Assembly: GCA_907165275.2 (NCBI GenBank)
Contig: OU015678.1
Span: 4,650,001-4,714,000 of the forward strand
DNA from: Zygaena filipendulae
Taxonomy: Eukaryota > Arthropoda > Insecta > Lepidoptera > Zygaenidae
DNA length: 64,000 nucleotides
Reading direction: 5' to 3'
The translations under genes and the position numbers were made by a program. Positions 1-64,000 of the stretch are shown here, in pieces (the first letter of the stretch is position 1; each line of letters opens with the position of its first letter). Under the pieces are notes generated by a model. That model was given only the letters and a program-made list of their open reading frames with translations. It was not told where the DNA came from and did not search any database.

Positions 1-242
1 TTAGTTTGGAGGTGACCTATCTACGAAATTCCAAGCGCTACGCCCGCATCTACGTGTCAATGACCGATTCGATTTCTATGCTACGGGCGCTATGCGCGCC
101 AAATATTGTGTTAGAAATCATTTAGAGATGGGCTAGTAAGAATGAATAAATATGACCTATATTGAAATATGGTGCGATCGATTCGGAAGTCGATTCTGAG
201 CAAACTACTTTGTAGTTTTCAGTTAATTCATTAACACGTTGT
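1..242 (-). mobile_element. MITE, cut by window start
   Basis: The right end reads into ATTCATTAACACGTTG and the body matches, in reverse orientation, the complete element at 24026-24395. The left terminus lies outside the window. It is non-coding. Confidence 0.7.
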
Positions 243-328
243 AGAAAGAAGAAGAAAGAAAGAAAATAGACTTATTTCAGCACAACACACAAGAAAAAGA
301 AACAAACATAAATAGTGCCTAATCTGAA

Positions 329-775
329 TAGCTGGTTCCCGCGGTTTCACAGCGGAAATTTCGCAGTTCCCGCAGGAATTCCGGGGTAAAAACTACCATA
401 GGGTCCTTCTTTGTACCCCTGACAACGTGCATGCAAAATTTCATGATGATCGATTGAGCCGTTAAGACGTGAAAGCATAACAAACTAACAAACTCACTTT
501 CTCATTTATAATGTTAGTAAGGATAGCTGTTCCCCACAGTTTCATCCACGTTAAATAAGGAGACTGGAGATCCCCAGGAAATTCCTATATAAAAAGTACC
601 GAATTCACACATCATCATGTACATAATTATGTGAATGCGAATGTAAATTGTTGTTGGTTTGTTGCGCTATCACACCATAACTATTCAACTGATTACCATG
701 AAATTTTGTATACACGTTGTCAGAGATACAGAGAAGTGCATAGGGTACTTTTAACCTGGAATTCTTACGGGGCAA
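329..775. mobile_element. Helitron-like fragments
   Basis: A minus-strand copy (329-525) begins with the reversed CTAG end and GC-rich hairpin and ends at TTATAATGTTAGTAAGGA. A second minus fragment follows (528-600), then a plus-strand fragment (617-775) with the shared ACACGTTGTCAG and AGGGTACTTTT segments. All are non-coding. Confidence 0.7.
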
Positions 776-1124
776 CATGATAGATATTTTTTATCCCGAC
801 AACATCTATACATACAAGAGTTCCTGAAACTCGCACGGATCAAGTTCATACCTTGATTCTCGAAAAGTGTATATTCCCGATCAATTTGAATTTTGATATC
901 GGAGCTCTAGTTAGGCACATGCACTGTAAAAAGAAAAAATAAATATTTCTATTTAAAAAACATACATACAGTCGAATGCAGAACCTCCTTCGTTTTGGAA
1001 GTCGGTCGGTTAAAAAGAAATTTAATTATCTACGTAACATGTTTACTGAGAGAAAAAAACTATTGTTAAATTATTTGGCCAGCATTAAATAAAGAGGAGA
1101 TGCAATACTTGATCTGCAATGAAA

Positions 1125-1310
1125 CCCTAAGGCCCGCCGCCGATTGTGACTTTTTGTCGACGCGACTTTCTGTCACTTAGTCAAGTGCAATGAAAACTAT
1201 ACTGAGTCACCGTCACCGTAATGAGCGCACTCAGTATAGTTTTCATTGCTCTTGACTAAGTGACAGAAAATCACGTCGACAAAAAGTCACAATCGGCGGC
1301 GGGCTTAATG
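1125..1310. mobile_element. foldback MITE, near-perfect palindrome
   Basis: The left arm starts GCCCGCCGCCGATTGTGAC and the right arm is its reverse complement. The arms run about 85 bp each and meet near GTCACCGTCACCGTAATG. It has no coding capacity and can form a long hairpin. Confidence 0.85.
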
Positions 1311-1674
1311 ATTTTTTGAAATATATGTAGAAGACCCCGCCATGCTAGGCTAGGAGGTTAATAGTACTTCTTCTTCTTCTTTACCAATGGCGTCTATAAT
1401 TATAATTTGCCAGTGACAACGTTTCTTAGTGATAAAAATTTCTTCATCTACTTCTTTAATTATGGCGAAACGCCAATGACAATGTTAGATTGTTCCCCAA
1501 GTTAAAACATGGCTCTCTTGAAAGCCAGTTTCCTGCTCCGGGTTCAAAATAGATGCTGAAAAGTGACTGAAATAACGAAGACTTCACGTGACACGCGTGT
1601 GTTCGGTACGGCTTTCACCCTTCAACAACCAGGTTAATAGTATTGAGCACGACAAAGTCACTGCAGAACTGTTA

Positions 1675-2154
1675 TGCTACTGCTACACTTGCGTGTTAAC
1701 GCGTAAATTAGTGCGCTAATTATGGCATTACGTAGATGTGGCCAACAGTTAACAGGTTAACTTACTAATTAACGGCATTACTAATGATGTTAAACGTTAA
1801 GCGATAGCTCGGGTGTCGGTTTTTTGGACACACCAAAGGGTTTTAGCGCGTTATTTAGCGCACTAAGCGGAGTTGCCTTCTCATTCTGCGTGGCGCACGC
1901 GCGGAGCAAGACCGTATTTAGATACTATGTTTTCGCGGGAATAATAAAAATACGACAGTGGAATGGTCTAAAATTACAACTGCTTCTACCTCCATTGCAA
2001 AAAAACAGATGTTTGAAGCTTCGAACTCCATTTTGTGTTAACTCACGCTTAACGGCACGTTGCAAACTAAATGTAGCCAACACGTATTTTAATGCCTTAA
2101 TTAACGCGTAATTGGACATTAACATCAACGTTAACATGTGGTGGAGCAGTAGCA
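1675..2154 (+). mobile_element. MITE family E, copy 1
   Basis: The termini are TGCTACTGCTACACTTGCG and its inverse ending GGAGCAGTAGCA. The interior is rich in GTTAACG. Further copies lie at 8498-8688 (short) and 50643-51209 (opposite orientation). A 95-codon ORF at 1824 has a counterpart in the third copy but no recognisable domain. Confidence 0.75.
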
Positions 2155-2194
2155 TTCATACTCAAAAAAATTTCAATTTCAAAGCCTTTTGAAG

Positions 2195-2250
2195 CATAAC
2201 AACCAATTGGTTGTTACAATCACTTATAATTGTCAGCAGGTTCTTAGAAC
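2195..2250 (-). repeat. LINE/SINE 3' end fragment
   Basis: This is the reverse of the GTTCTAAGAACC...GATTGTAAC segment found complete at 21950-22115 and 63205-63395. Confidence 0.5.
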
Positions 2251-2374
2251 TATATATTACTACTACTACTATACTACAACTTATTTATCTACTTATTTAT
2301 TGACGGAATACATTGTCTTGCTAGTTGCTACCAAAATGTCATTAATTTATTCCTATTAATTATAGTCATATCCA

Positions 2375-2710
2375 AAACTAGCTATACCCCGCGGTTTCCC
2401 TCGCGCAAGTTGCGGAATTCCCGCAGGAACTCCAAAGTAGCCTAATATATTACTTATAACATCAGCTAATTAGCACTGAAAGTCTCGTCAGTATCGGTCC
2501 AACCGTTTCGGAGATTCACCCGCGTGAGTTTCGGAATTCCCGCAGGAACTCCAAACTTCTTTTATATAAACCTTGTCTTGACAATAGCGAACACAAAAAA
2601 AAACAATTATCCAATTTGGTGCAGTCGTTTGGAAGTTATGCGCTTAGCAACACATTTGGCGATTCATTTTTATTATATAAGATGTACTGTAAACTTTGTT
2701 GATGTTTGAC
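2375..2710 (-). mobile_element. Helitron-like copies, minus strand
   Basis: The stretch starts ACTAGCTATACCCCGCGG. The GGAATTCCCGCAGGAACTCC segment occurs twice (2412 and 2532), so two truncated copies abut. The 61-codon ORF here is incidental. Confidence 0.65.
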
Positions 2711-2843
2711 CTCTCTTTGGGTTCCTTAGCAAGCATTTTTCATTCCGAGAATTATTCTTCCGAGTGCTTTGTAACCTTGTAACCTACATACACAATTTTT
2801 AAGTACTTAATATTTTTGAACCTTATTAAAAAGCAATACTTAC

Positions 2844-5800
2844 ACCCGGCTGCATTATTTAAATAAATTATAAATGTAATTATTACTTTTATGTTAGGTA
2901 CATTTAAATATTTTAAATATTTGTCAAAAAGGATAAGAAATAATAGATATATCGGGGAAAATAATTATAATTTTCTAACCAACAAGCGTAGTTATTTGAA
3001 AAATTATTTTTATAATCGCTTATGAACGAAATACGAGTTAAATAGGTATAGAGTCAATAAAAATGAACTTACTTTCTGAAAATGAAATCAAAGTAATTTA
3101 TTTTAATAATTTTATTATTGTTTTGTATAGTTAATTAGTACCTATAAGATTATCTACCTTTAGCAATAAGGCCACATTTAACTCTTTCTTTTTATTTGTC
3201 TAATGTTTTGTATCCTGGGACAGTAAAATATATTTGAATTTTAATTTCAGATACATTTTAATGTCATATAAACTAGAATCACAGAAAATATTCTAAATTA
3301 ATTTTAATTTCAGAGACATTTTAGTGTCATATAAACTAGAATCACAGAAAATATTCTAAATATCTACCTACAAGTGTGAAAACATGGAAAAGCCATGCAG
3401 TGTCATGTAGGTATGCGTATATCATGTCGTTCTGAAATCATCTATAGGTACTAATATTATAAAGAGGAAAGATTTGTATTTTTGTTTGTTTGTTACGAAT
3501 TACGATCTAACTCAAAAACTATACGGGACTGATTTCAGAAATTCTTTCACCATTAGAACGCTACATTATCCCTTAGTGAGATGGGCTATATTGTAACCAG
3601 GAACCTTTTATTATATAGTCAGGAACTCCAGCGGGAACTCCGAAATTACCGCGGGTGAAACCGCGGGAAACAGTTAGTACCTACACTACAAGTAGAGCGC
3701 GTTAACGACTATAATAAAAATTAATTATTTAATCATCCATACTGACCGTGGGTGGCTATAAAAGTAACAAGTTAAAATTAATTAATAAATGTAATTAATA
3801 GCAAAAAGGTTAGTCGACATCACAGGAAACCGAAGAGCTGGCAGCTACCTCGGACAAAGAATTAGCCTAGCTATTCAAAGGGGGAACGCTGCCAGTATCT
3901 TCGGAACCTTGCCTAAAGGGACTCCTTTTAATAATATATTTTAGCTTTATTTTAGGTTAGGTTAAGTTTAGTTTTAGTTTATTAACATTTAGAAGTTAGT
4001 TTTATTAATTTTGTGTGTCCAAATGACAGCAGTCATTATAATGGGCATGATGACAAGGTATAAAATATATTTATATTGTATTGCCCTTTCAGGGATTATG
4101 ACATCAATCTTTCTGAATCTGTTCATATTCTTTCCTATCAAATACTTGTTGCTTTTTGTAATTGTCCACTGTTTTCTCTGACTGACATTGGCATGAATAG
4201 TGCGCCTACCTATCCAAGGCGTCTGTTGCCATATTGAAAGAAGAAGGTATAAAATCAAAATTATATTCAGTCTGTCAGTTAGATAATAAAAAGTATAGAT
4301 AATAGACACGACGTACTTTTATCTGTTTCGATTTTATTAAAAAAAATCTTATATAAAACGCATTAAAGTTTAGGAGTTTTTTATTAATCTACAAGACGGA
4401 CTAAAAGTTAAAATTTTGTCATCATGCCCATTATTATGACATGTACATTGTACCATGTACAATTTCATAATTTATATGTATTTATCGCATAGGATAAACG
4501 CATGAAATAATATAAGTAGGAGAAGGTAGTAAGAACGTTTCATTTCTTTTTTTAACGTTTTTAAATCTGGACATGAAAAGCATAGATATGGTCGGATCTC
4601 AACATCAGATCAAACTAAAATACTAAAATATTTAGTATTTTAGTCATTGATACCTACGTCTAGTAGTAAATCAATGATTTTAGTGTTAAAAAGCAGTCTT
4701 GGTGAGATGTTGATATCCGACCACATGCCTTATCTTAGCGTGTTGGGTGCCACTGTGGTGAAGGTGATGAAGACCGTATAGTACTTACATTTGTCTGTCA
4801 ATTAAAACAAAGTAAACAATATCAGAATATAATTAGGTGGGTAATTAAAATATAAAACCGACCAAGGGCGTGTCCACAGAGAAGAGTTCCGTAGTGGAAC
4901 AGAAGTACTTGCAAAAAAAAAGTTGTACGTTACAATAGAACAATAGGAAATATTACTTACATAGTACTATAAAAAAAAAAAACAGAATGTGATTAAATCG
5001 TTTTATAATTTAGTTACGAACAGGGAAATATCTCAAAAAGTAGGGACCTAAAAAATAAATAAATTAACATTAATATAAATAATTACATAAATATCGATAC
5101 TCACCGTAAGCTACCAGAGATAAAGAATATAAATTATAATTAGGCATTATTTTTACAAATTACCAAACAAAGTCCTCCGCTTCGTCTGTCTATCTGTCTG
5201 TCTGTTCGCGATAAACTCAAAAAACTACTGAAGGTATTTTCACCAATAAATAGAGCAATTTGAAAGGAAGGTTCACACGAATATTTGATCCCGAAATTCC
5301 GCGGGAACTCCGAAATCACCGCTGGGGATATCAAGTAGGTATTTAATAAAGGTAAAATATATTGACCCTCTTTAAAAAAAAATAAGGAAGTTCTCAATTC
5401 GGCTTTTGAGCGACTACAATAAAATTCAATGACGATAGGTGAGCGATGAAAAACAAATAACAGGATTCTACGGATTAAATATGAAATTATATTTACGTAT
5501 GACTGAAATTAGAATCAATAATGTAAATTAATATTTTCACATGTTAATTATAAATCAACAAGAACCTACATAAGTTTAATGAGTAGATATACTTAATAAA
5601 ATTTACTCACTTCACTCTGTAAGAAAGTTCACATGAATTATTATTAATATAAAATATTAACATTTAACCCTTAATAGACATACTGGGTCTCCGGGACCCA
5701 GACTCTTTGCGACCGGATAATACTGCTCACTAAAATCGATAAATTTTATGGGTTTTGTGGCGCCATCTAACGATAATTTGGATCTTCAACTTCAGTATCG

Positions 5801-8800
5801 AAACGATAGATTTTGAATCGTTTCATTATTTGCTTTTACATCGCACTTGTGTTCAATTTTAGAAAAAAATATAAGAAAACAAATGGGTATTTATAAGATC
5901 ACGCCAGAATTGCAACCAGTTTTATATTGAAAAGTTGAGATTATTTAATTATTATTTTTATTTATTTATTTTACTCACAATCAGTTGCTACAAACGAAAT
6001 GAATGAAAAAATTATATTACAACTTAGAGAATTCGATATTTTACATACGTAATAAGTAACTACTAAATGGAATTTTAGCAGGTACTTTTGCTTAAAGTTT
6101 AAGATAAAACATATTTGGTTTTGTTTTACTCCAATCACAGAGATAATGCTGGGCATGAAAAGCATAATACGGTCGAATATTTGTGGTATTTTAGTGTTAA
6201 AAAGTAGTTTGGTCGGATGTTGAGATCCCACCATGTAATTTTCATGTCCAGAATGATGGCAATTGAAACTTGAAAAGGTGGGAGTGGAGCGCCATCGCAC
6301 ATTTAAAATCACATCAAGATCATATTCAAAATTAAGCGAGTGGAGCCGCGAGTAACAGCTAGTTTTAATTCATAATTAAAATAACTCACCATCATCTGTA
6401 AAATATAAAGCATTTTTTTATAATATTATCTATACTAATATTATAATATATTGAATGCGTCAGTCTTAGAAACTATTGGTCCGATTTGAAAAATACATTT
6501 ATTGAGGAAGACCATTTATAATTATTATCACGTTACGACTAATAGGAGCGGAGCAGCAATGAAAAACGTTGCAAAACCAAAAAGAAAAATCCTTTTGAGA
6601 GCTTCCATTGTATATGCTGCGTAAATGGTTAGCTATGGAATAGATTTTAGTAACATTTTTCTTCAAATTGACACGGATGAAACGGCGGGGCACAGCTAGT
6701 CGTTAAAATAAAAATTCATTCATAGAAGAAGCTCGATTTTGGACTCAGACTGATGTTTACTTGGTGTTTAACCCAAGCCACCGGGTTTAAGCCCAGCGGT
6801 GGCGCATCTATGGTTGCAAGCATATTGTATAATTCGTTCAATTTTGAACAAGCTGGGCGTTCGACCACAGCCCACTTGATGTTATGTGATGGTGTAGTCG
6901 AAGATTGTGAACACACCTAGCCTAGAATGGAAACTGGTTTTCAAGAGACGCTGCCGAAGCCCAACTTTAAGGTGATCAGCGACAGATTTTCAATTAAAAC
7001 GTGGTAGCTAAGTAGCCAGCCGGGTACTAGAGAGTACCCTACTATCATGTTATGGATGGCACATGATGTTCTTCTTCTCCGACAGCTCAAGCTCATTGGT
7101 AAGGTTTGAACCTAGCATCTAGAGCAAGATCTAAACGCACCAACCTGGGTAAAGTTTGAACTGTGAGCAAGACAGAATGAATGGAAGAAATCTACCGACT
7201 AATCTGGGATACCATATCGCATTTTCTATCCACGGAACTATACAAAGTTCCGAGGACAGATCCCAACAGACAGCTAAATTATAACTAACACAAAAAAGGG
7301 GAGGTAACTTACACTGCCGTCCTGCGTGAAAATAAATCAAATTGAAACAATAACTCCGTAGTTATTTACTTATATAATAAATAAAACATGAAATAGGGTA
7401 CTTGCATGAATTTTTTTTTTCAGTCTATTTTAAAGATATATGGCCTACTTAAACAAAGCAAGAAAAAGAAAAAAAAATATATGCATAAATTAATGAAATA
7501 GAGCGTTTCAAAGTTCCTACTTTAGACCTTACCGCCAAAACGCGGAATGACGTCACTAGTTCAAAATTACGCCTTATTAATCTGTGATAGAAATGTCAAT
7601 GTCGTATTGACAGAGTCTTGTGACACTGACAGACAGATAACTTCAATATCCAAAAGCGAAATTAAGGTTGAACTGTGTCGATTTACTTCCAAAAGTTCCA
7701 GTAAAGAATTGAAATGCATATTACCGATGCATTTTAAAGTAAAAAACTTCAGAAAATGGAAAATATGCGTTGACTGTAAGCACTTAGTTTCTTCTGCCTT
7801 CTCTGAAATAGGCAAATATTTCCTAAAAAAATAAAAGTGACGTTATGTGTCAAGCGTGGCTGTGATTGGTGTTTCGTTGCAACGTTCCGTTTCACAAAAT
7901 TAAAAGTTGAATATTTTGGAAACTATTGAAATTTTTTTAGTAAATCTTTCACGATAACGCTGTAAGGCTCTATTTTTTAAATATTGACACAATTTCTTAT
8001 TATAAATTTCATGCAAGTACCCTATTGTGAAGGGAGACCAACAAATTTTCCAAAAACCTAGAGTGGTTATTTAGCCCTTTCACTGCCATTTCCATGAGAA
8101 AATTAGAGCGAATTACAACTGAGTAAGTGGTCCAGATCCTTTTGTTAGGTTAATCTGACCATGGCCAGTGCTCTGTGTCCAAGACCATCAACCTTTCACC
8201 GCCATCCGCGCAATAACACGATCTACGAAAGACGTACTCCTGGCGCCGGAAACGTAATACTACGTTACAAACAAACCACTGCACTAACTTTTATATTTAT
8301 TAGATTAAAGGGCAGATATTATCTACCTATCTAAGCATTCCCAAAACTAGGAGAAATCATGCATAAAGCGTGTGGTCTAGAGGTAACGCGGCCATGTTTT
8401 TGTTGCCTTAACCTATCAAGGCTACAAAAACGTGGCAGTGAAAGGGTTAGAATAAGAAATATAATATTGCATGTCTGTGTATTTTTATGATACCTATTGC
8501 TACTGCTCCACCTGCGTGTTATCGCGTAAATTAGTGCGCTAATTTAGGCATTAGTACGTAGATGTGGCCAACATTTTAACGGGTTTACTTACTAACATTA
8601 CCATCAAAGTTAACGTTAGACATTAACATCAACGTTAACGTTAGACATTAACATCAACGTTAACGTTAACGCAGGTGGAGCAGTAGCATAACTATTAATC
8701 TGATTGAATAATAACTTTTATATTGCAAATTTCTTACCTTAAGCTAAAATTTTATAATTATTATTTTTTAATAGACGTTATTATGTATTTTATGAACGGA

Positions 8801-10267
8801 AAAGAAAGCAGTTTTAATAAACTTTACCGTAAACTGAAAAATAAAAGTAAAAATATTAGATACTAAACAAGAGATGGCGCCACTAATACTTTTCATGCAA
8901 TTTTTTCATGATTATAAATGTTTTGGGTAACTTTTATCAATTAATAATTTTAATATTTGATAAAACTGTAGGTTTTACTTACATTATACTGTAACAATAA
9001 AAAATTTTAATCGACAGTGAATAAAGCCGTCAATTTACTTTACAAATCAAATCGTCAAATAATTAAGGGGTATAAAATCAAAGGCAGCTAGTTGCAAGTT
9101 TTTTTCAAATTTGGACTTTGAATGCCATTAAATCCATCTCACGATTATCTACGTGTTCCACTTACTACTTGTTATCAAATGCAGATGATAGTCATAGAAA
9201 ACAATGATTGAAAACTACGATTGGAATCAAAATCAGCCTAAAAGTTCTCTGTCAACATCGAAGTTTAAGCTAGAAAAAAGTTTTTTTCGTTTTGTGAACA
9301 ATTCAAGATTGTGCACTTCGCCGCACTCAGAGTCAACTTTAATGATTACTTAGTTAAGTATAGATTTTTAAAACATAACTGCCGCAATCAGACAAGTTTA
9401 ATAAATTGATGTTAATTGACCTTTAACTCATTAAGTTACATCTCATTAAATGCCAATTAACATTAATTTACTCATCGTCTCTGATTGCGGCGGTTTTGTT
9501 TTAAAAATCTATACTTAACTAAGTAATCATTAAAGTCGACTCTGAGTGCGGCCGTTAGCTGCCTTTGATTCTATACCTACCCCTCAATTGCCGTGTTACT
9601 TACTTTCACCTGAATAACAATGATAATCATAATTAATAACATAAAATTAATTAATTAATTAATTTTTAATTTAAATTGAATTTAAATTTTTTAAACAACA
9701 ATAACTCTGCCAAAAAAATATGATAAATCTTACTTCTGTCTGAAAAGTATAAAATAAACGAGTATGTTACACAAAAAGTAGGTCGGTAGGTACCTACTCG
9801 AGTGGGGCCATGTTGACACTATGTGAGTTGACCGAAATATTTTCAGCTCTTTATCACAAACCTCATACTTACTGAGTTGTCTTACAGACAATGATGAGTA
9901 GGTACATATTTTTAACCAACTTCCAAAAAGGAGGTTCTGTGTTCGTGTGTTAACCGCCTTTTTAGAAGTTTTTTTCATATGAAATTTTAAGATAGGCAAA
10001 TTCTTATTTTGGAATTATAGTAGGTAGGTCCCTAATTCCTTTAGAAGTTACGTGGTATTGTATTGACATACTTATACTTTGCTAACTTGATAAAAATTTA
10101 AAGCAGATAGATAGGTACTTACAGTGACCTTTGGAAATAAAATATTCAATGTAATAATCAAAAGAAGATTTTTAATTTTTTTTTAGTTTTTTTTTTGTCA
10201 CAATATTTCTTTTTTTTTTATAAATTCATTATAATTACGTTGATAAATTAATAAAACTTACTGGTTG
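2844..10267 (-). CDS. micro-exon gene, 3' exon group
   Basis: Exons in transcript order: 10262-10267 QP; 10123-10128 VT (AAG acceptor); 9734-9739 TE; 9604-9609 VK; 8983-8988 YN; 8828-8833 FT; 8738-8743 LK; 7313-7321 DGS; 6390-6395 MM; 5979-5987 QLI; 5611-5616 SE; 5497-5502 SY; 5105-5110 LT; 4961-4966 YY; 4789-4794 TN; 3073-3075 K (a 3-nt exon between TTCATTTTCAG and GTAAGTTC); 2844-2849 PG. The joined peptide alternates polar and hydrophobic residues as in beta strands, and YN plus FT makes the sequon N-F-T. No exon carries a stop in phase 0. No further exon was found left of 2844, so the gene should continue outside the window. Confidence 0.65.
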
Positions 10268-13200
10268 CTGTTCGGCATAAAACAAACGCATCGGTATAGA
10301 TAAATTATTAATAACTACTTATAGTAGGTAAATAGAAAATCCGTTTTGAAGATGTAGGTTACTGATACATTTACCTACACACATACATCTAATATATATA
10401 AATCACGTGTCACGTTGTTTGTCCGCGATGGACTCCGAAACTACTGAACGGATTTTGATAAAATTTTGCAACCATTCATAAAATGGTCCAGCTTAAAAGA
10501 TAGGATAGTTTTTATCCCGGAATTCCCTCGGGAACTGAAGGACATGGAGTACTTTTTTCCCGCAACCTCCGCGGGAACTCCGAAATTACCGCGGATGAAA
10601 TCGCGGGGGACAGCTAGTTATATATATAATTTATATTTAACCAAGATGGTCCCCGCGCTTTCACCTGCGTTAATATTGAAAAAATGTGCGGGAATTCCGG
10701 GGTAAAAATTATTATTTTCGTTCCTGTATAATATGTACCCTTTACATCCTCTATGCTAAATTGCGTGATGATTGGTTGTCTATAGTTAAGGAGTGAAAGG
10801 GTAACGAATAGGGTTGCCACCTTTTTTTGGAAAAAATATAGTGTTTTTCCGAAAAAAGATACAAAAATATAGTACTTTTGGAAAATGCAGGGAAAAATGA
10901 TTGAAACTACTTGCATATTTTTTTTAATCATTAAGTATATAGGGCAGCATTTTTGACAGTTGGACGTTTTGTTGCCGCGTACCTATGCATGCGTGGTGCG
11001 TTCCAGACCAGTCACAGCCCATAAAAAGCGCGACAATTGAATTACGGATAAAAATATAGTATTTTTCGTACTATATTATTTTTCTATAATATATGTACCT
11101 ATAGTGCAATTGACTGAAATATAGAACGATATTATATACACACCGGCAGAATTAGCGGAACATAAAAAGGCAGAGTATAGAAATAATAACGTATATATAT
11201 TAAAACAAATAATAATTAGACGTGAAGTAATAAATTAATATACATCTTTTAACACTTTAAAAGTTTGTAATTAAATTATTAAATTTTATTTAAAATAATA
11301 ATAAAAAAAAACACTTTTTCTCTAATTTTTGGGCACACAAATAATGTTGCAAATTAAAGATTACTGTGATTTTAACACTAAATAAATGAACGATTAATAA
11401 CGTGTGTTTCTCCTTCGTGATTCAACTTTTATTTGCAACATTGTCTGTGTTCTCACAAACTAGAGATTTTTTTTTCTTTAATTTTGATTACTTTTAATAA
11501 AATTTAACTAAAAACTTCTGAAAATCGATGTTAAAAGATGTATATTTGTTTATTACTTCATGCCTGATAATAATTTGTTTTAATACATATATGTTATTAT
11601 TTCTATACTCTGCCTTTTTATGTTCCGCTAATTCTGCCGGTGTATATAATATAGTACCTACAGGTGGCAACCCTAGTAACGAACTACTTTTTAGATACTT
11701 TCAATGATTATTATTGTCGTTTTATTTCAACCAGTTTACAAAAAACCTTAACCTTCCCACAGATAATATAATACTAGACCTCAGACCTTCCTCGTGAATC
11801 AATATATGTATTGATTTGGCGAAAACCGCATGAGAATCCGTTTAGTAGTTTTTGAGTTTATCGCGAACAGACAGACAGGCAGACGGTGGGAAAGATTTTG
11901 TTTTATAATAGGTAAGTATGTAGTGATAAACTTACGCCCTTTATCTGAAAAAATTATGTTATTTTTAAAAGCATTGTAATATGATTTATGTAGTTAATCG
12001 AATATAAAGTAGGCAGGTATCTAATCTTATGTTTATGTAGAATTTATAAAATTCCCCGCTGTTCCACCCGCGTTAATTTCGGAGCTCCCGCGGGAATCCC
12101 GGATGATAAGTGCCCTATGTCCTTCTCTGCACCCTTGACAACGTGTAGGTACCTATATAAAATTTCGTGATGATCGGTTGAGCCGTAAAGGTGTGAAAGC
12201 GTAACCAACAAACTTACTTTCGCATTTATTATACCTATTAGTAAGGATTTGACTTACATGACGTGATCCCGAATTCCCGAATACGCCATTTACAGATGCG
12301 GTACCATGAAAATTAAAACAATAGTTTAATGACCCTAATAAAACCAGACATATACTTAGACTTATAGGTTGTAGGAAAATTGTATAATACCTATTGGGCA
12401 GGTGTATAAATTTTTACGAAGCCATAATTCAATAAAGTAAAAGACTTACATAGAAATCCTGAAATCATTTAAATTTGGCAGATATAGATATTATACAATA
12501 AGTAGTAATATTTCTTAACATTAAATTAAATTAAAACAAAACCTGTAATCGAGGGTTTTTTTTATAAACTTTATATCTAGTGCTTTGGGTTTTTGGACAG
12601 TTTTTAGTCTAGATTAATGCTGTTTTTTCTAGATTTATGTCTTAACTAAAGAAAGGCAGGCTTAGGGACACTTAAAAAAAATTAAGAATATCTTTAATTA
12701 AATTTTACCTAACCAAAGATTAAGGTCCGTATTTCAGAAGGTTACCCAAGTCATGAATCTAGTTTTAAAACTAATTTTAGAACCTTACTTGAAACGAGAT
12801 TCATCAATCAACAATCAGCTGAGTTATTTCCTTATTCTAGAACGACGCTTGAGTACTAATCTATACTCAAGCAAAGATTTGGCGTCTGTCATGTCAAGAC
12901 CACTCAACCAATCAGAGCTCAAAATCTCTACTCAAGACTAGTTTCAAGTGATTAGAACCAATCAGAGTTCAGAATCTCTACTCAAGACTAGTTTCAAGTG
13001 ATTAGAACTTAAAACGCATTCTATAATAAGATGTACGCTCGAGTTATGATCTGAGCTTAAATCTAATCTCAAGTGAAACGTGATCTGAGTCACCTTGTGG
13101 AATACGGACCTAAATGGATATTCTAATTTGACAAAACGATGGTAGCAAATTTGTTAATAATATAGATAATATAGAGATATATTTTGATACATTTAGTTTA

Positions 13201-16200
13201 TTGTTATATTAATTTACCTATATATTGTGTTCATTAAATTAAAATATTGATATCTTTTCATACTGTATGTATACCTACATACATATTCTGTTTTCTCTTA
13301 AAAATTATACATGTTAATGTACTAAAAGAAATTCACAATACGAATGCCAATTTGATACAAATTTTAAATAGTTTTCCGAATAATTCTAATAGGGCGCGCA
13401 CGAAAGCCTTTGACCTATCTGCTATACAGGAAATTTTTATTCAGTGCGCAAACTTTTACAAATTAAACTTAAAGGAGTTTTAATTAACACCTTTTTTATT
13501 TTGATAAGTCTTAGTATAAAAAAATAATATTATCGTGAACGAAAGATGTATACTTTGCAATTGATTTATTGGCTACACTATTCGCCGCCGCCACCGCTGC
13601 GCGTGAAGCACTCGTTTTGCTAGGTATTTACGTGGGTTACAATGTACCGACAGCTGATCGAGGTTGATCACCCCCACTGCAACACCCCCGCGTACGCCGC
13701 ACGGCGCGCGCGCCCATTGATATTATTACGAATAGATAGTGTCCATATTTTGCTAATTTAAAGCCGGAAAAAAATGTTTTCAATAAATAATGGAACCAAT
13801 ATAAATTTTTTTTGCGCATTGTTTAAAAAATATTCCTGTATAAATGAATGCACTAATTTGTAAACGTCTGTACACGGAACAATACAAATCGCAAAACACT
13901 TACTGTGCGCTTGAAAAATAACAATAAATAAGTATTAACAAGTGTCGATGAAACTTTTTTCTAAACATATACCTAACATAAACCTAAGTAAGTATTAAAA
14001 AAAAATTGACATTAGTCTACTCAGTATATTACGTTGGCGTAATTTCAGACACGGGCCTGGTACGGACACTCCCCTCTATCTTGCAATATACCTACCTATA
14101 AACTTGTAAAAACTTTGTTTATGCTCAATAAAGTATACAAACAAACAAACAAACAAACCTATGTATAGCTATTTGACTAATTTTTTTTTCTACTTTCTAT
14201 TTAGTCCGTCAGTTAGATAATAAAAAAATAATAAACATATTTAAACATATATATACATACGAGGCTGCTGTGCGGGTTGTCCTCATACAGCCTGTTATCA
14301 CCATGTATATATGTATAGGTACCAATCTTGGAAGCGTTGTAATTTGTTAGCAGTTGTGGATAGTTCGGTGCACCGTAGGTGATCGTGGGTTACGTATTTT
14401 GCTTTTTCAAATTAATGAAAATATACTTGGATAAAGCGCATTAAAGTTTAGGAGTGGGGGTTCGTACCGTACTAAGCAGATAAAAACTGGACCTGCTTGT
14501 GACGTCACGCGACATTTCGACTTAACGTATCTCTGCTATTTTTGCTTACGTTAAAAAAGAAAAAATGTCCAATCTTTTTTATGAATCTACAGGACAGCCT
14601 AAAAATAAATATTTTGTCAAATAGCCTATTGTAGAGCAATAGTTTTATTAGTCAGTCCAGAAAAATCGTCACTTTCAAGTTTCACGCATTATTAATAACT
14701 GTTGCAGTTAAACAAAAATACATACCACATTCTGAAAATAGAGTTTAGATAACCATTCAAATAGTCGAAAGTATTGTGTGCAAGATTAGCTCCTAATCCT
14801 GTCTCCTTTCCCAAGCTTTTCCGCATAGGCCTTTTGCACATTATAAGATTTTTTTTTGTGTCTTACATGCATCCGACAAAAATTACTATGCGCGTGTCTT
14901 ATCCGACATTTCTTGTAATATGTACGGCCCCATATAACAACCAAAGCGACTGGATGTTATATAAGACATTTCTTATAAGACATTTCTTATAAGACATTTC
15001 TTATAAGACATTTTTCTTATAATTTATATATTATATTTTGTATTGAACTAGGAAATTATAGTTCCTCTCAAGCACCACCAAGCACACTTTCTGAACACCG
15101 TGAAGGTTGACTGGTAGAGAATGCCACTGTGGCATTAAGTCCGCCTTTTGTACCATGTTGTGCAATAAGCTTAAATAAATAAATAAATAAAAATTTTTAT
15201 AAGACACAAATATTCTTATAATGTGCAAAGCGACTGGATGTCATATTAGACATTTCTTATAAAACATTTCTTATGAGACACAAAAAAATTTCTTACAATG
15301 TTCACAAGGCCTTAATCATGTTTCATAATAACGATTAAGTATGGTCCTCTAGAATTAATTATCCGTAACTACTACCTATTATATTGTCCCCTTTAGTTTT
15401 CTGATCGCATAATTTTTATGACCACAAACAAAACAAAAACGAATTATGCACATCCATCGTTCGAATCATTATCGGATTGGCTCAAGTGAGCGGTCAAACG
15501 GAATGATCCTACTAATATTACAAACGCGAAAGTTTGTAAGAATGTATGGATGGATGGATGGTTGGATGGATGTTTGTTACTCTCTCATGCAAAACCTACT
15601 GGATGGATTTAAATGAAACTTTACAATAATATAGCTTATACATTTGTCCTAAAGTATATTTAAATAGTAATAAGCGAGAATGTGCCTGCCGATAAACTGT
15701 TTTTGCAGTTTGGCAGAAAGTAGCATTCAGGAAATATGATGTATTGTCTTTAAATAAAAAAATTTAAAAAAAAAAATACATCAGATTAACACATAGGGTA
15801 CTTTTTATTCCGGAATTCCCGCGGGAACTCTGAAATTAACGCGGGTGAAACCGCGGGGCACAACTAGTGTTGTGTAAAATTAATGTCACCGTACCTCAGG
15901 CTGTATGTTAGAAAAACCAGAAAAAATCGTTTAGTTTAACAATAATAAAACTAAATTTTGGAGTGAAACTTCTTTAGGACGTGACTACGACTGAATGCTT
16001 CATTGACAGGAGGTCTTCATAACGACCGCGACATTATAAAAAAAAAAATCTCAAAACAAAATTTTTAAAATGTTAAATATTGAAATGATATTTTTAACAA
16101 TTTCTTATCGCGCTTATTATTTTAAAGATGCTTATTTAGAAGATAGTGTTGGTTAACTTTTCACCAAACTTGAACGAGGTTGAAGACTCAGGACCTACGA

Positions 16201-19200
16201 CTTCTTTGCAAGTTGTTCTAGCCACTGAACCACTATAAGAAATCTAAAAACAAATTTTATGTGACATATTTTCACGATTTTTTTCGGTTGTCGTTCAAAA
16301 ATAGCTTCATTGGCTTCCTAAATGGTTAGGGAAACTTAACAGCTCTCAGTTATCAATTTCCGTTCAAATGTGGCTTCATATTTTAAAAATTTATCTACAT
16401 AACAAAACATATTATATGTATAACAATGTTACATGATGTGGACGTGTTATATAACACAAGTTATTTAACATGTTACATAGTCTGTAGATACGCACCGTAA
16501 CAACGTCATATAAATATTACCTACTCTTTACTGGAAAGTTTACACACAGACGTCATTTTTGTATATAAATTATTATTATAATAAATTAATAATTTTTTAA
16601 CTTACTATTGTCTGCAATAAAATAATAGATATTTAATTTTTATTTCCTTTATTTATAAACCGATTCGATGTCTATACCTATACTTAAATAAGTAGAACTC
16701 ATACTAAAAGAAAAAGGTGCTGAAAATAATACTGTTTGAACATACTCACATCATTTTCCTATGAAATAATTATAATTAATTTACAATTATTAATCTATAT
16801 TTTTAAACATCACCTAGGTACCTTAAATTGTGGAACTCATAAGAGAACTATATTAATGGACCACGATAAAGATTCAATTCTTTTATACAGTGCGTAAGGT
16901 CTAGGTCACGTAACTAATAAAAGTAAGTTCTGATAAATGACAAAAATGACTTTTTCTTCTTCTTCTTCAATTAGGACAATCCATCGCGATTTATCGCATT
17001 CAATTTTGACAATGTATAATATGTATTTTTAGCAAATAAAGTACCTAATTATGGCGAAACGCCAATGCACATGTTAGATTGGTCTCCAAAATAAAAAACG
17101 GTTCTCTGTCGAAAACTAGCTTCTTTCTTTGAAAACAAAATGGCTGGTATTTTTTTTTGTCTACGATACAGACCTTTGAGTCAGTTTATGCGTTTAGATA
17201 GGTGTTGCTATGAAATACTTACATTTAACTGCAGATAACAAAAGCAATACAAAATTAAATAAAACTTTTCATGTAATTATACCAATCGCTGTCACTGAAT
17301 ATTATCTGGATATCTAATTTATAAAATCGATGATTAATTGATGCATTTTTTTTGGCACATTACCATGACAATAGAAAAAAGAGCGAAAGAAAGAAAGAAA
17401 GACACATTTTACGTACATATGTACTATAAGTTAGGTTGTACTATTATAAGATGTGTCGTGATTCTAATGGGCTTGTTAACCAAATTTTAAGTTTTAGTAC
17501 GTCTTGTAGGTTAATAAAAAATATTGGACACGTATTTTTTCATTTTTTACACAATCAAAAAAATAATGGAGATACAATATTAGTTGAAATGCCGCGTGAC
17601 GTCACGCCGTGCCACAGTTAATATCATATAGAGCCCCCACTCCTAAACTTTAATGCGTTTTATCTTAGTACTTTTTCAATAAATTTGAAAAAGCAAAAAA
17701 TACGGATCTACTTTTTTTTATTAATCTACCAGACGGACTTAATAGAATTTTGAGTTTCATGCCCCGGAAACAAGCCTGTTATTGTGCAAATAAAGTATTT
17801 TTGATACAATAGGTAGGTACATATATTTTATATTAATATTAATTCATAACATTTTTTTCAAGTTATAAATCCTGAGAGCGAAATTAGAAATGAACAACGT
17901 ATGTAGGTAAGTGACGAACATAAAGTAGATAGAGGATATACAATTTGACAAAGTTGGAGCGTTTAAATTTGAAATTCATGTCATTCATTTGAAAAAAAAA
18001 ATGTCAAGCAATTAGTTATGAAGTAGGTATAGTAGTATAGAATAGTAGTATAGAGGTATAGAAGTAGGTAGTGTGTACTCACCGGAAGCTAGAAAAATTG
18101 ATTTGTATTTATGTAATTCCCAAATTGACGTGGGGGAACTTCGTGGAAGCATCGAGTAATACATACATAATATTATATACTTTATTAAAACACTCACAAG
18201 AGCCGTTTCGATATTCTATAAAAAAATATATAAGGATTAATTACTGTAAAAAATATATAATTATGATTTAGTAATTTTTGCGATTTTTTTAATTTCGATA
18301 TTACCTCTGTTGTTGTGCTATTTTCCTGGAAAAAAAAATATATCGAAATTTATTTTTGTGTTTATTGCAGAACTCTAAATTGAGAGCTGCATTTTTAGTT
18401 AATATTTGGAAATGGCTACAGTTATCAATTGGGACAGTAAAATAGTCTACAAAAGTTTTAGTTTTACTATGTTATGTTGTATAGTTCGTTAAGTAGATAA
18501 TAATAAAAATATTAGACGTTTTTTCCTGTTTAGTAATCAAAAACTAAACGGTGATACATCGAGTTGATATAAAATATATGATATCTTGTGACGTCACGGT
18601 CCGGCACAGTTTATGTATGTATACAAAATTTCATGATCGCTTGAGTGGGCAAAGCGTGAAAGAGTAACAAACAAATAATTAAACTTAAACTAGCATTTGT
18701 AATAATATTAAGGATTATAGCAGTCGTCTGGTAACCATGGTACAAGGTATCTGGTTCGAGAACAGAAGTGGGCACATTATAGACTGATAGATTGATAAAA
18801 TAAAAACCAAGTTAGGGCATCAAACCTACGTCCTAATTCTTACGTAGTAGTTGAGTACTTACTCCGCTAGCATCAGTTGTGTTTCCAGCTTCACCCTGAA
18901 AAAATAAACAAAAAAATTGATGTAAAAAAAAGAGTGAGTGTCGTGGAACACTTGTTTAAAAGTTTAAACGTATTTTTTCCATATTTATTGCATATATTAT
19001 TATAATTATATTAATGCGTGAAAAGAAGCAAAAATACTAAATAAACTAATTTCGAAAAAAAAAAAATACAGTTGCTTTGTTTATACAGTCTCTATCCCGG
19101 TTTATTTTTATTTTATATTTTGTACCTACTAATAATAGTTTTTAAGTTCGGGTCCTGGAGACCTATAATACAGGTTATCCTAGATTAGGCTCCAGATCTC

Positions 19201-22200
19201 CTACTTTTCTTAATTAAAACACTCTTCATGTTTTTTCGTAGAGCATCCGTATGATGCCGTGACGGAAAATTAATTTTTACTCCCATCCGTACCGTGCGAT
19301 AAAGAACTCCGTTCGTTTACCTAAATAAAGTACCCACACCATTGATATAACTTATGTAGAACTAGCTGTGTGTGTGTATGTAGTTCCCTGCGGTTCCTCC
19401 TGCGGAAATTCCGGAGATCCTGCGGCATTTATGGGATACAAAATATCTACTGGATGTCCTTTTCTGTACCCCTGACAACTCGTTTCCAAAATTTCATGAG
19501 ATTTCACTGGAGTTAATATCGGAGTTCCCGCGAGAATTCCGGGAATAAAAGTACCCTATGTCCTTCTCTGTACCTGCTACACTGCTACGAGAGTAGAACG
19601 CCGTATTGCTACGGTGCTACGAGACTATAACGCCATAATGCTACGGTGTTACGAGAGTATAACGCCGTAATGCTACGCCATTGCGTCGGTACGACATAAC
19701 GGCCGCACTCAGAGCCAACTTTAATGATTACTTAGTTAAGTATAGATTTTTAAAACAAAATTGCCGCAATCAGAGACGTTCAGTAAATTAATGTTAATTG
19801 GCATTTAATGAGATGTAACTTAATAAGTTAAATGCCAATTAACGTTATTTTATTAAACTTGTCTGATTGCGGCAGTTTGTTTTAAAAATCTATACTTAAC
19901 TAAGTAATCATTAAAGTCGACTCTGAGTGCGGCGGTAAGACAAATACTACCTACTTTATGTGCAATGATGACAATAGGGATGTGGACTACTTTTGAAAAT
20001 CAAAATTCTAATTAGTCCGTCAGTTAGAAAATAAAAAAACAATAGACACGTATTTTTTGCTTTTTCCAATAAATTAAAATATACAGAGATAAAGCGCATT
20101 AAAGTTTAGAGTGAGGGGGTCGTGACGTCACTAACCGCTAAAACCGCCATACAAACTGTCTAAATAGTGACGTCACGCGAAATTTCAACTCAATATATCG
20201 CCGTTATTTTTTGATTAAGTAAAAAAAGAAAAAATACGTGTCCAATATTTTTTAATAATCTACAAGACGGACTAAAAAATAAAAATTAGTCAACATGCCT
20301 ATTATTATATACCTAGAACATAGGCTAATTATGCTTACCCCTTCAGGTTTGTGCTCTTCTGTGCCATTCTAGAATTGAAGTAAAATAACATTATAATTTT
20401 TAGGCATACTTCTTTGTTTTAAGTTTATTTTATGTTTGAAGAAAAGTAACCGAGTTTTAAATCGACTGTATACCTAGATATTTAAGACCCTGTTGGCATG
20501 TACTGTTACTTTATTTTGATAAACGATAAAATATTTATTAACTAGCTGTGCCCCGCTGTTTCACCCGTGGTAATTTCGGAGTTCCCGCGGGAATTCCGGG
20601 ATAAAAAGTACCGTATGTCCTTCTCTGTACCCCTGAAAACGTGCATGCCAAATTTCATCCAAATCCGTTCAGCCGTTTTTGCGTGATTGAGATAAGAGCT
20701 CGAAAGCGCATTTTCATCCGACTTGCTTCAAATTTATAGTCACTGCTCAGCTCCTATGTATCTTAGCGTTATGTTATATAGCCTATAACTTGCCCAGGAG
20801 TATGGACAACAATCGTACCAAGTTTGGTTAATCCCTTCCGTAGTTTTTGACCCATGCGTGCACATACAGATAGACAGACAGACAGACCGACAGACAAAAA
20901 ATTTACTGATTGCATTTTTGGCATCAGTATCGATCACCATTCATCCTCCAATATTATTAATTTTGAATATATATTCAATGTACAGAATTGACCTCTACAG
21001 TTTTATTATAAGTATAGATATAAAGTATAAACCACACCAAAACTAAACCAAGTATAAGTAAACTACGTTTGCTTGGTTTCCACGATACAAGCTTATGGCT
21101 TAGTGTGGGATCAAGTAGTTAGATCTGTGTTGTGAAGTGGATTATAAAAAAAAATATAAAATTAATATCTTACCTCAGTCTTCTGCGTGAACAAAGTCAA
21201 TACAGTCATCATTAAGTAGAGTTGTTTTTTTATTTCTCTAATGTACTGACACGTCAGGTCTACAGTATATTTTTTTCTTCTAATAAAAAAACTCAACAAG
21301 AAAGAAAGATGTTAAATATGTAGTTACGTACTTCTCCACTTTCGGGTTTCTGTAAGAATAAATTAATTTATTATAAATATGGCTTCATTTTTATTTAAAA
21401 ATTATTATTGACTGTTAAAAAAGCTAAACTTACAGCCTCCCCACCGTCAGCCCCTTCATGCTGAAATAATTAAAAGAATTTCAACACCTAAAATAGTTAT
21501 TCATCCTACTATTATATAAATGTGAAAGAGTGGATGTTTGGATGTTTAGATGTTTGGATGTTTGTACTCAATCATGCAAAAACGGCTGAACGGATTTAGA
21601 TGAAACTTGGCATGCACGTTGTCAGGGGTACAGAGAAGGACATAGGGTACTTATTATCCCGGAATTCCAGCGGGAATTCCGAAATTACCGCAGGTGAAAC
21701 CACGGGGCACAGCTAGTATAATAATAAATAACAGATTTTTTTTACCGCTTCGCCATCCTGTTAAAACATTGAATAAATTTGTAAAGTAACAATTCATTTA
21801 TGTTTTAGCTAAATAAATATTTTGGTCAGCAACTAAATTTGATGGTTAGCAATAAATAAATTAAGATTGTACCGACACGTCTTGTACCGAAATTATGAAT
21901 GAATTGCTCTATTCAATTACTATTTTTTGCTCTCCTAATTTATAAGTAGGTAAGATCATTAAAAGACCTGCAGAGTTTCTTGTCAGTTCTTCTCAGTAGA
22001 GGACGTATTCCGAACTGACGGTAATTTATAGTTCTAAGAACCAGCTGACGATTATAAGCGATTGTAACAACCAATCCAAACTAGTAAATGACTTTTGAAT
22101 TCGAATTTAAATTAAACACTAATTTTATTACGAAATACAGAGTAGGTACACTCCGACGTGCTAAGCTAGGTTATTTTTGTACTTGTTGTAAACCAATAAA

Positions 22201-25200
22201 CGCGAGCCGAGCGAGCGCAACGAGCGCACCACGGTATAGTGACCGGCGATGCCCCAAAAACTTTGCCTTTTTAAGCTTACTATAAATTTAGTAGCATAAA
22301 AACTTAAATCTTAAAAAAAAAAAATCTATATTAAAATCACTCACCGCTGGCTTTTCCTGCAGGAATTAAACAAAAATTACTAATTAATAACTTTAAACAT
22401 AATATTCTAATTGTCTAATTTCAAAATTCTAATTAGTCCGTCAGTTAGAAAATAATAAAATAATAGACTAGTATTTTTTTGCTTTTCAAATCAATGGAAA
22501 TAAACGTAGATAAAGCGCATTAAAGTTTATGGTGGGGGACTCGTGACGTCATTATTCGGTATAGGTAGATAAGCCCCGTACAAACTGCACCGGGTTGTGG
22601 CGTCACGCGTTTCAACTCAATGCATCGCCAATATTTTATTGATTGCGTAAAAAAAAATTGAAAATACGTGTGTCCAATATTTTTTATTAATCTACACGAC
22701 GGACTAAAAAAAAATTGTCAAGAAGCTAACTGTGTAAAGTAGGTATTTAGGTAATAAATACCTACTGATGGTTTTGGTTGACTTAACTGAACCTCACTTA
22801 AAGTGATGATGAATAACACAACCAATGAGTATACTCACTTCACCACCTCCCTATATAAAACGATAAATACTTACAATTATGAATGCGAATGTAAGTTTAT
22901 TTTTTTGTTTGTTTGTTACGCTTTCACGCCTTAACGGCTCGACTGATCTGCATGAAATTTTGCATACCTATAGGTAGGTACACGTTGTCGAAGATGGACA
23001 TCGGGTACTTTTTATCTTAGTATTCCCGCGGGAACTCCAAAATTAACGCGGGTGGAGCCGCGGAGAACAGCTTGTGGGTATAAATTTTTCTCGCAACGAT
23101 GTATTTATTTTTTATTTCAATACTGCAAATAGATAATGATGACGATTTAGTGCTCAGACAAACCAAAAACTTAAAACTAAAATTCTCGATATAAAAAAGC
23201 GCGCGATTGCTGGGGGTGAATAACCTTTAGGTATTTTACGACCAAACAACAATGTACCGTAAAGTAGAAATTAAAAAAACGTTACCTCTGCAGGTTCCTG
23301 TAAGTATAAATTATCACAGGAAAATAACATAGAACTTTTATGATGTTAATGCTGCATATTTATGTTTAGTTCAATAATACAATGCTCCACGGGGCCTCGT
23401 AAAATAATAAAAAATAATAGATAGGTAAGTACATCTACTCAATTAAGTGTGAGAGAAACCCTATAGCCCCATAGGGCGTCTCGCATACTATCTGTGTGTT
23501 ACTTTAGCTTCACTTAAAAAAAAACATAGTTTAAAATTTCAACGATGCATACCATAGAGCAAATAAATTAACTAGAGAGGACATGTGCGGGGCGCGCGCT
23601 AGCGTTGTAAACATGCAAAAGAAGTCAGAGCAAATGCTCTAACTTGCCCCAAAACTTCTTTTGCTGCCATCCCAAGTATATTTATCACAATATTCCCAAA
23701 ACGGTAAATTTTGAAAACAGGTAGGTAACCAAAAAGCGTTTAATACATTTGTTTACGTTAATGAATGTTTTAGTGCGTGATGAATAGTTTTGTGTGCGAA
23801 AATCACCCGGCGACACTGGTTTTCATCTGTTTTCATACCTACTAAACTAAGTTGATGTCCATTCTATCTGTAATTTACTGTTCTGTGACGCACACTCAAA
23901 AACTCAAAATTACAAATTACAATGGGCAAAATTTCGATAATTATGATTTTATAACTTTACGTAGACGGACGCAGCGCCAACCACAAAGTTAGTATTTTCG
24001 TAAACCTAATATTTTAAAACTATATACAACGTGTTAATGAATTAACTGAAAACTAAAAAGTAGTTTGCTCAGACTAGCGAATCGATCACACTGTATTTTA
24101 AAATTTCTTTTATTTATTTATTTATTAATATAGGTTATATTTTTTAATTTTTACTAGCCCATGTCTAAATTATTTATAATACAATATTTGGCGCGTACGC
24201 CGCCCGCAGCAAAAAAATCGACCCGGTAGGCGCGGGCGTAGCGCTTGGAATTTCGTAGATAGGTCACCTCCAAACTAATGTTGAATAACTTTTAAAGTAT
24301 AAATTTTTTCGACATAAAATATATTTTAATCATATTATTGTTTGTTTTTTTAAATGGGGTGTATCAGGTTTTCAGTTAATTCATTAACACGTTGTATAGA
24401 TAGGTAGTTATGAATTTCGGGACACACTTGATAACTCTAAAAAGTAGGTAAGTACCTATATCCTATATGAAACTCAGGAATAATGGAGTTATTCGTCAAC
24501 TCGCACGTATCAAACTCGTGAGTGCGCGCGAGTTGGCACCTTCCGTTTTTACCTATTTTTTTTGTCGTCAACTCGCTTGTACATATAAAGTACAGTCAGA
24601 TAAAGCTTGAAACTAAAAACTATAAATATATTGTCCACGCTAGCCGCTGATTCGGATAAGTAGGTTCAGTAATAATTTAGATGATAATAAGCGAAATGCT
24701 GCAATCACATATTGTGATATTATTGTTATGTGTAGTTATTTGTTCAGATTATATTATAGAGATTAGATAGTTTAACATCTTCCACATTGCACAAAATCAT
24801 GTGATAAACCCATCGATCTCATAATTATAAAAAGTAGATACACAGTCAGCGTCAAAAAATGTTCTACTGAAATAAGCACCCACTTGAACATTTGGGTGCG
24901 CTTTTAAATACCTTGTCCTACAGTGTCGAAACTCGGTGATAAAATTTTATTTTATATATAATATTATTATTTATATTTAATTTATGATCATACCAACTAT
25001 AACCACAGCTATAACTACGTAAACACGACTGTGGACAGTTTTTAAGTGAACTTTAGTATGGGACTGTGTATCTACTTTTTACACGCTTTTTATTAGCTTC
25101 AGACGTATGTTAGTATGTAACGAAATCTTTGAACATAATTTTGACCCCTTCAAAACGTCGGATTAACTTGAAATTTGACAAACTTATAAGGGCCGATGAA

Positions 25201-28200
25201 AATTAAATATTTTAAACAGTTTGACCCGTTAAACGTACTAGGATAATCAGGATTAGCGATTTTTTTTTTGTTTTCCTGAGACCCGGAGTGTCTGCGTCAA
25301 GACCAATAAGGGAAACTACCAGGCACGATAGTTTAAAAAATTAAAAAATAAACTAAAAAGTAGAATAAATAATAGTTTAAAAAAACTTTAAACACGCTTT
25401 TTATAGAAAACCAAACTAAAAAGGAGAAAATAAATTTTAATAAATTTGAATTCAGAATAGTGTATAAATTTTTTTTTAATATAAACTAATAAAATTTTAA
25501 TAAATAAAAAAGTGGGGATTTTTAAGATATTATTGAAATTCTAATCCTTCTACTCATATCTGTCATTAAAATATTTATAACAATTGACACCACGCACCCC
25601 ACGCTTTTTTTTAAATATTTTTTTTTTTATTTACAATATTGTTAATTTATATTTATTAAAATTTTTATACACTATTCTTAATTCAAATTTATTAAAATTT
25701 ATTTTTTACTTTTTAGTTTGATTTTCTATAAAAAGCTTGTTTTTTAGTTTTTTTAATTAACTTTAAGAGATCGATGGATAAACCAAAATCTCGAGTCATT
25801 GTAAATTTGTTGATTATTGGGTAAATAATATTATTGTTATGTTGATTTGTATTATACATAAAATATCTATCTCGAAAACGATAAGTATTATGTTTTATTT
25901 TAAAGTCAAGTCGTATAAAATTTTTATACATTTAAAGTGGGTTCCTGCCTTAATAATATATACCTTATGTGTATTAATTTTCAAAAATGACTCTTAACTA
26001 ACTAGCTGACTCTACTCATTTTCACGGTTGAGCGAGTTAACGACAGAAAAAGTAGGTAAAAACGGAAGGTGCTTACTCGCGCACACGCACGAGTTTGACA
26101 TGTGCGAGTTGATTATTCCAATCAGTGAAAGAACCCTTAAAATCAATTCAGTAGTTCTAGAGATTACTACAACATCTAAACTTACAAAATATAGGTACAA
26201 ACTTATTTGAACGACTTACATCTTGCTGTTACATAAAAAAAATTACATGAAAAGGATTCACAAATGCTATTTTTTCTTACTCTAAATAGATAATTTATCA
26301 AACCACCAAACCATATAAGTTTTTTTTTTATGTCATAGGGGGCAAACGGGCAAGTGATGGTAAGTGATTGCCGCCGCCCATAGACATCTGCAACACCAGA
26401 AGGTGTAGGCGCATTGCCGGCCTGGAATGGGGATGGGAACTGGCTTTCAAGTGGGGCTGCCGGAACACACCGTCAGGTGCTTGGCGACAGATTTGCAACT
26501 CGAAGGCGGTAGCTAGCCAGCCGGGCACTAGAGAGCGGCCTACCGCCATGCTATGGTTTCCTCACGATGTTTATGTAATTCACCAAACATTTCATTATTA
26601 TCAGAAAGATAAATCTACCTAGGTAATACTTACTACTTATAAATGAGCAATATCTAGGTATATAGGCACCTACAAGAATTGATAATAATTGGACGCAGAT
26701 AAGCAATAACATGTTAACCCACAAAATTAAGTTATTGATTCAGAACGATTTATTGAGAGTTAGGGAACGTTTTTTAATTATGTGTTCACCTTATTACATT
26801 GCTTAAATATGTAACTAAATATTGAACATAAAAAATGTTGACACAAAATGGCGCTCCTACTTTTAAAACACGATTTACTCAAAATTTCTTCAGTGTGGGT
26901 TAACACACTATTGCTTATCTATGTCCAATTTATCTAATCTGAATCTCGGAAACGGCTCCAACGATTTTCATGAAATTTAGTAGGTACCTATGCAAGGGGT
27001 TTTGGGGGCGATTAATAGACCTAGCTAGGTTTCATTTTTAGAAAACGTCGTTTTGTCTTCACAACAGATGGCGCTACGAACGAAGCTCGGTCACCCAGAT
27101 ATTGTGTAATTAATTATTATCGTGTCTAAAAACTGGAATCACATTATGACTTCCAGAGTGGCGTACAAAGCTTTACCTAAATTAATCAATTTTGTTCTAT
27201 TTACCGGCTGGAAAAAGAAAACAGTAAAAAAATCAGTTGGTACCTTTCCATCAAAACACTTGTTTTGTATATATTTTTACATTTCCACTTACGACTGGCA
27301 CCGTGTTTATAACGGCAAAGGAGATCAATGACAGAAGACCGATTATCCAAAGATGCATTCTGAAATAAAATATGTACCTATGTAATATGTATAGGATGTA
27401 TTTATTTAGTGAAATGTACAGGCCCGGATCTACGTGGGAGAAGTGGGTGCACTCCCCCTCTCTCCCCTAATCTGATACTAACTAAGTACATGCCGATATA
27501 AAAAATGTAAACTCATTTAACGTATTTAAAAACATTGTCACAATATGTTTTAAGTAGTGATTATATTATGATCTTTGATTATTATACGTTAATGAGATTC
27601 CTACCCATTACTAATGTGACGACTTTGTTTTAGACTTTTATTAATATTCTCATGTAAGCGATTTTTATCTTTTTTGAGAATAAATTCTTCTTTAAACTTA
27701 ATCAGACCTTAGAAAAATCTCTGATCATCCTGTTAAATGTTGTTATTCTAAAAATTGCGTGGTGAAATCATTATTCCCCCAGACAACCAAAGTCTAGGTC
27801 TGTCGTGACTCGTGATAGCATAGTCTTTTGATTTGGATTATCTATATGGTAAGTATATACTATAGCTGTGCCCTGCGGTATCCCCCACGCGAGTTTCGGA
27901 ATTCCCGCAGGATCCATTACAAAATAAAAGTACCCTAAGTTACTCCGTATAACATTATGCAGCTATCTGCCAGTGAAAGTTCCGTTAAAATCAGTGCAGC
28001 CGTTTCAGAGATTAGCCGGAAAAAACAACAGGCACAAAAATAAAAAAATAAATTATTCACCTATAAGTACCTACATTCATTTATGTATTTGGTGAAAAGC
28101 TGTTAATTTAGGATTACAACCAGACACTTCAATTTTGTTTAGTTATAGTTATATAACCTATAGAATATAGAACGTTTATTAAAGTTGGTTTAATTTTTTC

Positions 28201-29099
28201 TAAAAATTTAGTTTATTAAATTTTTAAATAACTCACCTGTTTTCACTTACACACATGAAAAATCAATATTATACTTAGGTAGGTATTGAAAATAAATATT
28301 TCAGTGGATATTTTTCGGATAGCTGCAGTAGTGCCTATTTTATATGAAAATAAAGTTTATCACACTCGAATAAGTATGCAGTTGGTAGGTATTGTGTTAA
28401 GATAAAAATAAGTATAAATAAAATATTTTTTTTACTAGAAGCTAGTGTGTAGGTACATTGAAAATATTGAACTGGAAGGAAAATGCAATCATTTTACTGT
28501 CACTGATACAATGTCTGTATGTTTGCACGTTCATCACACAAAACCAGCCAAGTTTGAGTCGGACTTCGCGCATTTAGAGTTCCGTACCAAATGTAGAATA
28601 GGGCAGTTTCCGGGGTATGTAAATCAAATTCTATTTAGTCCGTCCGCGTCAGTTAGATAACAAAAAAATCTTGACGTCATATCGTGTTAAAAACTGCAGC
28701 ACGGCGTGACGTCACGCGACATTTCGACTTAATGTAGATACCTACGTATCTCCGTTATTTTATCCTTAGGTACCTACTTACCTACGTAAAAAAAAAACGT
28801 CCAATATTTTTTGTTAATCTACAAAACGGACTAACAACTAAAATTTGGTTGACAAGCCCACTCTAGAATTCCAAAGAAGATCATAGAGTTATCAAATTTT
28901 TGGTATTTGTTGGTAAAATATACTAGTGCGTAGATAAAAATAATTATTTTCACCAAGTTTTAAGTTCATATCTATAGGTCAACGGCAAGTTGGAAAATAC
29001 TTCTGTATAATATTTTGTAAAAAAAAAGCTGACTTTGGCGGCTTCTCATGCGTTTGTTTTTTGATATTTTTAAAAACAAAAAATACTTACATCTTTCAT
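2844..29099 (-). CDS. micro-exon gene, putative secreted glycoprotein
   Basis: I do not recognise the family. About 38 minus-strand segments of 3-33 nt are each bounded by a pyrimidine-rich tract plus YAG (AAG in two) and a GT donor, usually GTAAGT or GTGAGT. Every one is divisible by 3 and open in phase 0, so they join without frame correction. In transcript order there is an acidic E/G/K/P/A-rich part (29099 to 20339), an N/T-rich part (18895 to 16606), then a mixed, globular-looking part (15900 to 2844). The joined frame contains five N-X-T sequons, two created only by joining exons, which suggests a secreted or extracellular product. No signal peptide was found. Introns of about 0.1-3 kb are filled with MITEs and Helitrons. 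The 3' end lies left of the window. Individual exons are listed in the three following entries. RNA evidence is needed for any single exon, but the ensemble is hard to explain by chance. Confidence 0.7.
3237..3362 (+). repeat. 63-bp tandem duplication
   Basis: Two nearly identical copies begin at TTAATTTCAG (3241 and 3304). They differ by a few substitutions, so the duplication is recent. It lies in an intron of the micro-exon gene. Confidence 0.9.
3451..3676 (+). mobile_element. Helitron-like element
   Basis: It opens ACTAATATTATAAAGAGG and ends in the hairpin CCGCGGGTGAAACCGCGGG followed by an AGTTAGT variant of the usual CTAGT terminus. Confidence 0.75.
3800..3975 (+). pseudogene. LINE ORF2 C-terminal remnant
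   Basis: The plus-strand frame from 3838 reads SYLGQRISLAIQRGNAAS, then a GTLPKGTP motif, then a stop at about 3945. This resembles the C-terminal tail of a lepidopteran non-LTR reverse transcriptase ORF. A T-rich 3' trailer follows. Only the tail remains. Confidence 0.6.
4036..4438 (+). mobile_element. MITE family C, copy 1
   Basis: The terminal inverted repeat is TAATGGGCATGATGAC on the left and its inverse at 4420. The internal blocks ACGCATTAAAGTTTAGGAG and CTACAAGACGGACTAAAA mark the family. This copy lacks the usual TGACGTCA pair. Confidence 0.75.
4566..4735 (+). mobile_element. MITE family M, copy 1
   Basis: The termini are CTGGACATGAAAAGCATA with GGTCGGATCTCAACAT, inverted at the right as ATGTTGATATCCGACC. 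Related copies lie at 6149-6252 and 45853-46065. Confidence 0.7.
5180..5340 (+). mobile_element. Helitron-like fragment
   Basis: It contains CTGTCTGTCTGTTCGCG, AAACTACTGAAGG and the AATTCCGCGGGAACTCCGAA block, but the 3' CTAGT end has been lost. Confidence 0.55.
5663..5710 (+). other. TTAA-flanked hairpin, possible piggyBac-like end
   Basis: TTAACCCTTAATAGACATA is followed by a perfect hairpin, TGGGTCTCCGGGACCCA. TTAA followed by CCC is typical of piggyBac-type ends, but no matching right end was found. Confidence 0.3.
6149..6252 (+). mobile_element. MITE family M, copy 2
   Basis: A short copy from GGGCATGAAAAGCATAATA to TTTTCATGTCC. It keeps the TTTTAGTGTTAAAAAGTAG segment. Confidence 0.65.
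6730..7065 (-). repeat. old copy of the family F retro-repeat
   Basis: It shares the order of blocks with 26310-26575 (CTGCCGAAGCCC, GCGACAGATTT, GTGGTAGCTAAGTAGCCAG, GGTACTAGAGAG) but is strongly diverged. Confidence 0.55.
7394..8026 (+). mobile_element. MITE family A, copy 1 (full length)
   Basis: The terminal inverted repeat AATAGGGTACTTGCATGAA ends as TTCATGCAAGTACCCTATT. The approximately 630-bp interior includes AATGACGTCACTAG and a pair of opposed 82-95 codon ORFs that overlap each other and show no domain. Copies 2 and 3 flank the Ufc1 upstream region (33407-34108 and 34455-35087). Confidence 0.8.
8075..8446 (+). mobile_element. piggyBac-like MITE
   Basis: The perfect terminal inverted repeat CCCTTTCACTGCCA / TGGCAGTGAAAGGG is flanked by TTAG on both sides, a variant of the TTAA target. 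It has no coding capacity. Confidence 0.65.
8498..8688 (+). mobile_element. MITE family E, copy 2 (internally deleted)
   Basis: It keeps both ends (TGCTACTGCTCCACCTGCG and its inverse) and has lost most of the interior. A 25-bp unit with GTTAGACATTAACATCAAC is tandemly repeated at 8615-8664. Confidence 0.8.
9066..9593 (+). mobile_element. MITE with nested palindromic MITE
   Basis: The outer ends AGGGGTATAAAATCAAAGG and CCTTTGATTCTATACCTACC are inverted. The element is interrupted by family B copy 1. Exon VK of the micro-exon gene begins 11 bp to its right. Confidence 0.65.
9321..9551. mobile_element. MITE family B, copy 1
   Basis: An almost complete palindrome: CCGCACTCAGAGTCAACTTT runs inward and its inverse closes the element at 9551. 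The arms are about 110 bp. Copies 2 and 3 are at 19703-19932 and 44250-44479. Confidence 0.9.
10391..10618 (+). mobile_element. Helitron-like element, subfamily 2
   Basis: The 5' end TCTAATATATATAAATCACG differs from the main family, but the 3' end has the same hairpin and CAGCTAG/T. Sister copies are at 30331-30555 (minus) and 59335-59540 (plus). Confidence 0.8.
10645..10808 (-). mobile_element. Helitron-like copy split by a hAT element
   Basis: A minus-strand copy from CCAAGATGGTCCCCGCGC to GAAAGGGTAACGAA. Its continuation resumes at 11676, after the hAT element. Confidence 0.65.
10809..11675. mobile_element. hAT-type non-autonomous element
   Basis: The terminal inverted repeat is TAGGGTTGCCACC / GGTGGCAACCCTA. 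An exact 8-bp target duplication, GTAACGAA, lies at 10801-10808 and 11676-11683. An 8-bp duplication and TAGGG ends are typical of hAT elements. A second foldback element is inserted within it. Confidence 0.88.
11130..11655. mobile_element. long foldback element nested in hAT
   Basis: CACCGGCAGAATTAGCGGAA with ATAAAAAGGCAGAGTATAG is mirrored at 11595-11645. The complementary arms extend over 100 bp each and surround a loop of about 250 bp. Confidence 0.85.
11936..18325 (-). CDS. micro-exon gene, middle exon group
   Basis: Exons in transcript order: 18305-18325 ENSTTTE (very strong acceptor with an unbroken T run); 18083-18088 LP; 17223-17228 LN; 16750-16758 END; 16606-16611 TI; 15895-15900 PE; 14726-14731 NV; 13904-13909 RT (AAG acceptor after a T-rich tract); 12450-12458 DFY; 11936-11944 IKG. 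From 18083 on, exons shrink to 6 or 9 nt. Joining END to TI creates the sequon N-D-T. Weaker alternatives that would add residues in frame are 17283-17288 (RL), 16889-16900 (TLRT) and 13648-13653 (LS). I left them out because their splice sites are poorer. Confidence 0.65.
12053..12247 (-). mobile_element. Helitron-like element
   Basis: A minus-strand copy from CCCCGCTGTTCCACCCGCG to ATACCTATTAGTAAGGA, nearly complete but without a clear CTAG terminus. Confidence 0.7.
12723..13111. mobile_element. MITE with internal 56-bp duplication
   Basis: The ends AGGTCCGTATTTCAGAAGG and GTGGAATACGGACCT are inverted. Inside, a block beginning GAACCAATCAGAG is duplicated in tandem (about 12898-13008). Confidence 0.75.
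13560..13725. other. GC-rich unique patch
   Basis: This is an isolated CpG-rich stretch (CGCCGCCGCCACCGCTGCGC, then CGCACGGCGCGCGCGCCC) in an otherwise AT-rich intron of the micro-exon gene. It has no repeat signature and no convincing exon. It could be an enhancer or promoter, or an old insertion. Confidence 0.4.
14050..14160 (+). repeat. LINE/SINE 3' tail
   Basis: GTTTATGCTCAATAAAGTATA with a polyadenylation-like AATAAA is followed by a run of ACAA repeats, the usual 3' end of a retro-inserted element. Confidence 0.55.
14165..14632 (+). mobile_element. MITE family C, copy 2 (carries an insertion)
   Basis: The ends are CTATTTGACTAATTTTT and TTTTGTCAAATAGCC. It keeps one TGACGTCA. About 150 bp of unrelated sequence (14237-14390) interrupts the left half. 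Confidence 0.75.
14826..15315. mobile_element. TIR element with minisatellite and retro-insert
   Basis: The ends AGGCCTTTTGCACATTATAAG and TTACAATGTTCACAAGGCCT are roughly inverted. An 18-bp unit, TTATAAGACATTTC plus four bases, is repeated at 14956-15022. A LINE/SINE 3' end (15022-15193, closing in AATAAATAAATAAATAAA) is inserted in the middle. Confidence 0.65.
15506..15868 (+). mobile_element. Helitron-like element
   Basis: Full length: TCCTACTAATATTACAAACG, a GGATGGATGGATGG microsatellite, then the GGAATTCCCGCGGGAACTC block, hairpin and CACAACTAG/T. Confidence 0.85.
17470..17785 (-). mobile_element. MITE family C, copy 3
   Basis: It contains GTCTTGTAGGTTAATAAAAAA, GTGACGTCACGCCG and CCTAAACTTTAATGCG in reverse order relative to copy 2. 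The right end GAAACAAGCCTG differs from other copies. Confidence 0.7.
18470..18720. mobile_element. MITE C remnant joined to a Helitron fragment
   Basis: A truncated family C body (18470-18605, one TGACGTCA) abuts a minus Helitron fragment with CAAAATTTCATGATCG and AATAATATTAAGGA. Confidence 0.6.
18863..29099 (-). CDS. micro-exon gene, 5' exon group (acidic)
   Basis: Exons in transcript order: 29091-29099 MKD (possible first coding exon; its acceptor context is weak, so it may be preceded only by 5'UTR); 26220-26225 QD; 23286-23297 EPAE; 22839-22850 GGGE; 22345-22356 EKPA; 21746-21757 DGEA; 21434-21460 HEGADGGEA; 21332-21349 KPESGE; 21174-21182 KTE; 20339-20368 NGTEEHKPEG; 18863-18895 GEAGNTTDASG. 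Donors are mostly GTAAGT or GTGAGT. GTAAAA (21746), GTACGT (21332), GTAACG (23286), GTAAGA (21174) and GTAAGC (20339) also occur. The acidic, low-complexity composition is unlike the surrounding AT-rich DNA, and this is the strongest single sign that the segments are coding. This region holds the longest exons. Confidence 0.72.
19363..19562 (-). mobile_element. two Helitron-like fragments
   Basis: The copies start at ACTAGCTGTGTGTGTG (19363) and at TTTCACTGGAGTTAATATCGG (19503). Both are truncated within the TGTCCTTCTCTGTACC segment. Confidence 0.6.
19573..19680 (+). repeat. 32-bp minisatellite, 3 copies
   Basis: The unit contains GCTACGAGAGTATAACGCC and repeats three times with a few substitutions. 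Confidence 0.85.
19703..19932. mobile_element. MITE family B, copy 2
   Basis: Same size and near-complete palindrome as 9321-9551. It opens CCGCACTCAGAGCCAACTTT. Confidence 0.9.
19975..20312 (+). mobile_element. MITE family C, copy 4
   Basis: The termini AATAGGGATGTGGACTACTT and AAATTAGTCAACATGCC are inverted. Two TGACGTCA sites lie about 36 bp apart (20131 and 20167). Confidence 0.85.
20543..21010 (-). mobile_element. Helitron-like element, long subfamily
   Basis: It begins ACTAGCTGTGCCCCGCTG and continues past the usual end through AGACAGACAGACAG and TTGGCATCAGTATCGATCACC. The same extended form occurs at 56396-56880. Confidence 0.8.
21507..21716 (+). mobile_element. Helitron-like element
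   Basis: Complete: TCCTACTATTATATAAATG to CACAGCTAG/T. It has the GGATGTTTGGATGTTT microsatellite. It lies in the intron between exons DGEA and HEGADGGEA. Confidence 0.85.
21950..22115 (+). repeat. LINE/SINE 3' end
   Basis: CAGAGTTTCTTGTCAGTTC, GAGGACGTATTCCGAACTG and a terminal TTTGAATTCGAATTTAAA run. The second copy at 63205-63395 ends in TTTGAAC repeats, as expected for a microsatellite-tailed retro-element. Confidence 0.65.
22415..22735 (+). mobile_element. MITE family C, copy 5
   Basis: It carries AGTCCGTCAGTTAG, one intact TGACGTCA and a second site decayed to TGGCGTCA. The right tip is TTGTCAAGAAGC. Confidence 0.8.
22865..23072 (+). mobile_element. Helitron-like element
   Basis: It runs from TACAATTATGAATGCGAATG to GCCGCGGAGAACAGCTTGT and has the GTATTCCCGCGGGAACTCC block. 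It lies between micro-exons EPAE and GGGE. Confidence 0.75.
24026..24395. mobile_element. MITE with 28-bp TIR
   Basis: CAACGTGTTAATGAATTAAC is inverted at the right end, GTTAATTCATTAACACGTTG. TA dinucleotides on both sides suggest a TA target. A diverged copy opens the window. Confidence 0.85.
24490..26120. mobile_element. 1.6-kb element with about 85-bp TIRs
   Basis: The left arm (24492-24580: CGTCAACTCGCACGTATC, then GCACCTTCCGTTTTTACC) returns inverted at 26034-26118. A second inverted pair lies inside (about 25395-25500 and 25640-25740). No transposase frame is visible, so it is non-autonomous. Confidence 0.7.
26310..26575 (-). repeat. retro-repeat family F, copy
   Basis: On the minus strand it ends in CCCCTATGACATAAAAAAA, a poly-A end that sets the orientation. 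The body has GGCAGCCCCACTTGAAAGCC. A plus-strand copy lies in BORCS5 intron 1. Confidence 0.75.
26690..26937. mobile_element. MITE family G, copy 1
   Basis: The ends TGGACGCAGATAAGCAATAA and TATTGCTTATCTATGTCCA are inverted, with GTTAACCCACA / TGTGGGTTAAC inside. Other copies: 49317-49552 and 59725-59966. Confidence 0.9.
26938..27115 (-). mobile_element. repeat shared with 49690-50015
   Basis: It shares CTCGGAAACGGCTCCAACG, the GGGGCGATTAAT block and AAAACGTCGTTTT with the second locus. It is probably a Helitron-like subfamily. The 69-codon ORF at 27122 lies just outside it and has no recognised domain. Confidence 0.5.
27863..28035 (-). mobile_element. Helitron-like fragment
   Basis: It starts ATAGCTGTGCCCTGCGG and ends in GTTTCAGAGATTAGCCGG, a form also seen at 29365-29560. 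Confidence 0.65.
28615..28862 (+). mobile_element. MITE family C, copy 6 (shortened)
   Basis: It has AGTCCGTCCGCGTCAGTTAG, a single TGACGTCACGCG and CTACAAAACGGACTAAC. The middle is deleted. Confidence 0.75.
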
Positions 29100-29364
29100 C
29101 TACCTACCCAATGAGCTATATTCAACGATACCCCACTCGATTCGGTAGGTACCTACTAAAATTTTGCGGCCCATAGAGGGTGCAGTATTTCAAAGTTACC
29201 ACCTACAGTGATTATAACTTCAAAACATCTCGTGATAAGCGAATCCACGGGCAACAGCTAGTCTGGCAAATAAATAATATTACGCCACCTTTCGACTCTG
29301 CATTTTTATGACCAATCTAAGCTATTCGGTACTTAGAAGTTATAGCAGTAATGTTTATAACAGT

Positions 29365-29560
29365 ACTATAGCTGTACCTACCTACCTACTTCTACTTACT
29401 TCCACCAGTAATAGTTTCGGAGTTCCCGCGGGAATTCCAGGATAAACTATGCCTATAAACCTTCCTCTAAAATCATTCTATTTACTCCAAGATCAGCTAT
29501 CTGCCAGTGAAAGTCCCGTTGAAATTGGGCCAGCCGTTTCAGAGATTAGCCGAAATAAAC
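29365..29560 (-). mobile_element. Helitron-like fragment
   Basis: CTATAGCTGTACC...GTTCCCGCGGGAATTCCAGG runs to GTTTCAGAGATTAGCCG. A 45-bp tandem duplication (29553-29640, AATAAACAGACAGACAAC) follows directly. Confidence 0.65.
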
Positions 29561-29844
29561 AGACAGACAACAATTTAAAAACAAAATATGTTTTTTAATA
29601 AACAGACAGACAACAATTTAAAAACAAAATATGTTATTTTATGTAAGTACCTAAGTACCCTACTTTCATAATTTGCATTTAGTGAAAAGTTGTTAATTTG
29701 GAATTACAAACGGACAATTCAATTTTATTTATATGTGTAGACTAGCTATGTAAAAAAAGCAGCCTTCCTTATTACATCAGCCTCTATCTGCCCAAGTTAC
29801 TATTGGTTACTTTGATTTTATAAACAAAAATTCCTGCGGGAATT

Positions 29845-30060
29845 CCGCGGGGACTCGTGACGTCAATATTCAGTACAAACTAAGCCCCGTACAAACTACT
29901 ACAAACTGCACCGGGTTGTGACGTCACGCGAAATTTCAACTCAATGTAGATTGTAGATATCGCCGTTATTTCTTGATTACGTAAAAAAAGAAAAAAATAC
30001 GTGTCCAATATTTTTTACTAATCTACAAGACGGACTAAAAAAAAAATTGTCAAGTAGCCA
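29845..30060 (+). mobile_element. MITE family C, copy 7 (5' truncated)
   Basis: The copy is fused to a Helitron piece (AATTCCTGCGGGAATTCCG). It has two TGACGTCA sites and the right tip TTGTCAAGTAGCC. Confidence 0.75.
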
Positions 30061-30267
30061 ATTCGTGCGTGTTATAAAATTTCACGCTAAGATATTCCTA
30101 GTCTACAAAATTAAAAAAAAAAAAATTAAACCGACTTCAAGACTTCCGTTGTCTATCTCCGAAACTCATCATGAGATCTATTTTTAAATGAGACTATTTC
30201 GGATTAAACCCCTTTCGAACAAAAAAAGAATTTTGCAAATCCGTTACGACGGAGTTCATGCCCGAAC

Positions 30268-30290
30268 ATACATATATATATATATATATA

Positions 30291-30328
<38 letters not shown>

Positions 30329-30330
30329 TA
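30268..30330. repeat. (TA)n microsatellite
   Basis: About 60 bp of TA, interrupted once by CTA, directly at the Helitron end that follows. Confidence 0.95.
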
Positions 30331-30555
30331 GCTGCCCCCGCGATTTTATCCGCGGTAATTTCGGTTTTCCCGCGGAGGTTGCGGGAAAAAAGTACTCTAT
30401 GTCCTTCAGTTCCCGAGGGAATTCCGGGATAAAAACTATCCTATCTTTTAAGTTGGACCACATTATAAATGGTTGCAAAATTTTATCAAAATCCGTTCAG
30501 TAGTTTCAGAGTCCATCGCGGACAAACAACGTGACACGTGATTTATATATATTAG
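30331..30555 (-). mobile_element. Helitron-like element, subfamily 2
   Basis: Reverse copy: CTAGCTGCCCCCGCGATTT to ACGTGATTTATATATATTAGA, matching 10391-10618. Confidence 0.85.
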
Positions 30556-30821
30556 ATAAACATCCGAATTGGTAACCTTCGGTTAAAAATAAAACAAAAT
30601 AGAGATTACTTTATAGAAAAAAAAAAATATATAATTTACCTATTCATTGCAACATTATTTACACATACATACATAATATCTACGTACTAAAGGCTCCGAA
30701 GGGCGAGTACCCAGGGCCGTAAATATATAAAAAAAAAAATACACACATAACTGAACAACCCACGCTTTATACAATGTATAAGTAAAATTATATTTAACAC
30801 TTATAATAATGCTTCCGTCAA

Positions 30822-33169
30822 TCATTTCCCCTCTTCAGTTTTCTCTTGGTATGTTATCGCACCTTTTTCAATTAAATCTGGAATTTCCACCGCTAGCCAT
30901 GGACCAAGCTGAAACGTAAGAAAAAAGTTCGATGTCAAAGAAAAGGTAAAAAAAAAACCAACCACTCCATGGAGATAAAAAGGACAAGATGGACCAACGA
31001 CTCAGTGACGCAGGACGCCATTGGATGCGGGAAGTGTGGACGTCTTTCTTTCTTCTTCTTATTGGATTTCACATATAAGTAATGCATTTAGCCAGTTTCA
31101 AGTAAAATAAGTTAGTTAGTTAAATGCACAAATTAGCGTTTAGCATCGTTGTACGGTTTGAACTTGTAGGCCATGGTACTGAATAGACTACAAGAACTTT
31201 CGGAGCTCTTGGAGGATACCGAAGAAATCAGCTCAAAATATCATATATCTTATTGAGCACATAAAAAACCGTCACTGTGAAAATTATTGTCCAATACAGA
31301 ACCGTATAACACAACAAAATCCACTTTTTCCATTTCTTATCGATATGAAAATAAATGAGCGAACCGCCATCTTTGATTGCCGCCAAACTCTGTCGTCTGA
31401 CGTCTCTTGGCTGGTATAATGAAGGGGATGGAGAAAACGTTGAAAAATACTAACACCTAACGCCATCGCGTGCGCGATACCGAACTTGGGCACGTTCCTC
31501 GCCCACAGAGGTTTGAAATGGTCCGTGAGACATATCTTGCCGCCGCGGTACATCTTAGCGGTCTTCCCGTCGAGCCCAGGCAACGCCAACTCCGGCGCTG
31601 TCGTCGGATACGTCACTGGGATCTGTCGGAGAAGATACACAAGTGGTTTTATTTATTTAATAATAGTAACGCAGAAGGTCAATACTATTTAAAATACTAA
31701 CTACATTGAGAATAGTCTGCATATTCCAGCAAATTGATGACGAAACAAATTATTCTCTCAAGTTAAATTGGATTTATGAAGGTTCATGAAGGTGGGCTGG
31801 ATGAAACTTTAAACAGAATTATTGGTGTCGCTTTCCTTCAAACTTCACAAAAAATCACATAAAAATTGATTGTTCCCAATAAGACCACCATTAGCAGTTA
31901 CTCTTGGAACTCAATTTTCAGTGTACTTACATCAAATTCCAGATCGAACTCGTACTTCAGTAAGTTGTGGACATACCAGCACTTGCCGAACCACCTCGTC
32001 CCAGTTTTGTCAGACTCCAAACGGAACCAGTCATTGTCAGCTTTCTTATTGTTCTCTACATACTGAATAAAACAGATTTCTGATAAATATGACACATAAT
32101 ATGTTTGCCTAGATTACAAAAACAAATACTCTAGAATTTTTCGTATATCACTGAAGGCTCTAGAATACAAAATCTAATGCAGACTATAAGGGTCTAGGAG
32201 GCAATTGATTTGAGTCAGATTTTGTGCACTTCTTCCAAATTAGGGGTGAAATTTCTAAATATTCTATGTTAAGTATATATATGTTATAATAGTTATATGT
32301 TATAATATTTATTTATGTATATGTCAATGTATGTGCTGCATGAGTATAAGTAGCCAACTACTTGATTTTATATGTTTAAGTATTGTCATGTATTGAGTAG
32401 TTTATGTATTTATATGGTATATAGTATATATTTATTATGGTATATAGTATATATTTATATAGTATAATGTTTGAAATGCTTTACCCAACCACCCGTGTCT
32501 ATGTATTTTTGTTTGTCCTTTCGCATAATTGCTTGTCTGGAAGAGATCGTAACTATACGATAAGACCGCCATTTGCTTTCTCCTTTTTCTTTAGCTACTG
32601 TGACATTGTTGTTTTATGTGTAATAAAGGATTAAATAAATAAATAATAATAAGTAAATATTCAATCTCAGTGCTTACTTGCATTATATTATACCAAATTT
32701 CAAGTTTTAAGACCCAGTGGTTTTGTTAATATTTTTTCAATACTATGGTACCTATTCTGTAATAATTACAGTACTTAGGTATACCTACTTATAGAAAACG
32801 GGAGCTATGTTGATCACAATAATTCTTGACTAAAAATATAAGAAACGTACTAGTTCTCCAACTTGACAAAAGTAGGTGCTTAGGTACCTAGTGAAAGTGA
32901 AGTCCTTGTGACGGTTCGAAACTTATTAGTTAAAAATATCTTTTTGTAAAGTAGATCCAATACAAAATAATTAAATTAGTATACAACTGTCGGATAGTAA
33001 TTTTTAAAAGTAACTCATACAAGTAGAAGTAGGTATAATTAATTACTTTAATGAGAGCCTGATATTCTTCCTTTAATCTGTTCACCCACAACTCCTTATC
33101 TCTTGGACCAGCCTTGGTTTGCAGCAGCGGTATGCTACTCAAAGTTTTCCTTGTTCCTTCGTCAACCAT
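30822..33169 (-). CDS. Ufc1: UFM1-conjugating enzyme (E2) UFC1
   Basis: UFC1 takes activated UFM1 from the E1 UBA5 onto its active cysteine and passes it, with the E3 UFL1, to targets such as ribosomal protein uL24 at the ER. Four minus-strand exons: 33047-33169, 31931-32062, 31455-31622 and 30822-30908, all joined in phase 0 with GT-AG introns (GTAATT, GTAAGT and GTTAGT donors). The 169-residue product aligns almost without gaps with human UFC1 (167 aa). It starts [20 protein letters not shown], holds the [17 protein letters not shown] helix, and keeps [10 protein letters not shown] with the catalytic Cys at position 116 as in human. It ends in TEEGK then TGA. The start was chosen because the human protein begins MADEATR. 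Intron 1 holds a LINE tail. The upstream region is split by a hAT nest. The coding sequence looks intact. Confidence 0.97.
30955..31060 (+). pseudogene. small LINE ORF2 fragment
   Basis: In Ufc1 intron 3, the plus-strand frame contains [10 protein letters not shown] and, shifted, TQDAIGCGK. This resembles the RW.DD...W...AQDR tail of RTE/R4-type LINE proteins. It is short and frameshifted. Confidence 0.35.
32480..32645 (+). repeat. LINE/SINE 3' end in Ufc1 intron 1
   Basis: GCTTGTCTGGAAGAGATCG, then ACGATAAGACCGCCATTTG, then GTAATAAAGGATTAAATAAA: a 3' end with polyadenylation signal and TAAA tail, opposite to the gene. Confidence 0.7.
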
Positions 33170-33240
33170 TGTAATGGTTTTTAAGTTTTAAAACATTTCT
33201 AATAAATTATCAAAAAAGAGAAACTTTTCACTTTACCACG
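33170..33240 (-). promoter_or_regulatory. Ufc1 leader next to the start codon
   Basis: Only about 63 bp of unique leader and the 8-bp target duplication remain between the ATG and the hAT nest. The sequence that originally lay further upstream resumes at 34288. Confidence 0.55.
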
Positions 33241-34287
33241 TAGGGATGTGAAAAAATAATCGATTTTTTTAATAATCGATTAAAAATCGATTATTATTAT
33301 TAAAAAATCGATTTTAATAACTGATTTTTATTTTTAAGAATAATCGATTAATAATCGATTTTTTTTATAATCGTTCAATCGATTTTTATCCTGGGATTCC
33401 CATGGGAAGGCCTATTTAAGCAAAGCAAGAAAAAGAAAAAAAATATATCCATAGATTATTCAAATAGAGCGTTTCAAAATTCATTCTTTAGACTTTACCA
33501 CCGAAACGCGGAATGACGTCACTAGGTCAAAATTACGCCTTATTAATCTGCCTTATTAATCATTTGACACTGACAGACATATAATTTCAATATCCAAAAG
33601 CGAAATTAAGGTTGAACTGTATCGAGTTACTTCCAAAAGTTCCAGTAAATAATCTGTAAGTACATATGCATTGTATTTAATGCCAGATGTGACACGAAAT
33701 AAACCCTGCTGGGTTTTTGTGTCTGACCTTGTAAAAATTTTGTACTTTTTTTCGGAGTAGATAAATAAAAATAAAAAAAAACAAAAAATCGAAATGCATC
33801 TTACCGATTCATTTTAAAGTAAAAAACTTCAGAAAATGGAAAATATGCGTTGACTGTATGCTCTTAGTTTCTTTTGCTTTTTTTGAAAGAGGTAAATGTT
33901 TCCAAAAAAAATAAAAGTGAAGAGTGAAATGTGTTAAGCGTGGCTGTGATTGGTGTTTCGTTTCAACATTCAGTTTCACAAAATTAAAAGTTGAATATCT
34001 TAGAAACTATTGAATTTTTTTTGTTAATCTTTCACGATAACGCTTTTCTAAGGCTCTGTTTTTGAAAAATTTCTTATAATAAATTTCGTGCAAGTACCCT
34101 ATTGTTCAAATTATCCTCAGAGTTTTATTGCTAAAAGCATGCAGATTTTCATCGTAAAAAATCGATTTTATATTAAAAATCGATTTTTTCCCTCATTTAA
34201 ATCGATTAATCAAAAATCGATTATTTTTAAAGAGACAAAAATCGATTAAAATAAAAATCGATTTTTTTTTTCAATGTCACATCCCTA
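33241..34287. mobile_element. hAT element with two nested insertions
   Basis: The ends TAGGGATGTGA / TCACATCCCTA and the exact 8-bp target duplication TTACCACG (33233-33240 and 34288-34295) identify a hAT-type element. The body is dominated by AATCGATTTTT and its inverse. A family A MITE is inserted in it, and that MITE holds a retro-insert. Confidence 0.9.
33407..34108 (+). mobile_element. MITE family A, copy 2 (5' truncated)
   Basis: It begins inside the family at GGCCTATTTAAGCAAAGC, next to a short Helitron-like scrap, and ends TTCGTGCAAGTACCCTATT. Bases 33650-33790 are an inserted LINE/SINE 3' end (GTAAAAATTTTGTACTTTT, then an A-rich tail) absent from copies 1 and 3. Confidence 0.8.
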
Positions 34288-34455
34288 TTACCACGTCTTG
34301 ACAATTGACAAACAAATTGACAAATCGACAGCCGAGGCGCGTTCCGTGGATTCGCACGAATGCACTCGAGCGCGCTCGAGCGCGCTCCAAACGAGTGAAA
34401 TTTTAACCGAACAACTGCGCCCAAACCCACGGAACGCACACCCGGTACACGGAGC
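34288..34455. promoter_or_regulatory. probable ancestral Ufc1 upstream region
   Basis: It is the sequence that abutted the Ufc1 leader before the hAT insertion, as the shared TTACCACG shows. It is GC-richer (GAGCGCGCTCGAGCGCGCTC) and repeat-free, as a promoter would be. Promoter function is inferred. Confidence 0.4.
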
Positions 34456-35087
34456 CAACTTGCATAAATTTTTTTTTTCAGTCTATTTTAAAGATATATG
34501 GCCTACTTAAACAAAGCAAGAAAAAGAAAAAAAATATATGCATAAATTAATGAAATAGAGCGTTTCAAAGTTCCTACTTTAGACCTTACCGCCGAAACGC
34601 GGAATGACGTCACTTGTTCAAAATTACGCCTTATTAATCTGTGATAAAAATGTCAATGTCGTATTGACAGGGTCATGTGACACTGACAGATAGATAACTT
34701 CAATATCCAAAAGCGAAATAAAGGTTGAACTGTGTCGATTTACTTCCAAAAGTCCCAGTAAAGAATCGAAATGCATGTTACCGATGCATTTTAAAGTAAA
34801 AAACTTCAGAAAATGAAAAATATGCGTTGACTGTATGCACTTAGTTTCTTTTGCCTTCTCTGAAAGAGGTAAATGTTTCCTAAAAAAATAAAGGTGACGT
34901 CATGTGTTAAGCTTGGCTGTGATTGGTGTTTCGTTGCAACGTTCCGTTTCACAAAATTAAAAGTTGAATATTTTGGAAACTATTGAAAATTTTTTAGTAA
35001 ATCTTTCACGATAACGCTTTTCTAAGGCTCTGTTTTTGAAATATTGACACAATTTCTTATTATAAATTTCATGCAAGTACCCTATTA
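34455..35087 (+). mobile_element. MITE family A, copy 3
   Basis: The left end is eroded (CCAACTTGCATAAA); the right end is intact. It carries two TGACGTCA sites (34604 and 34897). The short string CACGGAGCC occurs on both sides (34450 and 35115), possibly by chance. Confidence 0.8.
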
Positions 35088-35299
35088 ACTAGGACTGGAC
35101 TTAGCACGGAGCCTCAGAACAATCGAAGCGAACTCGTGACGTCAGAAACGCAGTATTTCCAACAACGCATGGCCTAATATCGCCGTTTCTAATGCATAAA
35201 GTAGCCTAAAGTAATCCAATATACCTACTTTACAGAAAACCTTAGAAAGAAAACATAAGTTTTTGCTTATAGTACGGGAGATACCGATGCTAATTCGGG

Positions 35300-36770
35300 A
35301 GCGACTCGAGCGTCGTTGGGACCTATTGGGTTTTGAAGATTAGGAGATATAAACAAAATAAGGTCATATGATATTTTTTCATTCACCGGTGGGTTTAGCT
35401 TCTACAGGCTTTCAAAAATGTAAAAAAAATATTAAAATGGAAATACTCGAGCGCGTCAGATATTGTAGTTTAGATACTCCAAGGTGTCTCTGATATCGAA
35501 AATATATTCATCTGCCGATTTGCGTGGTGGGGGTGGCCATCCGGAAGTGGAGAAAATGAAAAAAAAAAAACATTTACTCCAGCGCGTCAGATATTCAAAG
35601 GGGATGTTAAGTGAGCCCTAAAAATGCTCCCCTCCGAAAATCTGCCAATTTGGAGGTGACGCAAGGTAGTAGCGAATTTTTGAAAATGCAAAAAAAAATC
35701 TCAATTTTGAAATACTCGAGCGTGTCAGATTATTTTACAGAAGGTTCAGCTTGCACTCCAAGTTATGTTGGCTTAAAATCTGACAATAATTTTGAGGGGT
35801 ATTATTAATCTGACTGGTAGAAACAAAAATTATGATTTATTTTTAAGATTTTTTTTTCTTTCTGACGTGTAAGTTTAATAACTTCATGAGCTATTTCTTG
35901 TTCACAAAAAACACACTTTATATTTCTATGAAATATGTAAAAGCTCACAAAATATTATTCACAAAACTAACTTTAAAGCACAAACAAGCCAGAGCGTTTT
36001 ACATATAATAACATGAACGCGTTGTTTTGTGATGAGCTTTATTATATAATATATATAAAGTGAAAGGTTATAGGTGAACCTATAGTTTGATGTAATACTT
36101 AACTTAACTTATTTTAATATGTATTTTAACCGACCAAAAAAAGTTATAATTTGACACGTTTAGCGCCGTGATATACTGTGATGACGTTATGGCGACGGAA
36201 AATAGTGTGAGGACGGTGCGAGAGAGTGAGAGATAGAGAAAAAGTAAAAGAGAAAGAAAGACAGAGATATGAATAGGTACATGTTTCACTGCAGCTGCTC
36301 GTTCGATTCGAAGACGATTTTTGTTTCTTCGGCTTATGAAAATCGGCAGATTATATTTTTCCCGCTATCCTTGAGTTATTTACTTTAAAATAAAAAATAA
36401 ATCAACTGCGCTCGAGAATGTCGAAGTTGCGTTTTTTTTTGCAAGTTTGTGATCCTCTAACTCCCTTACGTCACGTTCAAATGGTCAGATTATTCATATA
36501 CATACTTCTCACTATGTAATTAACCCACCATATCTTAATCTGACGCGCTCGAGTATTTCGAGTTATCAATTTTTTTATACTAATCTGATCGGTTATTCTA
36601 GACGCACCCACCAGTGTAGAGGGCCTATATTTGGTGGAGGTACTCAACATGGTGCAAGGTACCCCCCTTATGTTCATCTGACGCGCTTTAGCTAATCCAC
36701 AAATCCCCTCTTGGCGGTCCGTACTAATAAATGCTGGTAATTTTTCCCACTTTTTTTTATTTATCATGAT
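35300..36770. repeat. element with spaced CTCGAGCGCGTCAGAT motifs in inverted arms
   Basis: A motif near AAATACTCGAGCGCGTCAGA recurs at about 35305 (partial), 35441, 35572 and 35710. It reappears inverted at 36537 and 36676. The spacing is 131-139 bp on both sides of a central region of about 0.8 kb. A-rich runs precede each motif. I do not recognise the element and no protein is evident. Confidence 0.6.
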
Positions 36771-36972
36771 AATCCTACTAATATTATAAATGTGAAAGTG
36801 TGGATGTTTGGATGTTTGTTACTCAATCACATACATAGGCTGAACAGATTTGGATGAAATTTGGCATGTACGTTGTCAGGGGGTCACGGAGAAGGACATA
36901 GGGTACTTTTCATCCCGGAATTCCCACGGGAACTCCGAAATTACTGTGAGTTAAACCGCGGGGCACGGCTAG
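36771..36972 (+). mobile_element. Helitron-like element (clean full copy)
   Basis: TCCTACTAATATTATAAATG at the start and GCGGGGCACGGCTAG/T at the end, about 205 bp. It is a good reference copy for the family: TC start, 3' hairpin, CTAG end and insertion next to T. Confidence 0.9.
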
Positions 36973-36979
36973 TTTTTAC

Positions 36980-39250
36980 CGTGTTTACGCATTTTTTATA
37001 GAAACGACTAATTAACCTAATAGGCGACCAGTCGCCTTTAAAATTATTTTGTCGCCGATTCGCGTTCTGAGTAGCCTAAATAGCGAAAATCGCCCACGTT
37101 GGCAACACTGCAGAGACGTGAGGCCATAGCTGCATAAAAACTAGTGGCAGGAGCTCCCAGTAGGCTTGCGCCCGTGTTGGGAGTCACCGCTCTTCTAAAC
37201 TTAAAAACAAAACGAAACAAAACCAGGATAACATTATAAAGAATTAAGTAATTTTTAATACAGTTGCTCAAAAAGTGGCGTATTGCAGGGACGTTTAGCG
37301 TTCGGGATGTGGGCTATTACATACTCGAGCTTTTTGTTTACCCTTCCCGAACTCGTGCGTTCTCTTTGCCAACTGTCAAAAATGGCGACACGACTTTGAA
37401 ACACTTTTTGCATTGCGAAACGTAGGTTTCGCATTACTAATACGACTAGCGCCATCTCTTGATCACAGTTGGAACTTAGTTGAGTTTGTTGTGTTTTTGA
37501 TATTTTATTAAATTGCTTAATTTTTTCGTAACTGTATTAAAAATAGTTGTTCAGTACACTTGCGGAACCGTCATTGCAACTAGTTCCGACTGTCAACCCT
37601 CACCTTCGGCTGCGCCTCGGCTTGGGTAGACATTTGTCGGAACTCTTTGCAATGACAGGCTTTCCGCACTTGTAATGAAATATACTATTGTAACATAATT
37701 TAAGAAAAGGAAACTTGGTATAAAGAATTAAGTAATTTGTAACATAATTTAAGAAAAGGAAACTTGGGCAATTTCCTGAATTTAAGCTAGGAGTACAGAA
37801 CAAGTAGACAAGGAGGGAAGAAGGGGATGGGGGGAATAGGGAGACGAGGTGGGAGTGTATGGGAAACATACGATGGTCGACGATCGACGATGACGATCAT
37901 TAATTATTATATTATTGATAGACCGGAACCCATATTTTATAACTTTTATCATACCTATTCAAAAATTTAATACACCTAATTGAGGAGATAGTTTTGCTTA
38001 CATAATTATCTTCCGTCCGAAAGCATGATGACGTTTGATAAGCTTCCGGCTACTGTCCGCATAGTGTCTCTTTTGTCGATTTAGTGCTGCCACCTATAGT
38101 TCCTGCAAGTTCCTTATATTTTTAGTATTACAGCGGAAATATTGGTTGCATAAAAATTAGATGAAAGTTCTTAGAAATTTAATTTAATAAAAAATGTCTC
38201 TAATTTTTACTGGGATCAATAAGAAAGTCATAATTTCAAAATGAAAATTTTCTTAATAAGCAATAATTTCAAGCATTATGACTCTTAATTTTTTAATTAT
38301 AAAAAAAAATATTAGACGTAAAAAAAAAACAAGAAACATTTTTCCTTTGGTAAATTTTTTTTTAGACCAATATTTTCGAACTAATAATTTCCAATCTTAG
38401 GCAAAAATCTTGGCACTATTTATTATTTATCCCCTTTTTAGTTTTTTTTTATAGGGGGATTTAGGGGTTTTTGACCTCAGTTTTTTTGACATAATATTTA
38501 CCGCTGAGGTAAATATTTTCGACCGAGAGTTGGTAACACTGGGTCAACTATAAAGTACAAAACACGTAGTGATTACCTTCTCTCTGGTACTGGCAGTATG
38601 GGCCCTGTACTCTTAGCCTTTCCTATATAGGATAAATAAACGAAAAAAAAAAATCTCTCTGCCCTCTGGTACAAAATACAAATCAAATTGGAAAAAAAAG
38701 AGGTAAAATGTAAATGGAATGGAATTTGGATGTTTTTTGCATAAAAACCAAGTGAAATATTTTCTTTGATTGTAATTTCTTGAAAGTGTACAAAAAATCA
38801 AAATGGTATTTTAAGCATTGTTGCACAAACCTCGTATTGAATATAGTATTTCTTTGGCACAAACTCAGAATGAAATAAAAAAGTCTATTACTCTACTTTT
38901 TATTAGTCTACTTTTTATTTCGTCTGAGGGCACAAACTACATAGAGTTATTACGGTTGGGTCACTTTTGGTGCTGTGATTGTATTAATATTATTATTTTG
39001 ATTCCTAAGTTTAACTGGAAAAACCTATGCACGATTCTCTTTGATAAAAATATTTTATCGTTTTATCAGGAAAGTTGTGTATAAAATAGTGTCTAGGTTT
39101 GTCCAAATTTTATTTTTGCTTACAATTTTTAGTGAAGATATATTATACCTATCAGACTGTAAAGTTATTTTTTTCTGTTATCTTGAGCTGTCCTCAACTT
39201 AGGATTTTTTTTTGTTTAATTAACATTGCAATTTGGAACATAATTTTTCA
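36980..39250. other. mostly unique DNA upstream of BORCS5
   Basis: No gene was found. It contains a 52-bp duplication (AAGAAAAGGAAACTTGG at 37701 and 37751), a short inverted pair (TCATTGCAACTAGTTCCGAC at 37571 against 37638-37657) and a LINE/SINE tail ending AATAAACGAAAAAAAAAA (38575-38650). Near 39250, TTTTTCAG could be the acceptor of a BORCS5 5'UTR intron. Confidence 0.4.
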
Positions 39251-39282
39251 GCACACACACACATAAAATATTGAATGTAACA

Positions 39283-42200
39283 ATGGGCTCTGAGCAATCG
39301 GCACAGACTCAGAGACAGCCACAAAGAGCTCCACCTGTGAGACGAGGCCACACTATTGCGGTGTCTACCGCTCGAGGTAGGTGGTCATGTTTTACATAAT
39401 TAAAGTTCCCCTGAAATCTACACTAGTAATAAAAAGGCAAGTTTGTATGTTTAGATGTGGCGATATGATAATCTCTTGTCATCTCCAAGAGATTGATGAA
39501 CTGATTTGAAAAAATCTTCAATATCAACAAGTAGCTGTTGGTGAAGGAAAACATCGTGAGGAAACCATAGCATGGTGGTAGGGCGCTCTCTAGTGCCCGG
39601 CTGGCTAGCTACCACCTTCAAGTTGCAAATCTGTCGCCAAGCATCTAACGGTGTGTTCCGGCAGCCCCACTTGAAAGCCAGTTCCCATCCCCATTCCAGG
39701 TCGGCAACGCACCTGCATGCCTTCTGGTGTTGCAGATGTCCATGGGCAGCGGTAATCACTTACCGTCAGGTGTACCACTTGCCCGTTTGCCCCTTATGAC
39801 ATAAAAAAAAAAACTATGAGTTCCAACACGAATACAATAACATGTAGGTATGTTAGGATTTGCCATTCATCAATGGTACCATCACTGATTTGCACCTTGA
39901 AACGGGCTAACAGTTGTCTCGACACCTAATATCAAAAACTTAAAAAACAGAATGCATAAACATTTAAAACAAAAGGTGAAATGAATACTGGCATCCATCA
40001 GTTGCTTGAACTGCCTACCTTGATCCCTACTTTGTCTATTACACTTCCACTCCTTCATGGCTCAACCAATCATCATGTTGCATACACATTGTCACGGGTA
40101 CAGAAAAAGACATAGGATACTTTTAGTCTTGGAATTCCTGCGGGAACTCCAAAATTAACATGGGTGAAACTGCAGGGAACAGCTAGTTATAAAGATATTA
40201 AAAAAATATTATTTATTTATTATTTATAAAGAGACATCACATATGGGACTCCATGAGCTCATAGTTTCCATGCAGTAGGCATTCCAATGATGGTTGGCTA
40301 TGCCTCAAACGCGACTATCACACAAAACAGCTGCTTATGGTCCCTGGACCGATCGCATGCTTAACTAAGGAGAAAAAAAAAAAAAATTTGGCGGGAAGCT
40401 TAAAATCTGGCGGTCGTGTTTTTATATTTAATTTTAGTGTTGGATTAGTGGCAAATAACACTCAGTGTTGAGTCCAAAAAGAAGAGAAAAAAAAAATTTA
40501 TTTGTCCCCAGAGGCTCACAGAGGCCATGACTCATCAACCAGTGGCAATAACTCTCCCGGCACAAGTGTGTGCTCCGACACCGAATTGCCTTACATCTCC
40601 TATACAGTTGGAAGACCAATTGGAGGTGAATAATTTTTAATGTTTCCCTGAACGTCGATTCCCGTAATGTCGCTCCTCAACAGACCCATTTTCCCATTAG
40701 ATTGTTCTTCACCTTATGGCCAGTTTACACTTCCGTAAGTAAGTAAAAACCACATGTGAATTCTGGCCGGCAAGTAAGTGATTAAGTAGCAACATTAATT
40801 TATTATACATATAATTGTACTTTAGAGTGATAATATAAATTGTATCAGTTGTTTGTTGCCCTAAATAAAGAAAAATTTAAAAAAAAAATCTTGCTGCATG
40901 ATAGAATCCACATCTATTTTTTGGATATTGTTGCCAAAATAAAACTCATGAAGAACATACAGCTTATTGCATGGAGTTGCTTAATACTGCGCAGCAAAAT
41001 CGCCATAATCCGCCATTATGGCGTCTGTAATCCGCCATTATGGCTCTGTAATCCGCCATTATGGCGTCTGTAATCGGCCATTATGGCGTCTGTAATCGGC
41101 CATTATGGCGTCTGTAATCGGCCATTATGGCGTCTGTAATCGGCCATTATGGCGTCTGTAATCCGCCATTATGGCGTTTGTAATCGGCCATTATGGCGTC
41201 TGTAATCGGCCATTATGGCTTCTTTACCGAAATGTACATTGTGGCAGACTCGCCGAAAGCGATGCCCCGATCGCAGAGGAGCGCGGACAGCAAGAAGTCG
41301 ATATTACAACGCAGACAGCTATCACTGCATTCCAGAAAGAACAAGAGGGCTCACGACATCGTGGTAGTGAAGACGGCCACAGATGCGCAGTTGGATGAAG
41401 ACTTAAGAAGGTTGCAGGTGCGACTGCTGTTGCTACGAAACCCTGTATGTGCGACTTTGACTCGCTCTTGACCGGTTTTTTTTTGTTTTTAGGAAATCCC
41501 AACTTTTTTACCAATAATGAGGGGTACGCTCGGCCTGCCGGGCGCCAAAGATCCGGAAGTTCTAGAAGGTGATTTATTTATTTATTTATATGGAAGACCA
41601 ACAGCAAGATTATAATTTATATTATATAAAATTATAACAAAAATGCTAAAAATGTACACTCCTTGTGTAAAACATGGTAAAACTCTGGCTTCTGGTTAAC
41701 AAAAGTTACATAGAAACATAAAATTAAATTATATAGGTCAATTTGTATTGTGTCGACGAACCATACCTAAAGGTCATTCACCCGCGTTGGGGTGGTTCTA
41801 ATTATTTTTAATTTTACATTTTGAATTTTGAATTTAAAACTAACTAGTATTAAATTTCTGTCAAACTGCCAGTTTTCTTTGTTTTATTGTGCTTCTTTTA
41901 TTTACAGGTCTCGACTACCGTCCGTGGGTTCGCCTCTCGGCCCGTCTGCAGGCGCACCTCGCCGCGTGCGCGCAGCCCCTGGCCGCTGAGCAGATAGCCC
42001 TCGCCGGGAAAGTTAAAGAGGTATGTGTGTACACTGTACATAATATGTATTATGTAACAAATTTTTTTTAGGTATTATGTTATATACAACTTGTTAGAGA
42101 AAAGTTCAGTAAAGTTGATTATGGATAGTATGTTTTGATTTTAAGATTAAAGATGTCATAAAATTGTTTCAGTTGTACATTTATAGTGGTTGTCGGCAGG

Positions 42201-43468
42201 CGGACACGGAAATCTCCCGGCTGTACTCGCAGATGGTGGACAAGCAGCGAGCGAACGCGCGGCACGCGGAGCGGCTGGCGCGCGTCCACGAGGCCGCGCA
42301 CCAGCTGGCGCGGTGCGGCGCGCTGCTCTCGCAGGCGAGTAGAGGGGGCCCGCGGGGGAGTCACCCGCCGCCGGCATGCGGAGCGGCTGACGCGCGTGCA
42401 CGAGGCCGCGCACCAGCTGGCGCGGTGCGGCGCGCTGCTCTCGCAGGCGAGTAGAGGGGGCCCGCGGGGGAGTCACCCGCCGCCGGCACGCGGAGCGGCT
42501 GACGCGCGTGCACGAGGCCGCGCACCAGCTGGCGCGGTGCGGCGCGCTGCTCTCGCAGGCGAGTAGAGGGGGCCCGCGGGGGGGCCACCCGCCGCCGGCA
42601 CGCGGAGCGGCTGACGCGCGTGCACGAGGCCGCGCACCAGCTGGCGCGGTGCGGCGCGCTGCTCTCGCAGGCGAGTAGAGGGGGCCCGCGGGGGAGTCAC
42701 CTGCCGCCGGCACGCGGAGCGGCTGACGCGCGTGCACGAGGCCGCGCACCAGCTGGCGCGGTGCGGCGCGCTGCTCTCGCAGGCGAGTAGAGGGGACCCG
42801 CGGGGGAGTCACCTGCCGCCGGCACGCGGAGCGGCTGACGCGCGTGCACGAGGCCGCGCACCAGCTGGCGCGGTGCGGCGCGCTGCTCTCGCAGGCGAGT
42901 AGAGGGGACCCGCGGGGGAGTCACCTGCCGCCGGCACGCGGAGCGGCTGACGCGCGTGCACGAGGCCGCGCACCAGCTGGCGCGGTGCGGCGCGCTGCTC
43001 TCGCAGGCGAGTAGAGGGGACCCGCGGGGGAGTCACCTGCCGCCGGCACGCGGAGCGGCTGACGCGCGTGCACGAGGCCGCGCACCAGCTGGCGCGGTGC
43101 GGCGCGCTGCTCTCGCAGGCGAGTAGAGGGGACCCGCGGGGGAGTCACCTGCCGCCGGCACGCGGAGCGGCTGACGCGCGTGCACGAGGCCGCGCACCAG
43201 CTGGCGCGGTGCGGCGCGCTGCTCTCGCAGGCGAGTAGAGGGGGCCCGCGGGGGGCTCAATAACGGTTGTCACGGCTCAAAAAAGCGGCTTCAAAAACAG
43301 TTGTCACGTGGCTTCGCTTTTTCCAGCGATTTGTCTTAAGTTTTCTAATTACTTTTGCTCCTTATCCAACAGAATTTGCACGACGTCGAGGAGTTGAACC
43401 AAATGCTGCCACCGGACAAGAGGCTGCCGCCGTTCGAGTGGAGTGAGGACTTGAAAGGAAACAACTAA
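39283..43468 (+). CDS. BORCS5: BORC complex subunit 5 (myrlysin)
   Basis: BORCS5 anchors BORC to lysosomes through N-myristoylation; BORC recruits Arl8 and controls lysosome movement. Seven exons: 39283-39376, 40512-40625, 41248-41417, 41493-41568, 41908-42020, 42200-42334 and 43373-43468. All phases agree and the product is 265 aa (human 196). The first six residues, MGSEQS, equal the human myristoylation start. DIVVV (exon 3) and EIPTF (exon 4) are conserved. From IALAGKVKE to NQMLPPDKRL the alignment to human is gapless, which fixes both exon 6 borders. That makes the exon 6 donor CAG/GCGAGT a GC donor, the first of nine tandem copies. Extra length lies in exons 1-3. The start has a good context (AACAATGG). 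The coding sequence looks functional. Confidence 0.93.
39545..39815 (+). repeat. retro-repeat family F in BORCS5 intron 1
   Basis: Same family as 26310-26575, here plus-strand: GGCAGCCCCACTTGAAAGCC, then CCTTATGACATAAAAAAAAA as the poly-A end. Confidence 0.75.
40040..40188 (+). mobile_element. Helitron-like 3' part in BORCS5 intron 1
   Basis: It has GGAATTCCTGCGGGAACTCC, a decayed hairpin (GTGAAACTGCAGGG) and AACAGCTAG/T. The 5' end is missing. Confidence 0.7.
41006..41222 (+). repeat. 22-bp minisatellite, about 10 copies
   Basis: The unit contains GGCCATTATGGCGTCTG. The array ends about 25 bp before the exon 3 acceptor of BORCS5 (41247) and so occupies the usual branch-point and pyrimidine-tract neighbourhood. 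Each unit has the near-palindrome GCCATTATGGC. Confidence 0.95.
42262..43255 (+). repeat. 112-bp array duplicating the BORCS5 exon 6 end and donor
   Basis: Nine units. The first is the 3' half of exon 6 plus its donor; units 2-9 repeat it. The nine CTCTCGCAG/GCGAGT junctions fall exactly every 112 bp, at 42334, 42446, 42558, 42670, 42782, 42894, 43006, 43118 and 43230. Units 2-9 share changes absent from unit 1 (GACGCGCGTGCACGAG for GGCGCGCGTCCACGAG), so they spread from one duplicate. Since 112 is not a multiple of 3, reading past the first donor shifts frame and stops at 42452-42454. Long open frames on both strands here are composition artefacts. Confidence 0.95.
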
Positions 43469-43614
43469 ATAGCGATCTTAAAGCTCCCTTGGCTTAGACT
43501 GATTTTCCCTTGGTTGCTATTTTCGGCGTTACCGAGTGGACTGTATAACAATGTATATTTAAATTAAATTAAGTTACCCTTTAATTTTATTAAATCATAT
43601 TTCTCGTATAGATA

Positions 43615-43620
43615 AATAAA
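43615..43620 (+). terminator. BORCS5 polyadenylation signal
   Basis: AATAAA lies about 150 bp after the stop codon, the first such signal downstream. Confidence 0.6.
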
Positions 43621-43659
43621 TATATAAAATACATATGTTTTACTTGTTTAAATATAACT

Positions 43660-44195
43660 TCGGCATCTTGTCTGTCAATTATAATAAAGACTACGTCCTT
43701 CTCTGAACCCCTGTCAACCTGTATGAAAATTCCATTATAATCGCTTGAGCCGTTAAGCCTGAAAGCGTAACAAAGAAACAAACTCACTTTCGCATTTATA
43801 ATATGACTAGCTGTTCCCCGCGGTTTCACCCGTGGTAATTTCGGAGACCCCACAGTAATTCCGGGATACAAAGTACCCTATGTCCTTTTCTGTACCCCCG
43901 ACAATGTGTATGCAAAATTTCATTAGAATTCACTCACTTTAACTTCGGAATTCCCGCGGGGATTCCGTGATGAAAAGTACCCAAGTCCTTCTCTGTACCT
44001 TTGAAAACGTGTGTACGAAATTTCATGATGATCGGTTGAGCCGTTAAGGCATGAAAGCATAATAGACAGAGTTACTTTCGCATTTATAATATTAGGAGGG
44101 ATTAGCGGTTCCGATGGTTTCGCCCGCGTTCATTTCTGAGTTCCCGGGGAAATTCAGGGGTAAAAAGTGCCCCATGTCCCCATGAACGGTCCCGA
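43660..44195 (-). mobile_element. cluster of four Helitron-like fragments
   Basis: Minus-strand pieces start near 43680, 43806 (CTAGCTGTTCCCCGCGG), 43930 and 44101. Each contains the TGTCCTTCTCTGTACC segment or its hairpin, so the copies appear to have inserted side by side or been tandemly joined. Confidence 0.7.
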
Positions 44196-44249
44196 AGTTT
44201 ATTTATTTATTTACTAGGAAGACCAGCACCACACTTAAATTTCTAATGG

Positions 44250-44479
44250 CCGCACTCAGAGTCAACTTTAATGATTACTTAGTTAAGTATAGATTTTTGA
44301 AACAAAACTGCCGCAATCATAGACGTTCATTAAATTAATGTTAATTGGCATTTAATGAGATATAACTTAATTAGTTAAATGCCAATTAACATTAACTTAT
44401 TAAACTTGTCTGATTGCGGCAGTTTTTTTTTTTAATCTATACTTAACTAAGTAATCATTAAAGTTGACTCTGAGTGCGG
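44250..44479. mobile_element. MITE family B, copy 3
   Basis: A palindrome like copies 1 and 2, 230 bp, with a T run in the right arm. Confidence 0.9.
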
Positions 44480-45172
44480 CGGTAAGTCTTAAATTTCACT
44501 TTAAGTTCAAGCGTGAAACCGTAACCACCTCACATTCGCAATTAAATAATTAAATGGATATTATAATGATGCTTGTACATTATCATCAGGGATGGCTGCC
44601 GTAAAAATAAATAAAAAAAAGAATAATTTTACTACGTATGACAATAGCGGTCTTATCGCTCAGAGCCATCCCTTCCAGACAACCATAGGAAAATTGCAAT
44701 CGAGGCGGTTTACCCACCTGACCTCGTGTACAATAAATTAATTATTTGCACAAAACCAACACTGCTTGCAGGACTCAGGTTTGTAGTGAATATTACTAGA
44801 TACACACGTAGACCTAACGTTCATTTTTAACCGACTTCCAAAAAGGAGGAGGTTCTATGTTCGATTGTATGTATTTTTTTTTTTAACAAAACAGGCCAAC
44901 TGTGGTACCTAGTTCAGGTATGTACCTACCTTGCATCGAGATTAAAATATCCCTCAGTCAAAATGGGTGGTACCTACCTACTTTTTTTTCAAAATACCTG
45001 CATACCATTGACCAATAAAACTGCATACAAAGATCGATATCTTTGGGCAGTGGCGGACTAAGCCCGCCAAAGGCCCGGGGCGGTAAAGCTAAATGATAAG
45101 CTAAATGAGGCCTCCAATGACAGCAAATATTAATTTATTTTGTGCAAAATATTGAACTTTGAGCTTAAATCC

Positions 45173-45362
45173 TACTAATAGGTATTATAAACGCGAAAAT
45201 TTGTAAAAATGTATGGATGGATATCCATCCATGAGAGATGGATGTTTCTTACTCTTTCACGCAAAAACTACTGGATGGATTTAAATGAAACTTTACAATA
45301 ATATAGCTTATCTATACTTTTATCACAGAATTCCCGCGGGTGAGACCGCGGGGCACAACTAG
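45173..45362 (+). mobile_element. Helitron-like element
   Basis: TCCTACTAATAGGTATTATAA start and GGGCACAACTAG/T end. The central segment is deleted relative to 15506-15868. Confidence 0.8.
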
Positions 45363-45852
45363 TTAAGTAATATCATAAATATCTTGCTATACAAATATAA
45401 ATTTTCACATTCTTTCGCGTCGCGCTACGTTGTCGCTAAAGAAATTGCAACAATTCGCATGGGCAGAAATCATCTAAGTAAATTATGTACACATGTACAT
45501 ATTGCTTAAGTCATAGCATTACTCTTTGGACATCGTCGCAATCGGTTAAACAGAAAAAGCAAAATCCGCGAAACAAAAACCCTACCTACTCCGAGGCGAC
45601 GCAAACCATGTCGAAAGAAATGATGTTAACAGCTCTGCAAGATTAAAAAATTTACAGATCATTTGAAACTTTAGGAACGATAATGTAGAGTTCAAGTTTC
45701 AACGATGAAATGTTATGACCTTGGCAAAATACGTATACTAAAGTTAAGTGTTAAGGTCACCGCAGACCTGGCGTAGAAATTTTTGACGCTGCAGTGACCT
45801 ACTAAAAAGAGAAGTTATGAAAGCGATAAAAACAGAAAGTCAATTAAACAAT

Positions 45853-46065
45853 TCTGGACATAAAAAGCATATTGTGGTCGGATCTAGTATTTTAATGTAC
45901 AAAAGTAGTTTATTAAAATGTAACACTAAAACTACTTTTTAACAAACTACTTTTTAACACTAAAATACTAAATATTGCAGTAACCTACCTACCTATTTCA
46001 GTGATGAAAACTAGTTTGGACGGATGTTGAGATCCGACCATATTATGCTTTTTATCCGACTTCCA
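45853..46065. mobile_element. MITE family M, copy 3
   Basis: TCTGGACATAAAAAGCATA is inverted at TATGCTTTTTATCCGAC. The interior holds a palindrome around AAAACTACTTTTTAACA. Confidence 0.7.
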
Positions 46066-46124
46066 AAAGGAGGACGTAATAAAGGTAATAATGTACCTAC
46101 AAATATTATAAGTATCATAATGGG

Positions 46125-46450
46125 CATGTTGACTAATTTTTATTTTTTAGTCCGTCTTGTAGATTATTAAAAAATATTGGACACGTATTTTTTCTTTTTT
46201 TTCGTAATCAAAAAATAACGGCGATATATTGAGTTGAAATTTCGCGTGACGTCACTATTTTGACAGTTTGTATGGCGGTTTTGTGGTTAGTGACGTCACG
46301 ACCTCCTCATCCTAAACTTTAATGCGCTTTATCTCTGTATATTTTAATTTATTTAAAAAAGCAAAAAAATACGTGTCTATTGTTTTTTTATTTTCTAACT
46401 GACGGACTAATTAGAATTTTGATTTTCAATAGTAGTCAACATCCCTATTG
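46125..46450 (-). mobile_element. MITE family C, copy 8
   Basis: ATGGGCATGTTGACTAATTT to TAGTCAACATCCCTATT, with two TGACGTCA sites (46248 and 46291). It is nearly identical to 48158-48492, so both moved or duplicated recently. Confidence 0.88.
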
Positions 46451-46489
46451 CAATACGTATATAATTATTTCTTATGACGTACTCTCCGA

Positions 46490-46700
46490 CAATTTCGCAG
46501 GCGGAACGCTGGGGCTCCACTGAAAATCAGCGCTGGGACCACTACGGCCGCAGCAAATGCTGAGTGGAGTCCCTTTTAGCAAGGCACTGCACCACATAGT
46601 TTCATTTATCTTTAAAATATTAAGTAGTTGTTGCATGGTGTATGTGTTTACTTTGCTAAATAAAGTGTACCTATCTTATCTTATCTTACCTACAAGGGTC
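46490..46700 (+). repeat. LINE/SINE 3' end
   Basis: A GC-richer segment (GCGGAACGCTGGGGCTCC) is followed by CTAAATAAAGTG and CTTATCTTATCTTA repeats, the layout of a microsatellite-tailed retro-element. Confidence 0.5.
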
Positions 46701-47480
46701 AGGTTTATTCCATATACCTAAGTGGAATTTCTTTCAGCAGACCCACAACAGGATCACTAGATGAGAGGACTGACTAGACATAACTAGAGCAGGAGATGTG
46801 CCCACCATAAATTGCTTTTGATTTTCGTCCAGTCTACGTTCACCTTAAACGATATAACTTATGGATCGTCACCGAGCCGGCCGCCTCTCGCTTGCTCAGT
46901 ATGGGGTTACCTATTATTTGGCAACAGGCAAACTCCGCAATCGGGTGTTTTGCAATCCGCCCAGGCTCGCCACCAAGTAGGCAAGTGCCGATTTAGTTAT
47001 ATCTTTTACCTATAACAGTGCAGACGTTCTGTTTATATTAAAAAAAAAAAAGACAAAAACCGTACGCTTCAACCTTCGTCACTTGGTGAGTTCAATTTTA
47101 ATTTAGCTTAACTAGGTACTGCCTACAGTTCGATTAAAGGCAAAAACTATAATAAAACTAATTTTGACAGATTTCCAATAGCCACAAAATCTGTCAAAAT
47201 AACTTTATTCGTCAGATAAACAATGTTTAGGGATTGAAAAATAAGCCCATTAGGAGTGTTTTTTTTTTGTTTAGACGGAAACGAAGCGAATTATTTAAAT
47301 TCTGCAAGCTTGTTTAATTAAAGATCAAAATTTATTACTATAGGTACATCGTATTTCAGCAAATGATTGTCTCGGCTAAAAGATGTCTAGAATAAATTCA
47401 CTTCCTTTAAATGTCATACCTAACTAGTCTTTTTTAATAAATAAATAAAATAAATAAAAATAAATAAAATCACTGTATAG
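46700..47480. other. unassigned stretch
   Basis: I found no gene. A GC-richer block at 46860-46985 has a short plus-strand frame without recognisable domain and is more likely part of a repeat. The rest is AT-rich. Confidence 0.3.
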
Positions 47481-47482
47481 TA

Positions 47483-47710
47483 AACTAGCTGTTCCGTGCG
47501 GTTTTACTCGCGATAATTTCGGAGGTCACGGGGAATCGTTCCATACAAACTTTGCCCCCCTTTTTCACCAGGGGTAGAATTTCGGAAAATTCTTTCTGGT
47601 CGGATGCCTGCGTCATACAAAGAACACACCCTCAAAGTTTCAGGTCTCTACAATCACCGGTGTAGGCTGTGCGTTGATCCGTCAGTCATTCAGGACAAAG
47701 CACTTTATAT
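47483..47710 (-). mobile_element. Helitron-like element, third subfamily
   Basis: The 3' side resembles the main family (ACTAGCTGTTCCGTGCGG), but the rest is TGCGTCATACAAAGAACAC and CAGTCATTCAGGACAAAGC. Relatives: 63010-63440 and 63605-63840. Confidence 0.65.
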
Positions 47711-47859
47711 GTTGGTATAGGGTAGGTACCTACTTAGATGTAAGCAGTTGCAAAAGTGCAATTTTAATGTACGGTCTACCTAAATTTTTTTGTGAAATTG
47801 GCGTCAAAATTATCGTTTTAAAGTAATTTATGTAACCATCCACTATCAATAATAATATA

Positions 47860-48138
47860 AAAATAATATTATTAAGGGGAAAGATTTGATTTTTCATTTG
47901 TTTGTTACGATTTAACTCAAAAACTACTGGACCGATTTCAAAAATTATTTCGCCATTAGAATGCTAATCCCTGAGTAATATAGGCTATATTGCAACCAGC
48001 TTTAACAGCTTAACGGATCATCATGTGGATACACGTTATCAGGGGTAGGGTACAGAGAAGGACATAGGGTGTTTTTATCACGGAATTCCCGCGGGAACTC
48101 CGAAATTACCGTGGGTGAAACTGCGAGGGAACAACTAG
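47860..48138 (+). mobile_element. Helitron-like element
   Basis: AATATTATTAAGGGGAAAGA to GGGAACAACTAG/T, with two partial internal copies of the CAGGGGTAGGGTACAGAG region. Confidence 0.7.
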
Positions 48139-48157
48139 TAAGTATAATGAATAATGA

Positions 48158-48492
48158 TATAATGGGCATGTTGACTAATTTTTATTTTTTAGTCCGTCTT
48201 GTAGATTATGAAAAAATATTGGACACGTATTTTTTCTTTTTTTACGTAATCAAAAAATAACGACGATATATTGAGTTGAAATTTCGCGTGACGTCACTAT
48301 TCCGACAGTTTGTATGGCGGTTTTGTGGTTAGTGACGTCACGACCTCCTCATCCTAAACTTTAATGCGCTTTATCTCTGTATATTTTAATTTATTTAAAA
48401 AAGCAAAAAATACGTGTCTATTGTTTTTTTATTTTCTTACTGATGGACTAATTAGAATTTTGATTTTCAATAGTAGTCAACATCCCTATTCT
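48158..48492 (-). mobile_element. MITE family C, copy 9
   Basis: Twin of copy 8 with the same ends and two TGACGTCA sites (48293 and 48336). Confidence 0.88.
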
Positions 48493-48751
48493 ATGTAATA
48501 TTAATAGGAACACAATTTTGCAATACCGGTCAGATGTGTTTATACAAAAATACTAGCTACCTACCTACTTATTTGTCAATCCGCCTAAATGTGTAATTCG
48601 TAGCTCGCGGCTCCAATCCAGTGCCGTCAAAGTCAACTAGGTACCTACTTCATTTTTGGGTGTGGCAGTTTTAATACGCGACCCCAGTTATGTATCCATA
48701 ACATGGGCTAGAAAACATTAAAAGAATGGATTTTTAACGCATATATTTGGC

Positions 48752-48925
48752 ACTAGCTGTTCACCCGCGGTCATTACAGAGTTCCCGCGGGAATTCTGGG
48801 ATAAAAGGTACCGTATATCCTTCTTTGTACCTCCGACAACGTGTATGCAAAATTTCATGCTGATCGGTTGAGCCTTTACGGCGTGAAAGTGTAACAAACA
48901 AACTCACATTGGCATTTATAATCAG
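48752..48925 (-). mobile_element. Helitron-like element
   Basis: ACTAGCTGTTCACCCGCGG to CACATTGGCATTTATAAT; the 5' tip is lost. Confidence 0.75.
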
Positions 48926-49316
48926 ACCCCTCTTTCCCAGTGGGCACTTTCAGAGGGGCCCTGCGATCCACAGGGGCCCCTCTGATCAAATACAAAGTCC
49001 CTAGTTCCGGTCAAATCACCAAACGATAACCAATATCTATTTATTACCAAAAAACTATAATTCGTAGAATTCGAACCTAAATTACTGACTACAATACCAA
49101 CTTACCTTCTAGCTTTTACATGGGCGAAGCTATTCTACTCTCGCCCGAAAGTTAGATACCTACCAATGGTACCTACCTATTCAACCTTATTTATCTATTT
49201 TCTTTGTCTATTCTAACAAAATAGTGTTCTGTCAAAGTCATAGTGGCCCCATTATCCTAATATGCCCGGCCTCCAATAGGTTAAAGACGGCCCTGTTTGT
49301 AATAGCACAGATAATC

Positions 49317-49552
49317 TGGACGCAGATAAGCAATAACATGTTAACCCACAAAATTAAGTTATTGATTCAGAACGATTTATTGAGAGCAGAGAACGTTTTT
49401 TAATTATGTGTTAACCTTATTACATTGTTTAAATATGTAACTAAATATTTCGCATAAAAAATGTAGACATAAAATGGCGCTATAATTTAAAACTTTAATT
49501 TACTCAAAATTTCTCCAATGTGGGTTAACACACTATTGCTTATCTATGTCCA
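49317..49552. mobile_element. MITE family G, copy 2
   Basis: CTGGACGCAGATAAGCAAT to GCTTATCTATGTCCA, colinear with copy 1. Confidence 0.9.
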
Positions 49553-49689
49553 TATAATACTATACTCGTCTGAGTACTATACTAGTAATAATAGTAAGGA
49601 TTAGGTATACCTTCCCTCAAATACCCGTAACTGTATCCTAAGTAAGTATAGGTATAGGTACGTGATTTGCCCCTCATGAACCTCAGTAT

Positions 49690-50015
49690 TCCCGCGGAAA
49701 TTCTCTTTTCGGGATACAAAAACTACCGACCGAGCTTCGCTCGTTGTGATAACTTCTCCCGGAGGAAGTTGCTTATAGCGCCATCTGTTGTTAGGTAAGA
49801 GTACTAAACACTCATTTTTCATTGCCTGAAAACACGGATAAAACTACGTTTTCTAAAAGTGAAGCCTAGCTAGATCGATTAATCGCCCCCGAAACCCTTG
49901 CGTACTAAATTACATGTGAAATTGTTGGAGCTGTTTCCGAGATTCAGCTTATATTAATCGATCTAGCTAGATTTATTTTTAGAGAACGTAGTTTTCTATC
50001 CGTGTTTTTAGGCAG
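49690..50015. mobile_element. repeat with inverted AAAACTACGTTTTCT arms
   Basis: CGGATAAAACTACGTTTTCTA at 49838 is inverted near 49985 (GAACGTAGTTTTCTATCCG). The left part shares CCCGGAGGAAG and GCGCCATCTGTTG with repeats of the 26938 type. Confidence 0.55.
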
Positions 50016-50079
50016 TAAAAAATGAGTTTTGGTAGGTTACCTACCTATCTATTGCTTTTCTAATCTTCCTTATAAATAA

Positions 50080-50222
50080 AAATGAATGTTGTATGCCTGT
50101 TCTCTATACGTTTGGAAACCATTGGTACGATTGTCATGAAACTTTGACGGGTTGTTCTGCCTGCGTCCGCAAAGGTTCCTGATCCCAAACCTCACGCGGG
50201 TGAAACCGCGGGACACAGCTAG
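50080..50222 (+). mobile_element. Helitron-like fragment
   Basis: AAATGAATGTTGTATGCC to GAAACCGCGGGACACAGCTAG/T, with a short interior. Confidence 0.7.
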
Positions 50223-50250
50223 TAAACAATAAAAGTCAAAGTCAAATATT

Positions 50251-50472
50251 TTATATTTTGACGTCAATAAAGTTACATTTATTATGACAGCACCCATATA
50301 ATATCCACCCTTCACAGCTTCCTAGTGCTATGGCAAGGTAAATTACATCACTTATTACAAGAAACACTTTTACAAGACACACCATCGAAGAACCGTTGTC
50401 TAATTTTTTGAGAATAGCCTTGAAACGCTGGGGATCTAATGTCGTAAGCAAAATAATCTAGTTCATATTAAT
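50251..50472 (-). CDS. possible orphan coding exon, unknown
   Basis: The minus-strand frame after a CTAG at about 50460 stays open for about 70 codons. It reads TLDPQRFKAILKKLDNGSS, then a hydrophobic segment (VKVFLVISDVIYLAIALG), then a Cys-rich end and stop. The composition is protein-like with one potential membrane helix, unlike nearby repeat frames. No start codon, donor or partner exon was found. It could be a terminal exon of a gene further right on the minus strand, a pseudogene piece, or chance. I do not recognise the family. Confidence 0.3.
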
Positions 50473-50642
50473 ATTATAATTCCACCAAAAATATAATTGT
50501 GAAAGATATCAATATTCATAACAGCTATAGACCGTGCTACAGACGGGTAATCAATGCCCGGTTTAAATACGGTGTTTGGGTTTTAACCGAGTTGATGCCC
50601 ATCTACGTAATAACGTAATTAAGTATATATTCATATTCATAA

Positions 50643-51209
50643 TGCTACTGCTCCACCTGCGTTAACGTTAACGTTGATGTTAATGTCCAACTACGCGTTA
50701 ATTAAGGCATTAAAATACGTGTTGGCTACATTTAGTTTGCAACGTGCCGTTAAGCGTTAATTTATAGTGAAATAACGAGTTAACACAAAATGGAGTTCGA
50801 AGCTTCGAACAGCTGTTTTTTTGCAATGGAGGTAGAAGCAGCTGTGATTTTTGCATCACTGAGTGTTTTAAATTATTATATGCATTTATGCAATTTAAGA
50901 AAAAAGAAAAAACTACGCAGAATGAGAAGGCGTTAATGTAGCCAACACCGCTTAGTGCGCTAAATAACGCGCTAAAATCCTTTGATGTGTCCAAAAAACC
51001 GACACCCGAGCCAGTATTATAATATTATCTGTGCCCGAGCTATCGCTTAACGTTTACGGTTTAACGTCATTAGCAAAGCCACAGATAATATAATACTATA
51101 CTAGTGTAATGCCGTTAGTAAGTTAACCCGTTAAAATGTTGGCCACATCTACGTAATGTCTTATTTAGCGCACTAATTTACGCGTTAACGCGCAGGTGGA
51201 GCTACTGCA
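50643..51209 (-). mobile_element. MITE family E, copy 3
   Basis: TGCTACTGCTCCACCTGCG to CGCAGGTGGAGCTACTGCA. Opposite orientation to copy 1. The 94-codon minus ORF (starting at 50994) parallels the one at 1824 for about 18 residues. Confidence 0.8.
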
Positions 51210-51392
51210 TTACAGAAAAACTACAAGAGATATAGGTGCTTACCTACGTATTCAGATGGCGACTTTGTTAATAAAAGAAGCGAGATTAACTGAATACCAA
51301 GTTCTATAAATCATATAGCTCCTGTTATTTATCACCTTCTTCAGTTGCTATAAAAGATTTGTTGTGTTCTTACTCGACAAGTTTTCTCTTAC

Positions 51393-51728
51393 AATAGGCT
51401 AAGTTTCCTACATTTTTTTTAGTCCGTTTTGTAGATTATTAAAAAATATTGGACACGTATTTTTTTTTTTATGTAACCAATAAACAACGGAGATATTATA
51501 TCAAGTCGAAATTTCACATGACGTCACGCCTCGCTATACAGTTTGTTCGCACGTTATAGCGAGCTGTGACGTCACGAGTCCCCTACCCTAAACTTTAATG
51601 CGCTTTATCTATGCATATTTCCATTATTTTAAAAAAGCGAAAAATACGTGTCTTTTATTTTTTTATTATCTAACTGACGGACTAAATAGAATTTTGATTT
51701 TTTTACCCAGGAAACTAGCCTATTAGCT
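51393..51728 (-). mobile_element. MITE family C, copy 10
   Basis: The tips are AATAGGCTAAGTTTCCTAC and CCCAGGAAACTAGCCTATT, a different terminus from copies 8-9. Two TGACGTCA sites (51521 and 51568). Confidence 0.85.
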
Positions 51729-52005
51729 AAATGTCGACAAGTTTTAAAAATATAGTCAAGTTTCTTTGATTGAACTTGACCTACACCTAATAAACAAATG
51801 TCAGGATCAAACGAGGAAAATTTTACATAATACCTATATATTCTATTTTGGCGTTGATCCTTCAGAATGTTGTTGATTATTCAAAACCTAAAGTACCTGT
51901 AGGTGCTTATGCTGAAACCAAGTATGTAAATGATTCAAGTAGAACATTTCAGGAAATCCAAATACCTAGTCATTATCAACGTAAAGGGAAAATTTCGTGA
52001 TAATA

Positions 52006-52333
52006 GGGATGTTGACTACTATTGAAAAACAAAATTCTAATTAGTCCGTCAGTTAGAAAATAAAAAAGCAATAGACACGTATTTTTTGCTTTTTTAAATA
52101 AATTAAAATATACAGAGATAAAGCCCATTAAAGTTCAGGATGAGGAGGTCGTGACGTCACCAACCGCAAAACCGCCATACAAACTGTCAGAATAGTGACG
52201 TCACGCGAAATTTCAACTCAATATATCGCCGTTATTTTTTGATTACGTAAAAAAAGAAAAAATACGTGTCCAATATTTTTTAATAATCTACAAGACGGAC
52301 TAAAAAATAAAAATTAGTCAACATGCCCATTCT
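52006..52333 (+). mobile_element. MITE family C, copy 11
   Basis: AATAGGGATGTTGACTACT to TTAGTCAACATGCCCATT; two TGACGTCA sites (52154 and 52197). Confidence 0.88.
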
Positions 52334-52384
52334 TTAAAATTGACGGTCGTCTATACTAGGTAGGTAAGTAGATACTATTATAAA

Positions 52385-52570
52385 AAAGAAAGATTAGATT
52401 TTTTGTACCTATGCGTTAATTGTTTGTAAGTCGAAAATTACTGAACCGATTTTTAAACTCTTTCACCTATAAGAAGCTACAGTGCTCTTGTGTGACACAG
52501 CGTACTTTTCACCCCGGAATTCCCACGGGAACTCCGAGATTAACGCGATTGAAACCGTGGGGGATCATCT
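52385..52570 (+). mobile_element. Helitron-like fragment
   Basis: It has AAGTCGAAAATTACTGAACCG, the GGAATTCCCACGGGAACTCC block and a decayed hairpin (GAAACCGTGGGGGATCATC). Confidence 0.65.
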
Positions 52571-52689
52571 ATAATAAAATAAGTGGGATCTGAAGGACCT
52601 TGTTGGAACATCATACCTATAAAGGCTTTTCATTTACCCAGTTCGCCAAATATAGGCAAGTTAACATAACAATTGGGTATTCTCCAGGG

Positions 52690-53000
52690 TATTAAAATCA
52701 AAATTTTAATTAGTCCGTCAGTTAGAGAATAAAAAAATAATAGACACGTATTTTTTGCTTTTAAAATTCATAAAATAAACATAGATAAAGCGCATTAAAT
52801 ATTAGGGAGGGGGACTCGTGACGTCATTATTCTGCAGTATAAGCCCCATACAAACTGCACCGGGTTGTGACGTCACGCGAAATTTCAACTCAATTTATCG
52901 CCGTTTTTTTTTTGATCACGTGAAAAAAAAAATACGTCCAATATTTTTTATTAATCTACACGACGGACGAAAAAGAAATTTAGTCAAGTTGCCAGTTGTC
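52690..53000 (+). mobile_element. MITE family C, copy 12
   Basis: AGTCCGTCAGTTAGAGAAT to CACGACGGACGAAAAAG; TGACGTCA at 52818 and 52868. Confidence 0.85.
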
Positions 53001-53039
53001 TTATTTATAGAGGGTGAATTCTAGATAGTAGGTACCTAG

Positions 53040-54140
53040 GTGACAAACAAAGCAACCATAGAAGGGATTAGACTGTATCTAAGCAAACGCGTTATAACTA
53101 GACCAAACCTGATAAATTTTATCTCTTATAGCCTTTATTGAATCGAAAAAATCTATGAAATCAAGTCTCAGATACATACAATATTACGTAGTAATACAAA
53201 TTAGGAGGATACTGAGGCTTAGCGCTTTCAGATTAATCTTAAACGCATATACCATCTCATTTCCGTGGCAGGTAAAAGTAAATAATTTCTCAACCGTTTC
53301 CAAATTGTACCTTATACATAACTACGCCAATTGTTTGCGTGAAAGTGCAAATTTAGGAGTTATTAGGCAACGAGTAAACAGTTAAACACACATTTGATTG
53401 TAAACATGAAATGTAAGTAAACTGGTGAAATGTCAATAACGCATGATTTCACTTTATTTAGGCAATTTCGGTCAAGTTTGTGTGATCATTGGGGACTTTT
53501 GATTTACTTAATTGCGTCATATTTGAAACGTTTGCTTTCTATGTACCTATACCTAGGTATATGTGTAATATGAAGGAAGACTTTTGGCCGAAAGGTGTGG
53601 TCTATAATAGGCGATTCCGGGGCAGGATACCGACAGCCACCACCAGAGCGACACAGTGTCAAAAATATAATGTTTTTTATATTTGTATATATGTATGTTA
53701 GTTTTGTAAGGTATTTATCTATGGGCCCATGTTGCCTGATAACAAAACAATAAATAAAAAAAAAATAAAAAATAAAATATCCTGCCTAGGTATACAGGGT
53801 GTCAGAAAACCTCCGACATATCCGAAACTATGATATTCCCTACACCAGTACGAACATTTTAGACGTGGAAATTCAGCTGGAAATCAACGGTTTTCAAGAT
53901 ATTAAGCCTCAAAGTTTCGTAAATTTTGTTCTATTTATTGCATATTTTTATAGTTTATCACGTGACCAATATTTTTTCTAAAGTAACTTGGTACTTAGTT
54001 ATTGTGTAGGTATTTATACTGTGGTGAAGTTTTGCGAGTACATTGCGTGCTACAATTTTTTAATTTATTTAACCTAAAAATAAAATTACATTTCCCAACA
54101 ATATTTTTACCGCATAATAACTTCAACTACTAATTTATAT
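53040..54140. other. no gene seen; retro tail and one-sided repeat start
   Basis: Short open frames here lack domains. At 53715-53785, GGGCCCATGTTGCCTG followed by AATAAATAAAAAAAAAA marks a LINE/SINE 3' end. At 53793, ACAGGGTGTCAGAAAACC looks like a transposon terminus without a partner. Confidence 0.4.
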
Positions 54141-54159
54141 GGATTCCTAGCGGTTATGT

Positions 54160-54491
54160 CGCCGGTCTTTTTACATCCCGGAATTCCCGCGGAAACTCCG
54201 AAATTACCGCGGGTGAAACCGCGGGGCACAGCTAGTATAACATAACGCTAAAACACATAGGAGCTGAGCAGTGACGATAAATTTGAAGCAAGTCGGATGA
54301 AAATGCGCTTTCGAGCTCTTATCCTCGCACATACGTTTACTCAATCACGCAAAAACGGCTTAACATATTTGGATGAAATTTGGCATGTACATTGTCAGGA
54401 GTACAGAAAAGGACATAGGGTACTTTTTATCCCGGAATTCGCTCGGGAACTCCGAAATTAGCGCGGGTGAAACCGCGGGGCACAGCTAGTA
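54160..54491 (+). mobile_element. two adjacent Helitron-like copies
   Basis: The first ends at 54236 (CACAGCTAG/T). The second, of the long subfamily, runs directly on from ATAACATAACGCTAAAACAC to CACAGCTAG/T at 54490. Confidence 0.8.
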
Positions 54492-54519
54492 CCTAATATC
54501 CTACTAGCTTCCGTGGCCT

Positions 54520-54870
54520 CATTCGTAGCAATTACGGAATTTCCGCAGTAACTCTTTATATCGAGATGAAAGTAATGAAATGAAATGAAATGAAATGAAA
54601 TAAACTTTATTTGTTACGACAACCGTTAATATATGCAATATTGAATTGAATTGAATTGAAAAAACTTTATTTGACACAACACAAACATTAACAGCATACG
54701 TGTACAACAACTAAACATATATATAACAGGTATTGAGGTAACATAAACAAGCACAACCAGCGTGTCGCAACAAAAAGGCAACCAGCTCAGCATAAGTCGG
54801 GAACCGGGGCCGGGGGCCCGACGCTGATCTTCCGCTGGTGCCGCATGTGGCGTCACGGATGTGAGCGAAG
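54520..54870 (-). repeat. two LINE/SINE 3' ends with pentamer tails
   Basis: On the minus strand one ends AAATAAAGTTTATTTCATT with TTTCA repeats (54560-54620). The other (54630-54860, GCGGAAGATCAGCGTCGGGC onward) ends AAATAAAGTTTTTTCAATTC with TTCAA repeats. Confidence 0.75.
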
Positions 54871-54896
54871 AGATAAAACCTAAATTATACTTTTAT

Positions 54897-55105
54897 ACCA
54901 TGTACCATATCTCCTCCTCCAAAAGTACCATATCTCCTCCTCCAAAAGTACCATATCTCCTCCTCCAAAAGTACCATATCTCCTCCTCCAAAAGTACCAT
55001 ATCTCCTCCTCCAAAAGTACCATATCTCCTCCTCCAAAAGTACCATATCTCCTCCTCCAAAAGTACCATATCTCATCCTCCAAAAGTACCATTTATCTCC
55101 TCCTC
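54897..55105. repeat. 23-bp polypyrimidine minisatellite, about 9 copies
   Basis: The unit contains CCATATCTCCTCCTCCAAAA. Because 23 is not a multiple of 3, open frames through it in several phases give the same peptide repeats; this is not a gene. Confidence 0.95.
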
Positions 55106-55206
55106 AAAGATAGGTCTTTTACACTTTTTTTACACCAAATAACTGTTCCCGTCGACTAAATTACGACTGCATATTCCATACCTACGCACCAGGGGCCTTA
55201 TCCACT

Positions 55207-55430
55207 ACTAGCTGTCCCGCACGGTTTCACCCGCGGTGATTTTGGATTTCCCGCCGGAATTCCGGAGTAAAAAGTACTTTATGACACTTTGGATCGCTGT
55301 AGCTTTCTATGAGTGAAAGAATTTTCAAAATCGGTCCAGTAGATCCAGAGATTACCCCCTACAACGTCACAAACTCACAAGCTCACAAACTTTTGCTCTT
55401 TATAATATGTATTAGTAAAGATAAACTCAT
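55207..55430 (-). mobile_element. Helitron-like element
   Basis: ACTAGCTGTCCCGCACGGTT to ATAATATGTATTAGTAAAG, with the GTAGATCCAGAGATTACCCC variant also found at 60543. Confidence 0.75.
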
Positions 55431-55829
55431 ATTAAGTAAGTATATACTTAAATAATTGTACAAGTAGGAATGAAATGCTACAGTCTGTTTTAATGTGAGT
55501 AATTAATTTTATAATAAAAGTAATTTACTTTTATTGTGTACCTAAGTATAATAATGATTACATCTGTTGCAGGCGTCAGTATAAGAAATAATTATATTAA
55601 ACTTATTATAATAATGAATGATGAATTCAAATAAGAGTGGTCTGACTGAGGGTCCGACCCACTCGTTGCAAAATTCACTTGGAATGACATTTCAAAAATA
55701 CAATTTCACGCATTCGCAATGCGAATCTTGCGATTCCGTGTGTGAAAAGTAGTTCGAGTGATTAAAAAATACGTGTCCTGACTCCATTTCGTTCTGGTGA
55801 AACCGCGGCAAGAACAGTTATTTGATATA

Positions 55830-56279
55830 GGGTAAAACCAGGATAGTTGCCCTGGAGGTATAGTTGCCCCGATCGTAATTACTCTAGTTTCGCAGATGAA
55901 TCGCGTGCTATTTTATTTACTATTACTATTACTATTAAGTGGACCGCGTCTCATGTCTCTGTGCGATTGCACGGGAACGCAAGGTGCGATCAAAGATTTT
56001 TCGGGATAGATGCCTTGTTTCCCGGCGGGTCGTCTATCCTAAATGTAATTTATATGGACTAGGCAACTATCCCATATATGGGATAGATGTCACAAAAAGT
56101 AGAGGTCCGTAGAAATCGCTAATACTCTGGAAATTTCAAAGATAATGTCTTTTACATTTAATAAATTTGTAGATAAAGAACCAAAGTACTTGCCAGTTTA
56201 AAAAATAAAATATTTTGATTTATGTACTGGGAGATATAAAATGATTTCGAAAAGTGTAGCAACTATCCGGGTTTTACCC
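55830..56279. mobile_element. TA-target MITE family I, copy 1
   Basis: GGGTAAAACCAGGATAGTTG is inverted at CAACTATCCGGGTTTTACCC. TA on both sides fits a Tc1/mariner-type target duplication. It contains the palindrome CCCATATATGGG. Confidence 0.88.
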
Positions 56280-56395
56280 TAAAACATTAGTCCTTGGAGG
56301 ACGAGTTATGGTACTTTCATCTCGATGTAAAGAGTTACTGCGGAAATTCCGTAATTGACACGAATGAGGCCACGGAAGTTAGTAGAATATTAGGT

Positions 56396-56880
56396 ACTAG
56401 CTGTGCCCCGCGGTTTCACCCGCGCTAATTTCGGAGTTCCCGCAGGAATTTCGGGATAAAAAGTACCCTATGTCCTTCTCTGTACCCCTGACAATGTGCA
56501 TGCCAAATTTCATCCAAATATGTTTAGCCGTTTTTGCGTGATTGGGTAAACGTATGCGAGGATAAGAGCTCGAAAGCGCATTTTCATCCGACTTGCTTCA
56601 AATTTATCGTCACCGCTCAGCTCCTATGTGTCTTAGCGTTATGTTATATAGCATATAACCTGCCCAGGAGTATGGACTACAATCGTACCAAGTTTGGTTA
56701 AAATCCCTTCAGTAGTTTTGAACCATGCGTGCACATACAGACAGACAGACAGACCAAAAATTTACTGATTGAATTTTTGGCATCAGTATCGATCACCATT
56801 CATCCTCCAATATTAATTTTGAATATATATTCAATGTACAGAATTGACCTCTCTACAGTTTTATTATAAGTATAGATATA
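56396..56880 (-). mobile_element. Helitron-like element, long subfamily
   Basis: CTAGCTGTGCCCCGCGGTTT to TTTATTATAAGTATAGATA; colinear with 20543-21010, including the CATCAGTATCGATCACC segment. Confidence 0.85.
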
Positions 56881-56889
56881 GATTGTTTC

Positions 56890-57790
56890 CTGCGGTTTTA
56901 TCCGCTTGAGTTTTGATGGGGATTCTCATGAAAACTCCGAGACTGATAATTTATCAGCTGACGGAAGTAGAGTTCCCTTATACTATCTAGTATTTTCCTA
57001 TAACATTTCAGTTTAGTAGGTCAATATATTTTATCTCCACATATAGGTACCTAGTTTCATTTTGAAAAACCTACTCTTATTTGTACTATCCTTGTGTCCA
57101 ATTTCAAAGATCTGCATTAAATTTTAGCGGTTCAGTTTGTGCGTTGATGTCAGTTATAGTCAAGTCAGTCAGTCAGTTTTATATGAATACTTAGATGTGC
57201 CTACATATCTTCATTTTATTAAACGCACGACTTCGGTCTAGGAAGTAGGTACAAACACATTTTCAAGGTCTAAAAACAATAATAAGATCATAAACTACAC
57301 TATACCTGTTCATCACAACATAGGAAATATAAAAACACAAAACTAAAAATAACTAAATACCGATTTAATACAAATGACATAAAAAAACACATAGGTATCT
57401 AATATTATTATATTGGTTTGTGCTACCACTGATCGGTTTGAATTCGGTGACAAGCCCGCTGGTGTCTGCCCACTTGGGTTGTTCTGCTCACGAAGAGCTC
57501 GTGGCGGGAGTGGACTTTTCTTTCTTTCTTCTTTCTCTCCAATTTCATCATTCCATTCGCCTTCCATACATTGAGTTCTTAATACCAAACCTGTTCTTAA
57601 CAGATGGAAAGCCCCATATTATTATGAAAATACTCGACGGAGCTTGGGTCAAGGCTTAAGCTGTCATTAGAGTCACGACGTAAGCGGCAACATCGTTGTT
57701 TTAATTCAAACAATCGGAAACAATCTTTCTAAGAAGACGACGTGACAGAAAATCGGGTTATTTTTGTGTCGATAAAAAAACAATATCTAC
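56890..57790. other. no gene seen
   Basis: A Helitron scrap lies at 56890-56960 (TTTCCTGCGGTTTTATCCGC). The GC-richer 57420-57660 has open frames in both directions but no domain or splice pattern. Confidence 0.35.
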
Positions 57791-57986
57791 TAGCAGTCCC
57801 GCGCGGTTTCACCCGCGTTAATGTAGGAGATCCTGTGGGAATCACAGGATAAAAAGTCCCAAATTAGCTGTTATGTAGGTACTTTACATATATAGATAAT
57901 AATAATTTCACTTCTACCGTTTGGTTTTAAGCACTTTTTTTTTAACCGACTTCCCAAAAAGGAGAAGGTTCTCAATTCGACGCTTA

Positions 57987-58525
57987 GGGTAAAACCAGGA
58001 TAGTTGCCCGGGGGGTATAGTTGCCCCGATCGTAATTAATGAAAATGAAAATAAGTTTATTCGTTACAACTACAATAAATAAAATAAAATGGGTTAACGA
58101 AAAGCAGCACAAATTACTCTAGTTTCGCAGATGATTCGCGTGCTATTTTATTTATCTATCAAAAGACTTTTCAACTACTATTAAGTGGACCGCGTCTCAT
58201 GTCTCCGTGCGATTGCACGGGAACGCAAGGTGCGATCAAAGATTTTTCGGGATAGATGCCTTGTTTCCCGGCGGGTCGTCTATCCTAAATGTAATTTATA
58301 TGGACTAGGTAACTATCCCATATATGGGATAGATGTCACAAAAAGTAGAGGTCCGTAGAAATCGCTAATACTCTAGAAATTTCAAAGATAATGTCTTTTA
58401 CATTTAATAAATTTGTAGATAAAGAACCAAAGTACTTGCCAGTTTAAAAAATAAAATATTTTGATTTATGTACTGGGAGATATGAAATGATTTCGAAAAG
58501 TGTGGCAACTATCCGGGTTTTACCC
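57987..58525. mobile_element. TA-target MITE family I, copy 2, with insertion
   Basis: Same ends and TA flanks as copy 1. Relative to it, about 75 bp beginning AATGAAAATGAAAATAAG is inserted at 58038-58111 between copies of AATT. A further short insertion lies near 58155. Confidence 0.88.
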
Positions 58526-58529
58526 TATG

Positions 58530-58805
58530 TTTTTTTTTTTATTCACCCACCGACGGATTGCCGGCAACATGCCGATGAAAAAGGCCCACGTGAGCGAAAC
58601 CGCGTTCCTAATTCCAATAGCTGCGTAAAAGTAAAAGTAAGGCCAGTGGGACAAGGCCGGGTGAACGAACTGCGCTTACACAACCTGACAGTTTGTAACA
58701 TGTGTTATAGTAGTCGTATATATGTAATTCATACGTGTTCGTTTATTATTTGCAAGCGTGTTCGCATTTATGCATGTTTTGTCATGTACGATCTTTTATT
58801 TGTTT
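58530..58805. promoter_or_regulatory. unique region upstream of the reductase gene
   Basis: Repeat-free, moderately GC-rich sequence about 300-550 bp before the reductase start codon, separated from it by a Helitron. It might hold an upstream exon or promoter. No TATA box or initiator is decisive. Confidence 0.25.
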
Positions 58806-58809
58806 GTTT

Positions 58810-58970
58810 ACAAGCTGTTCCACGCGGATTCACCCGCATTAATTTCGGAGTTTCCGCGGAAATTCCGGGATAAAAAGTCCTTTATGTCCTTCTCTGTACT
58901 CCTGACTATGTGTACGCAAAATTTCATCATGATCGGTGGAGTAGTTAAAGCGTGAAATCTTAACAAACAT
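58810..58970 (-). mobile_element. Helitron-like fragment
   Basis: AAGCTGTTCCACGCGGATTC to GTAGTTAAAGCGTGAAAT, directly upstream of the first reductase coding exon. Confidence 0.75.
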
Positions 58971-59079
58971 CATCATTATTGAATTTCTTATCACAGCGTG
59001 AAGATAGAAATTAGGTGTCAAGCTTTCAATGTTTGAAAATGAGTCATAAAAGCTGTTCTCTTCCCCAGCCACCTTCGAC

Positions 59080-61105
59080 ATGGCGTCCGAAGGTTTCACA
59101 GCGAACGAAGTGGAATCCATGCCGGATCGGATCGCGGAGACCTTTGCCGGGAAGACTGTCCTCATCACGGGAGGCACTGGTTTTATGGGGAAAGTCCTGG
59201 TGGAGAAGCTGCTCAGGTGAGTGGTTTGGACATTGGTTCGGATATCTTAAACTCCCGTGTATACTCTACAGGTTGGCGAGATAGGACTTAATGTTTCACT
59301 TTGCATGTATATTTATCTACATATAATCTAATATGTCTAATATATATAAATCACGTGTCACGTTGTTTGTCCGCGATGGACTCCGAAACTACTGAACGGA
59401 TTTTGATAAAATTTTGCAACCGTTTATAATATGGTCCAACTTAAAAGATAGGATAGTTTTTATCCCGGAATTCCCGCGGGAACTCCAGAACTCAGGGGTA
59501 CAAAGAAGCACGTAGAGTACTTTTTCCCGGAATTCCCGCTAGTATATCTATATTTTTCGATCAATACCTAACTAAAAATAAACTTCAAAAAATCGGTCAA
59601 GTGCTAGTCGGACTCGCACACCGAGTGCTTCGCACAAACTTGTTGCTATAATAAGTCGTTAAAGGCAGTACTTAGATATTAGATAGATAGGTAATGCGTG
59701 TACATTGTCTTGTTGGAAGATATATGGACGCAGATAAGCAATAACATGTTAACCCACAAAATTAAGTTATTGATTCAGAACGATTTATTGAGAGGCAGAG
59801 AACGTTTTTTTATTATGTGTTTACCTTATTAGGTACATTGTTTAAATTTGTAACAAAATGTTGATCATAAAAAAATGTTGACACAAAATAGCGCTATAAT
59901 TTTAAAATACGATTTACTCAAAATTTCTCCAGTGTGGGTTAACACACTATTGCTTATCTATGTCCATATATTTTACTTTTTGCTGACGCAATATTTGCAG
60001 TAGTACAATCAATTGAACTGCATAATTGAACTAGGTTACTCAGAATAACCATTTTTTTGTCATAAAAGTGCGACTACCGTCAACTTGTATCGACACACAT
60101 CGTAATGTGAATGTAGTGGATCTGTGCAGGAGTTTCGAAAGAAATACATAGCTAATTAATTTTCCACAGTAATTTCTTGGATATGTCTTATAGAATGACT
60201 CACTAAGAAGTTCGTTCTTAATAGACTAATTGCGCCAAGCAGATGTTTTATTATTATGTAATTCCTACGAGCGATCTAGACGTTGTCCACTCATTCTGTT
60301 GTCCGCTGTTTCGAAAGGATGCGGATTTTAGAAATATACGCTGGTTTAGTTCATGGTCTTTGGTTATTTTATAAGAAACCGATCGAGAATCTCGAGTTTT
60401 CGATGTAAAAGCAACCGCATTGCGCTCCGATAAGCAATAATTTCAGTTGAACAGCATCGGCCGCGGTGTCATTCTCTTTGAATGTCAACATGCTGTACTT
60501 GTACAGTCGGCAACAATATTCTACTCTCTTTTATCTACTAGTACTAGCTGTCCGTCGCGGGTTCACCCTCGGTAATTTCGAAGTTCCTGTGTCAATTTCG
60601 AAATAAAAAGTACCCTATATCACTCAGGACTGCCGTAGCTTTCTATAAGTGAAAGAATTTTCAAAATCGGTTCAGTAGATCCAGAGATTACCCCCCACAA
60701 CGTCAGTAACTCACAAATTCACAATCACAACACAGACAAACTTTACCTCTTTATAACAATACTAGCTGTGCCCGGCGGTTTCACCCGCGTTAATTTCAGA
60801 GTTCCCGCGGAAATTCTGGGATAAAAAGCACCCTATGTGTTAATCTGATGTATAAGCTATATTATTGAAAAGTTTCATTTAAATCCATCCAGTAGTTTTT
60901 GCGTGGAAGAGTAACAAACATCCATCCATCCATAGATTCTTACAAACTTTTGCGTTTATAATATTAGTAGGATTGGTATACATTTGGCTGATCATAATTA
61001 TGTAATTACAGGAAATGCGATGACATAAACCAGATATTGCTGTTGGTGCGATCAAAGAAGGGGAAGAACCCAAAGCAGAGACTTGAAGAAATGTTCAACG
61101 GAGAG
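59080..61105 (+). CDS. fatty acyl-CoA reductase, first two coding exons
   Basis: These enzymes reduce fatty acyl-CoA to fatty alcohol with NADPH. In insects they serve cuticular lipid, wax and, in moths, sex-pheromone synthesis. Exon 1 is 59080-59216 and exon 2 is 61012-61105; both donors are good (GTGAGT and GTAAGC) and phases match (2, then 0). Residues 23-45 run [20 protein letters not shown] and on into [17 protein letters not shown] is the Rossmann dinucleotide-binding loop (TGxxGFxG) of the family, and [10 protein letters not shown] is the next strand and loop. The first 22 residues ([20 protein letters not shown]) are variable in the family. TTCCCCAG just before the start suggests a 5'UTR intron. 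The other two thirds or more, including the YxxxK active site, lies past the window. Which reductase paralogue this is cannot be told. Confidence 0.93.
59335..59540 (+). mobile_element. Helitron-like element, subfamily 2
   Basis: TCTAATATATATAAATCACG to CGGAATTCCCGCTAG/T, with the hairpin region shortened. In reductase intron 1. Confidence 0.8.
59725..59966. mobile_element. MITE family G, copy 3
   Basis: TGGACGCAGATAAGCAATAA to GCTTATCTATGTCCA, flanked by TA on both sides. In reductase intron 1. Confidence 0.9.
59970..60540. other. unique intronic region of the reductase gene
   Basis: About 550 bp without repeat signatures and GC-richer than its surroundings. It has no open frame with splice sites. 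It could hold regulatory sequence. Confidence 0.3.
60543..60975 (-). mobile_element. two adjacent Helitron-like copies
   Basis: The first starts CTAGCTGTCCGTCGCGGG (60543-60765). The second starts CTAGCTGTGCCCGGCGG and ends TTATAATATTAGTAGGA (60768-60975), with CATCCATCCATCC inside. Exon 2 begins 36 bp further. Confidence 0.85.
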
Positions 61106-61114
61106 GTAAGCACT

Positions 61115-61340
61115 CACTTTCTTTCTTTCTTTGTCACTCACTCACAAATGAGGATCGTGACCATATGTAACGCGTCTCCATATGCTTCTGTCCTGTGCCA
61201 GTTCAATCGATCGTTGTAGAGTTTCTCCTGTTGCCCCTACAATACTCTTGCACCATCGTGTTGGAATTCGGCACCTGGAGCGCTTCGGCATCTGTCCTAC
61301 GATCAACAGCTTCTCCAGCTCATGCATATGTGATCGCATT
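61115..61340 (-). pseudogene. LINE ORF2 C-terminal fragment
   Basis: The minus frame includes KRSRCRIPTRWCKSIVGA and then ELAQDRSIWRRV. This is the G/R-R-P..RW.D..V...W...AQDR.W pattern of the tail of RTE/R4-type LINE proteins, here with substitutions and no upstream reverse transcriptase. It lies in reductase intron 2 next to an AAAG microsatellite. Confidence 0.6.
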
Positions 61341-61442
61341 ATATGTTCAAAGAAACACTATGCGTCAGTTAATTCAAGTCGGTAGCAATAGATATACCTA
61401 GCATCAGTAAGATATTAAAAAACTAATAGTCACGTAATAAAA

Positions 61443-61771
61443 GGCTAGTTTCCTGGGTAAAAAAATCAAAATTCTATTTAGTCCGTCAGTTAGATAATAA
61501 AAAAATAAAAGACACGTATTTTTTGCTTTTTTAAAATAATGGAAATATGCATAGATAAAGCGCACTAAAGTTTAGGGCGGGGGACTCGTGATGTCACAGC
61601 TCGCTATAACGTGCGAACAAACTGTAGCGAGGCGTGACGTCATGTGAAATTTCGACTTGATATATCTCCGTTATTTTTTGGTTACATAAAAAAAAAAAAA
61701 TACGTGTCCAATATTTTTTAATAATCTACAAAACGGACTAAAAAAAAGTTTAGGAAACTAGCCTATTTGTC
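61443..61771 (+). mobile_element. MITE family C, copy 13
   Basis: GGCTAGTTTCCTGGGT to AGGAAACTAGCCTATT, the same termini as copy 10. One TGACGTCA is intact and one decayed to TGATGTCA. Confidence 0.85.
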
Positions 61772-61774
61772 AAA

Positions 61775-61990
61775 ATAATAAAAAAATACTTGGCCAAAAC
61801 ATATTAAAGTTTGGCCATAGATTAGTTTTGGGAATGGGAGCTCGTGACGATATAATCACGTGTGAAGTGTACTGAGGCGTGACGTCACGCGACATTTCGA
61901 CTAAACGCGTCCCCTTTATATTTTGATTGAAAGAAGAAAGAAAGAAAGAAAGAAAATACATTTGTTTCAGCAAAATAAACTTAAAAATGT
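61775..61990 (+). mobile_element. diverged family C relative
   Basis: It contains ATTAAAGTTTGGCC, GTGACGTCACGCGACATTTC and GAAAGAAAGAAAGAAAAT. The ends are not clear. Confidence 0.45.
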
Positions 61991-62006
61991 GCCCGCCGTC
62001 GTACAG

Positions 62007-62143
62007 CCGGGCTAAGATGCGCAAGACGACAAAATTTTATCGAGCCATTTTATCGATTCTCGTCGACATATTGTATGGCTTTGTCGACGAGAATCGATAA
62101 AATGGCTTGATAAAATTTTATCATGTTGCGCATCTTAGCCCCC
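62007..62143. mobile_element. foldback MITE, palindromic
   Basis: GGGCTAAGATGCGCAAGACG is mirrored by ATGTTGCGCATCTTAGCCC. The arms of about 60 bp include TCGATTCTCGTCGAC and its inverse. Confidence 0.85.
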
Positions 62144-62234
62144 CAGGTGAAAATTAATAAATTACAATGGCGTCTGCGGCTATTTTCTTTTCATTAAAAC
62201 TATATTGTGGCAGTTTTATCTATACATAGATATC

Positions 62235-62455
62235 ACCAATCTGTGTCTACACTAACATTGTAAAGAGGTAAAGTTTGTTTGTGAATTGTGAGTTTGTGAC
62301 GTTCTAGGAGGTAATCCCTGGATCTACTGAACCGATTTTGAAAATTCTTTCACCCTTCAAAGCTACGGTAGTCCTGAGTGACATACGAGACTTTTTATTT
62401 CTACGGGAACTGTGACACTGCAAAATTCACGCGGGTGAAACCGCGGTGCACAGCA
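62235..62455 (+). mobile_element. Helitron-like element
   Basis: TCTACACTAACATTGTAAAGA to GCGGTGCACAGCAG; the last bases are mutated. Confidence 0.7.
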
Positions 62456-62459
62456 GTTT

Positions 62460-63005
62460 TACTATATTTCTGCACTATTATAAGTATTTAGGTTCGTAGT
62501 GGGATGCGAAAATATGATTTATTTTATTAGTACATTTTATTTCTTAATTTAGTTTCGTCGTATTAAAAGTACCTGTTAAATTATATGATATAAGTATTAA
62601 GTATTGTATTATAGAAGTTACAATATTTATATTGTATATTTTATACAATTATTTAGATAATGTTTGTTTGGATAATAATTAGTTTTTGTATTTTTACCTA
62701 CTGTAATTCATCTATTATATTGTTGCTGAAGAGGAAGTGGTAGCAACCAATGCGTACCTAGTTAATTTTTTTTCATGTTTTAATTTTATTTATCGTGCCA
62801 TTAATTAATTCGTCTGGGTCGGCAGTATTACCTACTTAACAATTGCAGTGTTGTGTGATTATTATTACATATATGGCAAAAAATAGTACATCCATCACGG
62901 CTTACAACACTCTAGGTGCCTACTTAAGTCGCTACGGAGACAGACTCTACTCGAGAATTATTATCTACTGTTGCCAACTGTTGCCGAAACGTGCGTTGTA
63001 TAAAT
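62460..63005. other. no gene seen
   Basis: AT-rich sequence with short open frames only; no repeat with two ends was identified. Confidence 0.4.
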
Positions 63006-63009
63006 CTAT

Positions 63010-63440
63010 CTATCTATACATATAAAATGCTTTGTCCTGAATGACTGATGGATCAACGCACAGCCTAAACCGCTGATCGTGGAGACCTGAAACTTGGAGG
63101 TTGAGTTCTTTGTATGACGTAGGCGTCCAATAAGAAAGGATCTTTGAAAATTCAACCCCTAAGGGGATGAAAAGGGTTGCAATGTTTGTATGGAATTCCT
63201 ATTTTTTGTTCTCCTAGTTTATAAGTATGATCATTAAAAGACAGCGCTGCTGAGTTTCTTGTCAGTTCTTCTCAGCAGAGGACGTATTCCGAACTGACGG
63301 TAATTTATAGTTCTAAGAACCTGCTGACGATTACAAGTGATTGTAACCAATCCTAAGTAACAAATAGCTTTTGAACTTTGAACTTTGAACAATTCAGCGG
63401 GAACATCGAAATCATCGCGGGTGAAACCGCGCGGGACAGC
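63010..63440 (+). mobile_element. Helitron-like element, third subfamily, with LINE insertion
   Basis: TATACATATAAAATGCTTTG to GCGGGACAGCTAG/T. A LINE/SINE 3' end (63198-63390, with GTTTCTTGTCAGTTCTTCTC and a TTTGAAC tail) splits it between GGAATTC and AATTCAG. Confidence 0.75.
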
Positions 63441-63604
63441 TAGTAAAATGCAAAATCAAACAAGCACACACAGAAATCCGACCAAGGTTGTAGGTATGCT
63501 GTTGAGGACGTTGGATGTAAATTTTTCTGTCTATCTGTAAAATTTATTAAACTCGGTAGATGTTACAAAAACATTTGAATTCAATTATACTTACATATAT
63601 TAAA

Positions 63605-64000
63605 CCAGCTGCGCGGTTACATTCCTGATAATTTCGGAGTTTTGAGAATTGTCCCATACAAACTTTGCTCCCCCTTTTCACCCTCTTAGGGATAGAACTT
63701 CGGATAACCCTAGCTTTCTTACCGGATGCCTACGTCATACAAAGAACACACCCTCCAAGTTTCAGGTCTCTACGATCAGCGGTTTAGGCTGTGCGTTGAT
63801 CTATCAGTCATTGAGGACAAAGGATAGGATAAGATAGTGTAGGGTTAAACTTTGACCGAACTTGAACGAGAGTCAGCATCAAAAGAAATCTATAAAAACA
63901 AGTATTATTAATTAGTCAGTCATTCAGGACAAAGCATTTTATATTATGTATAGATAAGTACTTGTTGTTCCCGTAGTTTCACTCGCGTTAGTTACAGAGA
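63605..64000 (-). mobile_element. Helitron-like copies, third subfamily
   Basis: One minus copy runs 63605-63840 (TGCGCGGTTACATTCC to CATTGAGGACAAAGGATAG). Another begins at 63910 (CAGTCATTCAGGACAAAGC) and continues past the window end. Confidence 0.65.

Follow-up and report, generated by a model that had tools for sequence, protein, structure and literature searches.

We found that the minus strand of a 64,000-nucleotide stretch of lepidopteran DNA (the window, that is, the whole stretch analyzed; C29:4650001-4714000) almost certainly harbors a real coding gene divided into micro-exons. Its architecture (a signal-peptide exon, approximately 33 micro-exons, a short terminal exon and introns that are all in phase 0) also appears very probable, and the product is quite likely a small secreted protein of approximately 159 amino acids. 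We read the gene as intact, in phase 0 throughout and situated between UFC1 and a gene of the fatty-acyl-CoA reductase type, and the sequence would be best explained if the gene extended over the minus strand between about 29.1 or 27.4 kb at its 5' end and about 0.85 kb at its 3' end.

Length, phase and composition of the candidate exons

We analyzed the window together with 50 kb of flank on each side and, as control material beyond the flanks, five 10-kb stretches from elsewhere in the genome (366 Mb in 56 contigs). Under a bare rule (YAG-N(3-33)-GTRAGT, no pyrimidine filter), the minus strand of positions 2844-29099 contained 26 pairs of splice-like sites, which fell into length classes 0/1/2 modulo 3 as 23/1/2, versus 13 pairs (6/4/3) on the plus strand. 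The original prediction had held that pairs off a multiple of three are few on this strand, and the counts by strand and length class, run as it had set out, did not refute it. Across the whole window, the corresponding numbers were 41 (29/5/7) on the minus strand versus 27 (10/9/8) on the plus strand. When at least 9 pyrimidines in 15 were demanded, 23 pairs were left on the minus strand of the region, of which 22 were in class 0 and one in class 2.

A strict rule that was not trained on the region (YAG with 9 or more pyrimidines in 14, 3-36 nt, GTRAGT) gave 22 candidates on the same strand. All 22 were divisible by three and 21 were free of stops, as originally claimed for these micro-exons; the sole candidate with a stop, 26634-26669, was dropped. 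None of the 22 lay in repeats (sequence repeated within the sequence examined), though repeats cover 40.4% of the region. Applied to 399 kb of controls (the plus strand of 164 kb, the minus-strand flanks and both strands of the five 10-kb loci), the strict rule gave 36 pairs (17/5/14 by length modulo 3), of which eight were stop-free members of class 0, and 0.53 such pairs are thus expected per 26.3 kb. Similarly, 300 first-order Markov sequences contained on average 0.56 in-phase, stop-free candidates and at most four, compared with the 21 observed.

We also trained a weight matrix on 21 seed exons from the region. At a score of at least 14, pairs on the minus strand of the region were distributed 32/7/5 by length modulo 3 (four of the 32 with a stop), whereas 137 kb of minus strand beyond the region gave 4/7/8; several of the seven and five pairs off a multiple of three combined a real exon's acceptor with a different donor. 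Joined, the 21 strict, stop-free exons and the exon PG stay open over 71 codons in frame 0, whereas the other frames have 6 and 13 stops; given the local frequency of stops, the probability of 71 codons in a row without one was 0.005. The GC content of these exons was 44%, versus 30% in the repeat-free sequence of the region, and 13 of the 71 codons encoded Asp or Glu, versus a background of 4.9%. Exon duplication was considered as an origin of the array and rejected: windows of 40 nt to either side of the exons in a 31-exon set resembled one another no more than randomly drawn repeat-free windows did (best score 35, reached by 14 of 60 random sets).

Gene model and predicted product

The model comprises 35 coding exons (480 nt, 159 amino acids) and 34 introns of 84-3369 nt (median 464). 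It contains 33 micro-exons of 3-33 nt with a mean of 10.2 nt, in place of the approximately 38 first proposed: two of 3 nt, 17 of 6 nt, five of 9 nt, three of 12 nt, two of 18 nt, and one each of 21, 27, 30 and 33 nt, with 21 consecutive exons of at most 9 nt. By tier, 21 are strict and 12 are second tier (P, DGEA, KPESGE, KTE, NGTEEHKPEG, ENSTTTE, NV, QP, VT, TE, SY and PG). The latter, for which divisibility by three and freedom from stops were conditions of acceptance, therefore add nothing to the phase statistic; the least strong among them are NV, SY, DGEA and P. Together, both tiers form one open frame.

The gene likely starts with the signal-peptide exon MHLWIIGLLSLISFAVINTVPV (27293-27358, 66 nt, phase 0), whose acceptor precedes the ATG by a single base and whose donor is gtaagtgg, and not with the ATG at 29099 as originally placed. 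The start at 29099, ATGAAAGAT before the strong donor gtaagtat (29091-29099, donor score 11.0), carries no signal peptide and lies upstream of the better start; if that stretch is used at all, it more probably belongs to a 5' UTR exon. We scanned for phase-0 open reading frames of 42 to about 130 nt that run from an ATG to GTRAGT and include a hydrophobic stretch; the signal peptide was called by hydropathy and not by a trained predictor. The exon at 27293-27358 was the only match on the gene strand, and the 399.5 kb of controls contained one match. A DNA search of the moth's own genome with this exon matched only its own locus. A rival signal-like open reading frame from 26712 was rejected, being in phase 1 and inside a repeat.

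Proceeding downstream on the minus strand (exons are strict unless marked otherwise), the signal-peptide exon is followed by the 3-nt exon P (27205-27207; second tier, donor gtaaat), the 6-nt exon QD (26220-26225) and the 12-nt exons GGGE (22839-22850), EKPA (22345-22356) and DGEA (21746-21757; second tier, donor gtaaaa, abutting a repeat). The longer exons are found next, namely HEGADGGEA (27 nt, 21434-21460), KPESGE (18 nt, 21332-21349; second tier, donor gtacgt), the 9-nt KTE (21174-21182; second tier, donor gtaaga), NGTEEHKPEG (30 nt, 20339-20368; second tier, donor gtaagc), GEAGNTTDASG (33 nt, 18863-18895), ENSTTTE (21 nt, 18305-18325; second tier, donor gtaata) and NIETAL (18 nt, 18198-18215).

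From there on, the micro-exons are of 9 nt or less. LP (18083-18088) and LN (17223-17228), each of 6 nt, precede the 9-nt exon END (16750-16758), the 6-nt exons TI (16606-16611) and NV (14726-14731; second tier, weak, donor gtatgt) and the 9-nt exon IKG (11936-11944). Three second-tier exons of 6 nt are then modeled in succession: QP with a weak tract (10262-10267), VT with an AAG acceptor and a strong donor (10123-10128) and TE with the donor gtaaga (9734-9739). The 6-nt exons VK (9604-9609) and YN (8983-8988), the 9-nt DGS (7313-7321), the 6-nt MM (6390-6395), the 9-nt QLI (5979-5987) and the 6-nt SE (5611-5616) are all strict and lead to the 6-nt SY (5497-5502; second tier, weak, donor gtaaat). 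The last micro-exons are LT (5105-5110), YY (4961-4966) and TN (4789-4794), of 6 nt each, the 3-nt K (3073-3075) and the 6-nt PG (2844-2849), which is second tier by its tract and has a strong donor. Candidates RT at 13904, RKQNMY at 13279, LK at 8738, DFY at 12450 and PPT at 3747 were dropped for weak or AAG sites, and SLTRSTCS at 3685 and 498-584 for being wholly or partly repeat.

The gene had been thought to end at 2844, but it probably continues to a terminal exon at 846-923 (78 nt), CMCLTRAPISKFKLIGNIHFSRIKV plus stop, which lies outside repeats. Ahead of the convergent gene downstream, only two acceptors reach a score of 9: that at 923 (13.0) opens 25 codons and a stop, and its rival at 1045 (10.6), which was rejected, opens directly onto TAA. 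We found no AATAAA or ATTAAA from the proposed terminal exon (846) to -192.

The 159-residue model consists of the signal peptide, a 61-residue acidic stretch rich in Gly and Glu (pI 4.1) and a 76-residue, mildly basic C-terminal part (pI 8.7). We searched with the MKD-start model or its C-terminal half in some cases and with the signal-peptide start in others. The joined protein gave only sub-cut-off matches in Pfam (TipE, E 3.5 and 0.86; YbgT, 0.31), and the C-terminal half gave one chance-level match in the PDB, to a poxvirus Bcl-2-like protein (E 0.96). In the protein database, none of 2266 word-sharing candidates reached E <= 10 with the MKD-start or C-terminal-half query, nor did any of 30 with the signal-peptide-start query. 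The joined peptide returned no homolog in these searches. Of the acidic tract and globular-looking part originally described, the former stands, and the term globular is unsupported since no match in Pfam, the PDB or the protein database exceeded chance. As a guess, the product may be a gland or epithelial secretion.

Splicing mode, alternative readings and comparison with known systems

Strand, splice sites, length rule, phase, freedom from stops, composition and repeat avoidance are seen directly in the sequence; the mode of splicing is inferred. With micro-exons of, for example, 6 nt, the factors that recognize one splice site would leave no space for those at the other, and splicing would therefore proceed by intron definition, intron by intron. 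Once a 6-nt exon is joined, a strong 5' splice site would be recreated (upstream exon, 6 nt and GTRAGT) and used next, and every step of such a ratchet would add 1-11 codons. In the 31-exon set, 15 of the 17 exons measuring 3-6 nt had a GTRAGT donor although 3 of the 17 ended in G; this strength is partly a selection effect, as strong donors helped to find the exons. The pattern places the splice information in the intron and fits the stepwise model, and we consider stepwise, intron-defined splicing rather likely. Branch-point-like motifs were inconsistent across the modeled micro-exons. Passages of PMC8378409 state that micro-exons of 3-27 nt are thought to need intron definition and propose that PRP-40 aids it, and intron definition plus recursive splicing is proposed for a 1-nt exon in part of PMC4674806.

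Because the micro-exons are symmetric and in phase 0, the reading frame would survive skipping of any one of them, and many variants of one secreted protein could result; the same argument, that symmetry permits skipping, is made for fluke micro-exon genes (MEGs) in a passage of PMC4350168. Combinatorial skipping is a possibility toward which we lean slightly less than away from it. There is an even chance that the gene is real but makes a single fixed protein, all of its micro-exons being spliced in constitutively, and that phase 0 throughout is a trace of intron gain rather than serving exon skipping. The single open frame made by the strict and second-tier exons is in line with this reading, as are the lack of any direct sign of alternative exons and the 6-nt and 1-nt exons described as constitutive in part of PMC4674806, but 22 symmetric phase-0 exons out of 22 exceed what a single fixed mRNA needs.

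A recently broken gene, with exons surviving as remnants after loss of expression, is improbable. Introns rich in transposable elements (the 40.4% of repeats) and the failure to find a homolog in Pfam or the protein database would suit it, whereas every strict splice site is intact, the 71 codons run without a stop and no strict exon contains a repeat.

Ratchet points in long insect introns, which PMC4674806 cites, consist of a 3' splice site followed closely by a strong 5' splice site, which implies stepwise intron removal, and leave nothing in the mRNA. The candidate exons share this anatomy (tract, YAG, a few bases, GTRAGT). If the array were a series of such zero-nucleotide recursive sites in one long intron, the short stretches would be absent from the mRNA, whereas the 3-33 coding nucleotides modeled between the sites would stay in it. 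The reading as ratchet points is very unlikely: it gives no reason for stretches of 3-33 nt to be divisible by three and stop-free in one phase, and the zero-nucleotide pattern was unmatched in 29.1-0.9 kb. We did observe one zero-nucleotide splice-like site that this pattern missed, at 28782 (pyrimidine tract, TAG, GTAAGT); it lies inside a dispersed repeat (28540-28867), so copies of that repeat elsewhere may carry ratchet-like sites. Chance pairing of splice-like motifs in AT-rich DNA does occur, as the 36 pairs in the controls attest, but has a negligible probability here, given 21 in-phase, stop-free candidates against 0.53 or 0.56 expected and a maximum of four in 300 Markov sequences.

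As modeled, the coding micro-exon gene that we favor takes to an extreme a layout already described in blood flukes and aphids. The part of PMC4671649 dealing with schistosome MEGs describes a signal-peptide exon, symmetric exons of less than 36 nt and a small product predicted to be secreted, and part of PMC4350168 states that MEGs seem confined to platyhelminths. The present gene resembles them in the signal peptide of its 5' exon (27293-27358, by hydropathy), its small, predicted-secreted product and a central coding part made mostly of symmetric exons of less than 36 nt (22 of 22 strict candidates divisible by three). It differs in having 33 micro-exons in one gene, 17 of them of 6 nt and all in phase 0. 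MEGs have two long flanking exons, and here a 66-nt signal exon and a 78-nt terminal exon are proposed, as coding parts only. Furthermore, MEG variants come from micro-exon skipping, which symmetry would permit here. The protein had no hit in Pfam or the protein database that would indicate kinship with a MEG family, and the likeness is one of layout, to the MEGs as described.

As for aphid bicycle genes, passages of PMC9168663 report internal exons almost all in phase 2 (phase 0 counts against a gene in the classifier), CYC motifs, an average of about 17 exons, putative secreted effectors as products and one bicycle-related gene with more than 100 micro-exons. The likeness to bicycle genes originally drawn holds for the large number of very short internal exons that share a phase (33 here, mean 10.2 nt), but not for the phase itself (0 versus 2) or the motif, as the 159-residue model contains no CYC and one CMC; the 35 exons also exceed the bicycle average. 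More broadly, a lepidopteran system comparable to MEGs and bicycle genes, possibly encoding an effector, a secretion or a structural protein, had been envisaged. The MEG layout and probable secretion, via the signal-peptide exon, survive from that proposal; a lepidopteran setting is plausible from the genome size, the neighbors and the types of repeat, and the effector role is unsupported, no relative having been found in Pfam, the PDB or the protein database. Isolated micro-exons in flies, worms, vertebrates and plants, as the sources describe them in part, number one or two per gene, whereas nearly all coding sequence here is micro-exonic; adjacent pairs occur, for example in rice, according to a passage of PMC8831610.

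Tentatively, at slightly less than even probability, we regard the gene as an independent, probably lepidopteran origin of an extreme MEG architecture, with mostly two-codon exons (17 of 6 nt, two of 3 nt), an obligatory stepwise ratchet and very many in-frame isoforms. Should the gene have an origin separate from those of fluke MEGs and aphid bicycle genes, this layout would have arisen one more time in a secreted protein, and one could ask why such proteins come to have it. Within 3-9 nt there is no space for enhancers, nor for spliceosome components at both ends simultaneously. A gene with 21 consecutive exons of at most 9 nt would offer a natural system in which to probe intron definition and stepwise splicing at the smallest exon sizes. 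Tiny exons tend to escape both gene finders and ordinary RNA-seq mapping, and similar genes may therefore be overlooked in many genomes.

Occurrence in the genome and neighboring sequence

A tight 6-nt-exon pattern had 35 matches genome-wide, one of them at this gene, versus 88 for its reversed control. WNTNWTNYAG-N6-GTRAGT had 501 matches versus 576 reversed, and by that measure tiny exons are no general feature of the genome. TNTNWTNCAG-N6-GTAAGT had 59 matches versus 41 reversed, and across all 59 places the only same-strand pair less than 714 kb apart was formed by two exons of the micro-exon gene. These results are evidence, though not proof, that the locus is single in the genome, as the patterns demand 6-nt exons and good tracts and a paralogue with other lengths or weaker tracts would escape them. 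Among the papers listed by searches of the open-licence PMC literature, none concerned a lepidopteran gene with a micro-exon array; a moth paper (PMC4007636) mentions a micro-exon only by citation, in troponin.

Upstream of the micro-exon gene and on the same (minus) strand lies UFC1 (Pfam E 6e-31), whose last exon and stop are near 30.9-30.8 kb. Downstream, a convergent plus-strand gene ending near window coordinate -1813 encodes the C-terminal domain of fatty-acyl-CoA reductases (Pfam Sterile, E 5.4e-25). Reductase-like plus-strand open reading frames were seen from -8795 to -1813 (L005) and near -49, -40 and -18 kb, two of them confirmed by Pfam (NAD_binding_4, Sterile) and the remaining ones judged by eye, which suggests a tandem cluster of fatty-acyl-CoA reductases on the plus strand.

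Elsewhere in the window, positions 42260-43254 hold a GC-rich tandem repeat with 8.9 copies of a 112-bp unit (98% matches; 112 is not a multiple of three). Stop-to-stop open reading frames suggest that the unit reproduces the final part of a coding sequence (RHAERLARVHEAAHQLARCGALLSQ). Two shorter tandem arrays were observed at 41006-41223 (22-bp unit, 10 copies) and 54902-55105 (23-bp unit, 8.8 copies).
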